Assembly (NCBI GenBank): GCA_032358255.1
Contig: JAULBX010008551.1
Coordinates: forward strand, 51,559 to 115,558
Reading direction: 5' to 3'
Length of the DNA: 64,000 bases
From: Heterotrichella gracilis
Lineage: Eukaryota; Sar; Xanthophyceae; Tribonematales; Xanthonemataceae
Below, piece after piece: positions 1-64,000 of the stretch (positions within the stretch are counted from its first letter, which is position 1; every line of letters starts with the position of its first letter). The position numbers and the translations under genes are program-made. Under the pieces are notes generated by a model. That model was given only the letters and a program-made list of their open reading frames with translations, was not told the origin of the DNA and ran no database searches.

Positions 1-254
1 TGGTCCCCAAAGCTTAACAGATGCACATGCATCAAAGCAAGAGCCACTTACATGGCGGGTGTACCATATGTGGCACAATGTTACACCGCACGGAGATGGC
101 AGGCATGCTGCACGCCCCTTTTCTGTGCCACATGGCTTTTGCCCTGATCAAAATCTGCATGCGATCAGCCTCCAATCACCTGCAATCAGCTAAGACCAAC
201 CTATCCTTCCCCTTTCTGTGCGCAGCCGGTCACAAGGGCAGCAGCTACAGCAGC

Positions 255-3200
255 ATGGCAAGGGGAGCGACACGCAATCAGTCCCAGCAGGGGGGGCGCA
301 AGCGCAAGGCTAGCAAGGGGGATGACCCTGATCTCCATGGGGGAGTTGCAAAGAAGCAGGAGGCAGCAGGGGAGGAAACCGCACCTGGTAGGTACTGACT
401 CAATCAATTACAAGGATTATTTGACTGATCAGATTGGGCCGGTGGTGAGAAATCATCATCCACCGAATCTGATTACTCACAAAGACCCTTGTACATGGCT
501 CAGTGATGAGTGATGACAGGTCATGAGTGATGAGTGGAGTGATCACTGCCGTGCTAATCAGCTGTTTGACCTCTGCATAAGTAATTATGAGTCAATGTGG
601 CTGTGTGACCGCCCCTGCAAATAAGTATTAGACGGATGTGGCTGTTTGACCTCCCCTGCAAGTAATAAATCATTAATCTGGCTACTTGATCTCCCCTGCT
701 CTCCTGCTCCAGCTGCAGGCGACTCCCCCCCACCCCAGCATGGCACTGACCCAGCCGAAGCACAGCCAGGGGAGCAACCCAAAGGGGGTGTTCAAGGGGA
801 GGAAGCTCCCGCCAACACAGTGCAGCAGCCAGTGGGCACCGAGGGGGAAATGCCTGACAGCGTGATTGAGGAGGGGAGGTTGCTTTTCTTCTACCGCGCG
901 CGGGTGGGGGTGGAGGAGGCGCACTCGCTGGACCAGGTGCAGCGCTCATACATGGTGAGAGGGGAGGGAAAAGGATGGGATTGAAAGGGGAGGAAAGGGG
1001 AGGGAAGGGACGGGTGCCCAGTGGGAGATCCACCTGATTGCCATCTGTAAGAAGCACCTGGTTGCAATCCCCGATAATCTGCATCCCAGACAAGTGCTTC
1101 GCCTGGAATCTACTGCAATCTGCTGCTGCAAATTTCACCAGCATTCTGTGTCATGTAATGTATCCCCACCGCAGGTGCTGGCCCCCACCTCCCGCCCCAC
1201 CGGCCCCCTGCGCCTGATCGCCATCCCCAAGAAGCGCCTGCCCAGCACCCGCCGCAAGGAGCGCGTGTTTGCTTTCGTGGACAAGGTGCAGCGCGACATG
1301 GAGGCAATCACGGGGGACCTGGGCGAGAAAACGTGGGTAGGCTGCCAGGACTTGGGGATGGGTTGTGGGGATTGCATTATGGATGGAATCATTGGGGACC
1401 TGGGCGAGAAAACGTGGGTAGCTGTCAGGGCTTTGGGGATTGTTGTGGGGATTATTTTAGCAGACCTCAGTCTGGAATTGCATCTGTAAAACAGGATGTC
1501 GTTTGTGTTTTGTTTCCATGTTGTAATAAGAATTCTAAAATTACATGCATTGCGTTCCCTTTTGTGTAATTTTTTGCATGTACAAGACCACGCATGCTTG
1601 CACGCGGCAACAATAAATTTAAGAAATGTAAGAAACATTTCATACTTATATGAATATGACTGTCAAATATTTTTTGTGAAATCTTGTATATGCATAATTT
1701 GCCTATTTCTTCCACAGGTACGAGACCAAGACCCGTGGCACCCGCACGCTTGCCCCCGCACGCGTGGCAGCAGAGGGGGTGTATACCCTGGTGGGGCGCA
1801 AGGGGAGTGCGCAGCTGGGGTATGTGATGAGTGTGCCTGAGCAGGCGGGGCCTGTGCAGAAGGCGCTGGGGCTGGAGGGGCAGGGCAGCTTTGTGCTGCA
1901 GGTCAAGGTAGGGTGTCGGATTTAGGGTCCAGGACTTGGGGTTGGTGTTGGTGCGGAAGAGGCAGGGCAGCTTTGTGCTACAGGCCAAGGTAGGGTCTAG
2001 GGTTTCCTGTATGGGTTTTGGGACGTGCGTTCTAGGTTGGAGGGGGAGGGCGGTGGTGTGATACTGACGCTTACACCTTGCTTGCGCGCAATACTAATCT
2101 GGCTGTATTGCTAAATGAAATGTAACTAATAAATTAGCTAATTAAGTAAGTAACGTTTGGGTTGGCGTTGGTGCTGGATGGGCATTGCACGTCCTGGGCG
2201 GCAGGTAGGGGTCACTAACAGGAAGTGGGGTAAGCTTTAGAGTACATGTCTGCACTAAGGGATTCTGCACTGCACCACAGTCTAGGCAATCACCTCCATG
2301 CAATCACCATCCCAATACCCTACAAGGAATGCTCAGGCACCAATCCCAGATCTGCAGAACCTACGCCCCCAATTCGAAGCCCTAAATTCCCGTAGAACCC
2401 CCGAGCGTTTCAAACCCTAACCCTGAACCCTGACCCCCGCAGAACTCCGAGTGCCCCAGCCCCCTCAACGCCGGCCTGGATACCAAGGCTGACTACATCC
2501 TAATCCCTAAACCCCAAACCCTAAACTCCGCAGAACCCCGAGCGCCCCAACCCCCCCAACGCGGGCCTGGACAACAAGGCCGACTACACCCCTGGTCAGA
2601 AGGAGGAGTTCCAGGGATATGCGTGGATCCCCGCCACTGACCCCACCCTCTTGGATCAGGAGCGCTGCGAGCTGCTGCTGGTGGGGGCGCATGAGGAGGC
2701 AACAGGTTGGACATTTTGCCAAAACAGAGCCATTTGCACCCAAGACATTCCATTCTACGCACATATGGAATTCCGTGGTAGCTAATTAGGGATAGAAAAT
2801 ACGTGATGCGTAATACGTAATACGTGGTATTATGTATTTTTTTATTTGCATGGAAATAATACATTGAACATGCGTTATCTAATAGCAGTGAAGTGACCAT
2901 GTTTGTGACGCCATTTCACGTCGAGAACTCCATTTACCGGCATGAACAATGTCTCACAAGGTCACATGCAACCCTCAGCTACCAACTAGGACTCAACATA
3001 GCACACTTTTACTGTCTGAGGGCCAATACCTGCCTAAAATAGAAAATGCGATGGAAATTGACATATATTTCACAATTAATATGCGGTCACTGACAATTAT
3101 TTTGCAAGCAAAAATGGTTGCATGAAGTCTTGTAAGCCCGGCATGTATCAATATTGTGACTCCTGTGCTAAAATATGCACTTGGAAATTTATCTGTGACT

Positions 3201-4171
3201 TGAATGCATTTAATTTATTATTTCACGTATTTTTAAACGTATTTTTCACGTATTATCGGAATTTAATGAAAATACGTGGTATTACGTATTATTTCTCGGC
3301 AATTCGTGGTACCGTATTTTGAATCCCTATAGCTAATTGTGCGTGGGTCCCTGGCTCGAACGCAATCCTCGTGGATCAGGGGTGCAAGCTGCTGCTGGTG
3401 GGGGAGCAGGAGGCGGCGGCAGGTGGGGGGAGTGGGGGGGCGCATGGTGTGGGTGTGGGTGGAAGCGAAATCGCACGGCATTTTGCCCGCTGTGATGCAC
3501 CATGGCAAAGGATTCTGCAAGGCGTCAGGGTGATAAAGATTGCAAGGTGAGTGGGACGGCAGTCTTAAACCCTAGCCTAGACAGTGTCTACACCCTGAGG
3601 GATATGATAGCTGCAGATGCACCTGGTGAGGTAGGCGAGCACACTACTCACATGGCACGCCAGAACCAGAGGCCTTTAATTGGGAACCCTGAACCCTTGA
3701 AAACCTTCTAGCTGGGTCCCTGAACTCTAAACCCTGCTGGCTGCAGGTGAGCTAGGCGAGGCAGGCCAGCACATGGCCCACATGCCACACCTCAACCAGG
3801 ATCCTTTCATCACCTGAACCCTAAACCCTGTACCGGTGACCCTCTTCTATGGTCTCTGAAACCAAACCCTGCTGTGTGCAGGTGAGCTAGGCGAGGCAGG
3901 GGAGCACATGGCACACATGGCACACTTGAACCAGGGGGGCAGCAGTGGGGAAAGCGAGCATGGGGGCTACAGCAGCAGCGACATGGATGAGGAGGGGAGT
4001 GCGGAGGAGTCCCCCCCTGATGGGGAGGAAAGGGAGGATGGGGAGGAAAAGGAGGAGGGGGAGGGAGGAGGGGGTGGCACCAGCGCCAGCCTGGTTCAGA
4101 AGCTGGAAGCTGAGCTGGAGGGCGGTGGAGATGTGGTGACTGGGCCTGCAGCCACGGGGCAGTGGGAGTGA
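255..4171 (+). CDS. Unrecognised conserved-looking protein with basic N-terminus and acidic C-terminus
   Basis: Six exons: 255-387, 719-954, 1175-1336, 1719-1907, 2534-2705, 3882-4171, about 394 aa. The ATG at 255 opens a short exon with a basic stretch (GGRKRKASK) that could be a nuclear localisation signal. Exons 2-5 form one compact domain starting near LLFFYRARVG and ending near CELLLVGAHEE, with conserved-looking phrases KTRGTRTLAPAR and GPVQKALGLEG. The last exon is Glu/Gly/Ser-rich and acidic, ending EGGGDVVTGPAATGQWE. Phases agree at every junction except exon 3 to exon 4, where canonical GT (1337) and AG (1717) leave one extra G; the good frame needs exon 4 to begin at 1719. I do not recognise the family and assign no function. 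Introns hold decoy copies of exon edges and one inverted-repeat element. Confidence 0.7.
565..705. repeat. Tandem repeat in intron 1, about 45 bp units
   Basis: Four diverged copies of a unit containing ggctgtttgacctcccctgc plus an AT-rich spacer lie directly before the exon 2 acceptor of the gene at 255-4171. Each copy ends in a pyrimidine-rich stretch like the one used before the real acceptor at 718. Confidence 0.6.
1391..1454 (+). repeat. Intronic copy of exon 3 end with its donor
   Basis: This is a near-copy of the preceding about 70 bp (from about 1310): the end of exon 3 (GDLGEKTW), its GTAG donor and the following intron bases. The copy keeps a usable donor. Confidence 0.75.
1956..1990 (+). 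repeat. Intronic copy of exon 4 end with its donor
   Basis: The bases repeat the end of exon 4 (gcagggcagctttgtgct, then caggccaagg-tagggt), including the donor, inside intron 4. It is flanked by TTTAGGG-like bases at 1920-1930 and 1991-2003. Confidence 0.7.
2443..2496 (+). repeat. Decoy copy of exon 5 start, with its own acceptor
   Basis: Preceded by ccccgcag, this segment encodes NSECPSPLNAGLDTKADY, against NPERPNPPNAGLDNKADY at the real exon 5 start (2534). Only CCCTAAA-like bases separate the two. The copy would splice in the same phase but gives no clean path through the spacer. Confidence 0.8.
2779..3338. mobile_element. Non-autonomous DNA transposon with terminal inverted repeats and 9-bp target duplication
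   Basis: The 9-mer TAGCTAATT occurs at 2779-2787 and again at 3330-3338. Just inside are inverted ends: AGGGATAGAAAATACG on the left, and on the right the reverse complement reads AGGGATTCAAAATACG (14 of 16 identical). The interior is AT-rich, with repeated TAATACG/ACGTATT motifs near both ends, and has no long reading frame. It sits in intron 5 of the gene at 255-4171, between the real exon 5 end and a decoy copy of it. The superfamily is not certain; a 9-bp duplication is seen in Mutator-like elements. Confidence 0.7.
3344..3422 (+). repeat. Decoy copy of exon 5 end beyond the transposon
   Basis: This resembles the end of exon 5 (tggatcaggggtgcaagctg, then ctggtggggg, then GGCAG|GT), so it is a diverged copy with its own donor. 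The transposon at 2779-3338 inserted between the two copies. Confidence 0.7.
3617..3800 (+). repeat. Two decoy copies of the last exon's start
   Basis: Copies at about 3617-3673 and 3745-3800 resemble the last exon's start (GGTGAGCTAGGCGAGGCAGG, then CACATGGCACAC). The second has its own GCAG acceptor but runs to TGA shortly after. CTAAACCC-type motifs separate them from each other and from the real exon at 3882. Confidence 0.75.
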
Positions 4172-5994
4172 GAGGCATGCATGCAGTCAGAAACGCTTGC
4201 AGACTGTGTGCGCATCGTAGAGGTATCATTGCTGCCTGCGAAATGGATCTAGTACAAATACTTGTCACCAGTAGCGTCAATAATACAATAAATAGTTCAC
4301 TGCAGCATTCTGGGCCCCTGCACCACATTTGGTGATTACAAGTCCTTGTGGTTAAGCTCTTGACTACAGGTGACCAAACCGTTTGCTTTGCGTTAATTAA
4401 CACGGATCCTGGACCCGGAGAAAATTCTTTTGAGTGTTTAGTATCTTACCCATGAAGTAGTGCTCGCCAGTCACTGCCGGGCCACCTGCCAGTGGTCCAG
4501 CCTGATCTGGTCGGGAATTACGTCCAAGTTTGGTACTCATACCCATGCATTGTGCAGCGCCATCATGGTATGATACTGGTATGATACTGGTTTGCAAATT
4601 GGACCAAGGCACTGCCATCGGTCGCATGGCCCATGCTGACAGCGTTGGTAATGTGCAGACCTGTTGCTCCTTCAAGAAAGGATGAGGCTAAGCCTTGAAT
4701 CAATGCATTCATGAATGCTACTCGCAACATTAACCTCTTCCATAATGGTTGAAGTCTTGGTCATTGACAAGAAAAAGTACATTCCGCAGGTTTCAAAACC
4801 ATGATGATATTAACAGCCCTCAGAAGGCCATTTATGCATGCACGGTTCTCGGGCCATGGCGCGTCCAGTTGGAAGTTGTTACAGAAAAGCATACTCTATT
4901 TCTGATTCAGAACGGTTTTGAACGGTTAGCGGAGCCACTGGGCAGGTTCGGACACAGAATCTGCCCAGGTCAAGTTAACTCTTAAAAGTCAGTTTGGAAA
5001 CGAGGCAGCCATATGCTTCATGCCACTCTACCATTGCGGATTTTGTTGAATGAATGATCATCATTGGAATAAATTAATGATCAATTGTGATCAAGCAAAT
5101 AAGGACCGGACAGGCCTCAGGCTGCAAACGACAATCGTCTCAGGGGCGACAGCCCAGTGAGTACATCCCATTGCAAAAACAATTATTGTGAAACTTGGGC
5201 AATTGCCCTGGTGACTTCAAAATCTCGGAATGTAACACGCCATGACAGTAACCAGATGCCGCTGGGCCATTTTCACAAAATAAATGGGATGACCTCCTGG
5301 ATTACCCTGTCTGAACCAGACTTTGGTGAGGGAAATGCGCCTCACCACTAAGCTTTATGGAGCACCTGATATGACACGGTGTAGATAACGACAGCCCACA
5401 TGAATCGGTGGGCTGTTTCGCTAACGATCAAGTAAAATACAAAACGAAACACACCCTACACGGATATGCCGCCCCTAAGACTGGACATCAGCGCTCCATG
5501 AAAACCTAACCAAGGGTCTGCCATGAACTACTTTGGCGTTCTCCCACAACACTACGAACACACTGCAACAACTGCATTGCACTATCTAGGGAATCACAGC
5601 GTGAAGGGAAATCACAACTACAGGACACAGGGCCCTACGGTAGGGTACACAAGGATAAATATGTGGGCAAACTGGTGTACAGTGGTGGCACCACACGCCA
5701 TACGCTGCTGCGCGCTGTTGGTGGAACGTTGCCGATAGGCACTATGTCTTTGATTGAAAAATGCAACACGCAATCCTGAGCACTCGTTGGCACCGCGCCC
5801 CAGACAAGCGCACTGCCTTTGCTTCGGAATCAGGCCATTGCCACACTCCCGCCGAGGTGGGTGCTGCTGTGTTCGAATGTAGGATTCAAAGCTACATAAT
5901 GGTCAGATTATGAGCCTGAGTCAGGTGTTCCAGCGCCCAACCTCCATCCCAGCAGCCAATGTAAAACAATGGAACGATCAATAATATACAAGCT
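4172..5994. other. Convergent intergenic region, no gene seen
   Basis: This lies between the 3' ends of the gene at 255-4171 and the F-box gene. Short reading frames exist but show no recognisable domain, no consistent splice phases and no coding-type composition. Nothing further is supported. Confidence 0.5.
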
Positions 5995-6625
5995 CAATGA
6001 TTGGAAGCCAGACTGCTCGCCCAGTCCTTGCCATTGAATGGCGCATGGCATGTGGCTGGCTGCTGCACTGCATGTAGGTGAAGTGTTGGATACCGCGGCA
6101 ACTGCACCCCCAGAGATATTATCAGGCTCCAGACCCCACAGCGTGACCCCATGTACCCAGCTGGCTAAGCATCCAAACCCACGGCGTGATCGCATGTAAC
6201 CAGACTCTGATGAGCTGCTGGCCCAGTCCTCGCCTCTTGGCGCGTGGCATGTGGGGCTGACTGCTGATGTGGCTTGTTGCTGGACCGCATGTAGGCGAAG
6301 TGGGTGGTAACGGCAACCATTGCATCCTCCCGGGCAGTTCTCTCCCCAGGCTCCAAACCCACGGCGTGATCGCATGTGACCAGCTGGCTAGTCATCCAAG
6401 CCAGATTCCGATGAGCTGCTCGCCTCTTGGTGCATGGCATGTGAGGTTGACTGCTGAGTTGGCTGGCTGCTGGACAACATGTTGGTGGAGTGGGTGGGTA
6501 CCACGGACGGTGCACCCTCCCGGGTATTTCTCTCCCCAGGCTCCAAACCCACGGCGTGACGTGATCGCATGCAACCAGCTGGCTAATCGTCCAAGCCAGA
6601 TTCCGACGAGCTGCTGGCCCAATCC
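5995..6625. repeat. Tandem copies of the F-box gene's 3' end
   Basis: About four copies of a unit near 200 bp are seen. Each contains ctccaaacccacggcgtgat, ccagctggctaatcatccaa and a copy of the last codons (SSSESGLDD). The last copy merges into the real terminal exon. The array extends the 3' end of the gene at 6583-9609. Confidence 0.75.
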
Positions 6626-9609
6626 TCAGCCCACCCCTCTTCCATGAACAAATCCTCGGATTGGTCGCTCCATGACACCCCGTCAGGGAACTCCTCCTCC
6701 CCGTCCTCCCCGTCATCCTCGCCCCCCTCCCCCTCCGCGTCCCCCTTGCTGTGCCGCCCCCCCTCCGACACCATCTCCAGCCCCCCCGCCTCCACCAGGG
6801 GGTCGGGGTGGATGTAGGTGTAGTGGGGGTGGGGGGAGGTGGCGGCGGTGAAGCCAGTGAGGGGGGCGCCAACCACCTTCACATAGCTCAGGCATGCTGC
6901 ACGAGGATAAACAGTAGAAAATAAAATAATAAATATAAACCGCATTTAATAATATGCCCAAAATATGTATCAACATTCATTTTATGGAGCATCATATGCT
7001 TGCCTACGTGGCCCTGTCCTGAACGAGAGTGACCATGCATGCGTGGCGCCTACCATAGGATATGCGTGGCTATGCATATGCACATGCTTGCCAGCATGGC
7101 CACATGATGTACACCAGAGTTTACCTCTTTCCGGCGCCTGGGCACCTACTGTAGAACAGGCCGTCCACCGCCTGGCGCTATGCATATGGGTGGGATTGCC
7201 AGGCTGGGCACACAACACATAATTTAATACGATACATGATGCACGCCATATCAAATTATATGACTATGCCCAATCTGTACTCATGCACCTACCGTAGAAC
7301 AGGCCGTCCACCGCCTGGCGCTGCACCGTCCCCACCAGCTCGATCTGCACCATCCCGCCCCCGCACACCACCCCCGGCACCGCAAACCGCTGCAGCGTGT
7401 CAGCGGGCGCCACCGGCATCAGCTCGGAGCTCCACTGCCATCTGACGGTGCCGCACAGTGCTGACCTGGAAGAGAGAAGGAGGATATGTATTACAAAGCA
7501 CTGCTGAAGTTGTCACCAGTCTAAAGACTGAAGTTGACAGGGAAGGACAGCCTCGGAAGCCTCTCCTTCCCTCACATATTATTATTTAGGAGGGGGGGAG
7601 TGCAGGGGTGGCAACGCCGAGGGGACAACGAGATAACAACAAGCCCTGACATCCCCGCGGCAACAGCGGGCTTTTCATCATTATTTCTAAAATTGTACCA
7701 GGACACCTAATTATCAAAGACACCACAGGCCCAGCAAACCATGCTCAAAAATCTGAGGATATGGCGCTTGCTTAAAACTTAAACCACTTTCTATTTATCT
7801 TCCTATATAATTTGAATGTCAATATGTAATCCGTACCTGGCCTCCCAGGTGAGTGGCTGACCCTCTGGGGTGAAGCAGTCTGCGCCGCCCAGCTTGATGC
7901 GCAGGGAGTGGGGCGCGTACACAGGGGACCCCTGCTGGAAGTAGGCCGCAAAGGGGCGCAGCTGGACCTCACGCACCACGCACATGGGGTGCGCCAGGCA
8001 GAAGGTGATGGTGTCGATGTGGCCCTCGTCCTGCGGGTGGGGTGGGATGAGTGAGGAGAGGATAGGCAACGGAAGGGAGGGATGGGTTTGCCTGCAGGGT
8101 TGATGGTGAGAGGGGGGGTTGGGGTGGGTACAACAGGGCGCAGCAGGATTCGCGCACCACACATATGGGGTGCGCTAGGCAGAAGGGGATGGTGTCAACT
8201 TGGTATCGATTCTCAACCCTACCGGGGCCCGCTAAAACCCTAAACCACAAAATCTGCTGGACCAGTAGTTCAGCCGCCTGCTCCTAAACCCTAAATTCTG
8301 TACCCTAAAACCCTAAAACCCTACCGGGGAGCCTCTGCTTGACCAATAGCACAGCCGCCTGCCCCGATTAACCACATCGGGGTTTAGCACATTCTCCAGG
8401 CGCTCGTTGGTGTGGTCAGTGGAGGAAGCCAGCAGGGCCTCAGCTATGAGGGAGTGGGTGGCGTTGGTGGTGCCCAGCTGCCAGCACAGGCGCTTGAAGA
8501 GCTGGGAGAAGGCCACTGTGGCTGGGGAGAGATCCCACAGGGCGGTGGTTGGGGGTGGGTGGTGGCTGGACGTGGAGGTGGAGGCGCCGTGGGGGGGTGC
8601 GGTGGGGGGGCTGGCGTCAAGGGGGGGCAGGGGGGTGTCCTGGTAGGGGAGGTCGGCTTCTGGTACCTGGAGGGTTTTGGGCGCGTGGGTGAGCCCTTTG
8701 GTGGCGGATCTCTCGCTGGCAATGGGACTGGCAAGCCCGATTGCCCAATACAATGGAAGCTCTGGATCTTGACTGTGATAATAACCAAGACCCGTTTCGC
8801 CAAGGGTTGCCACTTTGGGGTACTTCACAGCGCTTCAGCGACAGGTGGGGGAGCATGGCACTGTGCAGCGTTCACAGCACGCAGCATGGCTTGTGCCACA
8901 AACACTGTGCCATGTGTGCCAAGGAAATCCATGCCACCACCCGTTAGTCATGGTGTCGTACCCCAAATGGGGCGCATAGCATGAGCCTGTATTCCTGGGG
9001 TGTTGCTGCAGGGGAGGCGCCTATGCAGGTACTGTCCTTGTTATTTACCTGTAGGCATATGGCGGGCGTGTAGTCACTCAGGTTGGGGCAACCCCTCAGG
9101 CACAGGCGGCGCCACAGCTGGTGCTCAACCACTGCACAGACAACAACATAATACAAACAACTCAGCGCGAAACCTTCAGACAGGATGGCAATTGAACCAG
9201 CAGGTGCTGAATAATCAAGGCAGTGCTGACTATTCAAGGCAACAAAAGAATAAGCACAACTCAGCGGGAAACCTTCAAGCAGGCTGGCAGCCAACGGCAG
9301 TTGCACCAGCAGTGCTGACTATTTGAGGCGGTGTTTTCCGAGTTTTGCAGGCCGCTGGCATAGTGCTGTTGCAGTGCGGACGTAGCAGTGGGGTGGGTAG
9401 GGTAAGTGCCATCCAGTGCGGCCCTCCCAGCTGCTCTCACCTATGGTGCGAAACCTCCTGCACACCAGCTCGGTCCAGTGGAGGTGCGCTGGTGAGAGGA
9501 AGCTGAGAGCTTTTGACAGCACGTCATCCTGTGAGGGGGACAAGCAGGAAACGTGAGGGCACAGCCATGAGTTGGGTGCAGTGGGATATGAATGGTGCCA
9601 TGGGGACAT
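6583..9609 (-). CDS. F-box protein, At4g00755-like
   Basis: Six exons read from high to low coordinate: 9609-9441, 9131-9049, about 8822-8325, 8030-7837, 7465-7293, 6896-6583; about 476 aa. Exon 1 holds the F-box (DDVLSKALSFLSPAHLHWTELVCRRFR), continued by VEHQLWRRLCLRGCPNLSDYT. Later exons match the plant At4g00755 type: CYWSSRGSP, then VVREVQLRPFAAYFQQGSPVY, and the end of the domain SYVKVVGAPL. The tail is acidic. F-box proteins of this kind supply substrate recognition to SCF ubiquitin ligases by binding SKP1; the substrate is unknown. Phases agree at all joins, but the exon 3 acceptor (near 8822) and the start ATG at 9609 are less certain. Introns carry decoy copies of exon edges. Confidence 0.8.
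7136..7180 (-). repeat. Intronic copy of F-box gene exon 5 end
   Basis: The + strand bases agaacaggccgtccaccgcc here repeat those at 7297-7316, which encode the end of exon 5 (VDGLFY) and its donor. The copy keeps a donor-like site. Confidence 0.75.
8105..8320 (-). repeat. Intronic decoys of F-box gene exon 3 end and exon 4 start
   Basis: On the minus strand, 8210-8130 reads VDTIPFCLAHPICVVRESC, a diverged copy of the exon 4 start IDTITFCLAHPMCVVREVQ. Bases 8210-8275 repeat the exon 3 end and its donor (tggtccagcagattttgtgg, then ccccggtaggg). Several CCCTAAA motifs lie between them. Confidence 0.75.
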
Positions 9610-10626
9610 TTTATTGCTGTCAGGTCAAAGTTATCAGCTTCTTGACTGCCGGATTTACCCAAGATAGTAATATCTATAACAGAAGAGAGAGGACAGGGTA
9701 GCTAGTTTGGAAGACAGGATCGCAGCCACTGCATTTCTGCACGCCACCCAGTAAGGAGAACTGGTTCACTGGCGTGCAGAGATGGTGGGTCGTACGCTAG
9801 GTGAGCTGTAGAGGCCCTCAACACGTCAACAACTGTCCTTCGCGACGCTTTTTGTAGTGGCAACTGCCAAACGTAAGCAACGTCGTGCAATTTGAGTCAT
9901 GGCTGTGACTCATGGGGAATTACAATTGCCCAGCAGCCCCATCATTCTGGCACTCTGAAAGCTACAAAACGCACAACCATGACCTGCGAAAGGCCAGAAA
10001 CGCACCGGGAGGTCGTGCAGCGTTACGGGAGGTTGCCGGGCCACGGCAGTTTGCTCCTGCTCCAACCCAGCAGGCACCATGGGCAGAACCAGCTGCCACC
10101 AGGGCGACAGTGTGAAGGTTTGCAGGGCAAGTAAAGGTTCACACTGCTTGCTAAGCGTACACGGCACGACACGGAGGCGTTTCTGCAAGGTAAAGCAGGT
10201 GGGACTACTGCTGAATGAGGGAGTTGGGTTCTTTTGTAGGCCATGTGAAATAAGGAAGCATAATACTTTGCAACGAGAGTGACGAAAGTGGGCATTGCAT
10301 GCAAAAGCAGCTGAAATTGCGTGCTTCTAATAGCGTACAGATACACCAGCCTTGTTTGTACCGTTTTAGTTCAGAAAAACAAGCTTAGGTCTTTAGCTTT
10401 GCTGTTGCAAGCAGGCACAACGCTCCCACAACTCATCTCAAGCACAGCAGTGACTTCCTTGCTCACCCATTGTCCCCACTGGCTGCCCTTCCGCTGCAGC
10501 ATTGCTTGCCTATTGCTCTAGCAACTAGCTGCTTAGCAGCCCCACGCCTCAACCAAGTAACTGCACCGTGCTTAGCAACGTGGTTGGTGGCTTGGGTACC
10601 ACTGTGAGTAACCTGCCCTGGCCACA
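9610..10626. promoter_or_regulatory. Shared upstream region of divergent F-box and NDUFA5-like genes
   Basis: About 1.0 kb separates two genes transcribed away from each other, so both promoters should lie here. I see no clear TATA box or other named element, and no coding exon. Confidence 0.4.
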
Positions 10627-11471
10627 ATGCTCAGGCACTTGAGCTCCCAGCTGGTGGGGCCTCTGCGGTTCAGGGTGCATGCGGCTTCTACCATCTTCTC
10701 CAGGAACCTAAAGGCCTCCACAGGCATCGCTGGGTTGGACGTGGTGCCTGATGCCCGCAACGTGCTCAAGGAGAAGATCGCGGAGATCATGGCCTCGCTC
10801 AAGGTCATTCCCGAGGATGTCGAGTACAGGAAGAACGTGGAGGCCACCTTCAACTACAGGCTAAAGCTGCTAGAGTCAGAGATGAGCGATGAGGCCATCG
10901 AGGACATGTTCGACCTGCAGCTGGAGGAGATGATCGTGCAAGCCCAAGAAGAGCTGACCCTCATTCCCAACATGGCAGGTGCGTGTAACCGTTCCTAATG
11001 CACCTCTGGGCTACTGGGAAGCTTCAGGTTTCATATTACCAGGAAGCATTGCATGGTTTAGCCCAGCTCCTATATGCATGCATATGGCCTATTATCCAAG
11101 TCTCGAGTCGCCACAGCTCAAACCTTGACCCACCTTGTTTGGCTGCGCAGAGTGGAAGCCATGGGACGTCCCTGAAGGCTACACGGTGAGTGACAGCGTC
11201 GGTTGTTGTCCTTGAGTACAGTACAGCCTCTGCACCCTCCTTCACTCGGCATAAACCCGCTCACTCGGTGCTGCATCCTGTGCACAAACCTGCTCCAACG
11301 GGTGCTGCTTAACTCTGCACGAACCTGTTCACTCGGAACTGGACCCTGTGCTCAAACCTGCTCAATGGGTGCTGCATACTGTGCACAAACCCGCTCACTT
11401 TGGTGCGGCTTCCTGTGCAGATCGAGTGCCTAGAGGAGGAGGAGGTGGAGGCACGGCTGGCAAAGAAGTAG
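10627..11471 (+). CDS. Mitochondrial complex I subunit NDUFA5 (B13)-like
   Basis: Three exons, 10627-10978, 11151-11185 and 11421-11471, give about 145 aa with phases that agree. The N-terminus (MLRHLSSQLVGPLRFRVHAA) looks like a mitochondrial presequence. The body shows the ETC complex I subunit pattern: TGIAGLDVVPDARNVL, then EYRKNVEATFNYRLKLL, then LEEMIVQAQEELTLI, then the conserved EWKPWDVPEGY. This accessory subunit sits in the matrix arm of NADH:ubiquinone oxidoreductase. The protein ends in a Glu-rich stretch (CLEEEEVEARLAKK). The second intron holds a tandem repeat. Confidence 0.85.
11246..11420 (+). repeat. Tandem repeat before the NDUFA5 exon 3 acceptor
   Basis: About five diverged units of 30-40 bp follow the pattern CTCACTCGG-GCTGC-TCCTGTGCACAAACC. 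The last unit ends in the real acceptor, TTCCTGTGCAG; earlier ones have TCCTGTGCAC or TACTGTGCAC. The array looks like repeated duplication of the 3' splice site region. Confidence 0.7.
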
Positions 11472-12767
11472 GGAGACTAGTGGCAACTAATAGGGGATTG
11501 TAGAGTAGTAGACCTACTATACCATCCCCCCCTGCAAGTATTGCTCATAAGCTTCCCGACAGTACAGCCTGCATGCCGGAGACGTCCCCTCACCATCTCC
11601 AGTCACCTAGCAGAGCCAGCCCACGCACACAGCCTCCAGAGCCAACACTGAAAGACCCACTTTGAGGACAGCATGCTGAGAAACTGCCTTCCTTTTCAGC
11701 TGCCGGTGCAGTTGCAGCGTGCCATAGTTGGTGGGGGTTTGGTGACCATTGGAGGCCTGTTTTGGCCGTGCCACCCTCCTGCCACTCAGTGTGTACCACA
11801 GGACCAAGCCTGTATCAACTGCGTTTGTCAGCTCGCACTACAGTTGCATTTTGCCAACAACTAGCTGAGAGTATATCAAGTGCTGCTTGGCCGTCACTAT
11901 GACCCCAGGGTGAAGTTGCGCTCCTCGTTGGTTGTCCAGCGTGGTACATTTTATTCTGTACTTGGTCGGCAGATGACAGCGCAGGATGTGCCACACCTTT
12001 GCTGTAAAAGAATCGGGATCGCCCCGGGTATGATATGGTGGGCCTTTCCCCATGGCGCTTCAGGCCCCATGGCGCTTCAGGCCGCAACATTTTGTTCTAC
12101 ATACTGCACTGGCTTGCTGGCTGTCACAGTATAACTTGCAACAAAAATGGCCTGACTGGTGACTGCATGGTCCAGCATCCTGAAATGTTGATTTACATTC
12201 ACTGAACGACTATGGGCCCTACAAGCACGTCTCTATATTGGCTAATTGAGTTGAACTTTCCTATGCGCAAAGGCGTGGCATAATGATTAGCAGACGTGAC
12301 TCAATCCACCCATGCCAGGAAGGTGCAGTGCTGGATGCTAAAATACAATCTGTCCCCATGAGACTTGCCTCTGCTAACCTATAATACAGACCCCCTAACC
12401 CCCAATACTGGCTGCGCCTGCTGGAAAACGCCCTGCCCCATAATTTGACGTGCTTCACCATAGAGGACGCCTTTCTCACACTGCAGGCAAAACCAAGCAA
12501 ATAAAAACGCAGCATGGAGTAAGATTTCTGCCTCCTATTTCACACACAACTACAGATTGAACCCTGCCCCCACAAACGTCAAGGGAACGCTCCAATGTAA
12601 TGTTCATGGCACCACCATCCCCGCCATAAACCCTTTACCCCACCAAACATCCTAAACTGTAAACCTGAACCCCATATTGCTCCACGTCAGGGAAGGTGAG
12701 CCCCATGCAGGTGACCGCGAGTTCCCTGCGTGTGTAACCCTAAACCCTAACCCCACATCGAGGAGCC
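11472..12767. other. Convergent intergenic region, includes one decoy of the RMND5 end
   Basis: This holds the 3' ends of the NDUFA5-like (+) and RMND5-like (-) genes. Bases 12684-12733 partly repeat the end of the RMND5 coding region (tcagggaaggtgag, then catgcaggtgaccg) followed by CCCTAAACCCTAA. No further gene is seen. Confidence 0.5.
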
Positions 12768-15700
12768 TCACTCCACGTCCGGGAAGGTGAGCTGCATGCA
12801 ATTCACCGGCGTGGTCTCGGCAGGACAGTAGGGGCACTTGAACGCCCTCGACAGGCTCTTGGCAATCCTCAACACGCTCTGTTTGCACAGCACGTGCCCG
12901 CAGGGCAGCATCCAGGGCGGGTTGTCGGGGCTGCTCTGCTCCCGGGAGACGGGGCAGGCGAATATGGAGTGGTAGATGAACTCGCGGCCCAGCTCGATTT
13001 CCACGGGTAGCTCCTCGCATCGCTGCAGCTCCTGGCTCTTGCCCCCCATGACCTGGGCCAGCTTGAGGAGCACGGGCAGGGCGATGGAGCCGGCAGACAC
13101 GCTCACCAGCAGGGGCGACTCCAGGGCCTGCGGGGTGAAGTGTTTAGGGTTCAGGGTAGGGTTTAGGTACTTGTGGTGGTTGAGGGGTTTGGGACAATGA
13201 AGCCGGCAGACACGCTCACCAGGAGGGCGACTAGAGGGCCTGCGGGGTAGGGTTTGGGGTTTAAGGTGGTTAAAATTTTCTTGTTTATATATTCTTTTGG
13301 GCGGATGAAGGCAGCAGACACGCTCATCGGCAGGGAGACTCAAAGGCCTGCGGAGAGGGGCTTGAGTTAACTTATTATAGATTTGGGCTGGGGCGATGGA
13401 GCAGCCGGCATGCTCAACAGGAGGGGATACACAGGGGCCTGCCCTTCTGTGTAGGATTGTATGCTGGGCGCATTTTTTATTGTAAAAGTTGCATGAAACC
13501 TCGCAATGCGCACCCCGGCGTGTGGCCCACATGCACCACCGCCGCCCATGCACCCCCCCAAAAGATTGGCTGCTTATTAAATGATCGTTTCTTTTGCTTT
13601 TATTCTAAGCAATTGCTGAAAATTTATGAAATCGCAAAATTAAAAAACAAATAGCAAGGAACTCAGCATGAATTTCCCCTATTTTCTGGTTTCCAGGCAC
13701 CCACCTGGCCCACCACGCTGCAGCACTGGCGCGCAAACTCCCTCACCACCTCGTCCCAGTGGCGCGCATCCACCACGTCTGCGTAGGGCGAGGAGGCCAG
13801 GCGCCGCGCGTACACCACGCACCCCATCAGGCGCTGGATGTCAGGCAGACAGGTGGCCTGGAAGCGGTGGAAGTGGGTGCGCGCATAGCGGAGCGCGGCG
13901 CCGGGGCCTGCGGGGGAGGGGTTGGCGCGCATCGAAGATCATAAAAGGGTTATTTTTTGCGCTGAATCCCTAGCAGATCTCTAGGTGTGCATTTGCATTA
14001 GGCGGATGGAGACGCGTGTGTGCGGTGCAGGGCGCAATAATGGGGTCTGCAGGGGTAGATTGCAGGGTGGAGGGTTTTGGGGTTGGAGTTGAGCTGAATT
14101 TTGTTCCTCATTCTATTTATTTATAAATGCACCTGTGTCCCTCAGCAGCTGCACAATCTGCTAAATTAGAACTATTTCTGTTTCTTTACCATAATTATTT
14201 GCGCACCTGTGTCTGTCAGCAGCTGCACAAACTGCAGCCTGTGCAGCTTGAACTCAAAGGCAGCCAGGCCCGCATCCCCCTCCATGGCATCCCGGTGCTC
14301 ATCCACCCACTGCAGGGCGGGGGCAAGGTTGCGCGCATGGATCTGCAGCGGGGATGGGGGCGTGGGAGAATACAGGACCGCTTCTGCCCTGGGTGCTAAG
14401 GATGGCAAGATTTTACATAGTCAGGAATGGTTAAGCAGGCGCCCAGGCCCGCATTTCCCTCCATGCCGGCGCAGTGCCCTACCACCCATTGCAGGCTGGC
14501 TGCCAGGTTGCGCACGCACATGAAGGGGCACACCATGTGTGCGCAACCTGGCACCTCCTGCCGCATCTGCGGTGCATGCGCATGGCTACATATATGGGTA
14601 CATGGGTGCATGGTTCATATAAGCAGATGTCTCCCTGCTGCACACCTAAGTACTGGTTGGTGCTGGGAGCTGTATGGCCCCTTGAATGTACTCCCGTGCG
14701 CTAGACTCCCACACAGCAACAAACCACTACCTCTAAACCCTGAACCCTAGTGCATTCCCTCGGCACCCACCTCGCGCAGCACTTGGTGCATGAAACCCCT
14801 AACCTAGTCCCTAAACCCTAGCGCATTCCCCCGGCGCAGCACTTGGTGCATGAAACCCCTAACCTAGCCCCTAAACCCTAGGGCATTCCCCTGGCACCCA
14901 CCTCGCGCAGCACTTGGTGCATGGAGCTGTAGGGCCGCTTGAGGCTGTCCCCATCAGCCAGGCCCGCCTCGAGCAAGAAGGTTTCGCCTACCTCGAACCT
15001 GCCAGCCTGGAACAGGTGCTCGGCGATGACCTGGCGATGAGGACGGCGTGCAATTGGGGGTTAGGAAAGGAGGCTGAGGGGCTAAGTTGGTGGGCTGTGG
15101 GTGGCGGTCAGTGCATGACGGGGAGGATTGTGGCAAGGAGGGGGTGATTGTGAATGCAGAGCAAGGCGGGGGGTGCAAGGCGGGGGGTGGGGGGATTTGC
15201 TGGTGGGTCGAGGGGTGGTGTGGACAGTGGGTGATGAGGGGAAGCGTGCAAAGCGAAAAACACACAGTTGCTTGTCAATGTGCTTCAAGGGGAGCGTGCA
15301 CATGGGGGAGGCGGTGTGCTGTACCCCACAGCCATATGCGAAGGTTGTTGACCCGCCCACAGCCACCCGGGTGGTGTAATGGGTGCATTTACAGATTGTG
15401 TGGGTGGTGGGTGGTGGGTGGTGGTGTGGGTGAGGGGTGAGGTGTGTGTGCGGGGGTGGCGGGGTTCACCTGGTTGAGTGTATCCTGGTCGAAGGACACC
15501 TCCCGCAGAGCCTTGCATATGTCCGACTCAAAACCCTTCTCAATGACCTGCAGGGTATTCGAGAGGTGGGCGAGTAATGCGATGACAGATGGAACGCCCG
15601 CCGCAGTCTTTACGGCCCATAGGCAGTGTGCGTGGTTGAGTAAGCTACCAAGCCCCAACGCTGCACTACAATGCCGCACTCCTGTCAGCGCTGCAAGTCT

Positions 15701-16254
15701 GGAACTCCTCTGTTGCCCACATGGCCTTGTTGCTACCTCCTAAACCTGTCTTCGAGCCAATACCCCAAGCCCATGACAGGGTAAAGATAACCAAGTAATG
15801 GCAATGCGGGGCATTGTACCCATCAGTAGTGCAGTATAAGGAGTGCAGGGGTCCACATGGGTGAGGTGCCTGTGACAGGTGTGGACATTAAGCCTACCCC
15901 AAGGGAACATTCCACAACATGCATGTCTGAGGTGGTGGGGCTAGAGCTTTGTGGAAAGGTGTGGGCTCGATGCAGGGTGTGACGCTATACCTTGCCCAGT
16001 TTTCCCACTGCCCCATGCAGGTCCTTGGTATGCTCCGCCAGCTGCCCAGCTGGGTCAAGGGCCTTAAGGCGGGTGTGGAGGCCACCCAGAACGGTGGATA
16101 CGTCCGCCGACTTGTCCACCGAGAGGGCCAGCTTGCACTTTGTGACCTCCTTGATGAGGGTGTCGAGGCACTCGTTGGACTTTGCAGCACACGTCTTTTG
16201 CTTCTTGCTGACCCGCTCAACCTCCCTCAACGCGGCTTGCACGTACTCCGACAT
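12768..16254 (-). CDS. RMND5/GID2-like E3 ubiquitin ligase subunit of the CTLH (GID) complex
   Basis: Six exons, high to low: 16254-15991, 15547-15470, 15030-14902, 14342-14207, 13907-13705, 13127-12768; all phases agree and give about 389 aa, the usual length for RMND5. In order: a coiled N-terminal part (MSEYVQAALREVERVSKK), a LisH-like segment (IAEHLFQAGRFEVGETFLLEAGL), a CTLH-type helix region (LAPALQWVDEHRDAME), a CRA-like part (ALRYARTHFHRF), and a C-terminal RING-like domain with FACPVSREQ, LPCGHVLCK and KCPYCP. The family catalyses ubiquitin transfer within the multi-subunit CTLH/GID ligase. Decoy copies of exons 3, 4 and 6 lie in the introns. Confidence 0.9.
13199..13443 (-). repeat. 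Three decoy copies of RMND5 exon 6 start
   Basis: Copies at about 13199-13260, 13310-13352 and 13390-13443 share the + strand pattern gccggcagacacgctcacca, then ggggcgact, then gggcctgcgg with the real exon 6 acceptor region at 13090-13140. Each keeps the reversed acceptor (CTGC). TTTAGGG-type motifs sit between the first copies. Confidence 0.75.
14415..14525 (-). repeat. Degenerate copy of RMND5 exon 4
   Basis: On the minus strand this reads RNLAASLQWVVGHCAGMEGNAGLGA, close to the real exon 4 RNLAPALQWVDEHRDAMEGDAGLAA at 14210-14342. It is a near full-length extra copy inside the preceding intron that then runs into stops. Confidence 0.75.
14750..14890 (-). repeat. Two copies of RMND5 exon 3 end with donor
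   Basis: The + strand pattern cctcgcgcagcacttggtgc followed by aaacccctaacctag and ccctaaaccctag occurs twice downstream of the real exon 3 end at 14900-14925. The unit, about 70 bp, includes the CCCTAAA motif itself. Confidence 0.75.
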
Positions 16255-16775
16255 TATGAGCGGGGATGCGGTGGGAATAGAGTGTCAGGTGCCGGGAGTT
16301 TACGGGCATGATGTGTGAGAGGAGGGTCTATATGCATGCATGCGTGGCATGGGGTAATCTTCACAGAGGCGCTGTGCTCTTTCTACGTATGCGGTGTTTC
16401 ACGTGGTATTAAAATCAGCAAACAGGAGCACACCAGTGACGGGTATGACCGCAGCTTGAGTTATGGGCATTCACACTCAAAAGGGTGGACTATGAAGGCG
16501 GGCGTACGGCCAGGCGGGGCCGTTCGCAAACCAGTCTGGTCAACAGCTGTTGGTGTCATCGTCGCTGTCCGCTCAGCCTTCGCAGTGCTTGGCCTTGAAT
16601 TTTGCTGCTTTCTGTGGACTGGGTGCCTGCTTGCCAGCCTGCTGCAGCACTTGAAACACTGGACTCTGTTGGCACCCACCACACATGCCGGTGCCAATGC
16701 CGTGCTAAATCAGTGGCCGGTGCTAAATACCACGAAGTGTACACGGCGCGGCGCGTTGCCTGTATCGGACGTTTC
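16255..16775. promoter_or_regulatory. Shared upstream region of divergent RMND5 and unknown gene
   Basis: About 520 bp lies between two divergent start codons. No promoter element is identified. The open frame upstream of 16776 has no recognisable domain. Confidence 0.4.
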
Positions 16776-17969
16776 ATGGCTCCGTTCAACATCATGCCGT
16801 TGCATGAGCTCAGGAAGCTCTCTCATGGCACCGCAAGCCCACCCCAGGAAGTGGGCACCTCGCAACGCCTGACTGAGGAGGACCTTGCACTGGTTCACCA
16901 CTGGTTTGCTTCCAACGACGGCTTTCTCCCAGTGAGAAAGCTGTCATTCTCAAGTTCTGACCAGGAACAATATCTTGATAGAGAAGTGTTCGTCCGGTTT
17001 CTGAGGGCACTGACTACCTGTTCAGAGCCCGATGCTCAGGACATGTACTGCTCAATTGGCCACGCAGCAACGTCCAATACTACAAAGGTGTGCACTTAAT
17101 CCACTGGATGTATTCAATTTACTGAAACAACTGAAAGGAACCTAATACCTACAGTTTGCCACAGGCGCCCCACTTACATGACCTGGGCACTCTGCTTTCC
17201 CTTCTGTACTCAATTCCACGTGGTGCACCTGGGGATTCAACAAGGGTCATTCAGTCCAACTACTCCCACTTGTACAAGTGGTATGTAGCACAAAGGCCAC
17301 AGGACGTCTGGCATGTGCTGCGCCTAATCCTGCTTCTGCTTCAGAAGGATAGCCAAGAAATACACAGGGCTTTGTGGAAGAGAGGCAAGCACCCCTGCAG
17401 CTTGTTGCACGAACAGGTAGGTCATCGCATTGACTCCTTCAAGCAAAATTGCAAGTTGCCATCCACGATGCAAATATATATTTGTTTATTTTTCATCTGC
17501 ACAGGAGTTTCATGACCTGCTGTTGGGGGCTTACATGCACGACAAAGAAAACGGGCCTCTAGACAGCCGCCAAGGCAAAAGACAGCCCAATGGCACACCT
17601 CAAAAGACGCCAAGACGGGTAACCACTGGCAGATTGTACTCACCCCAAGAGCAGTATAGAAACTGCAGCCCAGAAGTTCATCCCCAGTACCGCAGCGACT
17701 CCCCACCCAGGTCAGCAGGGTGCATCACGCATATCAGCAACTCCTCTCAACAGCAGGGAGTGTCAAACGGGTCTGATGCCCAAAGTGAAAGCTCGTGCGG
17801 GTCCAGCCATAGGGCCTCTGAGTCAGCACCAACGCGCACCGCTGCCAGCCGCAGGATGGCCCACTCAAAGTCCCAGCGGGGACCCCATGAGCCCCACCAG
17901 GGGCAGCGCAGTGCGTGTGACACTGCGTGCAACCCCAGGCTCTGGGCCAGAGGGTGTGTGGTACAGTGA
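16776..17969 (+). CDS. Unknown protein, three exons
   Basis: Exons 16776-17087, 17165-17416 and 17505-17969 join in phase 0 and give about 343 aa. The start is the ATG of MAPFNIMPLHELRKL; the frame is open further upstream, so an earlier start is possible. Exons 1-2 look globular and helical (LTEEDLALVHHWFASNDGFL, YLDREVFVRFLRALTTC, YKWYVAQRPQDVWHVLRLIL). Exon 3 starts in the same way (EFHDLLLGAYMHDKENG) and turns into a Ser/Gln/Pro-rich, probably disordered tail. I do not recognise the family. A donor at 17972 and bases near 18055 suggest an alternative 3' end in another frame. It has no obvious decoy exon copies, unlike its neighbours. Confidence 0.55.
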
Positions 17970-19265
17970 TGGTAAGCACATTGCTGGTAGAAGTGGACAC
18001 AGGCAATCCCCTCGCCTCTTTGCAAAGATTGGTTTTTACTTCTATTTTTTGCAGGGTGGCCCGGCACATGTAGCGCACGTAAGGTCATGGACAACGGACA
18101 GGGTGAATCCTATGTTTATGTTCGTTTTCTTTGCAATAAATATCAAAGATCTGGCACCCAGTGCTCTGTAATCCATCGTTCCAACCCCACTGTCAGTGGT
18201 GGCACTGCTTTAATGTGGATGTGTACTCATGTGCTTTGAAGCAAACCCATAGACCCATGCCTCAACCTTTGTGCGTTCGCTCTCTTTCTTTCCGCTACTG
18301 TGGCTTGAAGTTGTTGCATAATTTTTGTGCATGTTTATGTTGTTATTAGGCTTTTTGCCACCAGTGACCTCCGAGCAATATGGTGCAGAGATGCAGAAGT
18401 TCCAGAAGTGGTGTTAACAATTGCCGCCAAAAGATTTACAACCCAAAGTGCACAGCTTTGTCTCACATATCTTCTGATATGCCTTCTGATCTGCATGCCT
18501 GTTCAAGAAACACCAGTAACCAGTTGGCAATAGGAACGAAAACCCATAAATGACCAGGTTTTGGGCTAACCCACCAGTTGTGGCAGGCACAAGCCCACGC
18601 GTGCCATATGGGCTATGACAGGTAAAAGACTTGTGCACTTCCAGGAACTCTGCGTAAGTCAATACTTCAGGCTGCCAGCTACCCTTGGCCAAGGACCTTG
18701 ACCAAACTACCCTGGGCGAAACAAAAGAATTACCAACATCACTAGAAGCAGATTGAGCATGAGTGTCGTGGCAGCCACAGCCATATGCGTTATCATATGG
18801 CACGCGCTGCGTCCGAGGCGCCATCACTGGCTCCAAAACGCAGCTGGTATTGCAAAAGTGCACTGATATCCTTTCCAAAGCACCGAGCGCAAACTAGGGA
18901 GGAGGTAAATGTATCCCAAAAATAAAACCCTATTGACTCTGGGATGTGATCCACGCCAGCCCTGCCACCCTGCTCCTCCCCCCAGAGACACAAGCAGCAA
19001 AAATGTGCCCAGAGGTTGCGCGCAACCCTGTTCATGTGCGCGCTGCATGATTTGCCATGCACTGCGGCACCCCCAACCTCCATCTCTCCGCACACAATGT
19101 CATTGGCTGCTAATCCAATCTGCACCCTGCGGACGGTCCTGCCAGATTGTTGGTGCCCCATGTCACCCCTTGCTCCGCTGCTGCCTCTGCCGATACTGCT
19201 CACACGCACTCGCCACCTGTCACCCTGTGGATGGCACCTGCCACCCCCCGCATTCATTTCCTCCC
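17970..19265. other. Convergent intergenic region
   Basis: This separates the 3' ends of the unknown gene (+) and GrpE (-). Apart from the candidate TGTAA at 18167, I see no supported feature. Confidence 0.45.
18167..18171 (+). promoter_or_regulatory. Candidate green-algal polyadenylation signal TGTAA
   Basis: TGTAA, the usual green-algal poly(A) signal, lies about 200 bp after the stop of the gene at 16776-17969. The position is reasonable for a short 3' UTR, but the 5-mer is common by chance. Confidence 0.35.
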
Positions 19266-22200
19266 CTATTGCTCCGCTGGTGCCTCTACCTCCACCTCAA
19301 CTGCTGTCTCTGCAGGGGCATCCTCCTTAAAAGAAACCTGGAAACACAGGCAGAGGCCACGTCAGCATCTGGACGTGGTTTAGGGTTTCTTGCACGGGCC
19401 ACATGGGGACCCTCCATGAAGGAAACCTGGAAACACAGGCAGGGGCCACGTCATCATCAATATATATTAGGGTTTAGGGTTTCTTGCACGGGCCACATAG
19501 GGACCCTCCATGAAGGAAACCTGGAAACACAGGCAGGGGCCACGTCAGCATCAATATATATTAGGGTTTAGGGTTTCTTGCACGGCCACATAGGGACCCT
19601 CCATGAAGGAAACCTAGAACACGGGCACGCGCCACGTGGCAACCAGCGTGACTAGGGTTTAGGATTCATGTTGCAGGGTTCCATGCACGCGCCACATGGG
19701 CATCCTCCTAGAGATCGACACCTGGCAGCAGGCCGGCAATAAATGCCATCGCCATGCGCACGCTGAATCCACACCCTCCTGCAGCACTGTCCCCTCGGGC
19801 ACGGCCTTGCTGCATTGGCGCATGTTGGCGACATCCATGCCAGCCTAGAAACTCGCAAATTGCCATAATGTAGGAACCTTACACACGATATAGGACTTTT
19901 CTCCTATTTGCACTTGCACCACCCCGGGCCGCAGCAGGTTGTCCCCCAGCCTGAACCCTTCCCAAGCTCTTAAATAGTCCTGGAAACGGAAACCTAGGGA
20001 CCCTGCATTAAGGTTTTCAGTCACTCTGGTCCTATTCTTAAATTATACTTTGTTCCTACCTGTACCATCGCGGGCCGCAGCAGCTTGTCTCCCAGCCTGA
20101 ACCCCTTTCTAACTCCTGAAGCACCGTCCACTCTCAACATCATTGTTTGCCGACCGCATGATGGCGCGGTGAATGGCAATGCCCAGCCGTAACCCCCCAA
20201 TGTTGCCCTACTTTAGGAACCCTAAACTAGAGTTTTCAAGCATTTCTCCCAATTTGTACCTGCACCATGGCGGGCCGCAGCAGCTTGTCTCCCAGCCTGA
20301 ACCCCTTCCTGAACTCCTGGAGCACTGTCCCCTCGGGCACGTCGTTGTTTGCCTGGCGCATGATGGCGTCGTGGATGGCGGGGTCAAAGGCGGTGCCCAC
20401 CCCGGGGACCGCCTCCACCCCCAGGGACTTGAATGTGTCCACCATCTGCTTGTACAGGCCCTGGGGAAGGGAGGGTGAGAGGGGGGTGGAGAGGGGCGAA
20501 AGAGGAGGGGGGTCGCTGGTACGGGTACCATTGGTGGCGGGTTATTGTGGCATGTGGCGTGTGACGCTGGGAGACATAGCAATGACAAACAAACTCTGCT
20601 CATCATGCCATGATGGCGTGATCATCATGGTGAAGCCAATTGTTCCTCATTTCTGCAGTTGCCAAATCCCTTTCCAGAGGTGAATGCGATGCTGCTGTAC
20701 GCGCGGCGCAGGATTGAAAATTTTGGAATTCGCAGAATTTTGCACCCACCTGGTACGCCGCCGCCACCCGTTCCTCCCCCTCCGTCTCCGCCTTGACCGA
20801 CCCCTTGGCGAGCTCAAAGTTATCGATGAGGGGCACAAGTTCCATGATGGCGTCACCCTTGGCACTCGACTTGATGACCGCCTTCTCGTTGGCCTGGGGG
20901 ACGATTTAAGGTTTTGAGTTTAGCTGCGGGTTGGGGTTTCAATCGCGGTTTTCTCATTGGTGTGAGGGGAGGGGTGCAATGGTTGCAAGCGGTGACCCTA
21001 CACTACTACACTAGCACTGCTGTGCATTCGATACAGTGTTATCAGCAGCGTATTGCATGGCAAAATCTAATGAACTAGCTGACCCTTCAAACCCCTCCCC
21101 GCGCCATGCCGTGCGCTTGCAAAGGTTGTCAAAGTCCGCATTAATGAAATTTTAGCCAAATATGCAGCTCTTTGGATGCCTGCCAGGGTTTGGCCTAAAC
21201 CCTAAACAGTTATGAACTCAGCCCCAAAATCTTCAACGAGGAACACCCATGCAGCAACCCCATGCCATTTTAGGAGGAGTAAGTGCTTACGGTAGAAGGG
21301 CCGTAAGCAGGGTTTCTTCGACTCCAATTCCTTATAAACAAAAATCCAATAGAAATACTGGATTATCACCAAAGCTTTTGCGTACCGTGCGCTTGCGGAA
21401 GTTGTCAAAGTCCGCGTTGAGTCGGATGTACTGCTCCTTGGCGGTCTGCACACCCGCTTCCAACTCTGACACGCGCGCTTCGGCGGCAGTTGCGCGCGAC
21501 AGCAGGGCTTCCAACTCGGTCTCTAGAGGGGTGAGGACGTCGCTCTGGGAGGGGAGGGAACATGGCGCGTTGGAATGGGTGGTTCTTAGGGCTGGATGCC
21601 CCTTGCAGGTGCGGCGGGCTTTCCAAAACCTATTGTGTATCCTGTTCAGTTATGGGGGCTGCAGCTATGGTCCGGAAAGACTGCGGCGGACGTTTCATCA
21701 TTGTCCTGTTACTCTGTTATTGGAACTGTGATTCTCATCCAATAGGGTTGCATCCTATGGTCACCCGGGACGCGTACCACCAGCTCCAATGCTTCCATTC
21801 TTGCAGGGTTTTGTTACGATTTTGTCATGCATGTGCAGGGGTCTTAGATGTGCTTCCTTTTAGAAGTGTTTAGTGAGGTATATACCGCCAGCTCCAGCAG
21901 GAGCGTGCTGACATTCTTGTAGGGCACCTGTAGGGTTTTGTTAGGGTTTCACGTACCGCCAGCTCCGGCGTGAGCAGCTCCTCGCTGATTGCGTTCTTGA
22001 GCTTGTTGATGAGCTCGGTGTGCAGGGTGACCACGTGCTGCTCCTCGCTGGCAGGGGGGGTGCTGCACGGGGGGATTGTCAGGGGTGTAAGTGTGAGGAA
22101 GGAGGAAGACACGGCATGGCGTTGTTGAGGTGTAAGGGTTGCATGCAATGTGTAGGGTATGCGATTTCAGGCGCAGTGGTAAGTTCCGTGGTGGTGGTTG

Positions 22201-23451
22201 ATGCGTGCAGGGTGACCACGTGCTGCTCCTCGCTGGCAGGGGGGGTGCTGCACGGGGGGGCAAGGGGGTTTCAGCGTGGGGGAGGAGGCAGCATTCAGGG
22301 ACTAGGGTATGCAATTTCAGGCGCAGCGATAACACCAGTGGTGACTCTGGTGTGCAGGGTGATCACGCGCTGCTCCTTGCTGGCAGGGGGAGTGCTGCAC
22401 GGGGGTAGCGAAGGGGGGTGAGTATGGCCTGGGGGATGTGGCGGTAATGCACGGCCCCAGGCACAAGCTGGCAAGGCCTGGCCCACGTGTGTCGAGCGCC
22501 TGTGCGCGTTTGGCTTTTGCGCGGTACTGGTGAGTGGTAAGGCTACTACCGCATGCGGAGATCTCTGCTCACTGTCGTCAAACAAGGCAAACTGCAGTTT
22601 CGGTCCTATAGGTAGGTGCCTATAGAGCATGCAGCAGGTGGCGAGGCTTCTGATCGGCCGGGGATGACTTTCCATTTTAGTAACAGACCACTAGTGAGAA
22701 ACTGCCGCAGCTCGCTAGAACAACCTCTCAGAATGGTGTGCGCCCCATGGCATCCCATATTACTGCTCCCATGGACTCCCATCCCCCCTGCGCTGCACCG
22801 CATGAGGCTTAGGGTTTTAGGGTTCCCAATACTAACCCATACACACCTGCTCTCTGGCTCCGCTGCTTCCTCAACCGCTGCCTCGCCCTGCGCATACAGC
22901 CAACGCACGCTTTAAATAACAGGAATCTGATGCAATAGGGTACTGATAGGACACAACCACACATCTCATTATGTCTGCAGGCTGTGTGCGGTGGGGTGCT
23001 GCCCAGAAGTCGCAGCTGGCCCGCAGGCTGGCCAATACCGTGCAATAGGCAGGGCCAAGGTGCACGTGGTGAAGGAGGCAGAATTATTGACCAGGCGCAT
23101 TGGACCAACCAGGAAGGGTCAATGGTATGATGCACCACTCAAAAGTGTGTGGCAAATAGCATGGCTAGCTATATGCATGCATAAACCACAACTGCCAACA
23201 TCCAGCCCCGCTTATCCACCCAACCCCTACGCGGTAAGATCCATGTTCGTTAGTGACCGTTAAACGGGCTGATCCTGTCATACCTGGGCCCGCGCGACCT
23301 GCAGTTTCCTGGCCAGTCGTGTGGGGAGCCTGCATGCGGCTGGCACGGAACGGGAGGATACGGCGCCCACGCGGGCCGCGGGTGTCCGCCGTAGGCTCAC
23401 ACGGCGTGCTGCCACAGTGGGATGGCTCGAAGCCGCTACCATTGCCGACAT
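19266..23451 (-). CDS. Plastid GrpE nucleotide exchange factor (CGE-type)
   Basis: Seven exons, high to low: 23451-23284, 22887-22847, 22047-21957, 21544-21386, 20893-20750, 20460-20260, 19337-19266; every phase agrees and gives 291 aa. Exon 1 is a transit-peptide-like, Arg/Ser/Ala-rich segment (MSAMVAASSHPTVAARRVSL). Exon 2 is acidic. The GrpE core follows: a long coiled coil (LSRATAAEARVSELEAGVQ), the NADFDNFRKRT motif, PLIDNFELAK, and the C-terminal wing ending FRLGDKLLRPAMVQ, VSFKEDAP. GrpE releases ADP from Hsp70, here probably stromal Hsp70B-type. The short acidic tail (VEVEVEAPAEQ) is distinctive. Introns near exons 3, 6 and 7 carry decoy arrays. Confidence 0.9.
19338..19712 (-). repeat. 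Four-copy array of the GrpE last-exon acceptor with TTTAGGG motif
   Basis: Units of about 93 bp begin at about 19331, 19418, 19512 and 19605. On the gene strand each has TGCCTGTGTTTCCAG|GTTTC like the real acceptor at 19338, followed by a short exon-like piece and CCCTAAACCCTAA. Copies two and three are nearly identical; the fourth has drifted. Confidence 0.85.
19740..20115 (-). repeat. Degenerate copies of GrpE exon 6 end
   Basis: Segments at about 19750-19845, 19912-19970 and 20060-20115 repeat parts of exon 6 (minus strand: VPEGTVLQE; GDKLLRPAMVQ and its GTAC/GTAG donor). They lie between exon 6 and exon 7, separated by CCTAAA-type motifs. Confidence 0.7.
22195..22420 (-). repeat. Two copies of GrpE exon 3 start
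   Basis: The + strand pattern gtgctgctcctcgctggcag followed by a G-run and tgctgcacgg appears at 22218-22260 and, diverged, at 22365-22405, repeating the real exon 3 acceptor region at 22030-22075. Each keeps the reversed acceptor. Confidence 0.75.
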
Positions 23452-24680
23452 TGGTGCTGGGTAGAGGTGGGAAACAGGGGGGTGTGGGTTTGTGGGTATG
23501 TGGTGCGCGCGTTGTTTGGTGCTCAAATGGACCTGGTTTACCAAACTGCGATACAGGACAAGATACTGAGCCTTAATTTCAGGCATTCGCAAACTGGTAG
23601 AAGTCGGTTTGGTAGTTTTTGGGTGGATAAGCAGCCTTTTAGGAGTTCTAGAAACGGCCCTGCAGCCCACATGCATGAGAGGCCACCAGAACACGCCGAG
23701 CGAAATGATCAGCCATGCGTGCGGAATGATCATATCAGGCAGCATGGACTCACCCAGAAAATGCCAGGTGGCAGCCGCCAAGTGCCTATATATGCATGCA
23801 TGTTGCGATGGCTGCCTTTATAGACGGGTGTGCGCAGTTGCAGGTAGTGCAGTGGCAGCCGAAACCTCCAAAACAGTAGCTTTACATCGCGTGACGCATC
23901 AGGCTGTCCCCCACGCGCTCCCGTGACTGCTGGCGTGACTGTGTGAACCAACTCGTATGCATGCATGGGTCACTGACTTCCATAGCGTATGTGTCGTTTG
24001 CGGTCCACCTTGCACCCACACGCTATGAAATAGTTTGCACTAACGACAATAGACCGTTAATAAGCAGGACCGACTCGTCACGGAGTCTTGTCTCTGGCTA
24101 TTCCAGTTGAAGAGCTCCCCACCCACCTCCCGTCTGACACGAGCAGTAGGCCCCCTTGAAAAGCAGGCTGGTGAGCTGCACGCACACTGGGAACAAGTGG
24201 GTAGCAAACCTTGAACCCCAGACCTTTTGTAGGTACCAGTTGACCACCAGCTTAGTGACTGTCCTGGGAGCAGTGCCCAACCAGAACATCCCAATAAGAC
24301 AATGACCCAAATAGTTTTCATTGTTGGCCTATGACACCCCCTGCTGTAGCACAATAAGTCTCGCAGTCGCAGGGGCACACAAACCTAGACTGGACACCCG
24401 CGTAACCCTAGCACAACTCCCTAACCACCATCTACGTGTACGCCTAGGGCCTACGCTGGGGTGCAGCTCTCGCACAACCCTAGCTCAGGGCGCACGAGTT
24501 CCTCGTGCACAAACCCTAGCTAGGGCCCACGCACACTCTCTACAGTTTCTGGCTCTCCGCCGTGCACAGCAGCACCCAGCCTAAACCTGAGTCAATCACA
24601 TCATGCAGGTTCTCTACCACCTTCCTTAGTATCACCTACACCTTTGAGAGGTCGGGGCCAGCTCGTTTCCCGCGCCCAGC
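23452..24680. promoter_or_regulatory. Shared upstream region of divergent GrpE and methyltransferase genes
   Basis: About 1.2 kb between divergent starts. No promoter element is firmly identifiable; scattered ccctagc/ccctaac motifs occur at 24380-24540. Confidence 0.4.
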
Positions 24681-27211
24681 ATGGCCTCCAAGCCTGCTGA
24701 CTGGGAGCGCTGGAACACGCACTTCTCAAACGTGGTGGAGCAGGACCTGTTCGGGTGAGGGAATGGCACCTCTACCATATCTGGGGTATATAGTGACACA
24801 GATGTAGCATGCACCCCGTCAGCAGTGGTGGGGCAAGTCCTGTTCGGGTGGGAGGTAGAGAGGCAGTGCTGGAAGTGCTGATAGCAACAGCATCACCACA
24901 ATCCATGCTAGAGCCAAGAATAAGCAGCGGAGATTGCCAGTACTGGTCAAAACATCACCCTGAGTCCTGGATGCGGGGTCCATGGCATGGCAAGGCAGGG
25001 CGTTGCATTGCATTGCATAGCATAGCATGCACAGGTGTGGCGCAACAACCCGAAATTCGTAGCTGACGCGTGCTCAAAACCCTATTGTAGGGTGAAGGTT
25101 CGCCTGGCGCAAGACCCCAACTCCAACAACCTGGGGACCACCGTGTGGGATGCGTCCATAGTGCTGGCAAAGTGGCTGGAAAAGGTGTGGAAAGGATGGT
25201 GGGAGGGAGGGGACAGCCTGGTGTCTACGGGGAGCAAAATGTGATGTCCAACTGGCCATGTGTGTGGGGTGTGTGTGTGGTTTGAATCCTGCGGCATGCC
25301 CTTGCCACAATCCATGCAAACTTGCAGGTTTCCACTTGGTGACCATTGGAGGTGCCAGGGACCGCGCTCGTTAGTGTAAACCCCAATACCCTAAACGTTT
25401 ACCGCCTGCAGAATGCCAACAAGGGGGAGCTGTGCCGCGCCAAGGTGGGGAAGAAGCGGGCGCTGGAGTTGGGGGCCGGCATGGGCCTTGCAGGGATGGC
25501 CATGGCGCTGCTGGGATGCGAAACCTACCTCACCGACATCGGGGAAAAGGTGCTGGCGCTGCTGGAGGCAAACTGCAGGAATAACATCTCAAAGTCGGCG
25601 TTGAAAGGTAAAATCCTCAGCTAGGGTATGGTTTGGTTAACTTGACTGTTTCTAGGTGGAACGCTTAGCTGGGAAATTTCCATTAAAATCCCTTACTTAG
25701 GGTTGAGGGGAGTAGTGCTGGGATGTAGTACTGAAACCCTTAGGGTTGATACATGATTGATGGTTTATGGGGTCCACTCAAACTGAGTGCCTTGTCTGAT
25801 GAAACCCTCCGGTTGGGTCTCTCCTAAGCTGATGGTTGGTACTCTGCCCCACTGCTGCAAGATGGGCGAAAGGTTGCAGCCCCTGACAGCTCACATCCTC
25901 GAAGTAATCCACGCCCATTACGTAAAACTTATTCACCCTTGCAGCTGCCGACAGCGCGCTTGCCTCAGCTGTCGCCACCTGGCACGTGGCTGAGCTGGAC
26001 TGGCGGGTCCCCTCGCAGTGTGATGCGCTGTCACCCCCCTTTGACATCGTGCTGGGGGCGGACTGTGTATACAATGAATACCTGGTGGACCACCTACTGG
26101 AGGTGGTGGATAGGGTGACCCACCACAGGAGCATAGGTGAGGAGACTGGAACCCTAATTACAAATCAGTTAGTATCCTGGTGGACTGCCTGGCTGAATGT
26201 CAGAAACCGGTGGGTAATTGCGTTTGATTTACTGCCTCTTTTACCCTAATTATTGCTCTTGGTTCTGGAGTGGTTAACTCCTAAAGCCGTAATTTGACAA
26301 ATTGGTTGCAGTGGTGATTGCCGACTAGCTGCGCCCGCGCTCTTACTTCCTGCAGAGGTAAATAGTCAAATCCCCTGACCCCTGAACCCTTGCAAATGCC
26401 CCCCTTGCTTGCAGTTGTCATTGCCAACGAGGTGCGATCCCACAGCGTGCACTCCTACTTCCTGGAGAGGTTTGCGGAGCGCTTCACATGGAAAAAAGTG
26501 CCCCTCCACAAGCAGGACCCTGTGCACCAGCACCCCATGATTGAACTCTACGTCATGAAGAAGAGGAAGGAGGGTCAGGCGGGGAGGGCGGGGGGTGGCG
26601 CGGCGACCTCTGCGGGTGCTGCCAGCCGGGTGGAGGGGTATGCGCAGATGGCGGCGGCGTGGGATGATTTTGGGGGGGTGGAGGAGGCGGGCGGGGATGG
26701 GGATGGGGATGGGGAGGCGGGGGAAGTGGCGGGCGCTCCTGCTAGCGAGGCCCCGGGATTGGATCCGCCACAGGTGGGGGATGGGGAAGACCCTGTGGCG
26801 CGGGGCTTGCCAGGGGCCGAGCGAGATGCAGGCGATGTGGGGATGGGAGGGCGTGAAGGGGCATGCACTTCCGGCGGGGATGACGCGCAGCCGCCATGCA
26901 CATCCAGTGGGGATGGCGCGCAGGTGGCGGGTCAGGCGGTGCGGAGTGGGAGAACCAATGTGGCCATGAGCGGCGCCGAGTCCCCGCCAGGTGGCGCCAC
27001 CAGTGTCGCCCAGGTCCAGCCTGGTGGTGTGCTGGCGTGTGAGGGGGCGGGCAGGGGAGTCCAGCCCCAGGGACCCGCGCAGCCTGCGGCGGTGGCGCGG
27101 CATGCGAGTGGGGCGGCTGCGGCTGATTGGCACAGCAGGCGGGCGGGTGCGGAGGCTGCCAGATTGTTGGCGCAGGTGCATGTGGTCCAAACCCAGTCTG
27201 GCTGCCGGTGA
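24681..27211 (+). CDS. METTL21-type protein lysine methyltransferase with long disordered tail
   Basis: Five exons, 24681-24754, 25091-25184, 25412-25607, 25945-26136 and 26415-27211, with agreeing phases; about 450 aa. The N-terminus leads into TVWDASIVLAKWLEK, typical of the METTL21 group. SAM motif I is ALELGAGMGLAGMAMALLG, followed by TDIGEKVLALLEANCRNN. The post-motif DIVLGADCVYNEYLVDHLL carries the D-x-x-Y type signature, with VVIANEVRSHSVHSYFLERF after it. These enzymes methylate lysines on chaperones or elongation factors. After ELYVMKKRKE a Gly/Ala/Asp-rich tail of about 220 residues follows, unusual for the family (about 220 aa total in animals). It could be disordered, or partly 3' UTR if an exon end is missed. 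Confidence 0.8.
24815..24850 (+). repeat. Intronic copy of methyltransferase exon 1 end
   Basis: Bases gtggtggggcaagtcctgtt followed by cgggtgggagg repeat the exon 1 end gtggtggagcaggacctgtt with cgggtgaggg at 24731-24760, donor included. Confidence 0.7.
26310..26360 (+). repeat. Decoy copy of methyltransferase exon 5 start
   Basis: After a GCAG acceptor, the bases tggtgattgccgactagctg with ctcttacttcctgcagagg repeat the exon 5 start (VIANEVRSHSVHSYFLERF) with changes, including an in-frame TAG where the real exon has GAG. Confidence 0.8.
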
Positions 27212-27978
27212 TGGTTGGCTTGTATAGACTCTGCCTTTGTGCGTTCCCTTTCCATCGAAAATGTTTGCTTTTTTCTAGACTCCGATACTGTTGGCTGCTC
27301 TGCCTGTCTATCACAGTGTTTTGTTGTCAGCCACTCACAAAGTCACTTGCGCGCTTCAAGGTGCCAGTGGCTTCTATATGGCGTTCACGCATTAAATTTT
27401 GCAGCAATTGCTTTGAATTTGCGCAGCTGTCGTATGGTAGATGGTTATGTGGCTCCTTAACTACGCCTCTGTGCGCCCCCTTTCCTTTCCTTTCCTATAT
27501 TTTCTTCTTGACTCATTTGGCATAATATGCATGTGGCATAATATGCATGTGAAACCCAATACCACTGAAAGTTGCCACTGGCACTGAATACAGAGTTTGT
27601 GGCACAAGTGGTTGTATGTTACAGTAACTGAGCTCGGTGTGCGCAGTATTTCAAGCAAAAAGGGTGTGATGCCGGTGGCACTCTGGTGTGCCGACAGAAA
27701 TCCGAAATCTCAATGGGGACTGACAATCCTGAGGTGCAGCCTGTACCTGGCAGGCTGCAGCTGTAATGCAGTAATTGGCCGTCGCGTCGGCCTAATTTCA
27801 ATCGGCAAAAATGGCAGGAAAGCAGCCTTAAGAAACAAAACATGCCCTCAAGGTGTTCAAAAACATAATAACAACAGGTTTAATGTCAGCACAACCTTGT
27901 GCTCAGCTGCCCAAACAGAGCGCTCCTTGGCTTTGTGTTCAGAGTCACCATCAAGCTTCCGCTTCAGCTACCACAGGC
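27212..27978. other. Convergent intergenic region
   Basis: 3' ends of the methyltransferase (+) and B12D-like (-) genes. TGTAA occurs near 27763 (+) and could end the methyltransferase transcript. Nothing else is supported. Confidence 0.4.
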
Positions 27979-29226
27979 TTACTCAGAGATGATCTGCAAG
28001 GCAGCATAACAGCAGTGGTTCAGAACTGCGCTTTGGGCGATTGTCAAGTATGGAGGATGGAATAATGCTGCTGCCTCAAAAGCAATGCATACGTAAGATG
28101 AGATGCAGGTGCTGTTCACAGCAAGAACGCGGTCCAGGCGCAAGAAAGGCGATGGCTGCTGACCCTACTGTGGCTGCGGGATAGGGCTCCAGGGTGTAGG
28201 ATTTAGGGCTAAGGTTTGTGGCAAGTGCAGTGGCTACTCACCCTCCTGTTGTTGAAGATCTGAGGGGTCACGTTCTTGAGGCTCTCACGCAGGGGGTGGA
28301 ACTTGTAGGCCTGGCCATGCTTGTGCGAAGACTCCTCCTCGGGCATGCCGCGGGTGCGGTCGGTCTTGGTGAGCCTATAGGGGAGGGTGAACACCCAACG
28401 TCAATCGCCACGGCGTATCCAGGCAAGGGCTGTGGGTCTGAGGTGCGTTTGGTATGTTTGGTGTACAGTTTTCAAGAGGTGATTGAAGCATGTTTGCAGT
28501 TGACACCCGAGACTGCTGGTGCTGCTACCGAGGCTGTTGATGGTGGGTTTGCAGTTGTGGTGGTGGGTTAGCAGCGTGGTGAGATCAAGGCTGTTGGGAG
28601 CCCAAAAGCCAGGCCACAACACCAAGGGCATGAGACCACACTATTGTGCTGTGCCTAGTTTCAACCTTTTGCAAGAGCAGGGTGTATGGAGTGGGCTAGG
28701 CTGGCACAGCAAAAAGTGCCCCCAAGGAAACTCTTCTTGGAAGCTCCAGGGGTGCTGGGGACCTATGCCCTCAATGCTCTGCCTGAAACCCGTGCTGTTA
28801 AACCTCATTTGTAGCAGTAATAACATTAAGAACACTGTGTGCGTGGTTGAACGCAGCAATCTTGGCAAGGCTTGGCAAGGCAATCTGGGTATAGGAACCT
28901 ACAGCACGTCTGGGCTAGCGAAGACCGTCCGTACGATGTTGAAGGTGCAGATACCCATAGCAGCGCCGATTGTGAAGTACAGTGGGTACGCCTGCGTGGG
29001 AAACAACACCAGCACAGTGAAAGATTGGTTCTTTCGAAACGGGCAGCTTAAAATTGGGTATTGTAGGATAAGATATTCCCAGGCAGGGCAGGATCAGCCA
29101 CCCACTCCCTTGGGTTGGGAACAGCAGCAATACACAGGCAGCAACATATACAAGCAAAATCAGGCTCACCTCTGGCTTGTAGATCCACCGCTGGGCAAAC
29201 GTCTTGCTTGCGGCGCGGGAGGCCAT
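27979..29226 (-). CDS. B12D-like mitochondrial membrane protein (NDUFA4/MLRQ-related)
   Basis: Exons high to low: 29226-29170 (MASRAASKTFAQRWIYKPE), 28991 to about 28905, 28374-28242, and a tentative last exon 27993-27979 (IISE then TAA). Exon 2 carries one hydrophobic segment (YPLYFTIGAAMGICTFNIVR) followed by the family's short VFASPDV; exon 3 gives TKTDRTRGMPEEESSHKHG and FHPLRESLKNVTPQIFN. This matches the plant B12D pattern (membrane helix, N/S-P-x-V, then TKxxR). B12D proteins are small mitochondrial inner-membrane proteins linked to the respiratory chain. The exon 2 to 3 join cannot be made with a canonical GT and keep frame: one base is left over unless a GC donor is used. Confidence 0.75.
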
Positions 29227-30311
29227 TGTGAATGGGTGTTGTGCGCTGGGACGACAAGTGGACAAAGTGAGGCGGGGAGTACAAACACCGAACCAGAAGG
29301 ACTGCAACAGACGACAGAGCGGTTACAAAGTGGGTTATACAAGGCGTACTGTCTCAATGTGATGCTTTTAGGGCTGAAGCCGGCAAACACAGGGCAAAAG
29401 GCGAACCGCTTGAGGGGTGTCAAAGTCAGGAGGTAACGAGGAGGTTAATGGCTGATTAATTAAATGACTGCTTAAATTAAAGCAACAATTTTAAGGGACT
29501 AGAAAATACATGTATTTACAAATTCAGCACAATTAGCTCCAAGCTCGGCCTTGTGAGCCCATTGTGTTACAAACGTTGGACATAGAGTTTGGACAGACCC
29601 AACACGCGCATCATATCCACCCTGTCACGACATTGTATGTGTCTTGGACCCGCAGGTGCACAGACTGGTTTCACACATGCCCTTAGATAGCTTGAAGTGG
29701 CACCGTACCACTCAGCAGCCCAAACAGCTGCACTGCCTCGGGCACAAAACTGGCGCCCCTACCAAGTCAAAACCACTGCAAGGTGCCTTGTTTGCAACGC
29801 GCGTGGCAATGTTGCATGCTGCGCGCTGTGCATGGTTAAGACATTAGACCCAACGCAAGATGACCGCACAAGCGCTGCTGCAGTGTTCCCTAGGCATGCA
29901 TCCCAGCAGCCCCTACGCCACTTACAATAAACAGGCTGTCCCACCCGATCGTATACAGGGGTCTAATATATGTCCCCTCCACGGGCATCACATAGCAACC
30001 TCCACCCGCTCTGCACCTACCCACTAACACCCCCCTACATGTTGTTGCTAGCCCCCGTTGCCAAAACAGTTCCAATGTTCCCTCCACGCCGCCCCAAACA
30101 ACTTTCAAATGTGGTCCTTTGCGCAGACACTCGTGACACCATCAATAAACCTATGTGCCCGCATCAAGGTGCCCTGGGCGACAGCCCCATTTGGACCCTT
30201 GCATCATCATTTGGCCCCAGGTGCCGTCGCCAAATGGTCCCAGCTGACATCCGATATTCGTCCTGGGGATGACCCGAATCCCCACTGCATGTCGCTTCCT
30301 CAAACTTGGGA
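29227..30311. other. Intergenic region between B12D-like and SKI8 genes
   Basis: It should contain the B12D promoter and the SKI8 3' UTR, both minus-strand. A TTACA at 29923-29927 (TGTAA on the minus strand) is a possible SKI8 poly(A) signal. No exon is seen. Confidence 0.4.
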
Positions 30312-33070
30312 TCAGGCAAAGTCGTACAGGGCCACGCTCTTGTCATCAGACACGCTCACTAGGCGGCTGCCGTCGGGACGGAACGCAACCGACCACACCT
30401 GCGGATGAGGGGTGTGTGAGCAATGGGTGAGGGCTGCAGTTTGTGACTGGCATACGTGCTCACATACGTGCCGCGCATGTCTGCATCCTGCCCAAGTCCC
30501 AATGCTGATCCCAACCCGTTTTGTCCCCAGCCTGAAGGCCAAGTTTTAACCACTGCTCTCACATTCCAACATGGCCACAGAGGCTTCACTGCAATTTAAT
30601 GGATTATGCACCAAGCATCCCACAGACGCGTTGATCACAAAAAAGTGGATCATGCACCAAGCACATACATGACAACCCCCTCCCTTTCCCTACCCCACCG
30701 CCCCACCTGGTCGCTATGCTCCGTGAGCGTCTGCGCGCATGTGCCCACACAGGTTCCCACAGCTTGACCTTGCTGTCTGCCTGCCCCTGATCTGCTCTTG
30801 AGTTGCTACAGCTCAAATGCACCCCACCCCAACACACCTCACAAAAGCCCCTTCCACCTCGGCGTATGCTCTACACGTAGCAATAACATACTAAAACATC
30901 CCATAAACATCCCTCAACGCCCCACCTGGTCGCTATGCTCCGTGAGCGTCTGCGCGCATGTTCGCGTGTGCAGGTCCCACAGCTTGACCTTACTGTCGCT
31001 GGATCCACTGGCAAAGGCGGAGCCGTCGGGATGCACACCCACGCACAGCACCCACGACTCGTGGCCTGGAGGAATATGGGGAGAGGGTGTCATGACAATC
31101 AGGATGGTGTGGTCGGGGCATGACACCAAAATTTGACACCAAAACTTAGGGTTCAAGATTTTGCGATGCCGATACATGGGGTGATCGGCGCATGACAATA
31201 AAATCTGCGGTCGAGGGTTTTGCAAGACCAGTACATGGGGTTTACCACAGCAACAAAACCATCAGACCGCTGTTGCAGAATGCTTGCCCTCCAGCTCTGC
31301 CACCACCCCAAGGGGCTGCGCACACCTCCCCTACCCCCCCACCTGAGAACGCGTCCACCAGCGATGCATGCTCCACGTCGTACAGGTGCGCGTGCATGTC
31401 GTCGCAGGCGGTCAGCAGCATGCGCGAGTCTGCATGGAACGGAGAGTGTGGATAGTTGCAATGAAGCACAATTACTTGCATTTAATTATGTCCATGTCGC
31501 TGCAGCAGGTCAGCACCCAGTGCCAGTGTAGGGGCGAGGAGGAGCATGAAGTGGAGGTTGTGATTTGGCAGTTGATTAATTTCTACTTCATGTGTTTTAG
31601 CCACCATAGCCATGTTGCCAGTCCATAACATCCACGCTTGAGAGTTTAAAAACCTACTCCCGTTGGACCGCAGGCACACGCACACCCTAAACCCTAATCC
31701 ATGCAGCACCAATGCACCCCATCCCACCTGGCGTGAAGGTGAGGTTCCTGAGCAATTATACACACCTCCTAAGGTTTAGCAAAGTACCTTCGCTGTACTG
31801 CCCCCGCTTGCAAACCATGCGCCATGCAATCTCGTGCACCCCAGTGGGGCTTAAAGCAACCCTGATCGCTAACCATGTGCCATGCATATCATCTGCCATA
31901 CAACCCTGATGCATACCAACCCACCTGGAGTAAAGGTGAGGTCCCTGACAGGCTTGAAATGGCCCTCCAGGGTGTGCAGGAGTTTGCTTGATTCCAGGTC
32001 AAAAACCGCTACAGTGCCATCCATGGCGCCGCACGCCACGCGCCGGCCATCAGGGCTCACCGCCACGCTGAGTGCAAATGCGTCCTTGGCTTTTTTGTCC
32101 TCCCCTTTCTGCGGGTTGGTGAAACGGCTGGGTAAGACTTCTGGTGTGGTGAAAACAGGGGTGTGGTAATCCGGCTGAGGTGTGGTTGGTGAACAGGGGT
32201 TGAACCCAGCAGTATGGTGGTGCCACTGAGGTGGCGTGACTGATGGGTAGTCATTGGCAGGGATTTGTGTGCATCTGTGGTGACAGAAGGGCGCGAGCAG
32301 CGTCCAAAACGAGCATGCTACCGGTGGTTTTGTTGCCACCCAAGACATGACCGCTTGGCATCGTCGGATCAAGGCATGTGTGGGCATGGCATCATATGCC
32401 TGGCATAAAATAAAAGATTTTTTAGTTCTCGTTGGAGCAATGCTGGCGTTCCACCCAGTATAGAGCATGCATAGAACCACACAACAGCTCCTATGCACGC
32501 ACATGACGTGCATGCACACGGCACGACATGCATGCATATGGCACATGACTTGTCTTTAACCCCAAAAATAGGCCCCACGTCCCCTTGCAACCAGCAAACC
32601 AAACAGTTGTAAAACACTGCCTTTTCCCAACGTACCGTGGGCAGGTGCATGGAGGCCTGGGCCTTCTTCGTGGCCACATCCCACAGGACCACCTTGTAGC
32701 CCCGCCCACCAGCAGCGGCGATGAGCTGCCTGTCTTGGGCTGGGTGGAACGCCACCGACCACGTCTCCGACGGCGGCGTCTCGATGAGCGCCTTGCTGGA
32801 GTGGTCCTGCAGGTTCCACACCCGGATGCTGCTATCCAGGGAGCTAGATGCTGCGTAGGTTCCGGTGGCATCAACCGTGACGGAAACCACGCCCAGGGTC
32901 TGGGAGGGGTAGGTGTACTGCTTTTGGAGCGCGTCGTCCACCTCAGACCACGACACCACGGTTTCGTCCACTGATCCCGTTAGCAGGCTGTTGGTATTGG
33001 GCACCCATGCTGCACTCCAGACCGAGTCCTCGTGCGCCCCATCCTGCTTGTGCAGCAGCGACAGCCGCAT
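30312..33070 (-). CDS. SKI8/WDR61-like WD40 protein
   Basis: Five exons, high to low: 33070-32636, 32108-31925, 31429-31343, 31065-30926, 30398-30312; all phases agree; 310 aa, matching WDR61 (about 305). The ATG at 33070 gives MRLSLLHKQDGAHEDSVWSA, the usual start; the frame is open further 5' but that part looks non-coding. WD repeats are visible: DSVWSAAW to TVVSWS, VVSVTVDATGTY to IRVWNL, TWSVAFHPAQDRQL to VVLWDV, LSVAVSPDGRRVACG to VAVFDL, LLTACDDMHAHLYDV, SWVLCVGVHPDGSAF to VKLWDL, VWSVAFRPDGSRL to VALYDF. SKI8 bridges the Ski complex (cytoplasmic 3'-5' mRNA decay with the exosome) and, in plants as VIP3, the PAF1 complex. Confidence 0.9.
30705..30790 (-). repeat. Copy of SKI8 exon 4 end
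   Basis: The + strand bases cacctggtcgctatgctccg through cttgaccttgctgtc repeat 30924-31010 (end of exon 4 with donor) with few changes. The copy lies in the following intron. Confidence 0.85.
31680..31752 (-). repeat. Copy of SKI8 exon 2 end with CCCTAAA motif
   Basis: Bases 31726-31752 repeat the exon 2 end and donor (cccacctggcgtgaaggtga with ggttcctga against 31921-31950). ACCCTAAACCCTAA lies just before, at 31683-31698. Confidence 0.75.
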
Positions 33071-34282
33071 GGCTGGTGGGCGGCGGTGGAACCGGCGCGC
33101 GGTGAATTCGCAGGTTTTTGTTGAGAACTGTGTAATCAGCGTGGTTTGAACGGTTGTGTGTCGAACGAGGTGGGTTAGGTTCGCATTGGCAGTGGCATGT
33201 GTGGCGGCATGGGTGGCAAGACTGGAGGAGAGTTGGTGGACAACGGTGCCGGGCTTAAGAACAATGTTAACAGCGTCAATAACCCAGGCGCTCTCAGAGC
33301 TGGCGTAAGTTGTAGGCTGGGTGCTAACGACACAATGCATGCATGGGGGGATGCGATAGGGGCAAACCGCATACGGGGAAGTCTTGCATGCATTCGAGGT
33401 CGACCACACAACCTCCTGTATCAATACCTGAGACCGGGAGCCTCTATTATTCACTACACACTTGCATACACTTATGTTGTGGCTTCCAGCAGTAACTTTT
33501 ACTTGGGCTAGGTTGCTACTGGCTGTCACTACTGCACATCCAGTGCTGCAGACCCTCACGAACACTCCCAACAGCTGGTCACCTGCACGTTTTTGGGAGC
33601 TGGCTCCTTGTGTCAGCCAGGAACATTGAGATATTGGAGCTGCGAACCTACCCACCTGTGCACAAGGTAAAGCGCTGGGCCTTGCTCAGCTGTGTGCTGT
33701 TATGAGCTTGAGTCTGCCAACTGGGGTGTGTGCTTGGCCAATTCACTTCGTGCTGTTCAGTTGTATGCACTTGTAAACAGTTTATGCAAGCCAGCTGGGC
33801 TGTGCATGCCCTTGGCCTTCTTCCTCGCCTGGTTGGTAACCAGGTTGGTAACTTGGCATGCTTGGTGACTCATGCATTCATGCATATTGCAGGCGTTTTG
33901 AGTGAACCTCGTGAACGCACCGAGGTCAGGAGGAGCCCAAAATTCCACTGTGATTCCATAACTGGGTCGTTGCAAGGGGGTGGAGCAGCGCAGACACCTG
34001 AGCACTGACTCGCCCTTCAACCCTCCCTAAGGGTTTACAGCCCCACTGGGGGATCCCTTTGGCCAGTGTCACACCGTGCTTCGCCCCACTTTGGCCAGGG
34101 CATAGGGAGCTCCACAGCGCTGCGCAGTCGTTTGACTTGAGTCTTAACCAAAACCAAATTAATTTCTCGCAGCACTCAATTCAGCATCTAGCCACACAGC
34201 AACTGGTCAGGACAATCGGGACACAGTAAGCAGTACTACGGTTCAGCATTACCAGCGGTGACTGAGGTTTGCACCGAGGGCA
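33071..34282. promoter_or_regulatory. Shared upstream region of divergent SKI8 and J-protein genes
   Basis: About 1.2 kb between divergent starts. No named promoter element is identified and no exon is supported. Confidence 0.4.
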
Positions 34283-35519
34283 ATGGGGGCTGAATTCCGG
34301 GATGCTTACACGGTGCTGGGGATCCCCAGAGATGCCACAAAGGATCAGGTGGGGTTTGTCTGGGTCAAGGAATGGGCATCGATCAGCTATTAGCCCAGGC
34401 AGTGCATCACTGGTAGCAGGCGAAGCATTGCAATATCACCGCCCGCTGGGTGCAGTTTTTCCTGCATTTGAGCCACCAACCATCAACCCTCCTTCATCCT
34501 CCACAAGCACCCACCCACTCCCACACCGTGTGAAGGCCGCCTATCGCACACGTTGCCTCTCAAGGGCCACCCGCATACACCTCTCCATCCTTCCAACTCC
34601 CTTCACCCTTGAATCACCATTTTTTACCTTTTATGTAACTCCCCGAACCCCCCTTATCAGGTGAAAGCCGCCTAGCGCGCACTATGCCTCAAGGGCCACC
34701 CGGACCAACTCCCATCCATGAACCACCTGCCAATAACCAATACGCACACCACAAACAACCCCCATTCACCATCCCTCGAACTCCCTCGACACTTGAAACA
34801 CCAATGGTCACCCCCTCCACACCGACCCCGCCCACCCCCCACCAGGTGAAGGCCGCCTACCGCGCACTATGCCTCAAGGGCCACCCCGATCTACTCCCTC
34901 CTGCCCAGCGGCCTCTGGCTGAGACCAGCTTTAAGGAGGTGACTGAGGCATACAACAGGCTGATGAAAGGGGGGGAAGCGGGGCGCAGCTGGCAGGTGCA
35001 GAGGCATGGGCGGGCAGGTGAGGCGGTGCAGGGATTGCATTTGAGAAGCTGCAAAGGTGTGGTGTGTGTGTAAGGGTGTGTGGCAAGAACCCCATGGCCT
35101 CATGCACTCGCGCATGCTGTGCCCTGTTTCTCACCTTCCACATCATTCCCATGCCATACCCCCATCCCCACCTCCACCCATGCCCACACCCACACCCACA
35201 CCAACACCCACCCTCCGCAGGCGCAGCCGCAGCCCGCGCCGTTCCCCGCTTCTCACACACCATGGTGGCTGGGGTCATTGCCTTCCCGCTCATACTTACG
35301 GGTATATACCTGTCACGCACACACGATGATGCGGCACGCGCCTCCTGGCGGCCCCATGGCTTGCTGCATCCGCCGGTGAACCCGTTCTTGAAGGAGGAGC
35401 AGAGGGCGAGGGTGTACAGCAGGCGGGGGGGAAGGGAGAACGAGCAGAGGGCAAGGTTGCACAGTGGGAGTAGAGGGGGGAAAGCGCAGGAGTCACCGCA
35501 GCCACGGCAGGAGGGATGA
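34283..35519 (+). CDS. J-domain (DnaJ/Hsp40) protein with one membrane segment
   Basis: Three exons, 34283-34348, 34846-35017 and 35221-35519; phases agree; about 178 aa. Exon 1 has helix I (FRDAYTVLGIPRDATKDQ). Exon 2 has helix II (VKAAYRALCLKGHPDLLPP) with the HPD tripeptide that stimulates Hsp70 ATPase, then FKEVTEAYNRLMKG. Exon 3 has one hydrophobic segment (MVAGVIAFPLILTGIYLS) followed by an Arg/Glu-rich tail. A small J-protein with an internal membrane anchor suggests recruitment of Hsp70 to an organelle membrane (mitochondrion, ER or plastid not decided). Two decoys of exon 2 precede the real exon, and the last exon is copied downstream. Confidence 0.85.
34528..34703 (+). repeat. Two decoy copies of J-protein exon 2 start
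   Basis: Copies at 34528-34575 (gtgaaggccgcctatcgcac) and 34660-34703 (caggtgaaagccgcctagcg) match the real start at 34842 (caggtgaaggccgcctaccg). The second keeps an AG acceptor but has an in-frame TAG. Units are about 150-185 bp apart. Confidence 0.85.
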
Positions 35520-35593
35520 CACACATGATGATGTGCCAGGTGTCCCTTGTCTCGTGTCCCTTGCCTCGTGTCCATCTTCTGATGACACCATGG

Positions 35594-35754
35594 CCTCATG
35601 CACGCGCTGTTAAATCCTTTCCTGAGGGAGGAGCAGATGGCAAGGGTGTACAGCAGGCGGGGGGGAAGGGAGAATGAGCAGGGGGCAAGGGGAGCATTGG
35701 ACAGGGGGATCAAGGGGGGGGAAGCCGATGAGACACCGCAGCAGCGGGAGTGAT
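35594..35754 (+). repeat. Copy of the J-protein last exon's 3' part
   Basis: Bases such as gaggagcagatggcaagggt, gtacagcaggcgggggg and gaagggagaatgagcag repeat 35390-35519. The copy ends in TGA at the same relative place. It is a tandem duplication after the gene's stop. Confidence 0.8.
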
Positions 35755-35759
35755 GGCAA

Positions 35760-37024
35760 GGGATCTGATCAGGATTGGACCTTGACTGGGGTTGAGGCAC
35801 ACTCCTCAATGTTAACGCTAGATCTGGCAATAATTACTGCCCCAGAAAACACTTGCAGCCATTTAATGATCAATATTGAAGAGTGTGGACACCAAATGCA
35901 TGCAACCTGCTGCTGGTCCTGCCAGGCTGCCCTGCTGCTAACTCATTTCAATTGGACGGCCCTTGATTCTGAGGCTAAGGCTTACCGAGGCTGACAGCTA
36001 AGAGCAGTATGTTCCCACATGGGATCGGATTCCCCGTCATTAATCCAGCTGCTGCAGGAGGCTACTACTACTGTTCAATAAGTTAATATGTCGTCATACA
36101 TGATTCAGATAAATTCAGCAAATTGCAGTAATGTGACTGAGTAGGGGCTCAGTCACCTGAGCAGGGACAGCCATACATAGTTGCTATGCGCCTTATTCCA
36201 GCTCCATGCCTTTGGCGTTTTTATTTTATAGGATACATGATGCCCTTGCATGATTGTAACTGGCAGATGGCATCATATGCTAATGAGTCAGGCTGCCATT
36301 GCATTGCCATGAGCAAGTGCCGGTGCGCTTTGAGCCACGAAATTTGCTGTTATCATGATGCTGTATGCCATATGATGCATGATGCTGGAATTACAATTGA
36401 ACGCGTTGGCATGAAAAAGGCGCATCAAGATGCTGGCCATACCCAAATTCAATTTGGCCATAATGCCAATGATTGCCAGAAAAGCATGCTGCGCAGCGTC
36501 AGTAATGCTAGCCATTGCAACACCTTGTTGACTGACTTTTGGTAAATATTTACAAATCCATGCGCATCCAAATCCAGGCGTCTTGTTAACTTTACATTTT
36601 AATCCGTGCCTTTGCTACACATATCTATAGCTGGCACCTTGGATGATGCAGTATGCGCTGAACTTCCAAGCCAAAGTCTCTACTGCATCAATGCAATAAA
36701 TTGGCACATTTTGCCGCAACATTTGGGTCCTTATTAGGTAGGTATGTAAAGTAAACAACGCTATATCTTAAGGAATGCAAACTAAACTAAAGGGGCCACA
36801 CTACAATATCGTAATTTAAAGTCTTGAGTCTAACGCAGCGCAATCAATGCAATAATATTTAGTTCTAGGATGTACCAACATGGCATTTTAAGGAGTCCGC
36901 TTTGCAATGCGCTAATGCTGCCTGTCACCTCAAGAAGCTCTGCATCAACAATCCCCAGGCCAGTGACCGCACGTCACGTCACGGCGTGCCTTTTTACTAT
37001 CTGGACCCATCTTCTGCGGCATGC
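35760..37024. other. Gene-poor, AT-richer stretch
   Basis: I see no exon, RNA gene or clear repeat here. Base composition is lower in GC than the flanking genes. Confidence 0.45.
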
Positions 37025-38217
37025 TTACCCAGTGGTGATTGAGCCGGCTGCTGCTGCAAATGAGCTCATCTTTCTGACGCATGCGATGCTGTCAAGGCGC
37101 TGGCATGTGGAGGGAGCAGTGAAGTTGTCAGGCAGCATCCCCACCGGCAGGTACTCACCCTGGTTGATGCACCATTCATCTGCATAGACAAGGTAGTAGT
37201 AGGAGCAACGCCAGCAGAGTAACTTGCAAATGCTCGTACCAAGAAATGCATATGCATCATTGATCATGACGCAGCCACATGGGCAATAGGTGACACTGTC
37301 AGTGACAAGCACATTGCTGGAGCAAGGATCAGTGTGTCAAAGCATGTTGCTGTGATGTGCTCGCCATTGATCAAGGATCTGAGAGTGTCTGAGTTGCCGC
37401 GGCACGCAGTGGCATTGCCCGGAACCCTAAACCCTAAACCTTTAACCTGTACTAAAGTGTCTGCAATACGCGCAGTGCCATGAATTGACTGTCACATGAT
37501 AGGTAGTACAAGCATGACAGACAAGGCAAGAGACTGCCCATGCGGCATGATTCACAACGGAGCTCTTACAGTGATAGATACTTGATATATTTGCACTACT
37601 GGATATCCATAGGTAGGCATTGTTTGATGAACAAGCACATGATCACCACCTGTAATTGATTGCGTTGGACGGTCAGATGGCACAACAATGAAGTAGCGAT
37701 CATTGATTTCTGGATCTTCAAATTTCTGGGCCTCGTCAAATCCCAAAACCTTGCACAGGGCATCGTAGGCTGGGCCTCCGCACTGGCTGCCGCTATTAAC
37801 ACATGGCTCAATATCCTCCCCATTGATGTTGAAGCCTCCCTCGCAATAGAATCCAAGTTCAAAATTCAGGAAATCGGTGGTTGGGGGGTTGGGGGGGCTA
37901 ACCCAGATGCCGCTGTAGTCGTTGCACATTGGATAGGATAGTGCGGCTGAGGGCAGTGGAGACAGGAGGGCTATGGCTGCCGCCAATATGAGGGCCAGCG
38001 GAAGAGCGAGATTGCTGGGAGCAGGGGAGAAATCACGTAAGGGTCGATTGTCGCAAAACGTGTGGCACTGCAGTGGCCTGCCAGGCCCTGGGATCCAGTC
38101 AATCACAGCCAAAGTAAATGCATTTGGGATCCAAGTGAGGAGAAGCTCATGGTGCGCATGTGTATACAGTGGTGTAGACATGCATGATCTACAGTCCCTA
38201 CAAGTAGACAAAGTCAT
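37025..38217 (-). CDS. Cys-rich secreted protein, unrecognised, 5' end uncertain
   Basis: An exon ending at 37570 (donor GTAAGAG) and one starting at 37222 join in phase 0. The first holds a hydrophobic signal-type segment (LALPLALILAAAIALLSPLP) followed by a mature part with several Cys (YPMCNDYSGIW, FYCEGGFNINGEDIEPC, SGSQCGGPAYDALC). The second gives LLCWRCSYYYLVYADEWC and CQRLDSIACVRK. A secreted, disulfide-rich protein is likely. The start is unclear: the frame is open to 38217, but a CCCAG acceptor just before the signal segment suggests an earlier short exon. The 37025 end is the end of the open frame and may be cut by another intron. No family recognised. Confidence 0.5.
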
Positions 38218-41200
38218 TTTCAGTCCCCTTGTACTATGATGTATAATTTGTTCGACTCGGATGGTAGCACCTCACATATGAGGACACAATATCTGATTTG
38301 TCACACCTTAGGACAGGGATTAGTGTTACACGATTTACTGACTCCTTTACACAATATCCTGGAAAGAAAAAACTTTTTAATTTAAATCCTGGTATGTACA
38401 TCACCCTCACATTGGCAATGTATATATCATATGGCAGATACTTCGTGTGGCAAGCATGGCTCAGCAACTCCTGGCGTGCCTAAACCAAAATTGCTATGAC
38501 TTACCTCCGTGCCATGGCTGCTGTCATTCTGCAGTATAAACCTTTAGTTCCTGGACTCACTTATGACGTCGCGTGCAATAAGTGACCTTTATATCAGTTG
38601 GCGCCCGTGTTGCAAATCTGCAGCATGCTGTTAATAAATTGTTTATGATTTTTTTATTGGGGTGACATTTGACAGCGGCTTGTGAACATGACATGACATT
38701 GTTTTGCTAATAGAAGACCATGTGGTTTGCCACCACGGGTGACCCATCAGCTGGTACACTCGAGCAATGGCTGGTCCCAAGCCCTTGGTCTATGTTTTCA
38801 TGTACTGTGTTCTATGTCTTGGCCGCCACCAGTGCACATTAGTTCACAGTGACAGTACTGCGAATTTCGTACAGCGCATAGCCTAGGCTTGCTTGTGCAC
38901 CAGGTCCATCACCTAGTAGGTGTAGCAGCATATCCAAGTGCAGGTCACCCCAATACAAATGAACAGCATATCCAAGCATGTGCACCTTCAAGTAGGTGTT
39001 AGCAGCACACACTTGCAGGACAGGTGTATTGCAATAATTGCCCTGGAGTGGATCTGCAGTCCAAGCCCAATGAGATGATATTGTGTAATGTGGGCTCTAT
39101 CCGGTGTAAAGAGCACGGTGCTAGTCGGTAACCGTTGTCGACATAACGGATGTTAATGTGAGGTTTGTTGGGTGGGCAGTACCTTGGCAAGTTGCACTGC
39201 TTATGCGTTGGCCCAGTTTGGAACTGAAATATCCCAGACCAGCGCTGCTTCCTCAGGCCCTGCGGCAAGGCTCTGAGCCGTTGCCTGCTCCCCTTGCCAA
39301 GTGTGTCGATTTGCTGTCGCCCTATAACTCGGTGAAAACCACCCTGGTATAAAGTCTATGTTCGCTAAACTTTTAGACTACAGAAGTGGTTGAACCTCTG
39401 GCCCCTTATAAGGCTTGCAACACACTTGAACCACTGGTGTATCGAGTAAATAGACGGCCAGTGATGAGGAGTGATGAGGAGTGATGTATGGGCCTGCCCA
39501 GGATCATCCCTTGTAAAGTTCTGGGAAACCGCTGATGCATGGTACTGATGCAGGCCCTGGCTACCCTCTGAGGAGTTGAAAATCCTAGCCTGAGCTGACA
39601 GTCCTCAAGAGTCCTTCATAAAATATATCTCCCATTTTGGTGACCATTTGGGTGACAAACATACTCTACAGCAAGTTGGCGGTCGTGCAGCTTGCACGCA
39701 GATATTCATTCCATGAGTGATAATCATCCCAGTCACTGTGCCCCGTCGTATGGCATGCCAATGGCACGGAGAACGCGTGCGCAAATACCAGTATTAAACC
39801 ATCTGAAGCAGACGTGCTTCATAGTGACTCACTGGCTGCACACTGCAGCACAATGTCATCAGTAAGACCCTTGTTTGCATTCGACTTCAATGGCACAGCG
39901 GCAGTCTACATGGCGGTCACCGGATTGCACCGCGCTGGGCCAAATTTGGATTACCGCACCAGCTAAACATGCCCCAGGTGGCATTGCCCATTCCAGCAGA
40001 ACCCCAAACCATGCCTTGCCATTGTGTATGGCTGTGCACAAGGTGTGTCCTGAATTTCCTGCGATTCTAGGGTTTGCATCAGCAGTGGATGGGGAATTGT
40101 CCATTCTTGCCACATAAGGGCGCCATTTCAAGAGTCTAGACAAGTAGGCAGGACCTGGTCCAGGGAATGGCCAGCCCATGCTGACTTCACTCAAATTGCT
40201 AACCACCATTACTGGCATATTAATTATATGTTGCGCACCACAGTATATTATTTAAATGATACAAGCAGCACCACAGTACAGCTGCTTAGCGCCATCAAGT
40301 GCACGTTTGCAGGTCATGCTGTCTGCCAGTCACGGTGCACTGCTAAGATTCCCATGTAACAAATTCATGAATAAACCTTATCTAGGTTAGTGACGGCCCA
40401 TTATAATACTACCAGTGGTCCAGTATGATACCCTGGCATTGGGTAACAGTTACTGAGGTCGCCAGGAGTCACCTAACCTCTGTGTAGCGCTTGCGCTTCA
40501 ATTGACGCCCCACCCAGCATGTAACTTACTCCGGGAGGTGCTACAGCACCCTTGCACCTCGACCCTCCCCACAACCCTGAACCTTGGTCCCTGACAACCA
40601 CACCCCAGACGCTAAAACAGTACCCATTGAGGTTTGACAAATCTTACAATGCTAAACCCAGTATGCTAGCATGTCAGCGTACTCTCATGCCTGTCTTGAT
40701 GTGATTTGTGCGCCTCACTTAAGCCCCCAGGATGCCTAGAGGGTGATTCTGGTTTTTTTGGTGAGGAGCTCCTAGGGATTTGGTGCATGCCATGGCCATG
40801 GGTTGCAATTTGCAACCCCCGTGGCCACCCTGAGCCCTGAACTGAATGCAGATGGCGCAGGAGTACCCCTTTTGGGCAGTGAGCCTGGCGGTTGTTGGAT
40901 GCAAGCTGAGAAGGGGGGAGCAGGCGCGCATCATGGGGGACAATGTCATGGAACAGGTGAGGGGAGTTGGGTGGTCGGGGGAATTGGCCAGCCTCTGAGC
41001 AAACAGTGTGCCCAGACTGGGCTGCAGCTAAGATCAACTAGTCATTGGCATGTATATGCATGACTGCACTTGCCAGTTGAGTGCTCTGAGCAATGTAACA
41101 CAGGTCCAACAGGATAAATTGGGAGTGTGTCACAGTGGCCTGACCCCAGTATTCATGATTATTTTATGTCACTGTTGTGGCTGCCGCAGGCTGCGCCACA

Positions 41201-42173
41201 GGGTGCAGTTTACTGGATCCACACGCACAGCCTGAAATTGCCATGGTCATATGATATATATATAAAGTGCGGCAGGCAGGATCGATTATTGGTGACAAGC
41301 ACCACATGCTGTCACCAAAAACCGAAGAATGCCACTGTGACAGCCACTCAGCTAGCTGCAACACTGCACGAGGCGCTCAATGGCCAGCTTGGCACAGCGT
41401 ACAACCATGACCAGCGTACAACCATGGCATGCCTGGCAGTAAGCAAAGTAGCTGTATTGTTGTGCGTCCTCTCAGAGTTCACGGCTGCGCTCATGGTGCG
41501 TGTATACATAGAAAGGATGACAGGTCAACAAGATGATCATGTTCATTACATCATGCCAATGCCCTCGCAGATTTGCGCATAATCACATGTTGCAATTTAC
41601 TGCAACCATGGTGAACGGTTGAGATCAATTCCTCTTGACCTTAATTTTTGTCTTGCATGCCTTTCACTCATTTCCTAGTGTAGCTTAATTATGTAGGCAA
41701 CTGTTCAACATCTTCATCATTGGCCAAGTATCACCTTTTATAAACCGCATGTCTTGATTCACTCCATGTGGGGCAATTGAGTACCTTAACTCACCAAGCT
41801 GATAGAAAGGGACACTGTATTGACAACATGAACATCACTTTGCATATCATATGCAGAGCTAATACATATGCCGGCATTCGTAAAGACTTGTACCGGCAAA
41901 GGTGGTTTACATGAACCACCACCCTCACTGATCTAAAAAAAAGAGAAAAGAAAACAGATGCCATACATAAAAAAATGCAGAGGCATTTTGTTTCACTCTT
42001 CTGTTTCCTTGACAGTGTGTTGGGGTTGGGGTATGCTACAATCCATTGATCATATTACGCCACGCTGTGTACTGTTCTTGCCCTTGAAAAATGTCTACAA
42101 TAACTCCTGCATCACTCACAAATATGCTGCGTTAATTTCTTTTTGTGAGCAAAAAAATGGCAGGCAAACCCTT
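38218..42173. other. Gene-poor stretch with one relic repeat
   Basis: About 4 kb without a supported exon. It contains one member of a dispersed repeat pair (41173-41420) and otherwise only short unrelated open frames. Confidence 0.45.
41173..41420 (+). repeat. Dispersed repeat, copy 1 (relic)
   Basis: Matches 45595-45870 in the same orientation in several blocks: ctgccgcaggctg-gccaca, ggcagg-aggatcgat-attg, tgacaagcac-acatgct and gaatgccactgtgacag. In one frame both encode similar peptides (NATVTATQLAATLHEAL against NATVTISQLGALHDAL), hinting at a decayed coding element. Family unknown. Confidence 0.6.
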
Positions 42174-44119
42174 TTACCCAATGGTCACGCCATGGCATTC
42201 AGCCTGCTCCTCCATATAGCCCTGCACCCACCGCAAGGCACCTAGCCTCTCACCATCCCCCACTGCCTCCACCAGCTGTCCTTCAAGCTCCTTCAACCTA
42301 AACAATTTCCTCTGCCCCTCTGACTGAACCAGCTGATCGCACTCCACTGCTATCTCCCACCCCTGCCCAACCACCCGCAGCTGTTCTGGCGGCATACGCG
42401 GTGCCCAAAGCCTTAACCAGGGGTGCAAAGGAGCAGTGAGGGTCAGGGCACAAATTTCCCTTAAATCCAGATAGGTGAGGTTGGGCAAGGCGGGGAGGTG
42501 AATGGGGATGCGGCCCTCTTGTATATTGTTTAAGCCATGTAGACTGAGGTGAGAGACAGTGGCTGGCACGTGTGGTAGCAACTGGGTATCTATTTTCCGT
42601 ATTTTACCAAACCCAAGACATGTCACTGGTGGCAGGAAGCGTGGCCAGTCACTCTCCGCCACTACTGGTGGTATTCTGTCCAATCCTCCTCTCATTATCC
42701 TATATCCGTCAGCTTCGACGCTGAATTTCTGCAGGCCTGCTGGCCACCAAGGACCAGGCCCCTGTGGCAGCCGCAGTGTTGACCACCAGAGTGCCAGGCT
42801 GAGAGCGGTCAGCGCGGTTGTGGGGCGCAGGTCCAGAGTAAACTCGCCATGATCTGCGTACACCACCGCCAGGCTCAAGCTGCGCAGGTGGGGCAGGCTG
42901 CTGAGGGGCAGGCGCCAAGCGCCTGGGGCTGTGGGGTAGGGGCTGCACCACTTGCCCATGCGCAGCGTGGCATCCACCACAGAGGGCATTGGAGGCAAGG
43001 GGAATGAGATGTTGCCGACCATGGCATCCCCAAATTCCGACTCCAAATCCAGGGACAGGCTAGTGAGAGCTGTCAGGCGGCTGAGGAGTGCATAGGCACC
43101 TGCCAAGTTTCCGTGGTCCAGTTCATCGTCCCTATCATATTTGTCTGCCACTGCAGTCACGCTTAGGTCCAACACCTGGAGCCTGTGCAGGCATGCAATT
43201 GCCTTGAACAGCTCTAATGGAGGCATCCTATAATCGCCATAGCTGTCCCGGGCATGAAGTCGCAGAATCTGGACATGTGCAGGCGCCAGAGCCTCCAGCA
43301 CACCCAAGGCGTGTGAACCACCATTGAGGTAGAACCCGGAAAGGTCGAGCTCCCTTGTGTGCTGCAGGTGCTCCAGCATTGTGTCGTAAGCATGGGTGTA
43401 AGCAGGGGTGTTGACGTGGCGGACAGGAAGGAATTCGTCCACCCGCTCCCACACCAGGTTCTCCGGAAGCAGGCTGTGCCAGCGCTTGCACACGGTGGCG
43501 GCTCGCGCACGTTCAGACATGTCCAAGCAGAGCAGCACCTGTGGCAGAGGGACAATGGTTGTGCTAGTTGGGCAGCGCAGGTCTCTTTGAGAGCAGTGCA
43601 GGGTAAAGTGTAGGGTGCAGGCGCACAACCCTAGGGTTGGGGCTAGCTCTGCCAATGCAAAAAAAAACTGGGTTTCCTCCAACTGTCAGCGATGCTTGTG
43701 CAGGTTTATGTATTGGTCATCGACCTCATACAAGTACTTGAAGTCCCCCTGCCGCCAGGCCGAGTGGCTTATTTAGGGCATATCAACGAGCAGCAACAGG
43801 TGCGTCTATTATGCTAAACCTGTGCTTTTAAAGAGTTGACCATCCCAAGCACAATAGTGTGGCAAACCCACACCTGAACTCTGAACCATAGTTTTTGGTC
43901 AAACACGCTCTAGACGAGCGGACGGTGCCCATGCCAGTCCACTTTGCAAGGCAGCAGTACCTGTTCCAGGGCGTCATCAGGCAGGCTGTTGAGGGTGGCT
44001 TGCTCATCAGACTGTGATGTCTCTCCGAAAGTTTCCAGAGACGTCATGGAAGGCTGCTGCGGGTTTGGTGGCGGGTTTCCCACTGTACTAACTTTGCAGA
44101 CTGGTGGCCGCATATGCAT
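42174..44119 (-). CDS. F-box protein with leucine-rich repeats
   Basis: Two exons, 44119-43961 and 43538-42174, joined in phase 0; 507 aa if the first ATG is used. The F-box spans the intron: ATLNSLPDDALEQ, then VLLCLDMSERARAATVCKRWHSLL. The rest shows degenerate leucine-rich repeats (TRELDLSGFYL, VQILRLHARDSY, LQVLDLSVTAV, LTSLSLDLESEF, LRSLSLAVVYAD, LTALSLALWW, VSHLSLHGLNNI, LTYLDLREICAL). Such proteins are substrate receptors of SCF ubiquitin ligases; the target is not predictable. The 1.36 kb second exon is long for this window, and the gene has no decoy copies. The first ATG lies inside a small inverted-repeat element, so the ATG at 44046 (MTSLETF) may be the real start. Confidence 0.8.
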
Positions 44120-44228
44120 TCAGCGATACAGACTGTCTATACAGACCACGATGCAGCTTGCAAGTATAGGGTTTGAGTACAGACCATAGTTCGAACAACC
44201 AAACGTATCACCAGACTGCAAAGTTAGT
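44085..44228. mobile_element. Small inverted-repeat element (MITE-like) at the F-box/LRR gene start
   Basis: ACTAACTTTGCAGACTGGTG at 44087-44106 is the inverted complement, with one mismatch, of CACCAGACTGCAAAGTTAGT at 44209-44228. The 100-bp interior has no coding content. The left arm overlaps the first in-frame ATG region of the F-box/LRR gene. Confidence 0.6.
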
Positions 44229-46556
44229 GCGCGGACTCCAGCGCTGGAGTGTCATATGCATGCATGCAATCAATCGGTATCCCTGAGGCAGCAATACCCT
44301 TCACTGGGGTAATGCCTAGACTGATCTAGTCATCGTATGGGCAATGGCAGCACAGGTCACTAGAAGGCTATCAGCAGTAGATGAGTTGTTTAAAGACACA
44401 GTCATGGAACCCATCTCAGAAGTGGCAAATAGCCTCAGAACAATCTTGCAACCTATTTCAATCTTATTATATATTCCTAATATTATATTCGGGTTGTTAT
44501 TCCGATTTTCAATGATAATCCCCAACAATTTATTCCTGCTACCAAAGGAAAAAGCCAACACCGTAGGCAACAGGGCATAAATCTTGATGATCTCCTGTCC
44601 AGACGACAGGCTGTAATGTTCGTTTATCCTTTGCATTCAGACAGGCTACAATCATAAGCAAATATATGTGTTCATTTTACATAACTTAGATGTTTCCTGC
44701 AAGCTATGGGCAGGGTGCAACCAGGTGCACCTGCCCATAACATACTGCAACCGTATACAAGCAGCACAGGTATGTTGGTAAAGGCAAACACAATGACCTA
44801 CACAATCATGGCCAGTAGTGCAATTGTACCCCAGGATTCCTAACGCGCTTGAAAGTATATACACAGCTGCCAAATCTTGCCCATTGCGTAGCTTGAGATA
44901 GCGCGTCATTTTCTCATGATCGTATCACCTCAAAGTAGATGTCTGTCAGCATATGCATCAACAAGGGGTAACCTTTCCAGCAACAGCTGCGACTCCACTT
45001 CCAAGGTGGGCGTGTCAATGTCCAGCTTCACACCAACGAAATTACCGGGCTTGTAAACGTCACCGATAAGGAGCAAATTGACATGGCGCTGTCCTCTGCT
45101 TGCGCAGGAATGTTGCAGAAATGCATTTTTGCAAATGCGCGCGCCATGCCATACTCATGTGGAACACCAGCCCAGACAGGAGGACTTTAACACTTACTTG
45201 GGCCAGAGGGACTTTAGCTACATCATGCGATATATTGAAGTCCTCCTGGCCCAGAACTTACTATGGTCAACACTTTTCACTTCCTAAGCCCACTAAGCTC
45301 ACATCTCATCAAAGGCAATACCAAACCTCCCATAATGCTCGGTGAACCAGCCCGTGCTTGTACTGAACCTTGAGCTGCCCAGGTCAAACAGATACCTTTT
45401 CCTTGTGTACATACTGTTGAACTCCTTGCCAAACATTGCATTTGCAATTGTCACTCGCTACTGGTCTCGTACCGCCCATGGCAAATGGGTTGCGCAAATG
45501 CCCTGCCAAGGGTTACACCCACATACATATAGTGCTTTGTGCGGCGTTTGTGGGTTGCTCACAGATGTTCTTGTGAAGCTAGAGAACACCGATGTTGTGA
45601 CAGCCGCAGGCTGTGCCACATTGGGCCACGCGGCATCGCACCGTGGGGACTCACTGCAGTGGAGCAGAGTGGAGTGCTGGAGTGGAGTGCCCGTAGCGCA
45701 CGTGCACAGCCCAAATTTGCAATCTCTTTACAACACACGGCAGGAAGGATCGATCATTGCTGACAAGCACAACATGCTTTCATTACAGAGGAATGCCACT
45801 GTGACAATTAGTCAGCTGGGTGCACTGCATGATGCGCTGTGCTCAACATTCACCTTGGCACAGTGCAATTCCTCTGTAATACTAATTCATTGATTAAAAG
45901 GCTGCCTCTCCAGGGATAGTCATATATTTCAATTCCATTGCGATATACTTGAATGGCAGGCATGATTTCTAAGAGCTCAGGGTTGAATCTTCTTTCAATC
46001 CTCAACCCTTTGCCCATGGGGCATCCATGGATTACCAAGTGGCAGCTGGGATCCCTGATCGTACGTTCGTCCCTGAAAAATGTGGAAAATATCCCGCCAC
46101 ATGGGTTTCTTTTCCGACTTTGAAAGAGTGGCACCGGTCGACACAGTTTCATGACGCTGGTCACTGTTGCCTTAAATCCACTTTGCATGCATATGCCATT
46201 CTATCAGAGTCAAGCCAGAGAATGTTAACATGCTGGTTTCGAACTCGGGGCCTAGTTCAGACAAAACCTGCTTTGGGGCGTCGCCGAGGCGTTTACCACC
46301 TGGGTGAGGGGTTAGGCCTTACTGATAGACACCTTGAAGCCCCGGACCGTCCACTCTCAACCTGGCACTCTCAGACCCTACTAGGTTGGTGAAGTTACCG
46401 TGATAGGCGATATACATACGGTGTGATAACCACCTGCACTTCTCAGACCTGTATACTAGGCTGGCTGACGATTCTTCTGAAGCACCCGATCAGCACGCTA
46501 TCCGACGGCTGTGTGAAACGTTGCCAAGTCGGACAGCGCCAAGATAGTGACCGCTG
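44120..46556. promoter_or_regulatory. Region upstream of divergent F-box/LRR and kinase genes
   Basis: It holds the presumed promoters, an AT-rich stretch at about 44380-44590 that differs from its surroundings, and the second copy of the dispersed repeat. No exon is supported. Confidence 0.4.
45595..45870 (+). repeat. Dispersed repeat, copy 2 (relic)
   Basis: Same-orientation partner of 41173-41420; see that entry for the shared blocks. The two copies have diverged by substitutions and small indels. Confidence 0.6.
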
Positions 46557-49500
46557 GTGGTGGCAGAAGTCGTGATGGTAGGGATGGAGGGTGGTGGCAT
46601 GGAGTCAAGCGGCTGCGGGTGCTTCAGCAAGTGGTGGTCGCCAAGGAGCGCCAGGCAAACGTCCAAAGCAGACTCCACACCCAACACTCATTCCAGCAAC
46701 CAGCGATTTGAAGACGCTCCTCAGCTTGATATGCAAGATCCCAGTGGGAGGTAGGTTCACATGAGTCAACTGTGAAAACATTGGCCCGGCCCATGGTTGA
46801 ACCTACTGCCTGAGGTCCTTTGGCCAAATATTCTGCCACATGAATGTCTGGGGCCAAATCTTGTCACAGTACTGGATCCATGGACCCTCAGCCTGAGTCT
46901 AGCCTAGCCCTGCAGTGCACTGAGGGGGTGTCACGCATGGATATTATCTGACATGGGATTCACTCCTTGAGGTGGTGCTCCTTTAGCAAACCCTAGTAAC
47001 TAGGCTAGGCGGCCAGGAACTGCGCATGGCACCTTGAGTGGCCAGTGGCAACTGGGTCATACCGCTACTAATATACAAAGCCTCATTGACTGACAGGAAG
47101 GGAGCATAAGTATCCAATTTCCCTGCAACATAAGGCGCCGCAGGCCGCTAAAACGCATGCTAAGCTACTCCACTTGAATTCCTCACGGAATTGCGTTGTA
47201 GTAAGATAGCATGTGTGTTTAGCTAGTGATTAACTTGACGTACGTCCGTACGATGGCTGCAAGAATTAGAGTTGCAAGGTTGCTGACTGCAGCCATGGCT
47301 GTGCTGCGCAACCTTTGTCCATCTAGGGTACACTAGCCTTTTAATTGTCCTTTGGACCCCTCAGCGATGCTGCCAGGCTCTGTAAGTGCAGTCAACTCGA
47401 TGAAAAGGCTTAGCTACTCTCTTGCAGATAGTCAATGACAGAAATCTAGCTGGCCTTAATGTCCTGCGGAACGCATGTAAGGGGAAGTAATATTAAGTGA
47501 TCAGCCAACGTTTTCCGCTGCAGGCCGTCCACCAGCAGCGGTGCTCCAAAAGAGTGCAAGCTGAGCAGCAGCTCCAGTGAGCAAGTCTCAACACCATTCA
47601 GAAGGGGCATCCTGCACGAGCTTGAGACGCAGTCAAGGGCATCCAGGAGCCCTCACAGCAGCACTCGAGAGATCCTGGAGCCGGCCACACCGCACGCACC
47701 GCATGCTGATGGTAGGGGAAACAGTGGACAGAAGGGCAATACCCATTCTTTTGCTAAATCCTCTTCCTTAACCAACGCGCCTGTTCAAGGACAGGCTGCG
47801 TGGATAGTTATACTCTTATCTTTTTATTCACCGCATGCAGACACCGAGACTGACCACGACACCCTGAGCCCACCCTGCAGCGAGGTTTCAGCCCCAACCC
47901 TCTCATCCCCAGTCAGCAGCAGCAGGACAGTGGCATCTGATGCAGTGCCATCAACTAGGTTAACCCAGGGCCTGATTACAGGCGTCTCCTTGAGTGAGGC
48001 GTACGTGCAGGAGCTGAATGCCACGGGGGATCCCGGGTCAACAGACGTGTCTGGGTTCACCCACAGCCAGGGCTATGGCGGTAAGGCTTGATTTGATGCT
48101 CATGCGTGCAACTCCTAGGCGCCAGCTAGTAGTAAAACAATTCAGTAATTAAATTATTTATTGAGTAAATTCAAAATATTTGTGCAATAAAACATCTAGA
48201 GCCATTAGCAAACTTTTCCAACCCATTGTGAGCTTGGCTTTGATTGCCAGCAACCCTGCCGGCGAGCCGCAGTGCGTGCCTTGTGTAGGTGCCAGCCCTG
48301 ATTTACCTGCAGACGGATCAGTGCATCATGTACTTCAACCTGACCTTCATTATAAGACTTGTTACAACAATTGTATGCAGTGTGGCACAGTTCTGAGAAA
48401 TGCCATGCGCAAATTGCTTGAGCGCAACATGTGCAAGGCTGACTGCTACTCTGGCTGCATTGCTCAATTGCCGGCAGGCGCATAGCCTATGCGGCATGGC
48501 ATGTGACCTAGTAACTAACTATGCCTCGTGTGGGTACCAGCCCTGATCCCTGCAGGCAGCCGCATCGATTCCTCCCTCAGCGGTCCCCTCAGCAGCTCCC
48601 CCCACATGTACAACAGCGGCAAGAGCGTGGTGCCCAAGGATTGGGACTGGGTGATCAACAGGGGGAGCATCAAGTTCATGCTGGACGACGCGGGGGAGAG
48701 GCAGCTGCTGGGGTCGGGAGGATTTGGAATAGTAAGTGCTTGTACTTGCCTGTGCTACTTGCCTGGTGTGGATGATGGGGGATTGAGCGGGGAGTTGCAT
48801 AGTCACGTGGCATGGGTGTGGCTGGATGTGGAGGCTTTGGGATAGTGCATGGTTCACCTTTTTGTCTAGACGTGACTGCCGTTGTGTCTTAGGCATTAAG
48901 TTCATGCTGGACAACGCGGGGGGGAGGCAGCTGCTGGGGTGAGGAGGATTTTGAATAGTGCGTGGTTTTCCCTTCTGTGTAGACGTGACTGGCATTTAAA
49001 CTTTGACGTTATGTCTGAAGGCTTTTTATAATCCAATCCCTGTCTGACCAGGTGGATGAGGAGATTGCCATCAATTGCGCGGCCAACACAAAACCCTTCC
49101 AGAAACCCTATCTGCATGTATCACAACCCCATACAAAATCTCCTATTGCACAAGGCCCCCCTGGCCCACAAGCGTACCATAACCCTAGCTGAAACCCTAA
49201 GGATATGCGCAGGTGTACAAGGGCACCCTTGGCGACGTTGAGGAGGTTGCCATCAAGGCAATGAAGCCGCTGAGCAATACCCTACCTAAACCCTATGCAC
49301 ATGCGCAGGTGTACAAGGCCACCCTCGACGATGTTGAGGAGGTAGCCATCAAGGCCATGAAGCCGCTGAGCAATACCCTACCTAAACCCTATGCACATGC
49401 GCAGGTGTACAAGGCCACCCTCGACGATGTTGAGGAGGTAGCCATCAAGGCCATGAAGCCGCTGAGCAATACCCTACCTAAACCCTATGCACATGCGCAG

Positions 49501-51262
49501 GTGTACAAGGCCACCCTTGACGACGTTGAGGAGGTAGCCATCAAAGTGATGAAGCCGCTGAGCAACCAGGCTGAGCTGGAGGAGTATGAGCGGGAGGTGC
49601 TGCTGCTCAGGGGGATACGCAGAAGGTGGAGTTTGCGGTGCCACCGTGTTTGCGGTGCCAACGCGAGAAGTCATGATAGTAACACGATTAAACCTCCTAT
49701 GATTGGTACACATATACGGATAGTGGCAAATGTAGCTACCTTTACGCAACCCCCCTTGTGAAAAATAGATACAAAAGGGCCACAGACAAATCCAAATAGG
49801 GAAAAACAAATCTGGCAAATCCTTTGTCAACAAAGCTGCACAGCCTGTACATTAAAAGGCAAACTGTAAAAGAGGACTGGGTTGGAGGGTATTACCCGCA
49901 AAATGTCTTTTGTTTGCACCTGCCAGGGAAATTCCATATTCCTCCGCAGGTACATCGTATCTTTCATCGGCTGCGCATTTGAGGACGCGCGGCCCCTGAT
50001 TGTGTCTGAGTTCATGTCTGGAGGGGACTTGTTCCATGCGCTGAGGGATCCCAGCACCAAGGCAGAGCACATGTGGCACAGAAGGTGGGGAATAGGTCAT
50101 TTACGCAATACAGCCAATGATCATCCGTATTTTCAGCACACTGGACTTTCGAAATTCAGATGGATCTGAATTTCTTGCCCATTTTTTTCACCAATTATAT
50201 TAAACGATTCAACGTCTTACAATGTAGATTCAATTTGATCGTTTTACAATTGATATTTTGTCCAATGCACGCAGGGGCAAGCACATCGCGCACAACGTCG
50301 CCATCGGCCTCCACTTCCTGCACCACACCAAGAAAATCGTCCACTTTGACAGCAAGAGCAGCAACATCCTGCTAGCCCCCGACGTGGCCAAGCTCGCCGA
50401 TGTGGGGTTTGCAAAGTACAAGGAAAACACCATTTTGAGCACACCGGGGGGCATGGGCACCTTCTGCTGGACAGCGCCTGAGCTGTTTATGGACAAGCGG
50501 GTGAATGAGAAGGCGGATATTTTCAGCTATGGGGTGGTGCTTTGGGAGATTGTGACAGGGGAGGTGCCGCACATGAGGGCATACAGGGACAGGAGGTAAG
50601 AGGGGGGGAAGGGAGGGTGGGTGACTGGTGTGGGGGTGTGTGGTGCTGGGGGGAAGTGTGTCAGGGGGGGGTTCTGCTGGCGTCTACACACCAGGGTGTA
50701 GTGAGACAGGAGGTGGGTGGTGATGGTGGTGGTGGTGATGGGGGTGCTGAGCAGCAGTAATCGTGCTGGATGGCGCGCAATCATTTTGTGGACCAGCAGG
50801 ATGCGAGAAGGCTGAAACTGTCAGCCGCAGGGTATTACCCGATCCAAATGGAAAGCGTACGTAGTGCGGCCTGGCAAGCATTGCACCTCGAAAGGCCCTT
50901 GCGGCACACAAGGTGCATAAATAGGCCCACTTGCCTGTGGATCTGATGCGATGCAGCTATAACATGATTGTCAAACCCTATGTTTTATAAATTGTTGACA
51001 AAGATTTTGCAGATCATACAATGCACAGATTCAATCACTGATAAATATTTACGCGTGCCAGCAAGCAAGTGGCACCTGTACCATTTGGACACGATTGCAA
51101 ATACCGCAACATGATCTCAGCTGAATTCATCCTAAATGTTGCAGGGTGCCGGAGGAGTGCCCTGCAGCCATTGATGCTCTGATCGACAGGTGCATCACCG
51201 CTGACCCAAGCCTCCGGCCTGACACCATGGAGATCATCACATGCCTGAGGCAGCAGCTGTGA
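46557..51262 (+). CDS. Plant-type (TKL/RLK-like) cytoplasmic protein kinase
   Basis: Eight exons, 46557-46750, 47524-47711, 47841-48080, 48556-48731, 49501-49625, 49950-50084, 50275-50595 and 51145-51262; phases agree throughout; 498 aa. The N-terminus (MESSGCGCFSKWW, ATG at 46599) has Cys residues suited to palmitoylation; then comes a Ser/Thr-rich linker. Kinase landmarks: P-loop LLGSGGFGIVYKA, VAIKVMKPL lysine, helix C Glu in EEYEREVLLL, catalytic loop IVHFDSKSSNILL, ADVGFAK in place of DFG, MGTFCWTAPELF, FSYGVVLWEIVTGEVP, and DPSLRPD. HxD, its Lys and Asn, and the DxG Asp are present, so activity is plausible. Exon 5 has three extra in-frame copies just upstream that may also be translated. 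Confidence 0.85.
48893..48962 (+). repeat. Copy of kinase exon 4 end
   Basis: Bases ggcattaagttcatgctgga through gctgctggggtgaggaggat repeat the exon 4 end (IKFMLDDAGERQLLGSGG). TGA replaces the TCG Ser codon and TTTTGAATAG replaces TTTGGAATAG, so the copy is broken. Confidence 0.85.
49052..49500 (+). repeat. In-frame 96-bp tandem copies of the kinase lysine-strand exon
   Basis: Three copies start right after CAG at 49213, 49309 and 49405, the real exon at 49501, exactly 96 bp apart. Each reads VYKATLDDVEEVAIKAMKPL followed by SNTLPKPYAHAQ; the first has G for A and D changes. Copies two and three are nearly identical. Every copy has its own acceptor (gcgcag) and no stop, and 96 is a multiple of three. 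The spacer contains CCTAAACCC. A more diverged copy (VDEEIAINCAANTKPF) starts at 49052. Confidence 0.9.
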
Positions 51263-54199
51263 GATCCATCGTGTCTGAGACCACCAGGCAGCTGCTGTGC
51301 TCAAGTGGCAACTCTGAAAGGTTATCTTGATCACCACTGGGTTGTGACGCTGTCCCCATGGTGGTCCTCTTGATCATAACGGTATTGAAAAAGGCTTCTG
51401 GCAGGGCTTTCACAGTGTTCAAATGGGATGCGCTCATTTCGAGAGCATGCCTATTTTCCTTCACATATGGCTCCCTTACAGACTCAGCTGCAAGCATGTC
51501 CTTGCCAATTTGGCCCTCAGCTGCAAGCATGCCAAGGACCTTGCCAATAAGGCCATCGATGGCGTATCAGCACTGCACTAGTTTGATATCTTTTCCAACC
51601 AATCTGTCAGTTCTTCATCTGTGCCATTTTAAATCTCTATACGAGTGCAGAACCAATCAGCAAAATTGATTGACATTATGGCCTCGCAAAGCATAGCCAG
51701 ATATACGGTCTCGTAAACGGAGACCTGCCTCCATACACTTCATTTTCTGTAATACATTGCGGCAGCCAAAACACGCCAGCTCAGCTCAGTTTAGTTCGTT
51801 GAAAAATAGGCCAATCAATGCTGGCTTGCACGTTGTGAACTTCAGAGTAAACCTCTCCTTCAAAGCAAAGGTTTGCTCAAGTGACAGGTAAAGCATGCTG
51901 CATAGCCTCAATTGCGCAATTGCCAATCGGATGCTATGTGCACATACGTATGGATCCATACATGGATCTCAATGGCGCAATATCGCAATTGAGTGGTACT
52001 TATTTCCAGGCCTGGTCAAATTGGCTGTCCAAAATTGGTACAAAATTCCCAGCACCCAGGAATATGCATATGCTGCCAACAGTATATAGGGGCGGGGGAT
52101 ATAATGTTCCTCAGGCTGCCAGAAATTTTGTCGTAGCTGAGGCATACCTGAGGCACTGCCTACTAGACTCTTGGCTACCAGTGCTTCCAAGTCACGTGCG
52201 GGATGCTACACAACATCGCTTGCAGTCCTGCTGGAACAGCAATATGAGCATAGTGATGATCATGCCTGTTAGTTGTCTTGGGAGTTGCACTAGCTTCCTA
52301 GGGACTCTGAGTCCCCTCAGGGGTAGAAGACTGAGTTGTGACAACCCCCAAGCCCCTGGCATAGCAGACCGCGAGGAGCCACCTTGCCCCTGCCTCTGCC
52401 CCATCCCCATGTTCAAGATACATGATGCATGTCCATGATCCAGTCATGTTGGGGTCGGGCCACACCTTTGAGGTGCAAAACCAACATGGAGTGGTCTGCC
52501 ACCCAACCGCCCCCCACCTGCCCACCCACGCTGTCCCAGCAGCATGTGAAGCCAGCTGCCCTCACAACCAAGTGGGCACTGCACGGAGGACTGCCCATCA
52601 TATATATATATATACAATGCCATAATGTGTGGCAAAGTATGCCCTGTCCAAATGACTGTGACTCTGGCGCGCGGTGACTATTTAATCAGTTGCTGTCTAC
52701 ATGTCTGTGACTGTGCCGTGCGGTGACCTACCTGGCCGATTTCTGTATTACATGCACCTACATGAGAGTTCATACAGGACGTGCCGCTGCGCGGCTTGCC
52801 CCTAGCCCCAGCCCCACACCCAAGCACCCAAGCACCCCTTGCACCCCCGCCGTATCACCGCCTATGTGATGTAACATGCGTGTTTTTTTTAGGTCCACTC
52901 ACAATCCATGTCCATGCCAGGCCTTCTGCAATGCCAGGGAAGCACTGTTCAGGGGCCTGCAGGAGCTGGTAACAGCAGCGCAGAAGCTGGTGAGCCGGTA
53001 GCATGAGCAGCATAAGCCGCAGGCGAGGCGGCTGAGGCATCTAAGTTGCTGGTTGCTGGCTGCTGGTGAGCTGGGTGTAAAAGCTGGAGGTGGCGGCGGC
53101 CAAGCAACCAAAGCGCAGGCCGCAGGAAAGGTGTGTGGGGAGTGAGCTCCGTGCATGCCATGCGCCCCCCATGGCATGCGTCCCCCACCATCAGTGCATG
53201 CGCCCCCCACCAGGTGCCCATTGCGCGCGCCCAGCATGCGCCACGTGGTTTGTGGTGTATGGCACATGCACTCACTGCTCTGCACCCTCCCCCCCCCCCC
53301 ACACCCACACACACACCTCCCAGGCGCGCCCCCTCCACCACGGGCTCCCATCCAAGTTGGCAGACCCAACGCCTATGATGCAGCCACGGTCTTGCATGGC
53401 ATCCACTGCTTTTGCACGCTCCCGCTGGTGAAACCCGTTGCGAGTCCAAACCCCGAAGCTTGAAGTCAGGAAGGAGTGACCACCAGTGGTAGCCAGGCCC
53501 TCAGGCGTCCCATTTGCCAGTAACGCAGGCACACTGCCAACATGGCAGAACATCCGTATGCAACGCTGGCTGAAGGATGATGCCGGAAAGTGCAAGTCGC
53601 CGTTACAAGTGCGCCCAGAAAGGTTAGAGTTGACTGCTTTACAAGGTCTGAACAAGCCGGCTGCAACAAGATCAGTTGGGTCACTGCAGTGACCCATCAA
53701 AAACGGGCCAAATGAGCAACGCAGTCTGAACTCCTAGTCAAGCGTCCTTCACTAAATATACCGCTGCTTTCACAAATTAAACCGAGAGGCTTTTCTACAG
53801 GCGTTTTATGAACTTCTGGGGAGTGCCTCCTGGAGATGCATGCATGCATAAAAATTTCAAGGTGGAATGCATGCATAGTAGTTCACCTTCAATTTTTGGT
53901 TCACTGTACTTAACCTGCATAAAAGGCTGCCAGCTTCTACGACTTCGAGAGAGTCTTCATTGAACCACCATATTGAGCAAGCTGTATAGATGGTTAGCAG
54001 TAGGCTCCCTTCTTGAGTTCAGGTTGCTGCAGGTTGCTGTTCAACCGTTGGACAACATTAGCCCAGCCCCACGAAGCTGTGCTCGGCGAAAGACCTGCTC
54101 AACAGTTGTGTGGTGTTTAGGGGAACCCGATGTCTTGCTCGGTGGCAAACCTCCTGAAACCGGTCAGGTTGAGTATCACAGTATCAGTGATACAGCGAG
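51263..54199. other. Stretch without a supported gene
   Basis: Includes the kinase 3' UTR (a TGTAA lies near 51750). GC-rich bases at 52780-53450 have open frames on the minus strand (for example LDASAASPAAYAAHATGSP near 53010) that could be an Ala/Pro-rich exon, but no consistent gene model could be built. Confidence 0.4.
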
Positions 54200-54999
54200 A
54201 TGAAGGCGGTCCTGCTCACCTGTGGCGCTAGTTTGAGTGCGGTACTACTTTGGCTGCGCCTTCGCAAGGTGAAGGCAGAGCTCAGAAGGTACAGGGAGGA
54301 GGCCGAGGAAGAGCGTCAACGTAAGTGACACACACCTGTTGTCTGTCTGTTTGTTTGTTGTTTGACCACCTCGTTGTACTCGCACACCTCTGAGGTTTTC
54401 TAACGGTTGACGTGTTTGTTGCGTTGCAGGAGCAGCAGCAGCCGGGTACGCAAGCAGTACCGGTAGTAATTCGCCAGTATTTTCAACCTCAGCAACAACG
54501 CACCCATCAACGCACCCATTGCCAGTGCCAGCAACGAGGCATCGCAACCCGTTGCTGGCCACACACCCTCATCCTCATCAACAACACCCAAGTCCAAGGC
54601 ACCATGCCTAGACTCATCTCCATCCTCATCACCACCGCCATCTGTTACTGTGAAGTGCATACCACCCTGTACGTGCGGTACCATACCCACACACTTTTTA
54701 CCCACGCGGTACAACACTACACAATTGCGGGACGTGTTGGCAGGCGTGTAAGTGCCCTTAGCACAGACACTAAAGTGGACAAACCTCTGCTTGAGCCAAC
54801 CCTGAAGCTTTCCCAGCGCACAGCTGTAGCAGATATATCCCTTTTATTGCTGAAGTACCTCTTGCACTCATAAGCTATCTATTTGAAACCATTGCAGGTG
54901 GTCAAAACCTGCAAACGAGGCCTCATCAAGGCAAAGTATACGCCAGAGCTAGACAAGGTTGACGAGGAATCAGCCAGCACAGCTCTTCAACAAGCGTGA
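54200..54999 (+). CDS. Weak candidate: membrane-anchored protein with coiled coil
   Basis: An exon 54200-54320 (donor GTAAGTG) encodes a hydrophobic start, MKAVLLTCGASLSAVLLWLR, then a charged helix KVKAELRRYREEAEEERQ. A last exon 54898-54999 (after TTGCAG) encodes VVKTCKRGLIKAKYTPELDK and ends with TGA. Between them, 54480-54745 has a Ser/Pro-rich open frame (SSSSTTPKSKAPCLDSSPSS, then LPTRYNTTQLRDVLAG) and 54768-54850 a further one (KVDKPLLEPTLKLSQR), but the phases do not join cleanly. This may be a real gene with a frameshift or a mis-seen exon, or a pseudogene. Family not recognised. Confidence 0.3.
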
Positions 55000-56973
55000 C
55001 TGCACCTAGATGATGGCACTCAGCTGGCTACACACAGGCGATACCATGCTAATTAGCAGGTACCACCACAGCATAATTGTAAGGCAACCACGCATGATGA
55101 GTTTGCAGTGCTTGGTTCACACATAAATTCAGATGGACATGCATGGCATGTGAAACGTGACACAAGGCCTGTTGAAGTTCTTACCACACAATAAATCTGC
55201 GTAAGTTGCCAACGCATAAGCAGATTATATATTCTGCCTATTTTTGCTGAAAGTATACAGTACCATGATCCTCAGCTGAGGCACATGGAACGCAGCAACA
55301 ATGCATGGGAAGGTAGCACTTGCAAATGTGGGATATCCTTTTGTGGGATATCCATCGATGCTGTAGTGAGGACAGCCAGCAAATAGATTGACACTAGTAG
55401 ATAAGCATTGTTAGCTTGATTAGGGTGAAAAGGTGAATGTGGACTTAGCAGTAGGTAGCAGTGGGCAACCTGATGTCACTGTCATTGTCCAACTGACATA
55501 ACCATACGTCATTCAGTCCTCTCAATTCTGTTTGAATGCAAGCGTTGACACCTCTCTCGTTGACATCTCACTCCTTGCCGAGCACCTGCTAATTTCCTGC
55601 CTATCAGTCTCCACCACTCACCCACTTGCAAACAGAATTGAGAGGAGTGAATGACGTATGGTTATGTCTTGACGAAAAGGTTGATAGTACGCACTCCCTT
55701 TTTTTAACAACAGAGTGTTTTCTGCAAACACAGCAGTTGATGTAATCGAGTTCCATTTCACCGTGATGGTTTCTCGAGCACTCAAGTGCTCACTGACAGC
55801 TGCTATACCCATCGTAGCTGGGTATGTCCTTGGCAAAGGCTGGAAAAGCTGCTTGGCAAAGTCTGGTGCCAGCACGAGTTGCGCTCACGCCGCGAATGCA
55901 TTCATGCACGTTGCTGGCATCACCATGCAAGGTGCCACACCAGACATGCACGAGCTGAAGAGGGCAACGCAGGGCAATGAAAATGACAAAGTGACACTTT
56001 AAGATCCTCTCGTGTTGGCTTATGTCGACTCCTGACCACGCGCCTTTAGTACATTGCCCACCTATTCCCAAGCTCTCGAAGTCCCCTTGGCAGGCTTATC
56101 CGGCTTGCCCCTTTTGCAGCCAGTCAAACGCACCACCTGTCCCACTTCGCTGTACGCTTAACTTCTCAAAGAGTGGAAGGAAAGCTGACACAAGTTCAGT
56201 TGCTGCAGACTTCTGTGTTTGGGAAGCCTTTTCAAGGAAAAACCTCGTCGTGTCGTGCATGTGCCCAGCACCTGGACATGCCAGCTGTGTCCCGGGACCG
56301 GACCTATACTGTTGCTACAGAACGGTGCGCACTGGGTCGAGATACCAACTAGTGGCACGTGGGCCTACTGGAAAATTGCGATGGTGGGCTGCAGCGTACC
56401 GAGGATGGCATGGCTGGCATGCCTGGCACAGGCTGCCTTCGCTTGCGTGATGTGGGCGACTGTCGTGCGAGGAGGTAACGAGAAAGGCTTGTTGTGCACC
56501 TTGACGTACTATAGATTCCAGGGGCGCAGTCTGACACGTGTGTGCTAGTATTCTACCAGCAGGATCACAACTCTGCCACTTTTCAAGATGCATGCATGCC
56601 CTGGCCATGGCATTGCCCTTTCGAATTTTGCTGCAGTGGGGAGGCCCCTCACACCTTCCCTGAAACCTCGTGCACATAAACTAGTACCACTCTAAGAACT
56701 CTTAACCCCAATCCAAGTGTTGACTGCCCACAGACCCACGCTTTGTTCACTGATAGTAATCCCCTCGTGCATCCAGAGGTCAAAGGTCATCCCTGTTCCA
56801 CCCACCACTCCCTGTCGCATTCCCTTCCCTGTGGTGGAAAGACCAGACTAGTGCACTTCACAAACGTCTGCAATGTAACCCCTCCCACACCCCTGCCTAC
56901 ACCCGCACCCACCCACCCTCACCTATCTTCTCGTCATCAAGCACCGCCCCCTAACGCACCCTCCGCCATGCAG
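55000..56973. other. Mostly non-coding stretch upstream of the PAN-like gene
   Basis: It contains one clear inverted-repeat element (55495-55668). The first exon with the signal peptide of the PAN-like gene should lie here, but I could not identify it. Confidence 0.4.
55495..55668. mobile_element. MITE-like element with 40-bp terminal inverted repeats
   Basis: The 40 bp at 55495-55534 (gacataaccatacgtcattc, then agtcctctcaattctgtttg) are the inverted complement of 55629-55668 with a single mismatch. The 94-bp interior is pyrimidine-rich and non-coding. I see no clear target-site duplication. Arms this similar point to recent origin. Confidence 0.75.
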
Positions 56974-59470
56974 AGTGCCAGGACCACGGCATGGGCCTCC
57001 CCATCCTCAAGGGGGAGTTTGCCAATGTGGTCATGAGCATCTATGAGTGGAACGCGAGCGCAGGGGGGGTCAACCAGTGCAGGGGTTGGTGCGGAGAGGT
57101 GCCGGGCTGCGTCACCTGGTCTTACCTGCAGCTGGACCCCTGGGCTCCGGGTTGGGGACGCAACCTGTGAGTACGGGAAACCCTAAACCTTACATCCTAG
57201 GCTGGGCATACCTGCAACTGCAACCCTGAGTTTGGGGCTTTGGGATGCGCCCTGCGAGTCCGGAAACCCTACACCCTACCGCCTGAAAAAAAATAAAACC
57301 TAGCATGGGCAAACCTACAACTGGATCCCAGGGCGCGACTTGTGAGTATGGAAACCAAAAACCCTAACACTACACCGGGTCCTATCTCCAGCTGCAACCC
57401 TGGGCCCGAGGCTGGAGAGGCAACCCAACGTGCGTAGAAAACCCTGAAGGGAGTTCAAATACCCTAAACCTTAACAGCAGTGTGCAGGGGGCAGTGCGTA
57501 GAAAACCCTAAAGGTGTTCTGCGGTCCCCACTTGGCCATTTCTCCGGCTGGGGACAGCATGCACTAGTGAGTACGAAACCCCACATTATAGTAAGCTGGC
57601 TAGTAGGACTAAAAGCTGTAAAGGGTCCGAGTAGCTAGGGTTTATAGTAAGTTACCCCAGTTGAACATGAGCTTCGAAGTTCTGCCGAGTGCCTTTCTTC
57701 TGGGGCGGTCAATGGAACATACACCGGCTGACCAAACAAGGAGCAATAGGGGTGGGTACTTTTAAGTTTGGGATACAAAAATAAAGTGCTACATCAATTC
57801 CTTTGGGATTAAAAGCGGTGCCAGTTTTTAGGAACGCGTTCCTCCATATCCTGCCCTTTCTTGTACCTGCTGTACCTCCCATTTTGCAGGGCACCCGGGA
57901 CGTGCTTCCTCGTTAACACCAACAAAGACGTCTCCCTGGCAGCCATGGAATGGGCACAGGGGGTGACCTTCTGGGGAGTGACACCCACCGAGCACTTGGG
58001 CCTGGTGCTGAGGGGGAGCGACTGGTACTCTGGTAGGGCTTTGCACAATGCACCAGCTTAGGGCTATAAGTAAAAGCCACAGAAAACATGGAGAAGGACC
58101 ATCTAGTAGGGTTTCCGATATAAATACCGTATAGACAGGGGTAGGATGATGTCGTAGGGTTTAATTTAGGGTTTTAATCATTGGGGTCACCTTGCGGGGA
58201 GTGACACCCACAGAGCATCCGGGCCTGATATTGAGAGGAAGGGACAGGTACTCTGGTAGGGTTTTGCATACCAAGGGTGTCACAAGGGAGGGTTTTGCAA
58301 ACCAAGGGATTTGCATACCACCGCGAGGTATACCACCCACAACTTAGATTTTACTGATTGCAGCTTGGTTGCTGATAGAAATTTATCCAGGGCCAGGGTT
58401 CATATGTCAGGGTTGGGGTTTGTACCATTGAGGGTAGCCTGTGCTAAATTTGAACCCTCTTGGCTAGGACCTCGGGTTTTCCTGGATGGCAACCCCTGAC
58501 ACTGGACTTGCAACTGGGCATGGACACTGAGCTGCAAATGTGCCCCTGTGTATTCCTCTGTGCAGGCTCTTGTGTGTGGGTTATGCCCCCTTGGTTGGGC
58601 CCAGTCAGCCCCCAAGGCCATTCCCACGCAGCCATCATCGCCATTGTGGTGGCGTGTGTGGTGGCTGCGGCGGCGGTGGTGGTATTTGTTGTGTGGAGGA
58701 GGAGGGGGGGGGGGGGGCTGTGGAGTGGGGAGCGGCTGTACGTGGTGGTGCGTGGCTCGCCATCAAATGCACCAAGTGTTCACGGGTGCAGCAGGTTTCC
58801 ATGTTGATTGGTGCATTGCGCTTGCGTTGATGTACCGACTGGTTGATGCAATAGATCCCGTTGAATCTACATCACCTGTTGATGCCAAAACCCCGGTCGC
58901 ATATGCAACACCCTGCACCTTACGATGTGCCTGGAGTGTCCGCTTTATACAGCGGGTGTGTCCCAATTTTCTGCCGATAAATTTTCCATATCCCTAACCA
59001 TTAATCCCTCCCAATTCACCGATAATTTCTCCATATCCCTAAACCCTAAACCCTAATCCCTCTCCATTCCCCCTTGTCCACAGTCTACCCTTGATCTACT
59101 GGACGACGATTCCGACACCGATCTAGAAAATCTGGACCCACCCAGAGATTCACCCCATCCCCATCCCAGCGCCATTAACCTGACGTCTCACCCTCTGGGT
59201 CCCATGACCACGCACCGCACCCCCGCCACCGAAACCCCAGCCCAAACCCTAGGTGGTGAGCGGAAAACCCTAACCAACAGCTCCGACACCAGTGACACCA
59301 GCGATTGGTCCAGCTACAAATCTGAAGACGAGCTCGAGGGGGGGGTAAATGCCGCACTGCTGCAGGGGGATAACAGGAGAGAACATGCGAGTGGCGAAGG
59401 AGGCTGTGATGCGCCAAACCCTGTTTGGGGTTTTCTAGGTGCGCAGCGGCCATGCACTCCCTGCATTTAA
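56974..59470 (+). CDS. Type I membrane protein with PAN/apple-like ectodomain (5' end missing)
   Basis: Exons 56974-57166, 57890-58032, 58566-58741 and 59084-59470 have agreeing phases. The first two form a Cys-rich domain: ECQDHGMGL, then QCRGWCGEVPGCVTWSY, then APGTCFLVNTNKDVSL; the Cys spacing and W-x-Y after the last Cys fit a PAN/apple fold, which binds sugars or proteins outside the cell. Exon 3 has a transmembrane helix (AAIIAIVVACVVAAAAVVVF) followed by WRRR, the usual stop-transfer. Exon 4 is an acidic Ser/Thr-rich cytosolic tail (DDDSDTDLENLDPP). The 56974 exon starts in phase 1, so at least one upstream exon with signal peptide is missing. The exon 3 donor (GTGGTG) is weak. Confidence 0.65.
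57197..57430 (+). repeat. Three copies of the PAN-like exon end
   Basis: Copies at about 57197-57255, 57300-57345 and 57376-57430 repeat the end of the 56974 exon (SYLQLDPWAPGWGRNL and its GTGAGT or similar donor). For example, cctatctccagctgcaaccc then tgggcccgaggctggag occurs at 57380. CCCTAAA or CCCTAAC motifs separate them. Confidence 0.75.
58186..58262 (+). repeat. Copy of the second PAN-like exon's end
   Basis: Bases ggggtcaccttgcggggagt, gacacccacagagcatccgg and ggtactctggtaggg repeat 57961-58036 including the donor. TTTAGGGTTTT precedes it at 58160-58175. Confidence 0.8.
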
Positions 59471-62273
59471 CAACCAACTGCCTGCAGCCATTTATGGTTG
59501 AGGGACTAGGGCAGCAACGTCCCGATGCACCTGGGTGAGTTTAGGGTTTATGGTTTAGGGATCAGGGTTTTATAGCCAGCAACACAACAGCTGCACAGTG
59601 CAGCTACTGCTAGCCTGACTGTGTGGCTGAAGTGCCGCATATGCACATACAAGGGCCAAGTAATTGGTCTGATGCTCATATTAAAGACAATGCACACTCT
59701 CCTCGGGTTCCATCAACCCCAAAATAACGCTCTACACTGTATGTGACATGTCCGGTATCCTCTTTGCTTTTGAAAGGCATGCGACTAACTGTTTAGGGTG
59801 TAGGTTTAGGGAAAGGCATGCAGCTAACTGAGCAACAGGTGCCGGTGGTGGTGCAGGACCCTCCACCCGACCTTTCTTCCAAGGCCCAACATCCCTATCC
59901 CCATCCCCATCCCCATCCCCATCCCCATCCCAGACACCGCCCGCCTGACCCAGCCAGTGCAGCAACACCCTGGTCACCCACCCTCCTGGCACTGCCGGCG
60001 GGGGGTCTGTGACACCCTAGACTCTAGGGTAATGACACCCTAGGGTAGTAGTGACACCCAAGGCACTGGCACCACCACCCAAGACACTGGCGGTGGGAGG
60101 TCATCGAAACTCTAGGCACCCTAGGCCCGCCCCGCTGCAAGGTGCATGTGCGTGTGCCCGGCACTCACATGGCCAGGTTTAATTTTGCGGTAGAGATTAT
60201 ACGCAGCGAGGCCTAGCACGGGGACTTCCAGGCCACAAGGGACAGGCAGGGCAGTAAACGGGGTGTCCATGTAGGCAGGGTTTGACATGTCTTGTTGAGT
60301 TTTGCAGTAAACCTATTTCAGCACACCTCATGTTGGGTTTACTTGTATGTGCACGTGGCTTATGCTGTAGCAGGCAAGTGGCATTTATTTCGTGGTTCTG
60401 TTTATTTGGGGCTCTCCCGGCCTGCGCTTGTGCCTAAATCCACATTGCGCGCTTTTTTTCTATTCCTTATCAAGGTTGCTAGCATGGGTGCGTTGTGTTG
60501 ATGACACAATGTGGCGTAGCAAGTGTCTGGCAGACCCATTGAATTTCACGCAAGCACTGTGTGTGAAACCTACGATGATCGCACATCGTCGTCTCTGTAC
60601 CATTCAAGACCATCCAGACTTGGGCTATTGCCTGGCTGTACACAAATGCCATGAGCTCATTAATAATATGGAGCCGCTATTTGAATGGCATTCAAATGTC
60701 CGTCGCATGATGCTTAGCAGAGCCTACTAGAAATAATATGCCTGATTTATAGATTCAGAATCTATTGCTTCAAATGCATTTCAATGACATCACTGAGGTT
60801 TGCACTGAGGAGGCCTTTAAAACTCGGCAATTATATAATTTGTGGAATCCAACTCAGTTCAAAATGCGGCAAGTGTTGGACGAGCATGCTGACTCAGTTT
60901 CGCAAATGCAACAATGCAAAGTAATGCGCATGCGATTGCTGTGATTGCGATGATCAACTTTGATTGTAATATAATTAAATGAATTAATTTTAATATATCC
61001 GGTTTGGCAAATGCAACAATTGGCACAAATTTTAAATCTTGCTCAGCACTGCACTGCACTGCCAATGTAAGGTGCTTAGTTAGCACGTGCGGTACCAAAC
61101 CGGCGGTGCAGCTTGTAATTGCTGCCGCGGCATGCGCAATTTGCTGCACTGCACTTGGCAAGGTCATTCATGACAAGGTCACATTGTGTGCAGGGCCCCT
61201 GCGGCAACGTGTCTTGAGCAAGCCATCATCAAGACTCTTGATAATCTCCAAGTCTTGGACATCTAATAGATGTCCAAGACATCTATCAAGATCCCATAGG
61301 CTCAATCCATTGGCAATCTTGTGCTAGCCCAAGGGCCATTGTGCCCGGCAGAAAGAATAAATTTCCAGTTTTACAAAAGACTCTGTCAGTGCAATGCATG
61401 ACATCATGTTCGGTAACTCCCAGGGAGGAGCTACCTATGTGAGACTGATGGAGCTAAGCCTAGGCACAAAAGGATGGTGCAAAGTTTTGGGCTAAGGCTG
61501 TGTTCTAGCTCAGCTAAAAGAACTACTAGGGGAGTGTGCATACAAAACACAGCAAAATTTTCAGCAAGCAGTGTACGTTGTATTGTGCCAAGCAGTGCAC
61601 AATATGCGGGCGAGTATGTGTATTTAGTTTGTAAACCTGTATTCTATGGGCTCTGTGTGCAGTAGCTAGTCTGACTGACTCAGGCCCAGAAAACTGTACT
61701 AATTGATGGCAACCATGCTGCACATACTGGTTGTAAGTTGGCTGATACTATAGCCTAAAATGCTGAACACTGTTTGGAAACAATGTGCACATATGAGTTT
61801 GAATAAATCAAATTCCATGGAAGTGCGCGGCATTGGACGTAGCACAAATGAGGTACGGGTATACACACGCAGTAAGCGGTGCGTGGGATACAAAAAAGAA
61901 GACAAGATGTTCGAATGGGCCATGGGCCAGTAGTTCAAACTCAATTGCGACAGCAATCAATGAGAAGTGTAAATGCTGAAAGGCATTTCAAGGGACTGAG
62001 ACTTTCATTTGAACGACAGAGGAAGATACAACCTACTGGTATTTTTGAAACAAAACCAAGTCTTTAGTGCAAGTAGTAGGTACTGCTTGGTGGCCCAGCA
62101 GGGCTGTATGGTTGTGTCAATGATTGGAAAAAAACATGAACACCCAACATGTGAAGTGCTATGAAAATCAGTATACGTAGAGCTTAGGAAGCATTGTAGC
62201 CTATCTACCCCTATGTAAGCCACCTGCTGCACAGGAGACACCCACAACCCCACCCACTACCACGTCAGAGCAT
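59471..62273. other. AT-rich gene-poor stretch
   Basis: No exon is supported. It contains a (CCCCAT)n run at about 59892-59930 and a long hairpin at 61236-61291. Confidence 0.45.
61236..61291. other. Hairpin with long stem
   Basis: GTCTTGGACATCTA (61252-61265) pairs perfectly with TAGATGTCCAAGAC (61267-61280) around a single A, and the outer TCTTGATA (61236-61243) pairs with TATCAAGA (61284-61291). A small asymmetric internal loop separates the two stems. It could be a decayed inverted-repeat transposon or a small RNA precursor. Confidence 0.6.
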
Positions 62274-64000
62274 CTACCATGCTGCCGTCACACCACCTGT
62301 GCCGATAGCTTGCACCTCGAAGGCTGCCCTGGTGAGTGCTGGCTCAACAAGGAGCTCATTGGTTTCTACCATGAAACGCCTGGCAATAGGCTTCTTGGAG
62401 CTTGGCTGTGGGCTGAACAGGTTGAACTCGAAGTCCGACCCAAACAGACCGTCCTTGACGATGTAGTCGGTGGTGGTGCCTGCCCACGAGGCCAACCCAT
62501 TCACCATCTGCAAGGGGGGGAAAAGAGTTTGAGTCAGTTTCATATGGGATTTTTTGTTGACATCGATCGACACAGCGCTTTAGCTAGCTTTGACTGTGTA
62601 ATAATCATGGCAGGTTTCCATTAATTTTGCAAAATCAATTGATTCAAAGCCACATGCAAATCTTATCCACTTGCAAAATTGCACAATAATAACCTGATAA
62701 ATCACTAAAGGTAAATACAGCAAAATTAGGTAATGCAGCAAAGTTGATGCCCAAACCATGCACAACAGCACCGCCCCATCCTCCCACGTACCGGCAGCGA
62801 CACCGCATGCCCGCCCCTCCACGTCTGCCCCAGCACGCCGTGCATGTCCACCACAGATTTTGACACCACGTCCACGGAGAAATCCAGCCACGCCTCCTCG
62901 GGCTGGCTCAGGATGTGGAATCGCAGGAAGGGGGTGGAGATGACCAGCTCCATGCCGTGTCCGCTGCTCTCCTGGTCCTTGAGGAGGAGGGTGACGTCGG
63001 GTGAGGAGCGCAGGCGGAAGGGCACGTTCATGCGCAGCAGGTTGGTGGCGTCCACGTCGGAGATGTACACTGCGGGGGGAAGGGGAAGGGGGAGGGGGTT
63101 AGGATAATTAATAAAATAAGTGAATAAAAAACCAGAAGCTCCTGAAAATGAAATGTGGGGAGGGGGGGATACACTTCATGTACTGCCCACGTCATATTTT
63201 GCCTTGTCCCAAAAAGGTGCATAACATGAAACAACTGCCATTACATCATATTATATTGATTATAAATATGTACATATTATATTTTTTTAAATTAAGTACA
63301 TAATAAACCACTCACCTCCCATCTTGGCCTGGCCGCGCGCCTCCACCGCGATGCGCGCCTCCCCGTAGCGCACCCCGATGAGGGTCATGTAGTTGTTCAC
63401 CGTGTGGATGTGGCCCAGGTTGGAGAACAGGGCGTTCAGCTGGTGGCGGGGCTCACTCAGCAGGTTGAACACCTGGTTGGGCAGGCCCTCAAAGTCAAAG
63501 TGCTTGCCATCAAATCCATGGATGTGGGGGTCATCAACCACCCCGCCTGAGCCGGGGCCACCTGGTCCGGGGGCAGCGGCTGACTCGGGTGGTGGCGGGG
63601 AGGAAAGCTCTGGTGGGGGTGGTGAGGAGTCCACGATTGGTGAAGGTGGTGGTGAGGAGTCAACAACTGGGGAAGGTGGCGGTGAGGGGTCCACAACTGG
63701 TGATGGTGGGGGCGAGGGGTCTGGAATTGGAGATGGTGGTGGTGAGGGGTCCACAATTGGAGATGGTGGTGGGGAGTTGACAACTGGAGATGGTGGTGGT
63801 GGGGAGTCCACAACTGGTGATGGTGGTGGTGGGGAGTCCACAATTGGAGATGGCGGTGGTGGCGAGTCCACAATTGGAGATGGCGGTGGTGGCGAGTCCA
63901 CAATTGGAGATGGCGGTGGTGGCGAGTCCACAATTGGAGATGGCGGTGGTGGCGAGTCCACAATTGGAGATGGCGGTGGTGGCGAGTCCACAATTGGAGA
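62274..64000 (-). CDS. Root-cap (LEA-related) domain protein on a Pro/Ser-rich stalk, N-terminus off window
   Basis: Exons high to low: beyond 64000 to 63316, 63069-62792, 62507-62274; phases agree. The visible N-terminal part is a [10 protein letters not shown]-type repeat, as in hydroxyproline-rich glycoproteins of the algal cell wall. Then [21 protein letters not shown] and [16 protein letters not shown] start the domain of plant root-cap proteins (a von Willebrand D-like fold), continuing [34 protein letters not shown] (the family's HGVLGQT signature), and [18 protein letters not shown]. The protein is probably secreted to the wall or matrix; the signal peptide would be beyond the window. 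No decoy exon copies are visible here. Confidence 0.85.
63590..64000 (-). repeat. 30-bp tandem repeat encoding a Pro/Ser stalk
   Basis: Units of 27-30 bp encode [10 protein letters not shown] and shorter variants ([19 protein letters not shown]). From about 63835 to the window edge the 30-bp units are identical or nearly so, while those nearest the globular domain are diverged. The array continues beyond the window. Confidence 0.9.

Follow-up and report, generated by a model that had tools for sequence, protein, structure and literature searches.

Copies of exon edges in the window

The window, the whole stretch of 64,000 nucleotides of Heterotrichella gracilis DNA that was analysed, holds 10 genes predicted by a self-trained gene finder. 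Eight of these 10 contain at least one cluster of local repeats, in agreement with the claim of an earlier note on this DNA that most genes are affected. Each of the nine sites put forward there (cited below as earlier examples) overlaps a local direct repeat pair, two of the nine being weak (73% and 74-77%).

On the forward strand, two near-contiguous donor-side copies of an exon end (unit about 81 bp, 87% over 77 bp) occupy 1298-1453, with the donor inside the copy. The exon ending at 1907 has a donor-side copy (1867-2005, 84% over 57 bp) with a TTTAGGG motif at the junction, abutting the left copy, and the exon starting at 2534 has an acceptor-side copy in a 91-bp unit (2412-2591, 82%; earlier example 2443-2496) within which CCCTAAA runs occur at 2412-2420, 2505-2514 and 2516-2526. 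The reverse strand then carries a donor-side copy of 38 bp at 97% (7142-7322), with a 105-bp non-telomeric spacer lacking homology to its flanks; an exon-edge repeat pair of 62 bp at 87% (7954-8196; earlier example 8105-8320); several degenerate exon-edge copies at 13079-13442 (earlier example 13199-13443), with TTTAGGG runs at 13142-13151 and 13157-13167; a second exon-edge repeat pair, of 77 bp at 77% (14258-14513; earlier example 14415-14525); and tandem units of 60-72 bp at 14721-14923, with CCCTAAA runs at 14733-14741, 14809-14820 and 14869-14880.

Two reverse-strand genes were checked against homologues. The GrpE-like gene has an acceptor-side array before its last exon (19313-19708, unit about 94 bp; earlier example 19338-19712), each unit of which contains a TTTAGGG run as read on the forward strand. 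The same gene shows, within 19776-20379, the working end of the exon at 20257-20463 and, on the donor side, three copies that have decayed (20057-20177, 19860-19962 and 19776-19830). Homologues P0122 and P0145 aligned once over the full length of the exon and matched no more than pieces of the copies. In the WDR61-like gene (30693-30997, 87%), where the decoy lies at 30693-30777 and the working exon end at 30912-30997, homologue P0002 runs straight across; P0002 also shows that sequence from a relative of 91% identity exists. The outermost copy is the working one in both genes, in line with the earlier note.

The remaining features include a weak local repeat pair at 26302-26471 (73%; earlier example 26310-26360) and, on the reverse strand at 31684-31948, the exon end at 31896-31948 with its donor-side decoy (31699-31751) and, adjoining the decoy, a telomeric run at 31684-31697. 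On the forward strand, two degenerate acceptor-side copies precede the exon starting at 34846 (34498-34898; earlier example 34528-34703). In a kinase gene, the exon ending at 48731 is copied on its donor side (48667-48967, 88%, two stops in the copy), and an acceptor-side array of four 96-bp units precedes an exon edge (49182-49565; earlier example 49052-49500). Each unit of this array has a telomere-like stretch (runs at 49192-49200, 49285-49295, 49381-49391 and 49477-49487), and only the last copy continues into the exon. The exon ending at 57166 has weak, degenerate copies on its donor side (57113-57425, 74-77%; earlier example 57197-57430) with CCCTAAA runs at 57178-57189 and 57359-57367, and the copy of the exon ending at 58032 (57960-58268, donor side, 83%) has TTTAGGG runs at 58155-58174 in its spacer.

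Extent of the duplications in the genome

When the window and 20 further 10-kb stretches of this genome were compared with themselves, 122 direct repeat pairs (at least 40 bits) were obtained at offsets of 50-300 bp. Their density there was 370-570 pairs per kb of offset, as compared with 2 per kb at 2-5 kb. Loci L029-L032, which were picked by telomere pattern, were included in the cluster classes, the contiguity of copies, the stop and frameshift counts, the spacer homology and spacer source comparisons, the intron-intron comparison and the set of high-identity clusters. They were excluded from telomeric-run densities, counts of runs in clusters, the intron against exon-edge test, the intron odds ratio, the intron-gain signature, motif polarity and junction counts in clusters, and the splice-site pile-up. 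By gene-finder context the 93 clusters comprised 49 exon/intron, 18 exon/exon, 9 intron/intron, 5 intergenic and 12 other; the copies do favour splice sites, but the statement that they always lie next to one was too strong. Detection bias, whereby conservation of one exon copy would keep a pair recognisable for longer, was rejected as the sole cause of this exon focus, because the 22 clusters of at least 88% identity were made up of 9 exon/intron, 6 exon/exon, 6 other, 1 intron/intron and no intergenic clusters.

Introns were then compared with their own flanking exon edges, using 320 of the 338 predicted introns of the window and L001-L028 (those of 60-1500 bp whose flanking exon pieces measured at least 20 bp). 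At a score of at least 30, 60 of the 320 (18.8%) matched, against 0.7 per swapped set and 2 antisense; at a score of at least 36, the figures were 47, 0.1 and 0. This clear excess bears out recurrent, genome-wide duplication across splice junctions. The copies are on the same strand and usually reach the splice site: of the matches scoring at least 44, 16 of 24 on the donor side and 14 of 19 on the acceptor side stopped at the exon edge or within 1 nt of it. Among copies ending within 6 nt of the edge, the pseudo-site GT was kept in 12 of 18 on the donor side (17 of these 18 copies being among the matches listed) and the AG in 11 of 14 on the acceptor side, so that decoy splice sites are left behind as had been supposed. 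Introns with an edge copy were also longer, as expected (median 414 against 299). Most copies decay as non-coding DNA does, although the description of decay by stops or indels fits only in part, since 28 of 59 exon/non-exon copies had neither a stop nor a frameshift.

Simple head-to-tail duplication is the minority form, because 29 of 36 spacers between copies were not homologous to their surroundings. A gapped check was used for this count, as ungapped extension on the intron side halts at the first indel and understates homology; even so, one of the 29 (in L029) proved by separate comparison to be a third copy, the gapped check having missed that array. Contiguous arrays do occur, for example at 1298-1453, 49182-49565 and L029:1680-1838. 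Half of the good spacers (15 of 30) lacked even one telomeric 6-mer, and comparison of the non-telomeric spacers with the sequence analysed here gave, beyond telomeric matches, only a few local hits among the matches listed.

Telomere repeats at the copies and near splice sites

The telomere repeat of this organism is TTTAGGG, based upon five forward, exact 70-bp arrays that begin at bases 4-7 of contigs; exact telomeric 21-mers numbered 834, and the reversed word was found 0 times. Telomeric runs were denser in introns than in intergenic sequence (76 against 20.5 per 100 kb) and were enriched in introns with an edge copy (odds ratio 6.0, seen in each of three length classes). They occurred in 19 of 45 exon/intron clusters, against 4.8 expected; no run of at least 9 was present in 55 of all 85 clusters, including 26 of the 45. 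When telomeric runs and edge copies are counted together, 97 of 320 introns (30%) had at least one of the two.

Tracts selected solely for their telomere pattern were flanked by an abutting direct duplication in 15 of 51 cases (head-to-head 9 of 31, single 6 of 20), against 1.6-1.9% of random pseudo-tracts; tail-to-tail tracts, kept separate, gave 1 of 9. In a first version of this test, with 20 sites, 7 were above the 99% level of the null. The duplications varied from 18 to 77 bp in length. Five of the 16 spanned a predicted splice site, reaching 6, 4, 4, 17 and 5 nt into the intron, in a set of short loci where 38 of the 60 tracts were without predicted gene context. Converging G/C tracts (head-to-head) numbered 84 genome-wide against 9 in the mirror arrangement; the motifs inside spacers of local-repeat clusters, at only 13, are too sparse for judging polarity. 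Telomeric tracts piled up within 40 nt of splice sites, at both donors and acceptors, and a model-free check at donors gave 642 against 158. G-strand runs favoured the donor half of introns and C-strand runs the acceptor end, with C-strand runs dense at donors too. At least two bases were in register with the added repeat in four of the nine junction sets listed (L045, L063, L067 and L090), a small sample read by hand and unblinded.

Discussion

Judged from sequence, the exon-edge copies are probably scars of recurrent break repair, in which telomeric repeat was added at staggered breaks. Such a double-strand break would have one end in the intron, just a few nucleotides from the junction, and the other in the exon, at a distance of about 20-110 bp. 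One or both 3' ends would receive short TTTAGGG repeats, as when telomere formation begins. Fill-in of the single-stranded overhangs and end joining would then leave the order copy, (TTTAGGG)n(CCCTAAA)m, copy. The insertion would be tolerated if the splice site fell inside the duplicated piece: the exon could still be served by the outer copy, and splicing would remove the tract together with the other copy, both of which would then decay. Later exchange between copies may have produced some of the arrays. We infer telomerase and fill-in synthesis as the agents, and likewise the cause of the breaks; the least certain step is that copies with non-telomeric spacers would come from the same breaks with other filler. 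Counting against the break-repair reading are the 55 of 85 clusters without a run, the 36 of 51 tracts without a duplication, and the one of nine tail-to-tail tracts that has one. Tracts without a duplication could also arise by deletion or blunt repair.

The earlier interpretation is retained in its core, recurrent duplication at splice junctions. It had overlooked the telomere repeat, the abutting duplications and the polarity of the tracts, and the mechanism it had drawn on, tandem duplication of AGGT sites, was mostly not seen: introns consisting of one duplicated unit numbered at most 3 of 335 (shifts -4, -12 and -15), and this was rejected as the chief process. Ordinary small tandem duplication by slippage, unequal exchange or staggered-break fill-in, with telomeric motifs merely common in introns, would account for the contiguous arrays and for clusters lacking a telomeric run. 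We consider it unlikely, insofar as most spacers are not homologous to their flanks (apart from the third copy in L029), tracts selected irrespective of duplication are still flanked by one, and the 84 to 9 polarity is not predicted. Selection might instead keep telomeric motifs near splice sites as splicing signals, the duplications being independent. The strand preferences of the runs fit this, and G-rich and C-rich words in general show the same donor and acceptor preference, but C-strand runs are dense at donors as well and duplication and tract co-occur, which makes this explanation very improbable. A branch-point role for CCCTAAA near acceptors was rejected, as CTAAA was unenriched in 195 introns without telomeric runs (2 against 26, ratio 0.6).

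Converging TTTAGGG and CCCTAAA tracts with target duplications also resemble an introner-like mobile element with telomere-like terminal inverted repeats that inserts near splice sites. Such an element is extremely unlikely: the duplication length varies, the insert is the repeat itself with no common internal sequence, single-strand tracts are duplicated too, and no abundant intron family beyond the telomere motif was found in the roughly 0.45% of the genome compared, although a rare one may exist. We give almost no credence to the copies being functional repeated or alternative exons rather than decoys. Both copies look coding in some pairs (for example L021:4076-4397), and the exon/exon clusters and the copies free of stops and frameshifts point the same way, but in 75 of 82 cases the gap from exon copy to non-exon copy was not a multiple of three, and the extra piece is absent from homologues of both checked genes.

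Under the break-repair reading, the breaks may further have been steered towards exon-intron boundaries. One example would be the ends of hybrids that spliced RNA forms with exon DNA, as these stop precisely at the junctions. Patching with telomeric repeat would then make telomere addition one of the main kinds of mutation that lengthen introns and create decoy splice sites in this lineage, a possibility that we hold tentatively and with some doubt. How introns lengthen and come to hold false splice sites has long been asked, and few cases have been observed while under way. In this genome many loci still show both the insert and its duplicated target, and break geometry, filler and splice-site selection become directly measurable. 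The genome also offers a natural test of whether intronic telomeric repeats affect splicing, a point left open in the available part of the horse and human study (PMC7215372).

Telomeric insertion at breaks is already known from mammals; the density, the splice-junction focus and the decoy exon edges appear to be new. In the available portions of the reports on rodents, primates and horse, short interstitial telomeric sequences were inserted at double-strand breaks with deletions, additions or target duplication, the last ascribed to staggered breaks and in the minority (6 of 130 loci in rodents, 4 of 25 in primates and 3 of 66 in the horse, where 2 further loci had mixed changes), and their intron content fits random insertion, 31% in human (PMC2246262, PMC7215372). 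The tracts described here likewise place the species' own telomere repeat at internal sites with target duplication at the junctions, the abutting duplication being the mark of break repair, but they differ from the mammalian loci as there described in the share duplicated (15 of 51), the preference for introns and the hot splice sites. CST-guided Pol alpha-primase fill-in of 3' overhangs, by machinery that also fills in telomere ends, yields direct duplications of staggered-break overhangs, mostly under 100 bp (PMC8355091). The 18-77 bp duplications resemble these in product geometry only; that account, in its available part, describes no telomeric insert.

Intron gain by tandem duplication also involves duplication near or across exon-intron boundaries, and the potato case crosses the boundary; here an existing intron is lengthened and generally no new intron arises. 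In Daphnia, the part of the report available describes introns gained when staggered breaks were repaired, 43% of them bearing short direct repeats (PMC3443670). Both cases share insertion between direct repeats at the site of a staggered break; unlike the Daphnia inserts so described, those here are often telomere repeat and lie next to splice sites that already existed. According to the available text of PMC9860276, introners form families of similar introns, some of which carry duplications of 3-9 bp, and occur chiefly in lineages that evolve fast, such as green algae. Recurrent intron-associated insertion is shared with them, but no dominant family was seen here, and an introner origin was rejected on this ground and on duplication length. 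Among 347 introns compared, 113 pairs matched, and the matches listed (40) were mostly telomeric or local. One small element of 50-64 bp, the only such element among those matches, was common to four introns.

Exon-edge copies within introns

The window lies at G000:C87:51559-115558 in a genome of 68.5 Mb and 903 contigs. The identity of the WDR61/VIP3-like protein was 91% to an lgn-labelled sequence, 66% to Coccomyxa viridis, 64% to Myrmecia bisecta and 62% to C. subellipsoidea, which makes a trebouxiophyte green alga the most likely source. Gene models were produced with a purpose-built gene finder trained on the analysed sequence itself, which predicted 405 exons and 347 introns in 306 kb, with a median intron of 312 and a consensus of AG|GTRRG for donors and TGCAG|G for acceptors; its genes are over-joined, and a decoy was occasionally called an exon, for example in the fetched stretch L045. 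A two-exon model at window 42174-44047, presumably F-box-like, is mostly one long exon and is free of local duplication clusters; one portion shares 64% similarity with L010:2825-3653, elsewhere in this genome.

The intronic copies of exon edges claimed in the earlier note proved real: 47 of 320 introns matched their own flanking exon edges with a score of at least 36, whereas swapped sets gave 0.1 each and the antisense comparison 0. Across the window and 20 stretches from 20 other contigs, direct repeats at offsets of 50-300 bp were more than 100 times as frequent, per kb of offset, as those at 2-5 kb. Overlapping repeat pairs were merged into 93 clusters, 49 of which paired an exon copy with an intron copy (random-relocation null 22.2, s.d. 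3.9, maximum 34). The others were exon/exon (18, null 24.9), intron/intron (9, null 21.8), intergenic (5, null 19.2) or of other types (12, null 4.9). The median length of the matched exon pieces was 54-59 bp, and some 100 bp separated the intronic copy from its splice site.

Most of these copies appear to be decoys. Between exon and non-exon copies, mismatch rates at the three codon positions were.106,.095 and.201, 75 of 82 gaps had lengths not divisible by three, and stops made up 16 of 1162 aligned codons, which is roughly the outcome expected when a conserved exon is set against a copy that is free to decay. A simple neutral estimate gives a slightly smaller third-position excess, so a few of the copies may code for protein; neither a stop nor a frameshift was present in 28 of 59. 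For two genes, predicted decoy status was confirmed by homologues: P0002, the WDR61-like homologue from the 91%-identical relative, aligns straight through both duplicated places, and with the Myrmecia and Elliptochloris homologues of GrpE, the alignment is full-length for the working exon but fragmentary for the copies. At window 49201-49761, four kinase exon-edge units and the intervening telomere-like stretches form one open frame; since the unit is 96 bp, or 32 codons, retention would add in-frame repeats, not stops. An exon of about 110 bp is duplicated at L021:4076-4397, its copies differing by eye mainly at synonymous sites, and is probably a coding repeat retained from the same kind of event.

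Telomere repeats at the copies

The repeat CCCTAAA is very likely the telomere repeat of this genome, since exact 70-bp arrays gave five forward matches that start at bases 4-7 of contigs; six reverse matches fell on four contigs. The same repeat is reported for Coccomyxa viridis (PMC10693582). Exact telomeric 21-mers number 834 and are scattered genome-wide, with 0 for the reversed word. Runs of at least 10 occurred 121 times in 294 kb (20 permuted units: median 4, next highest 9), their density per 100 kb being 76 in introns, 20.5 in intergenic sequence and 3.5 in exons. Among 320 introns, a run of at least 9 was found in 77, an edge copy in 47, both in 27 and either in 97 (odds ratio 6.0, p 8e-8), with an excess in each of three length classes. 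Duplicated spans make up 10.9% of intron, and 72 of 151 intronic runs lay within 20 bp of them. The 55 of 85 clusters that lack a telomeric run may stem from the kind of break proposed below, patched with a different filler, or from a separate process.

Tracts were also selected by telomere pattern alone, without regard to duplications: 31 head-to-head (converging G then C strand) and 20 21-mer sites among the matches listed, and all 9 tail-to-tail sites. Direct copies stood on both flanks, at most 25 bp away from the tract, in 9 of 31, 6 of 20 and 1 of 9, respectively, as compared with 1.9% of 3000 random 45-bp pseudo-tracts placed anywhere and 1.6% of 2000 placed in introns. These copies are 18-77 bp long and 82-100% identical, with clear cases in L038, L043, L045, L067, L070, L072 and L090. 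Each tract locus covers no more than 0.5-0.8 kb, and for 38 of the 60 tracts no gene context was predicted; the copy spans a predicted splice site in 5 of 16 duplicated tracts, reaching into the intron by 6 nt (L043), 4 (L045), 4 (L067), 17 (L070) and 5 (L072).

Compared with mid-intron, runs of at least 8 were several-fold denser within 40 nt of donors, for either strand, and in the stretch 10-40 nt upstream of acceptors, where the C strand predominated. Independently of any gene model, AGGTGAG was followed by TTTAGGG 642 times within 30 nt versus 158 at 200-230 nt, and CCCTAAA preceded TGCAGG 2161 times at 5-35 nt versus 1334 at 205-235 nt (reversed controls for the four counts: 11, 18, 17 and 35). 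About ten such motifs, by eye among the matches listed, appear again on the same contig no more than about 200 bp away, a pattern that duplicated exon edges should give. In introns lacking telomeric runs, CTAAA did not behave as a branch-site word. C-rich words generally favour the acceptor end and G-rich words the donor end, so selection may sharpen the positions of runs.

Origin of the copies

The copies are mostly not simple tandem duplications. Of 36 clusters with identity of at least 82% and a spacer of at least 25 bp, only 7 have a spacer that resembles the sequence adjoining the copies on either side; in a further case, the array L029, a third copy occupies the spacer. Homology reaches some 30-100 bp into the exon. 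For 24 of 36 edge-anchored copies, ungapped extension followed it only 0-8 nt past the exon boundary. Intron gain at AGGT sites was also considered and rejected as the main process: its mark, equality of the intron with one duplicated unit, was found for no more than 3 of 335 introns.

The sequence TTTAGGGTTT was followed within 30 nt by AAACCCTAAA in 84 counts, nested matches at one site included, and the mirror arrangement in 9. The former order would be expected if the G-strand repeat were added to both 3' break ends before joining. The product [copy](TTTAGGG)n(CCCTAAA)m[copy] would result directly if telomerase extended the 3' overhangs of a break and the ends were then filled in and joined. 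In mammals, telomeric insertion at breaks is established, sometimes with target duplication (PMC2246262, PMC7215372), and experiments in mammalian cells are reported in which complementary 3' overhangs, filled in by the telomere fill-in factors CST and Pol alpha-primase, gave small duplications (PMC8355091). We infer that telomerase, CST and Pol alpha-primase may be the agents in this genome. One possible source of breaks at exon edges is the pairing of exon DNA with spliced RNA, in hybrids that would stop precisely at the junctions. Judged by title or opening of the abstract, none of the papers listed in searches of a library without most subscription papers linked interstitial telomeric repeats to splice junctions or to intron growth.

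Other repeats

An element of 50-64 bp with 81-88% identity is common to introns of L009, L024, L029 and L031, unrelated loci (the latter two selected by telomere pattern), in the same orientation to the gene, and may be a small dispersed intron element. At 63614-64000, a minisatellite with 13 copies of a 30-bp unit adjoins a predicted gene and reaches the window end.
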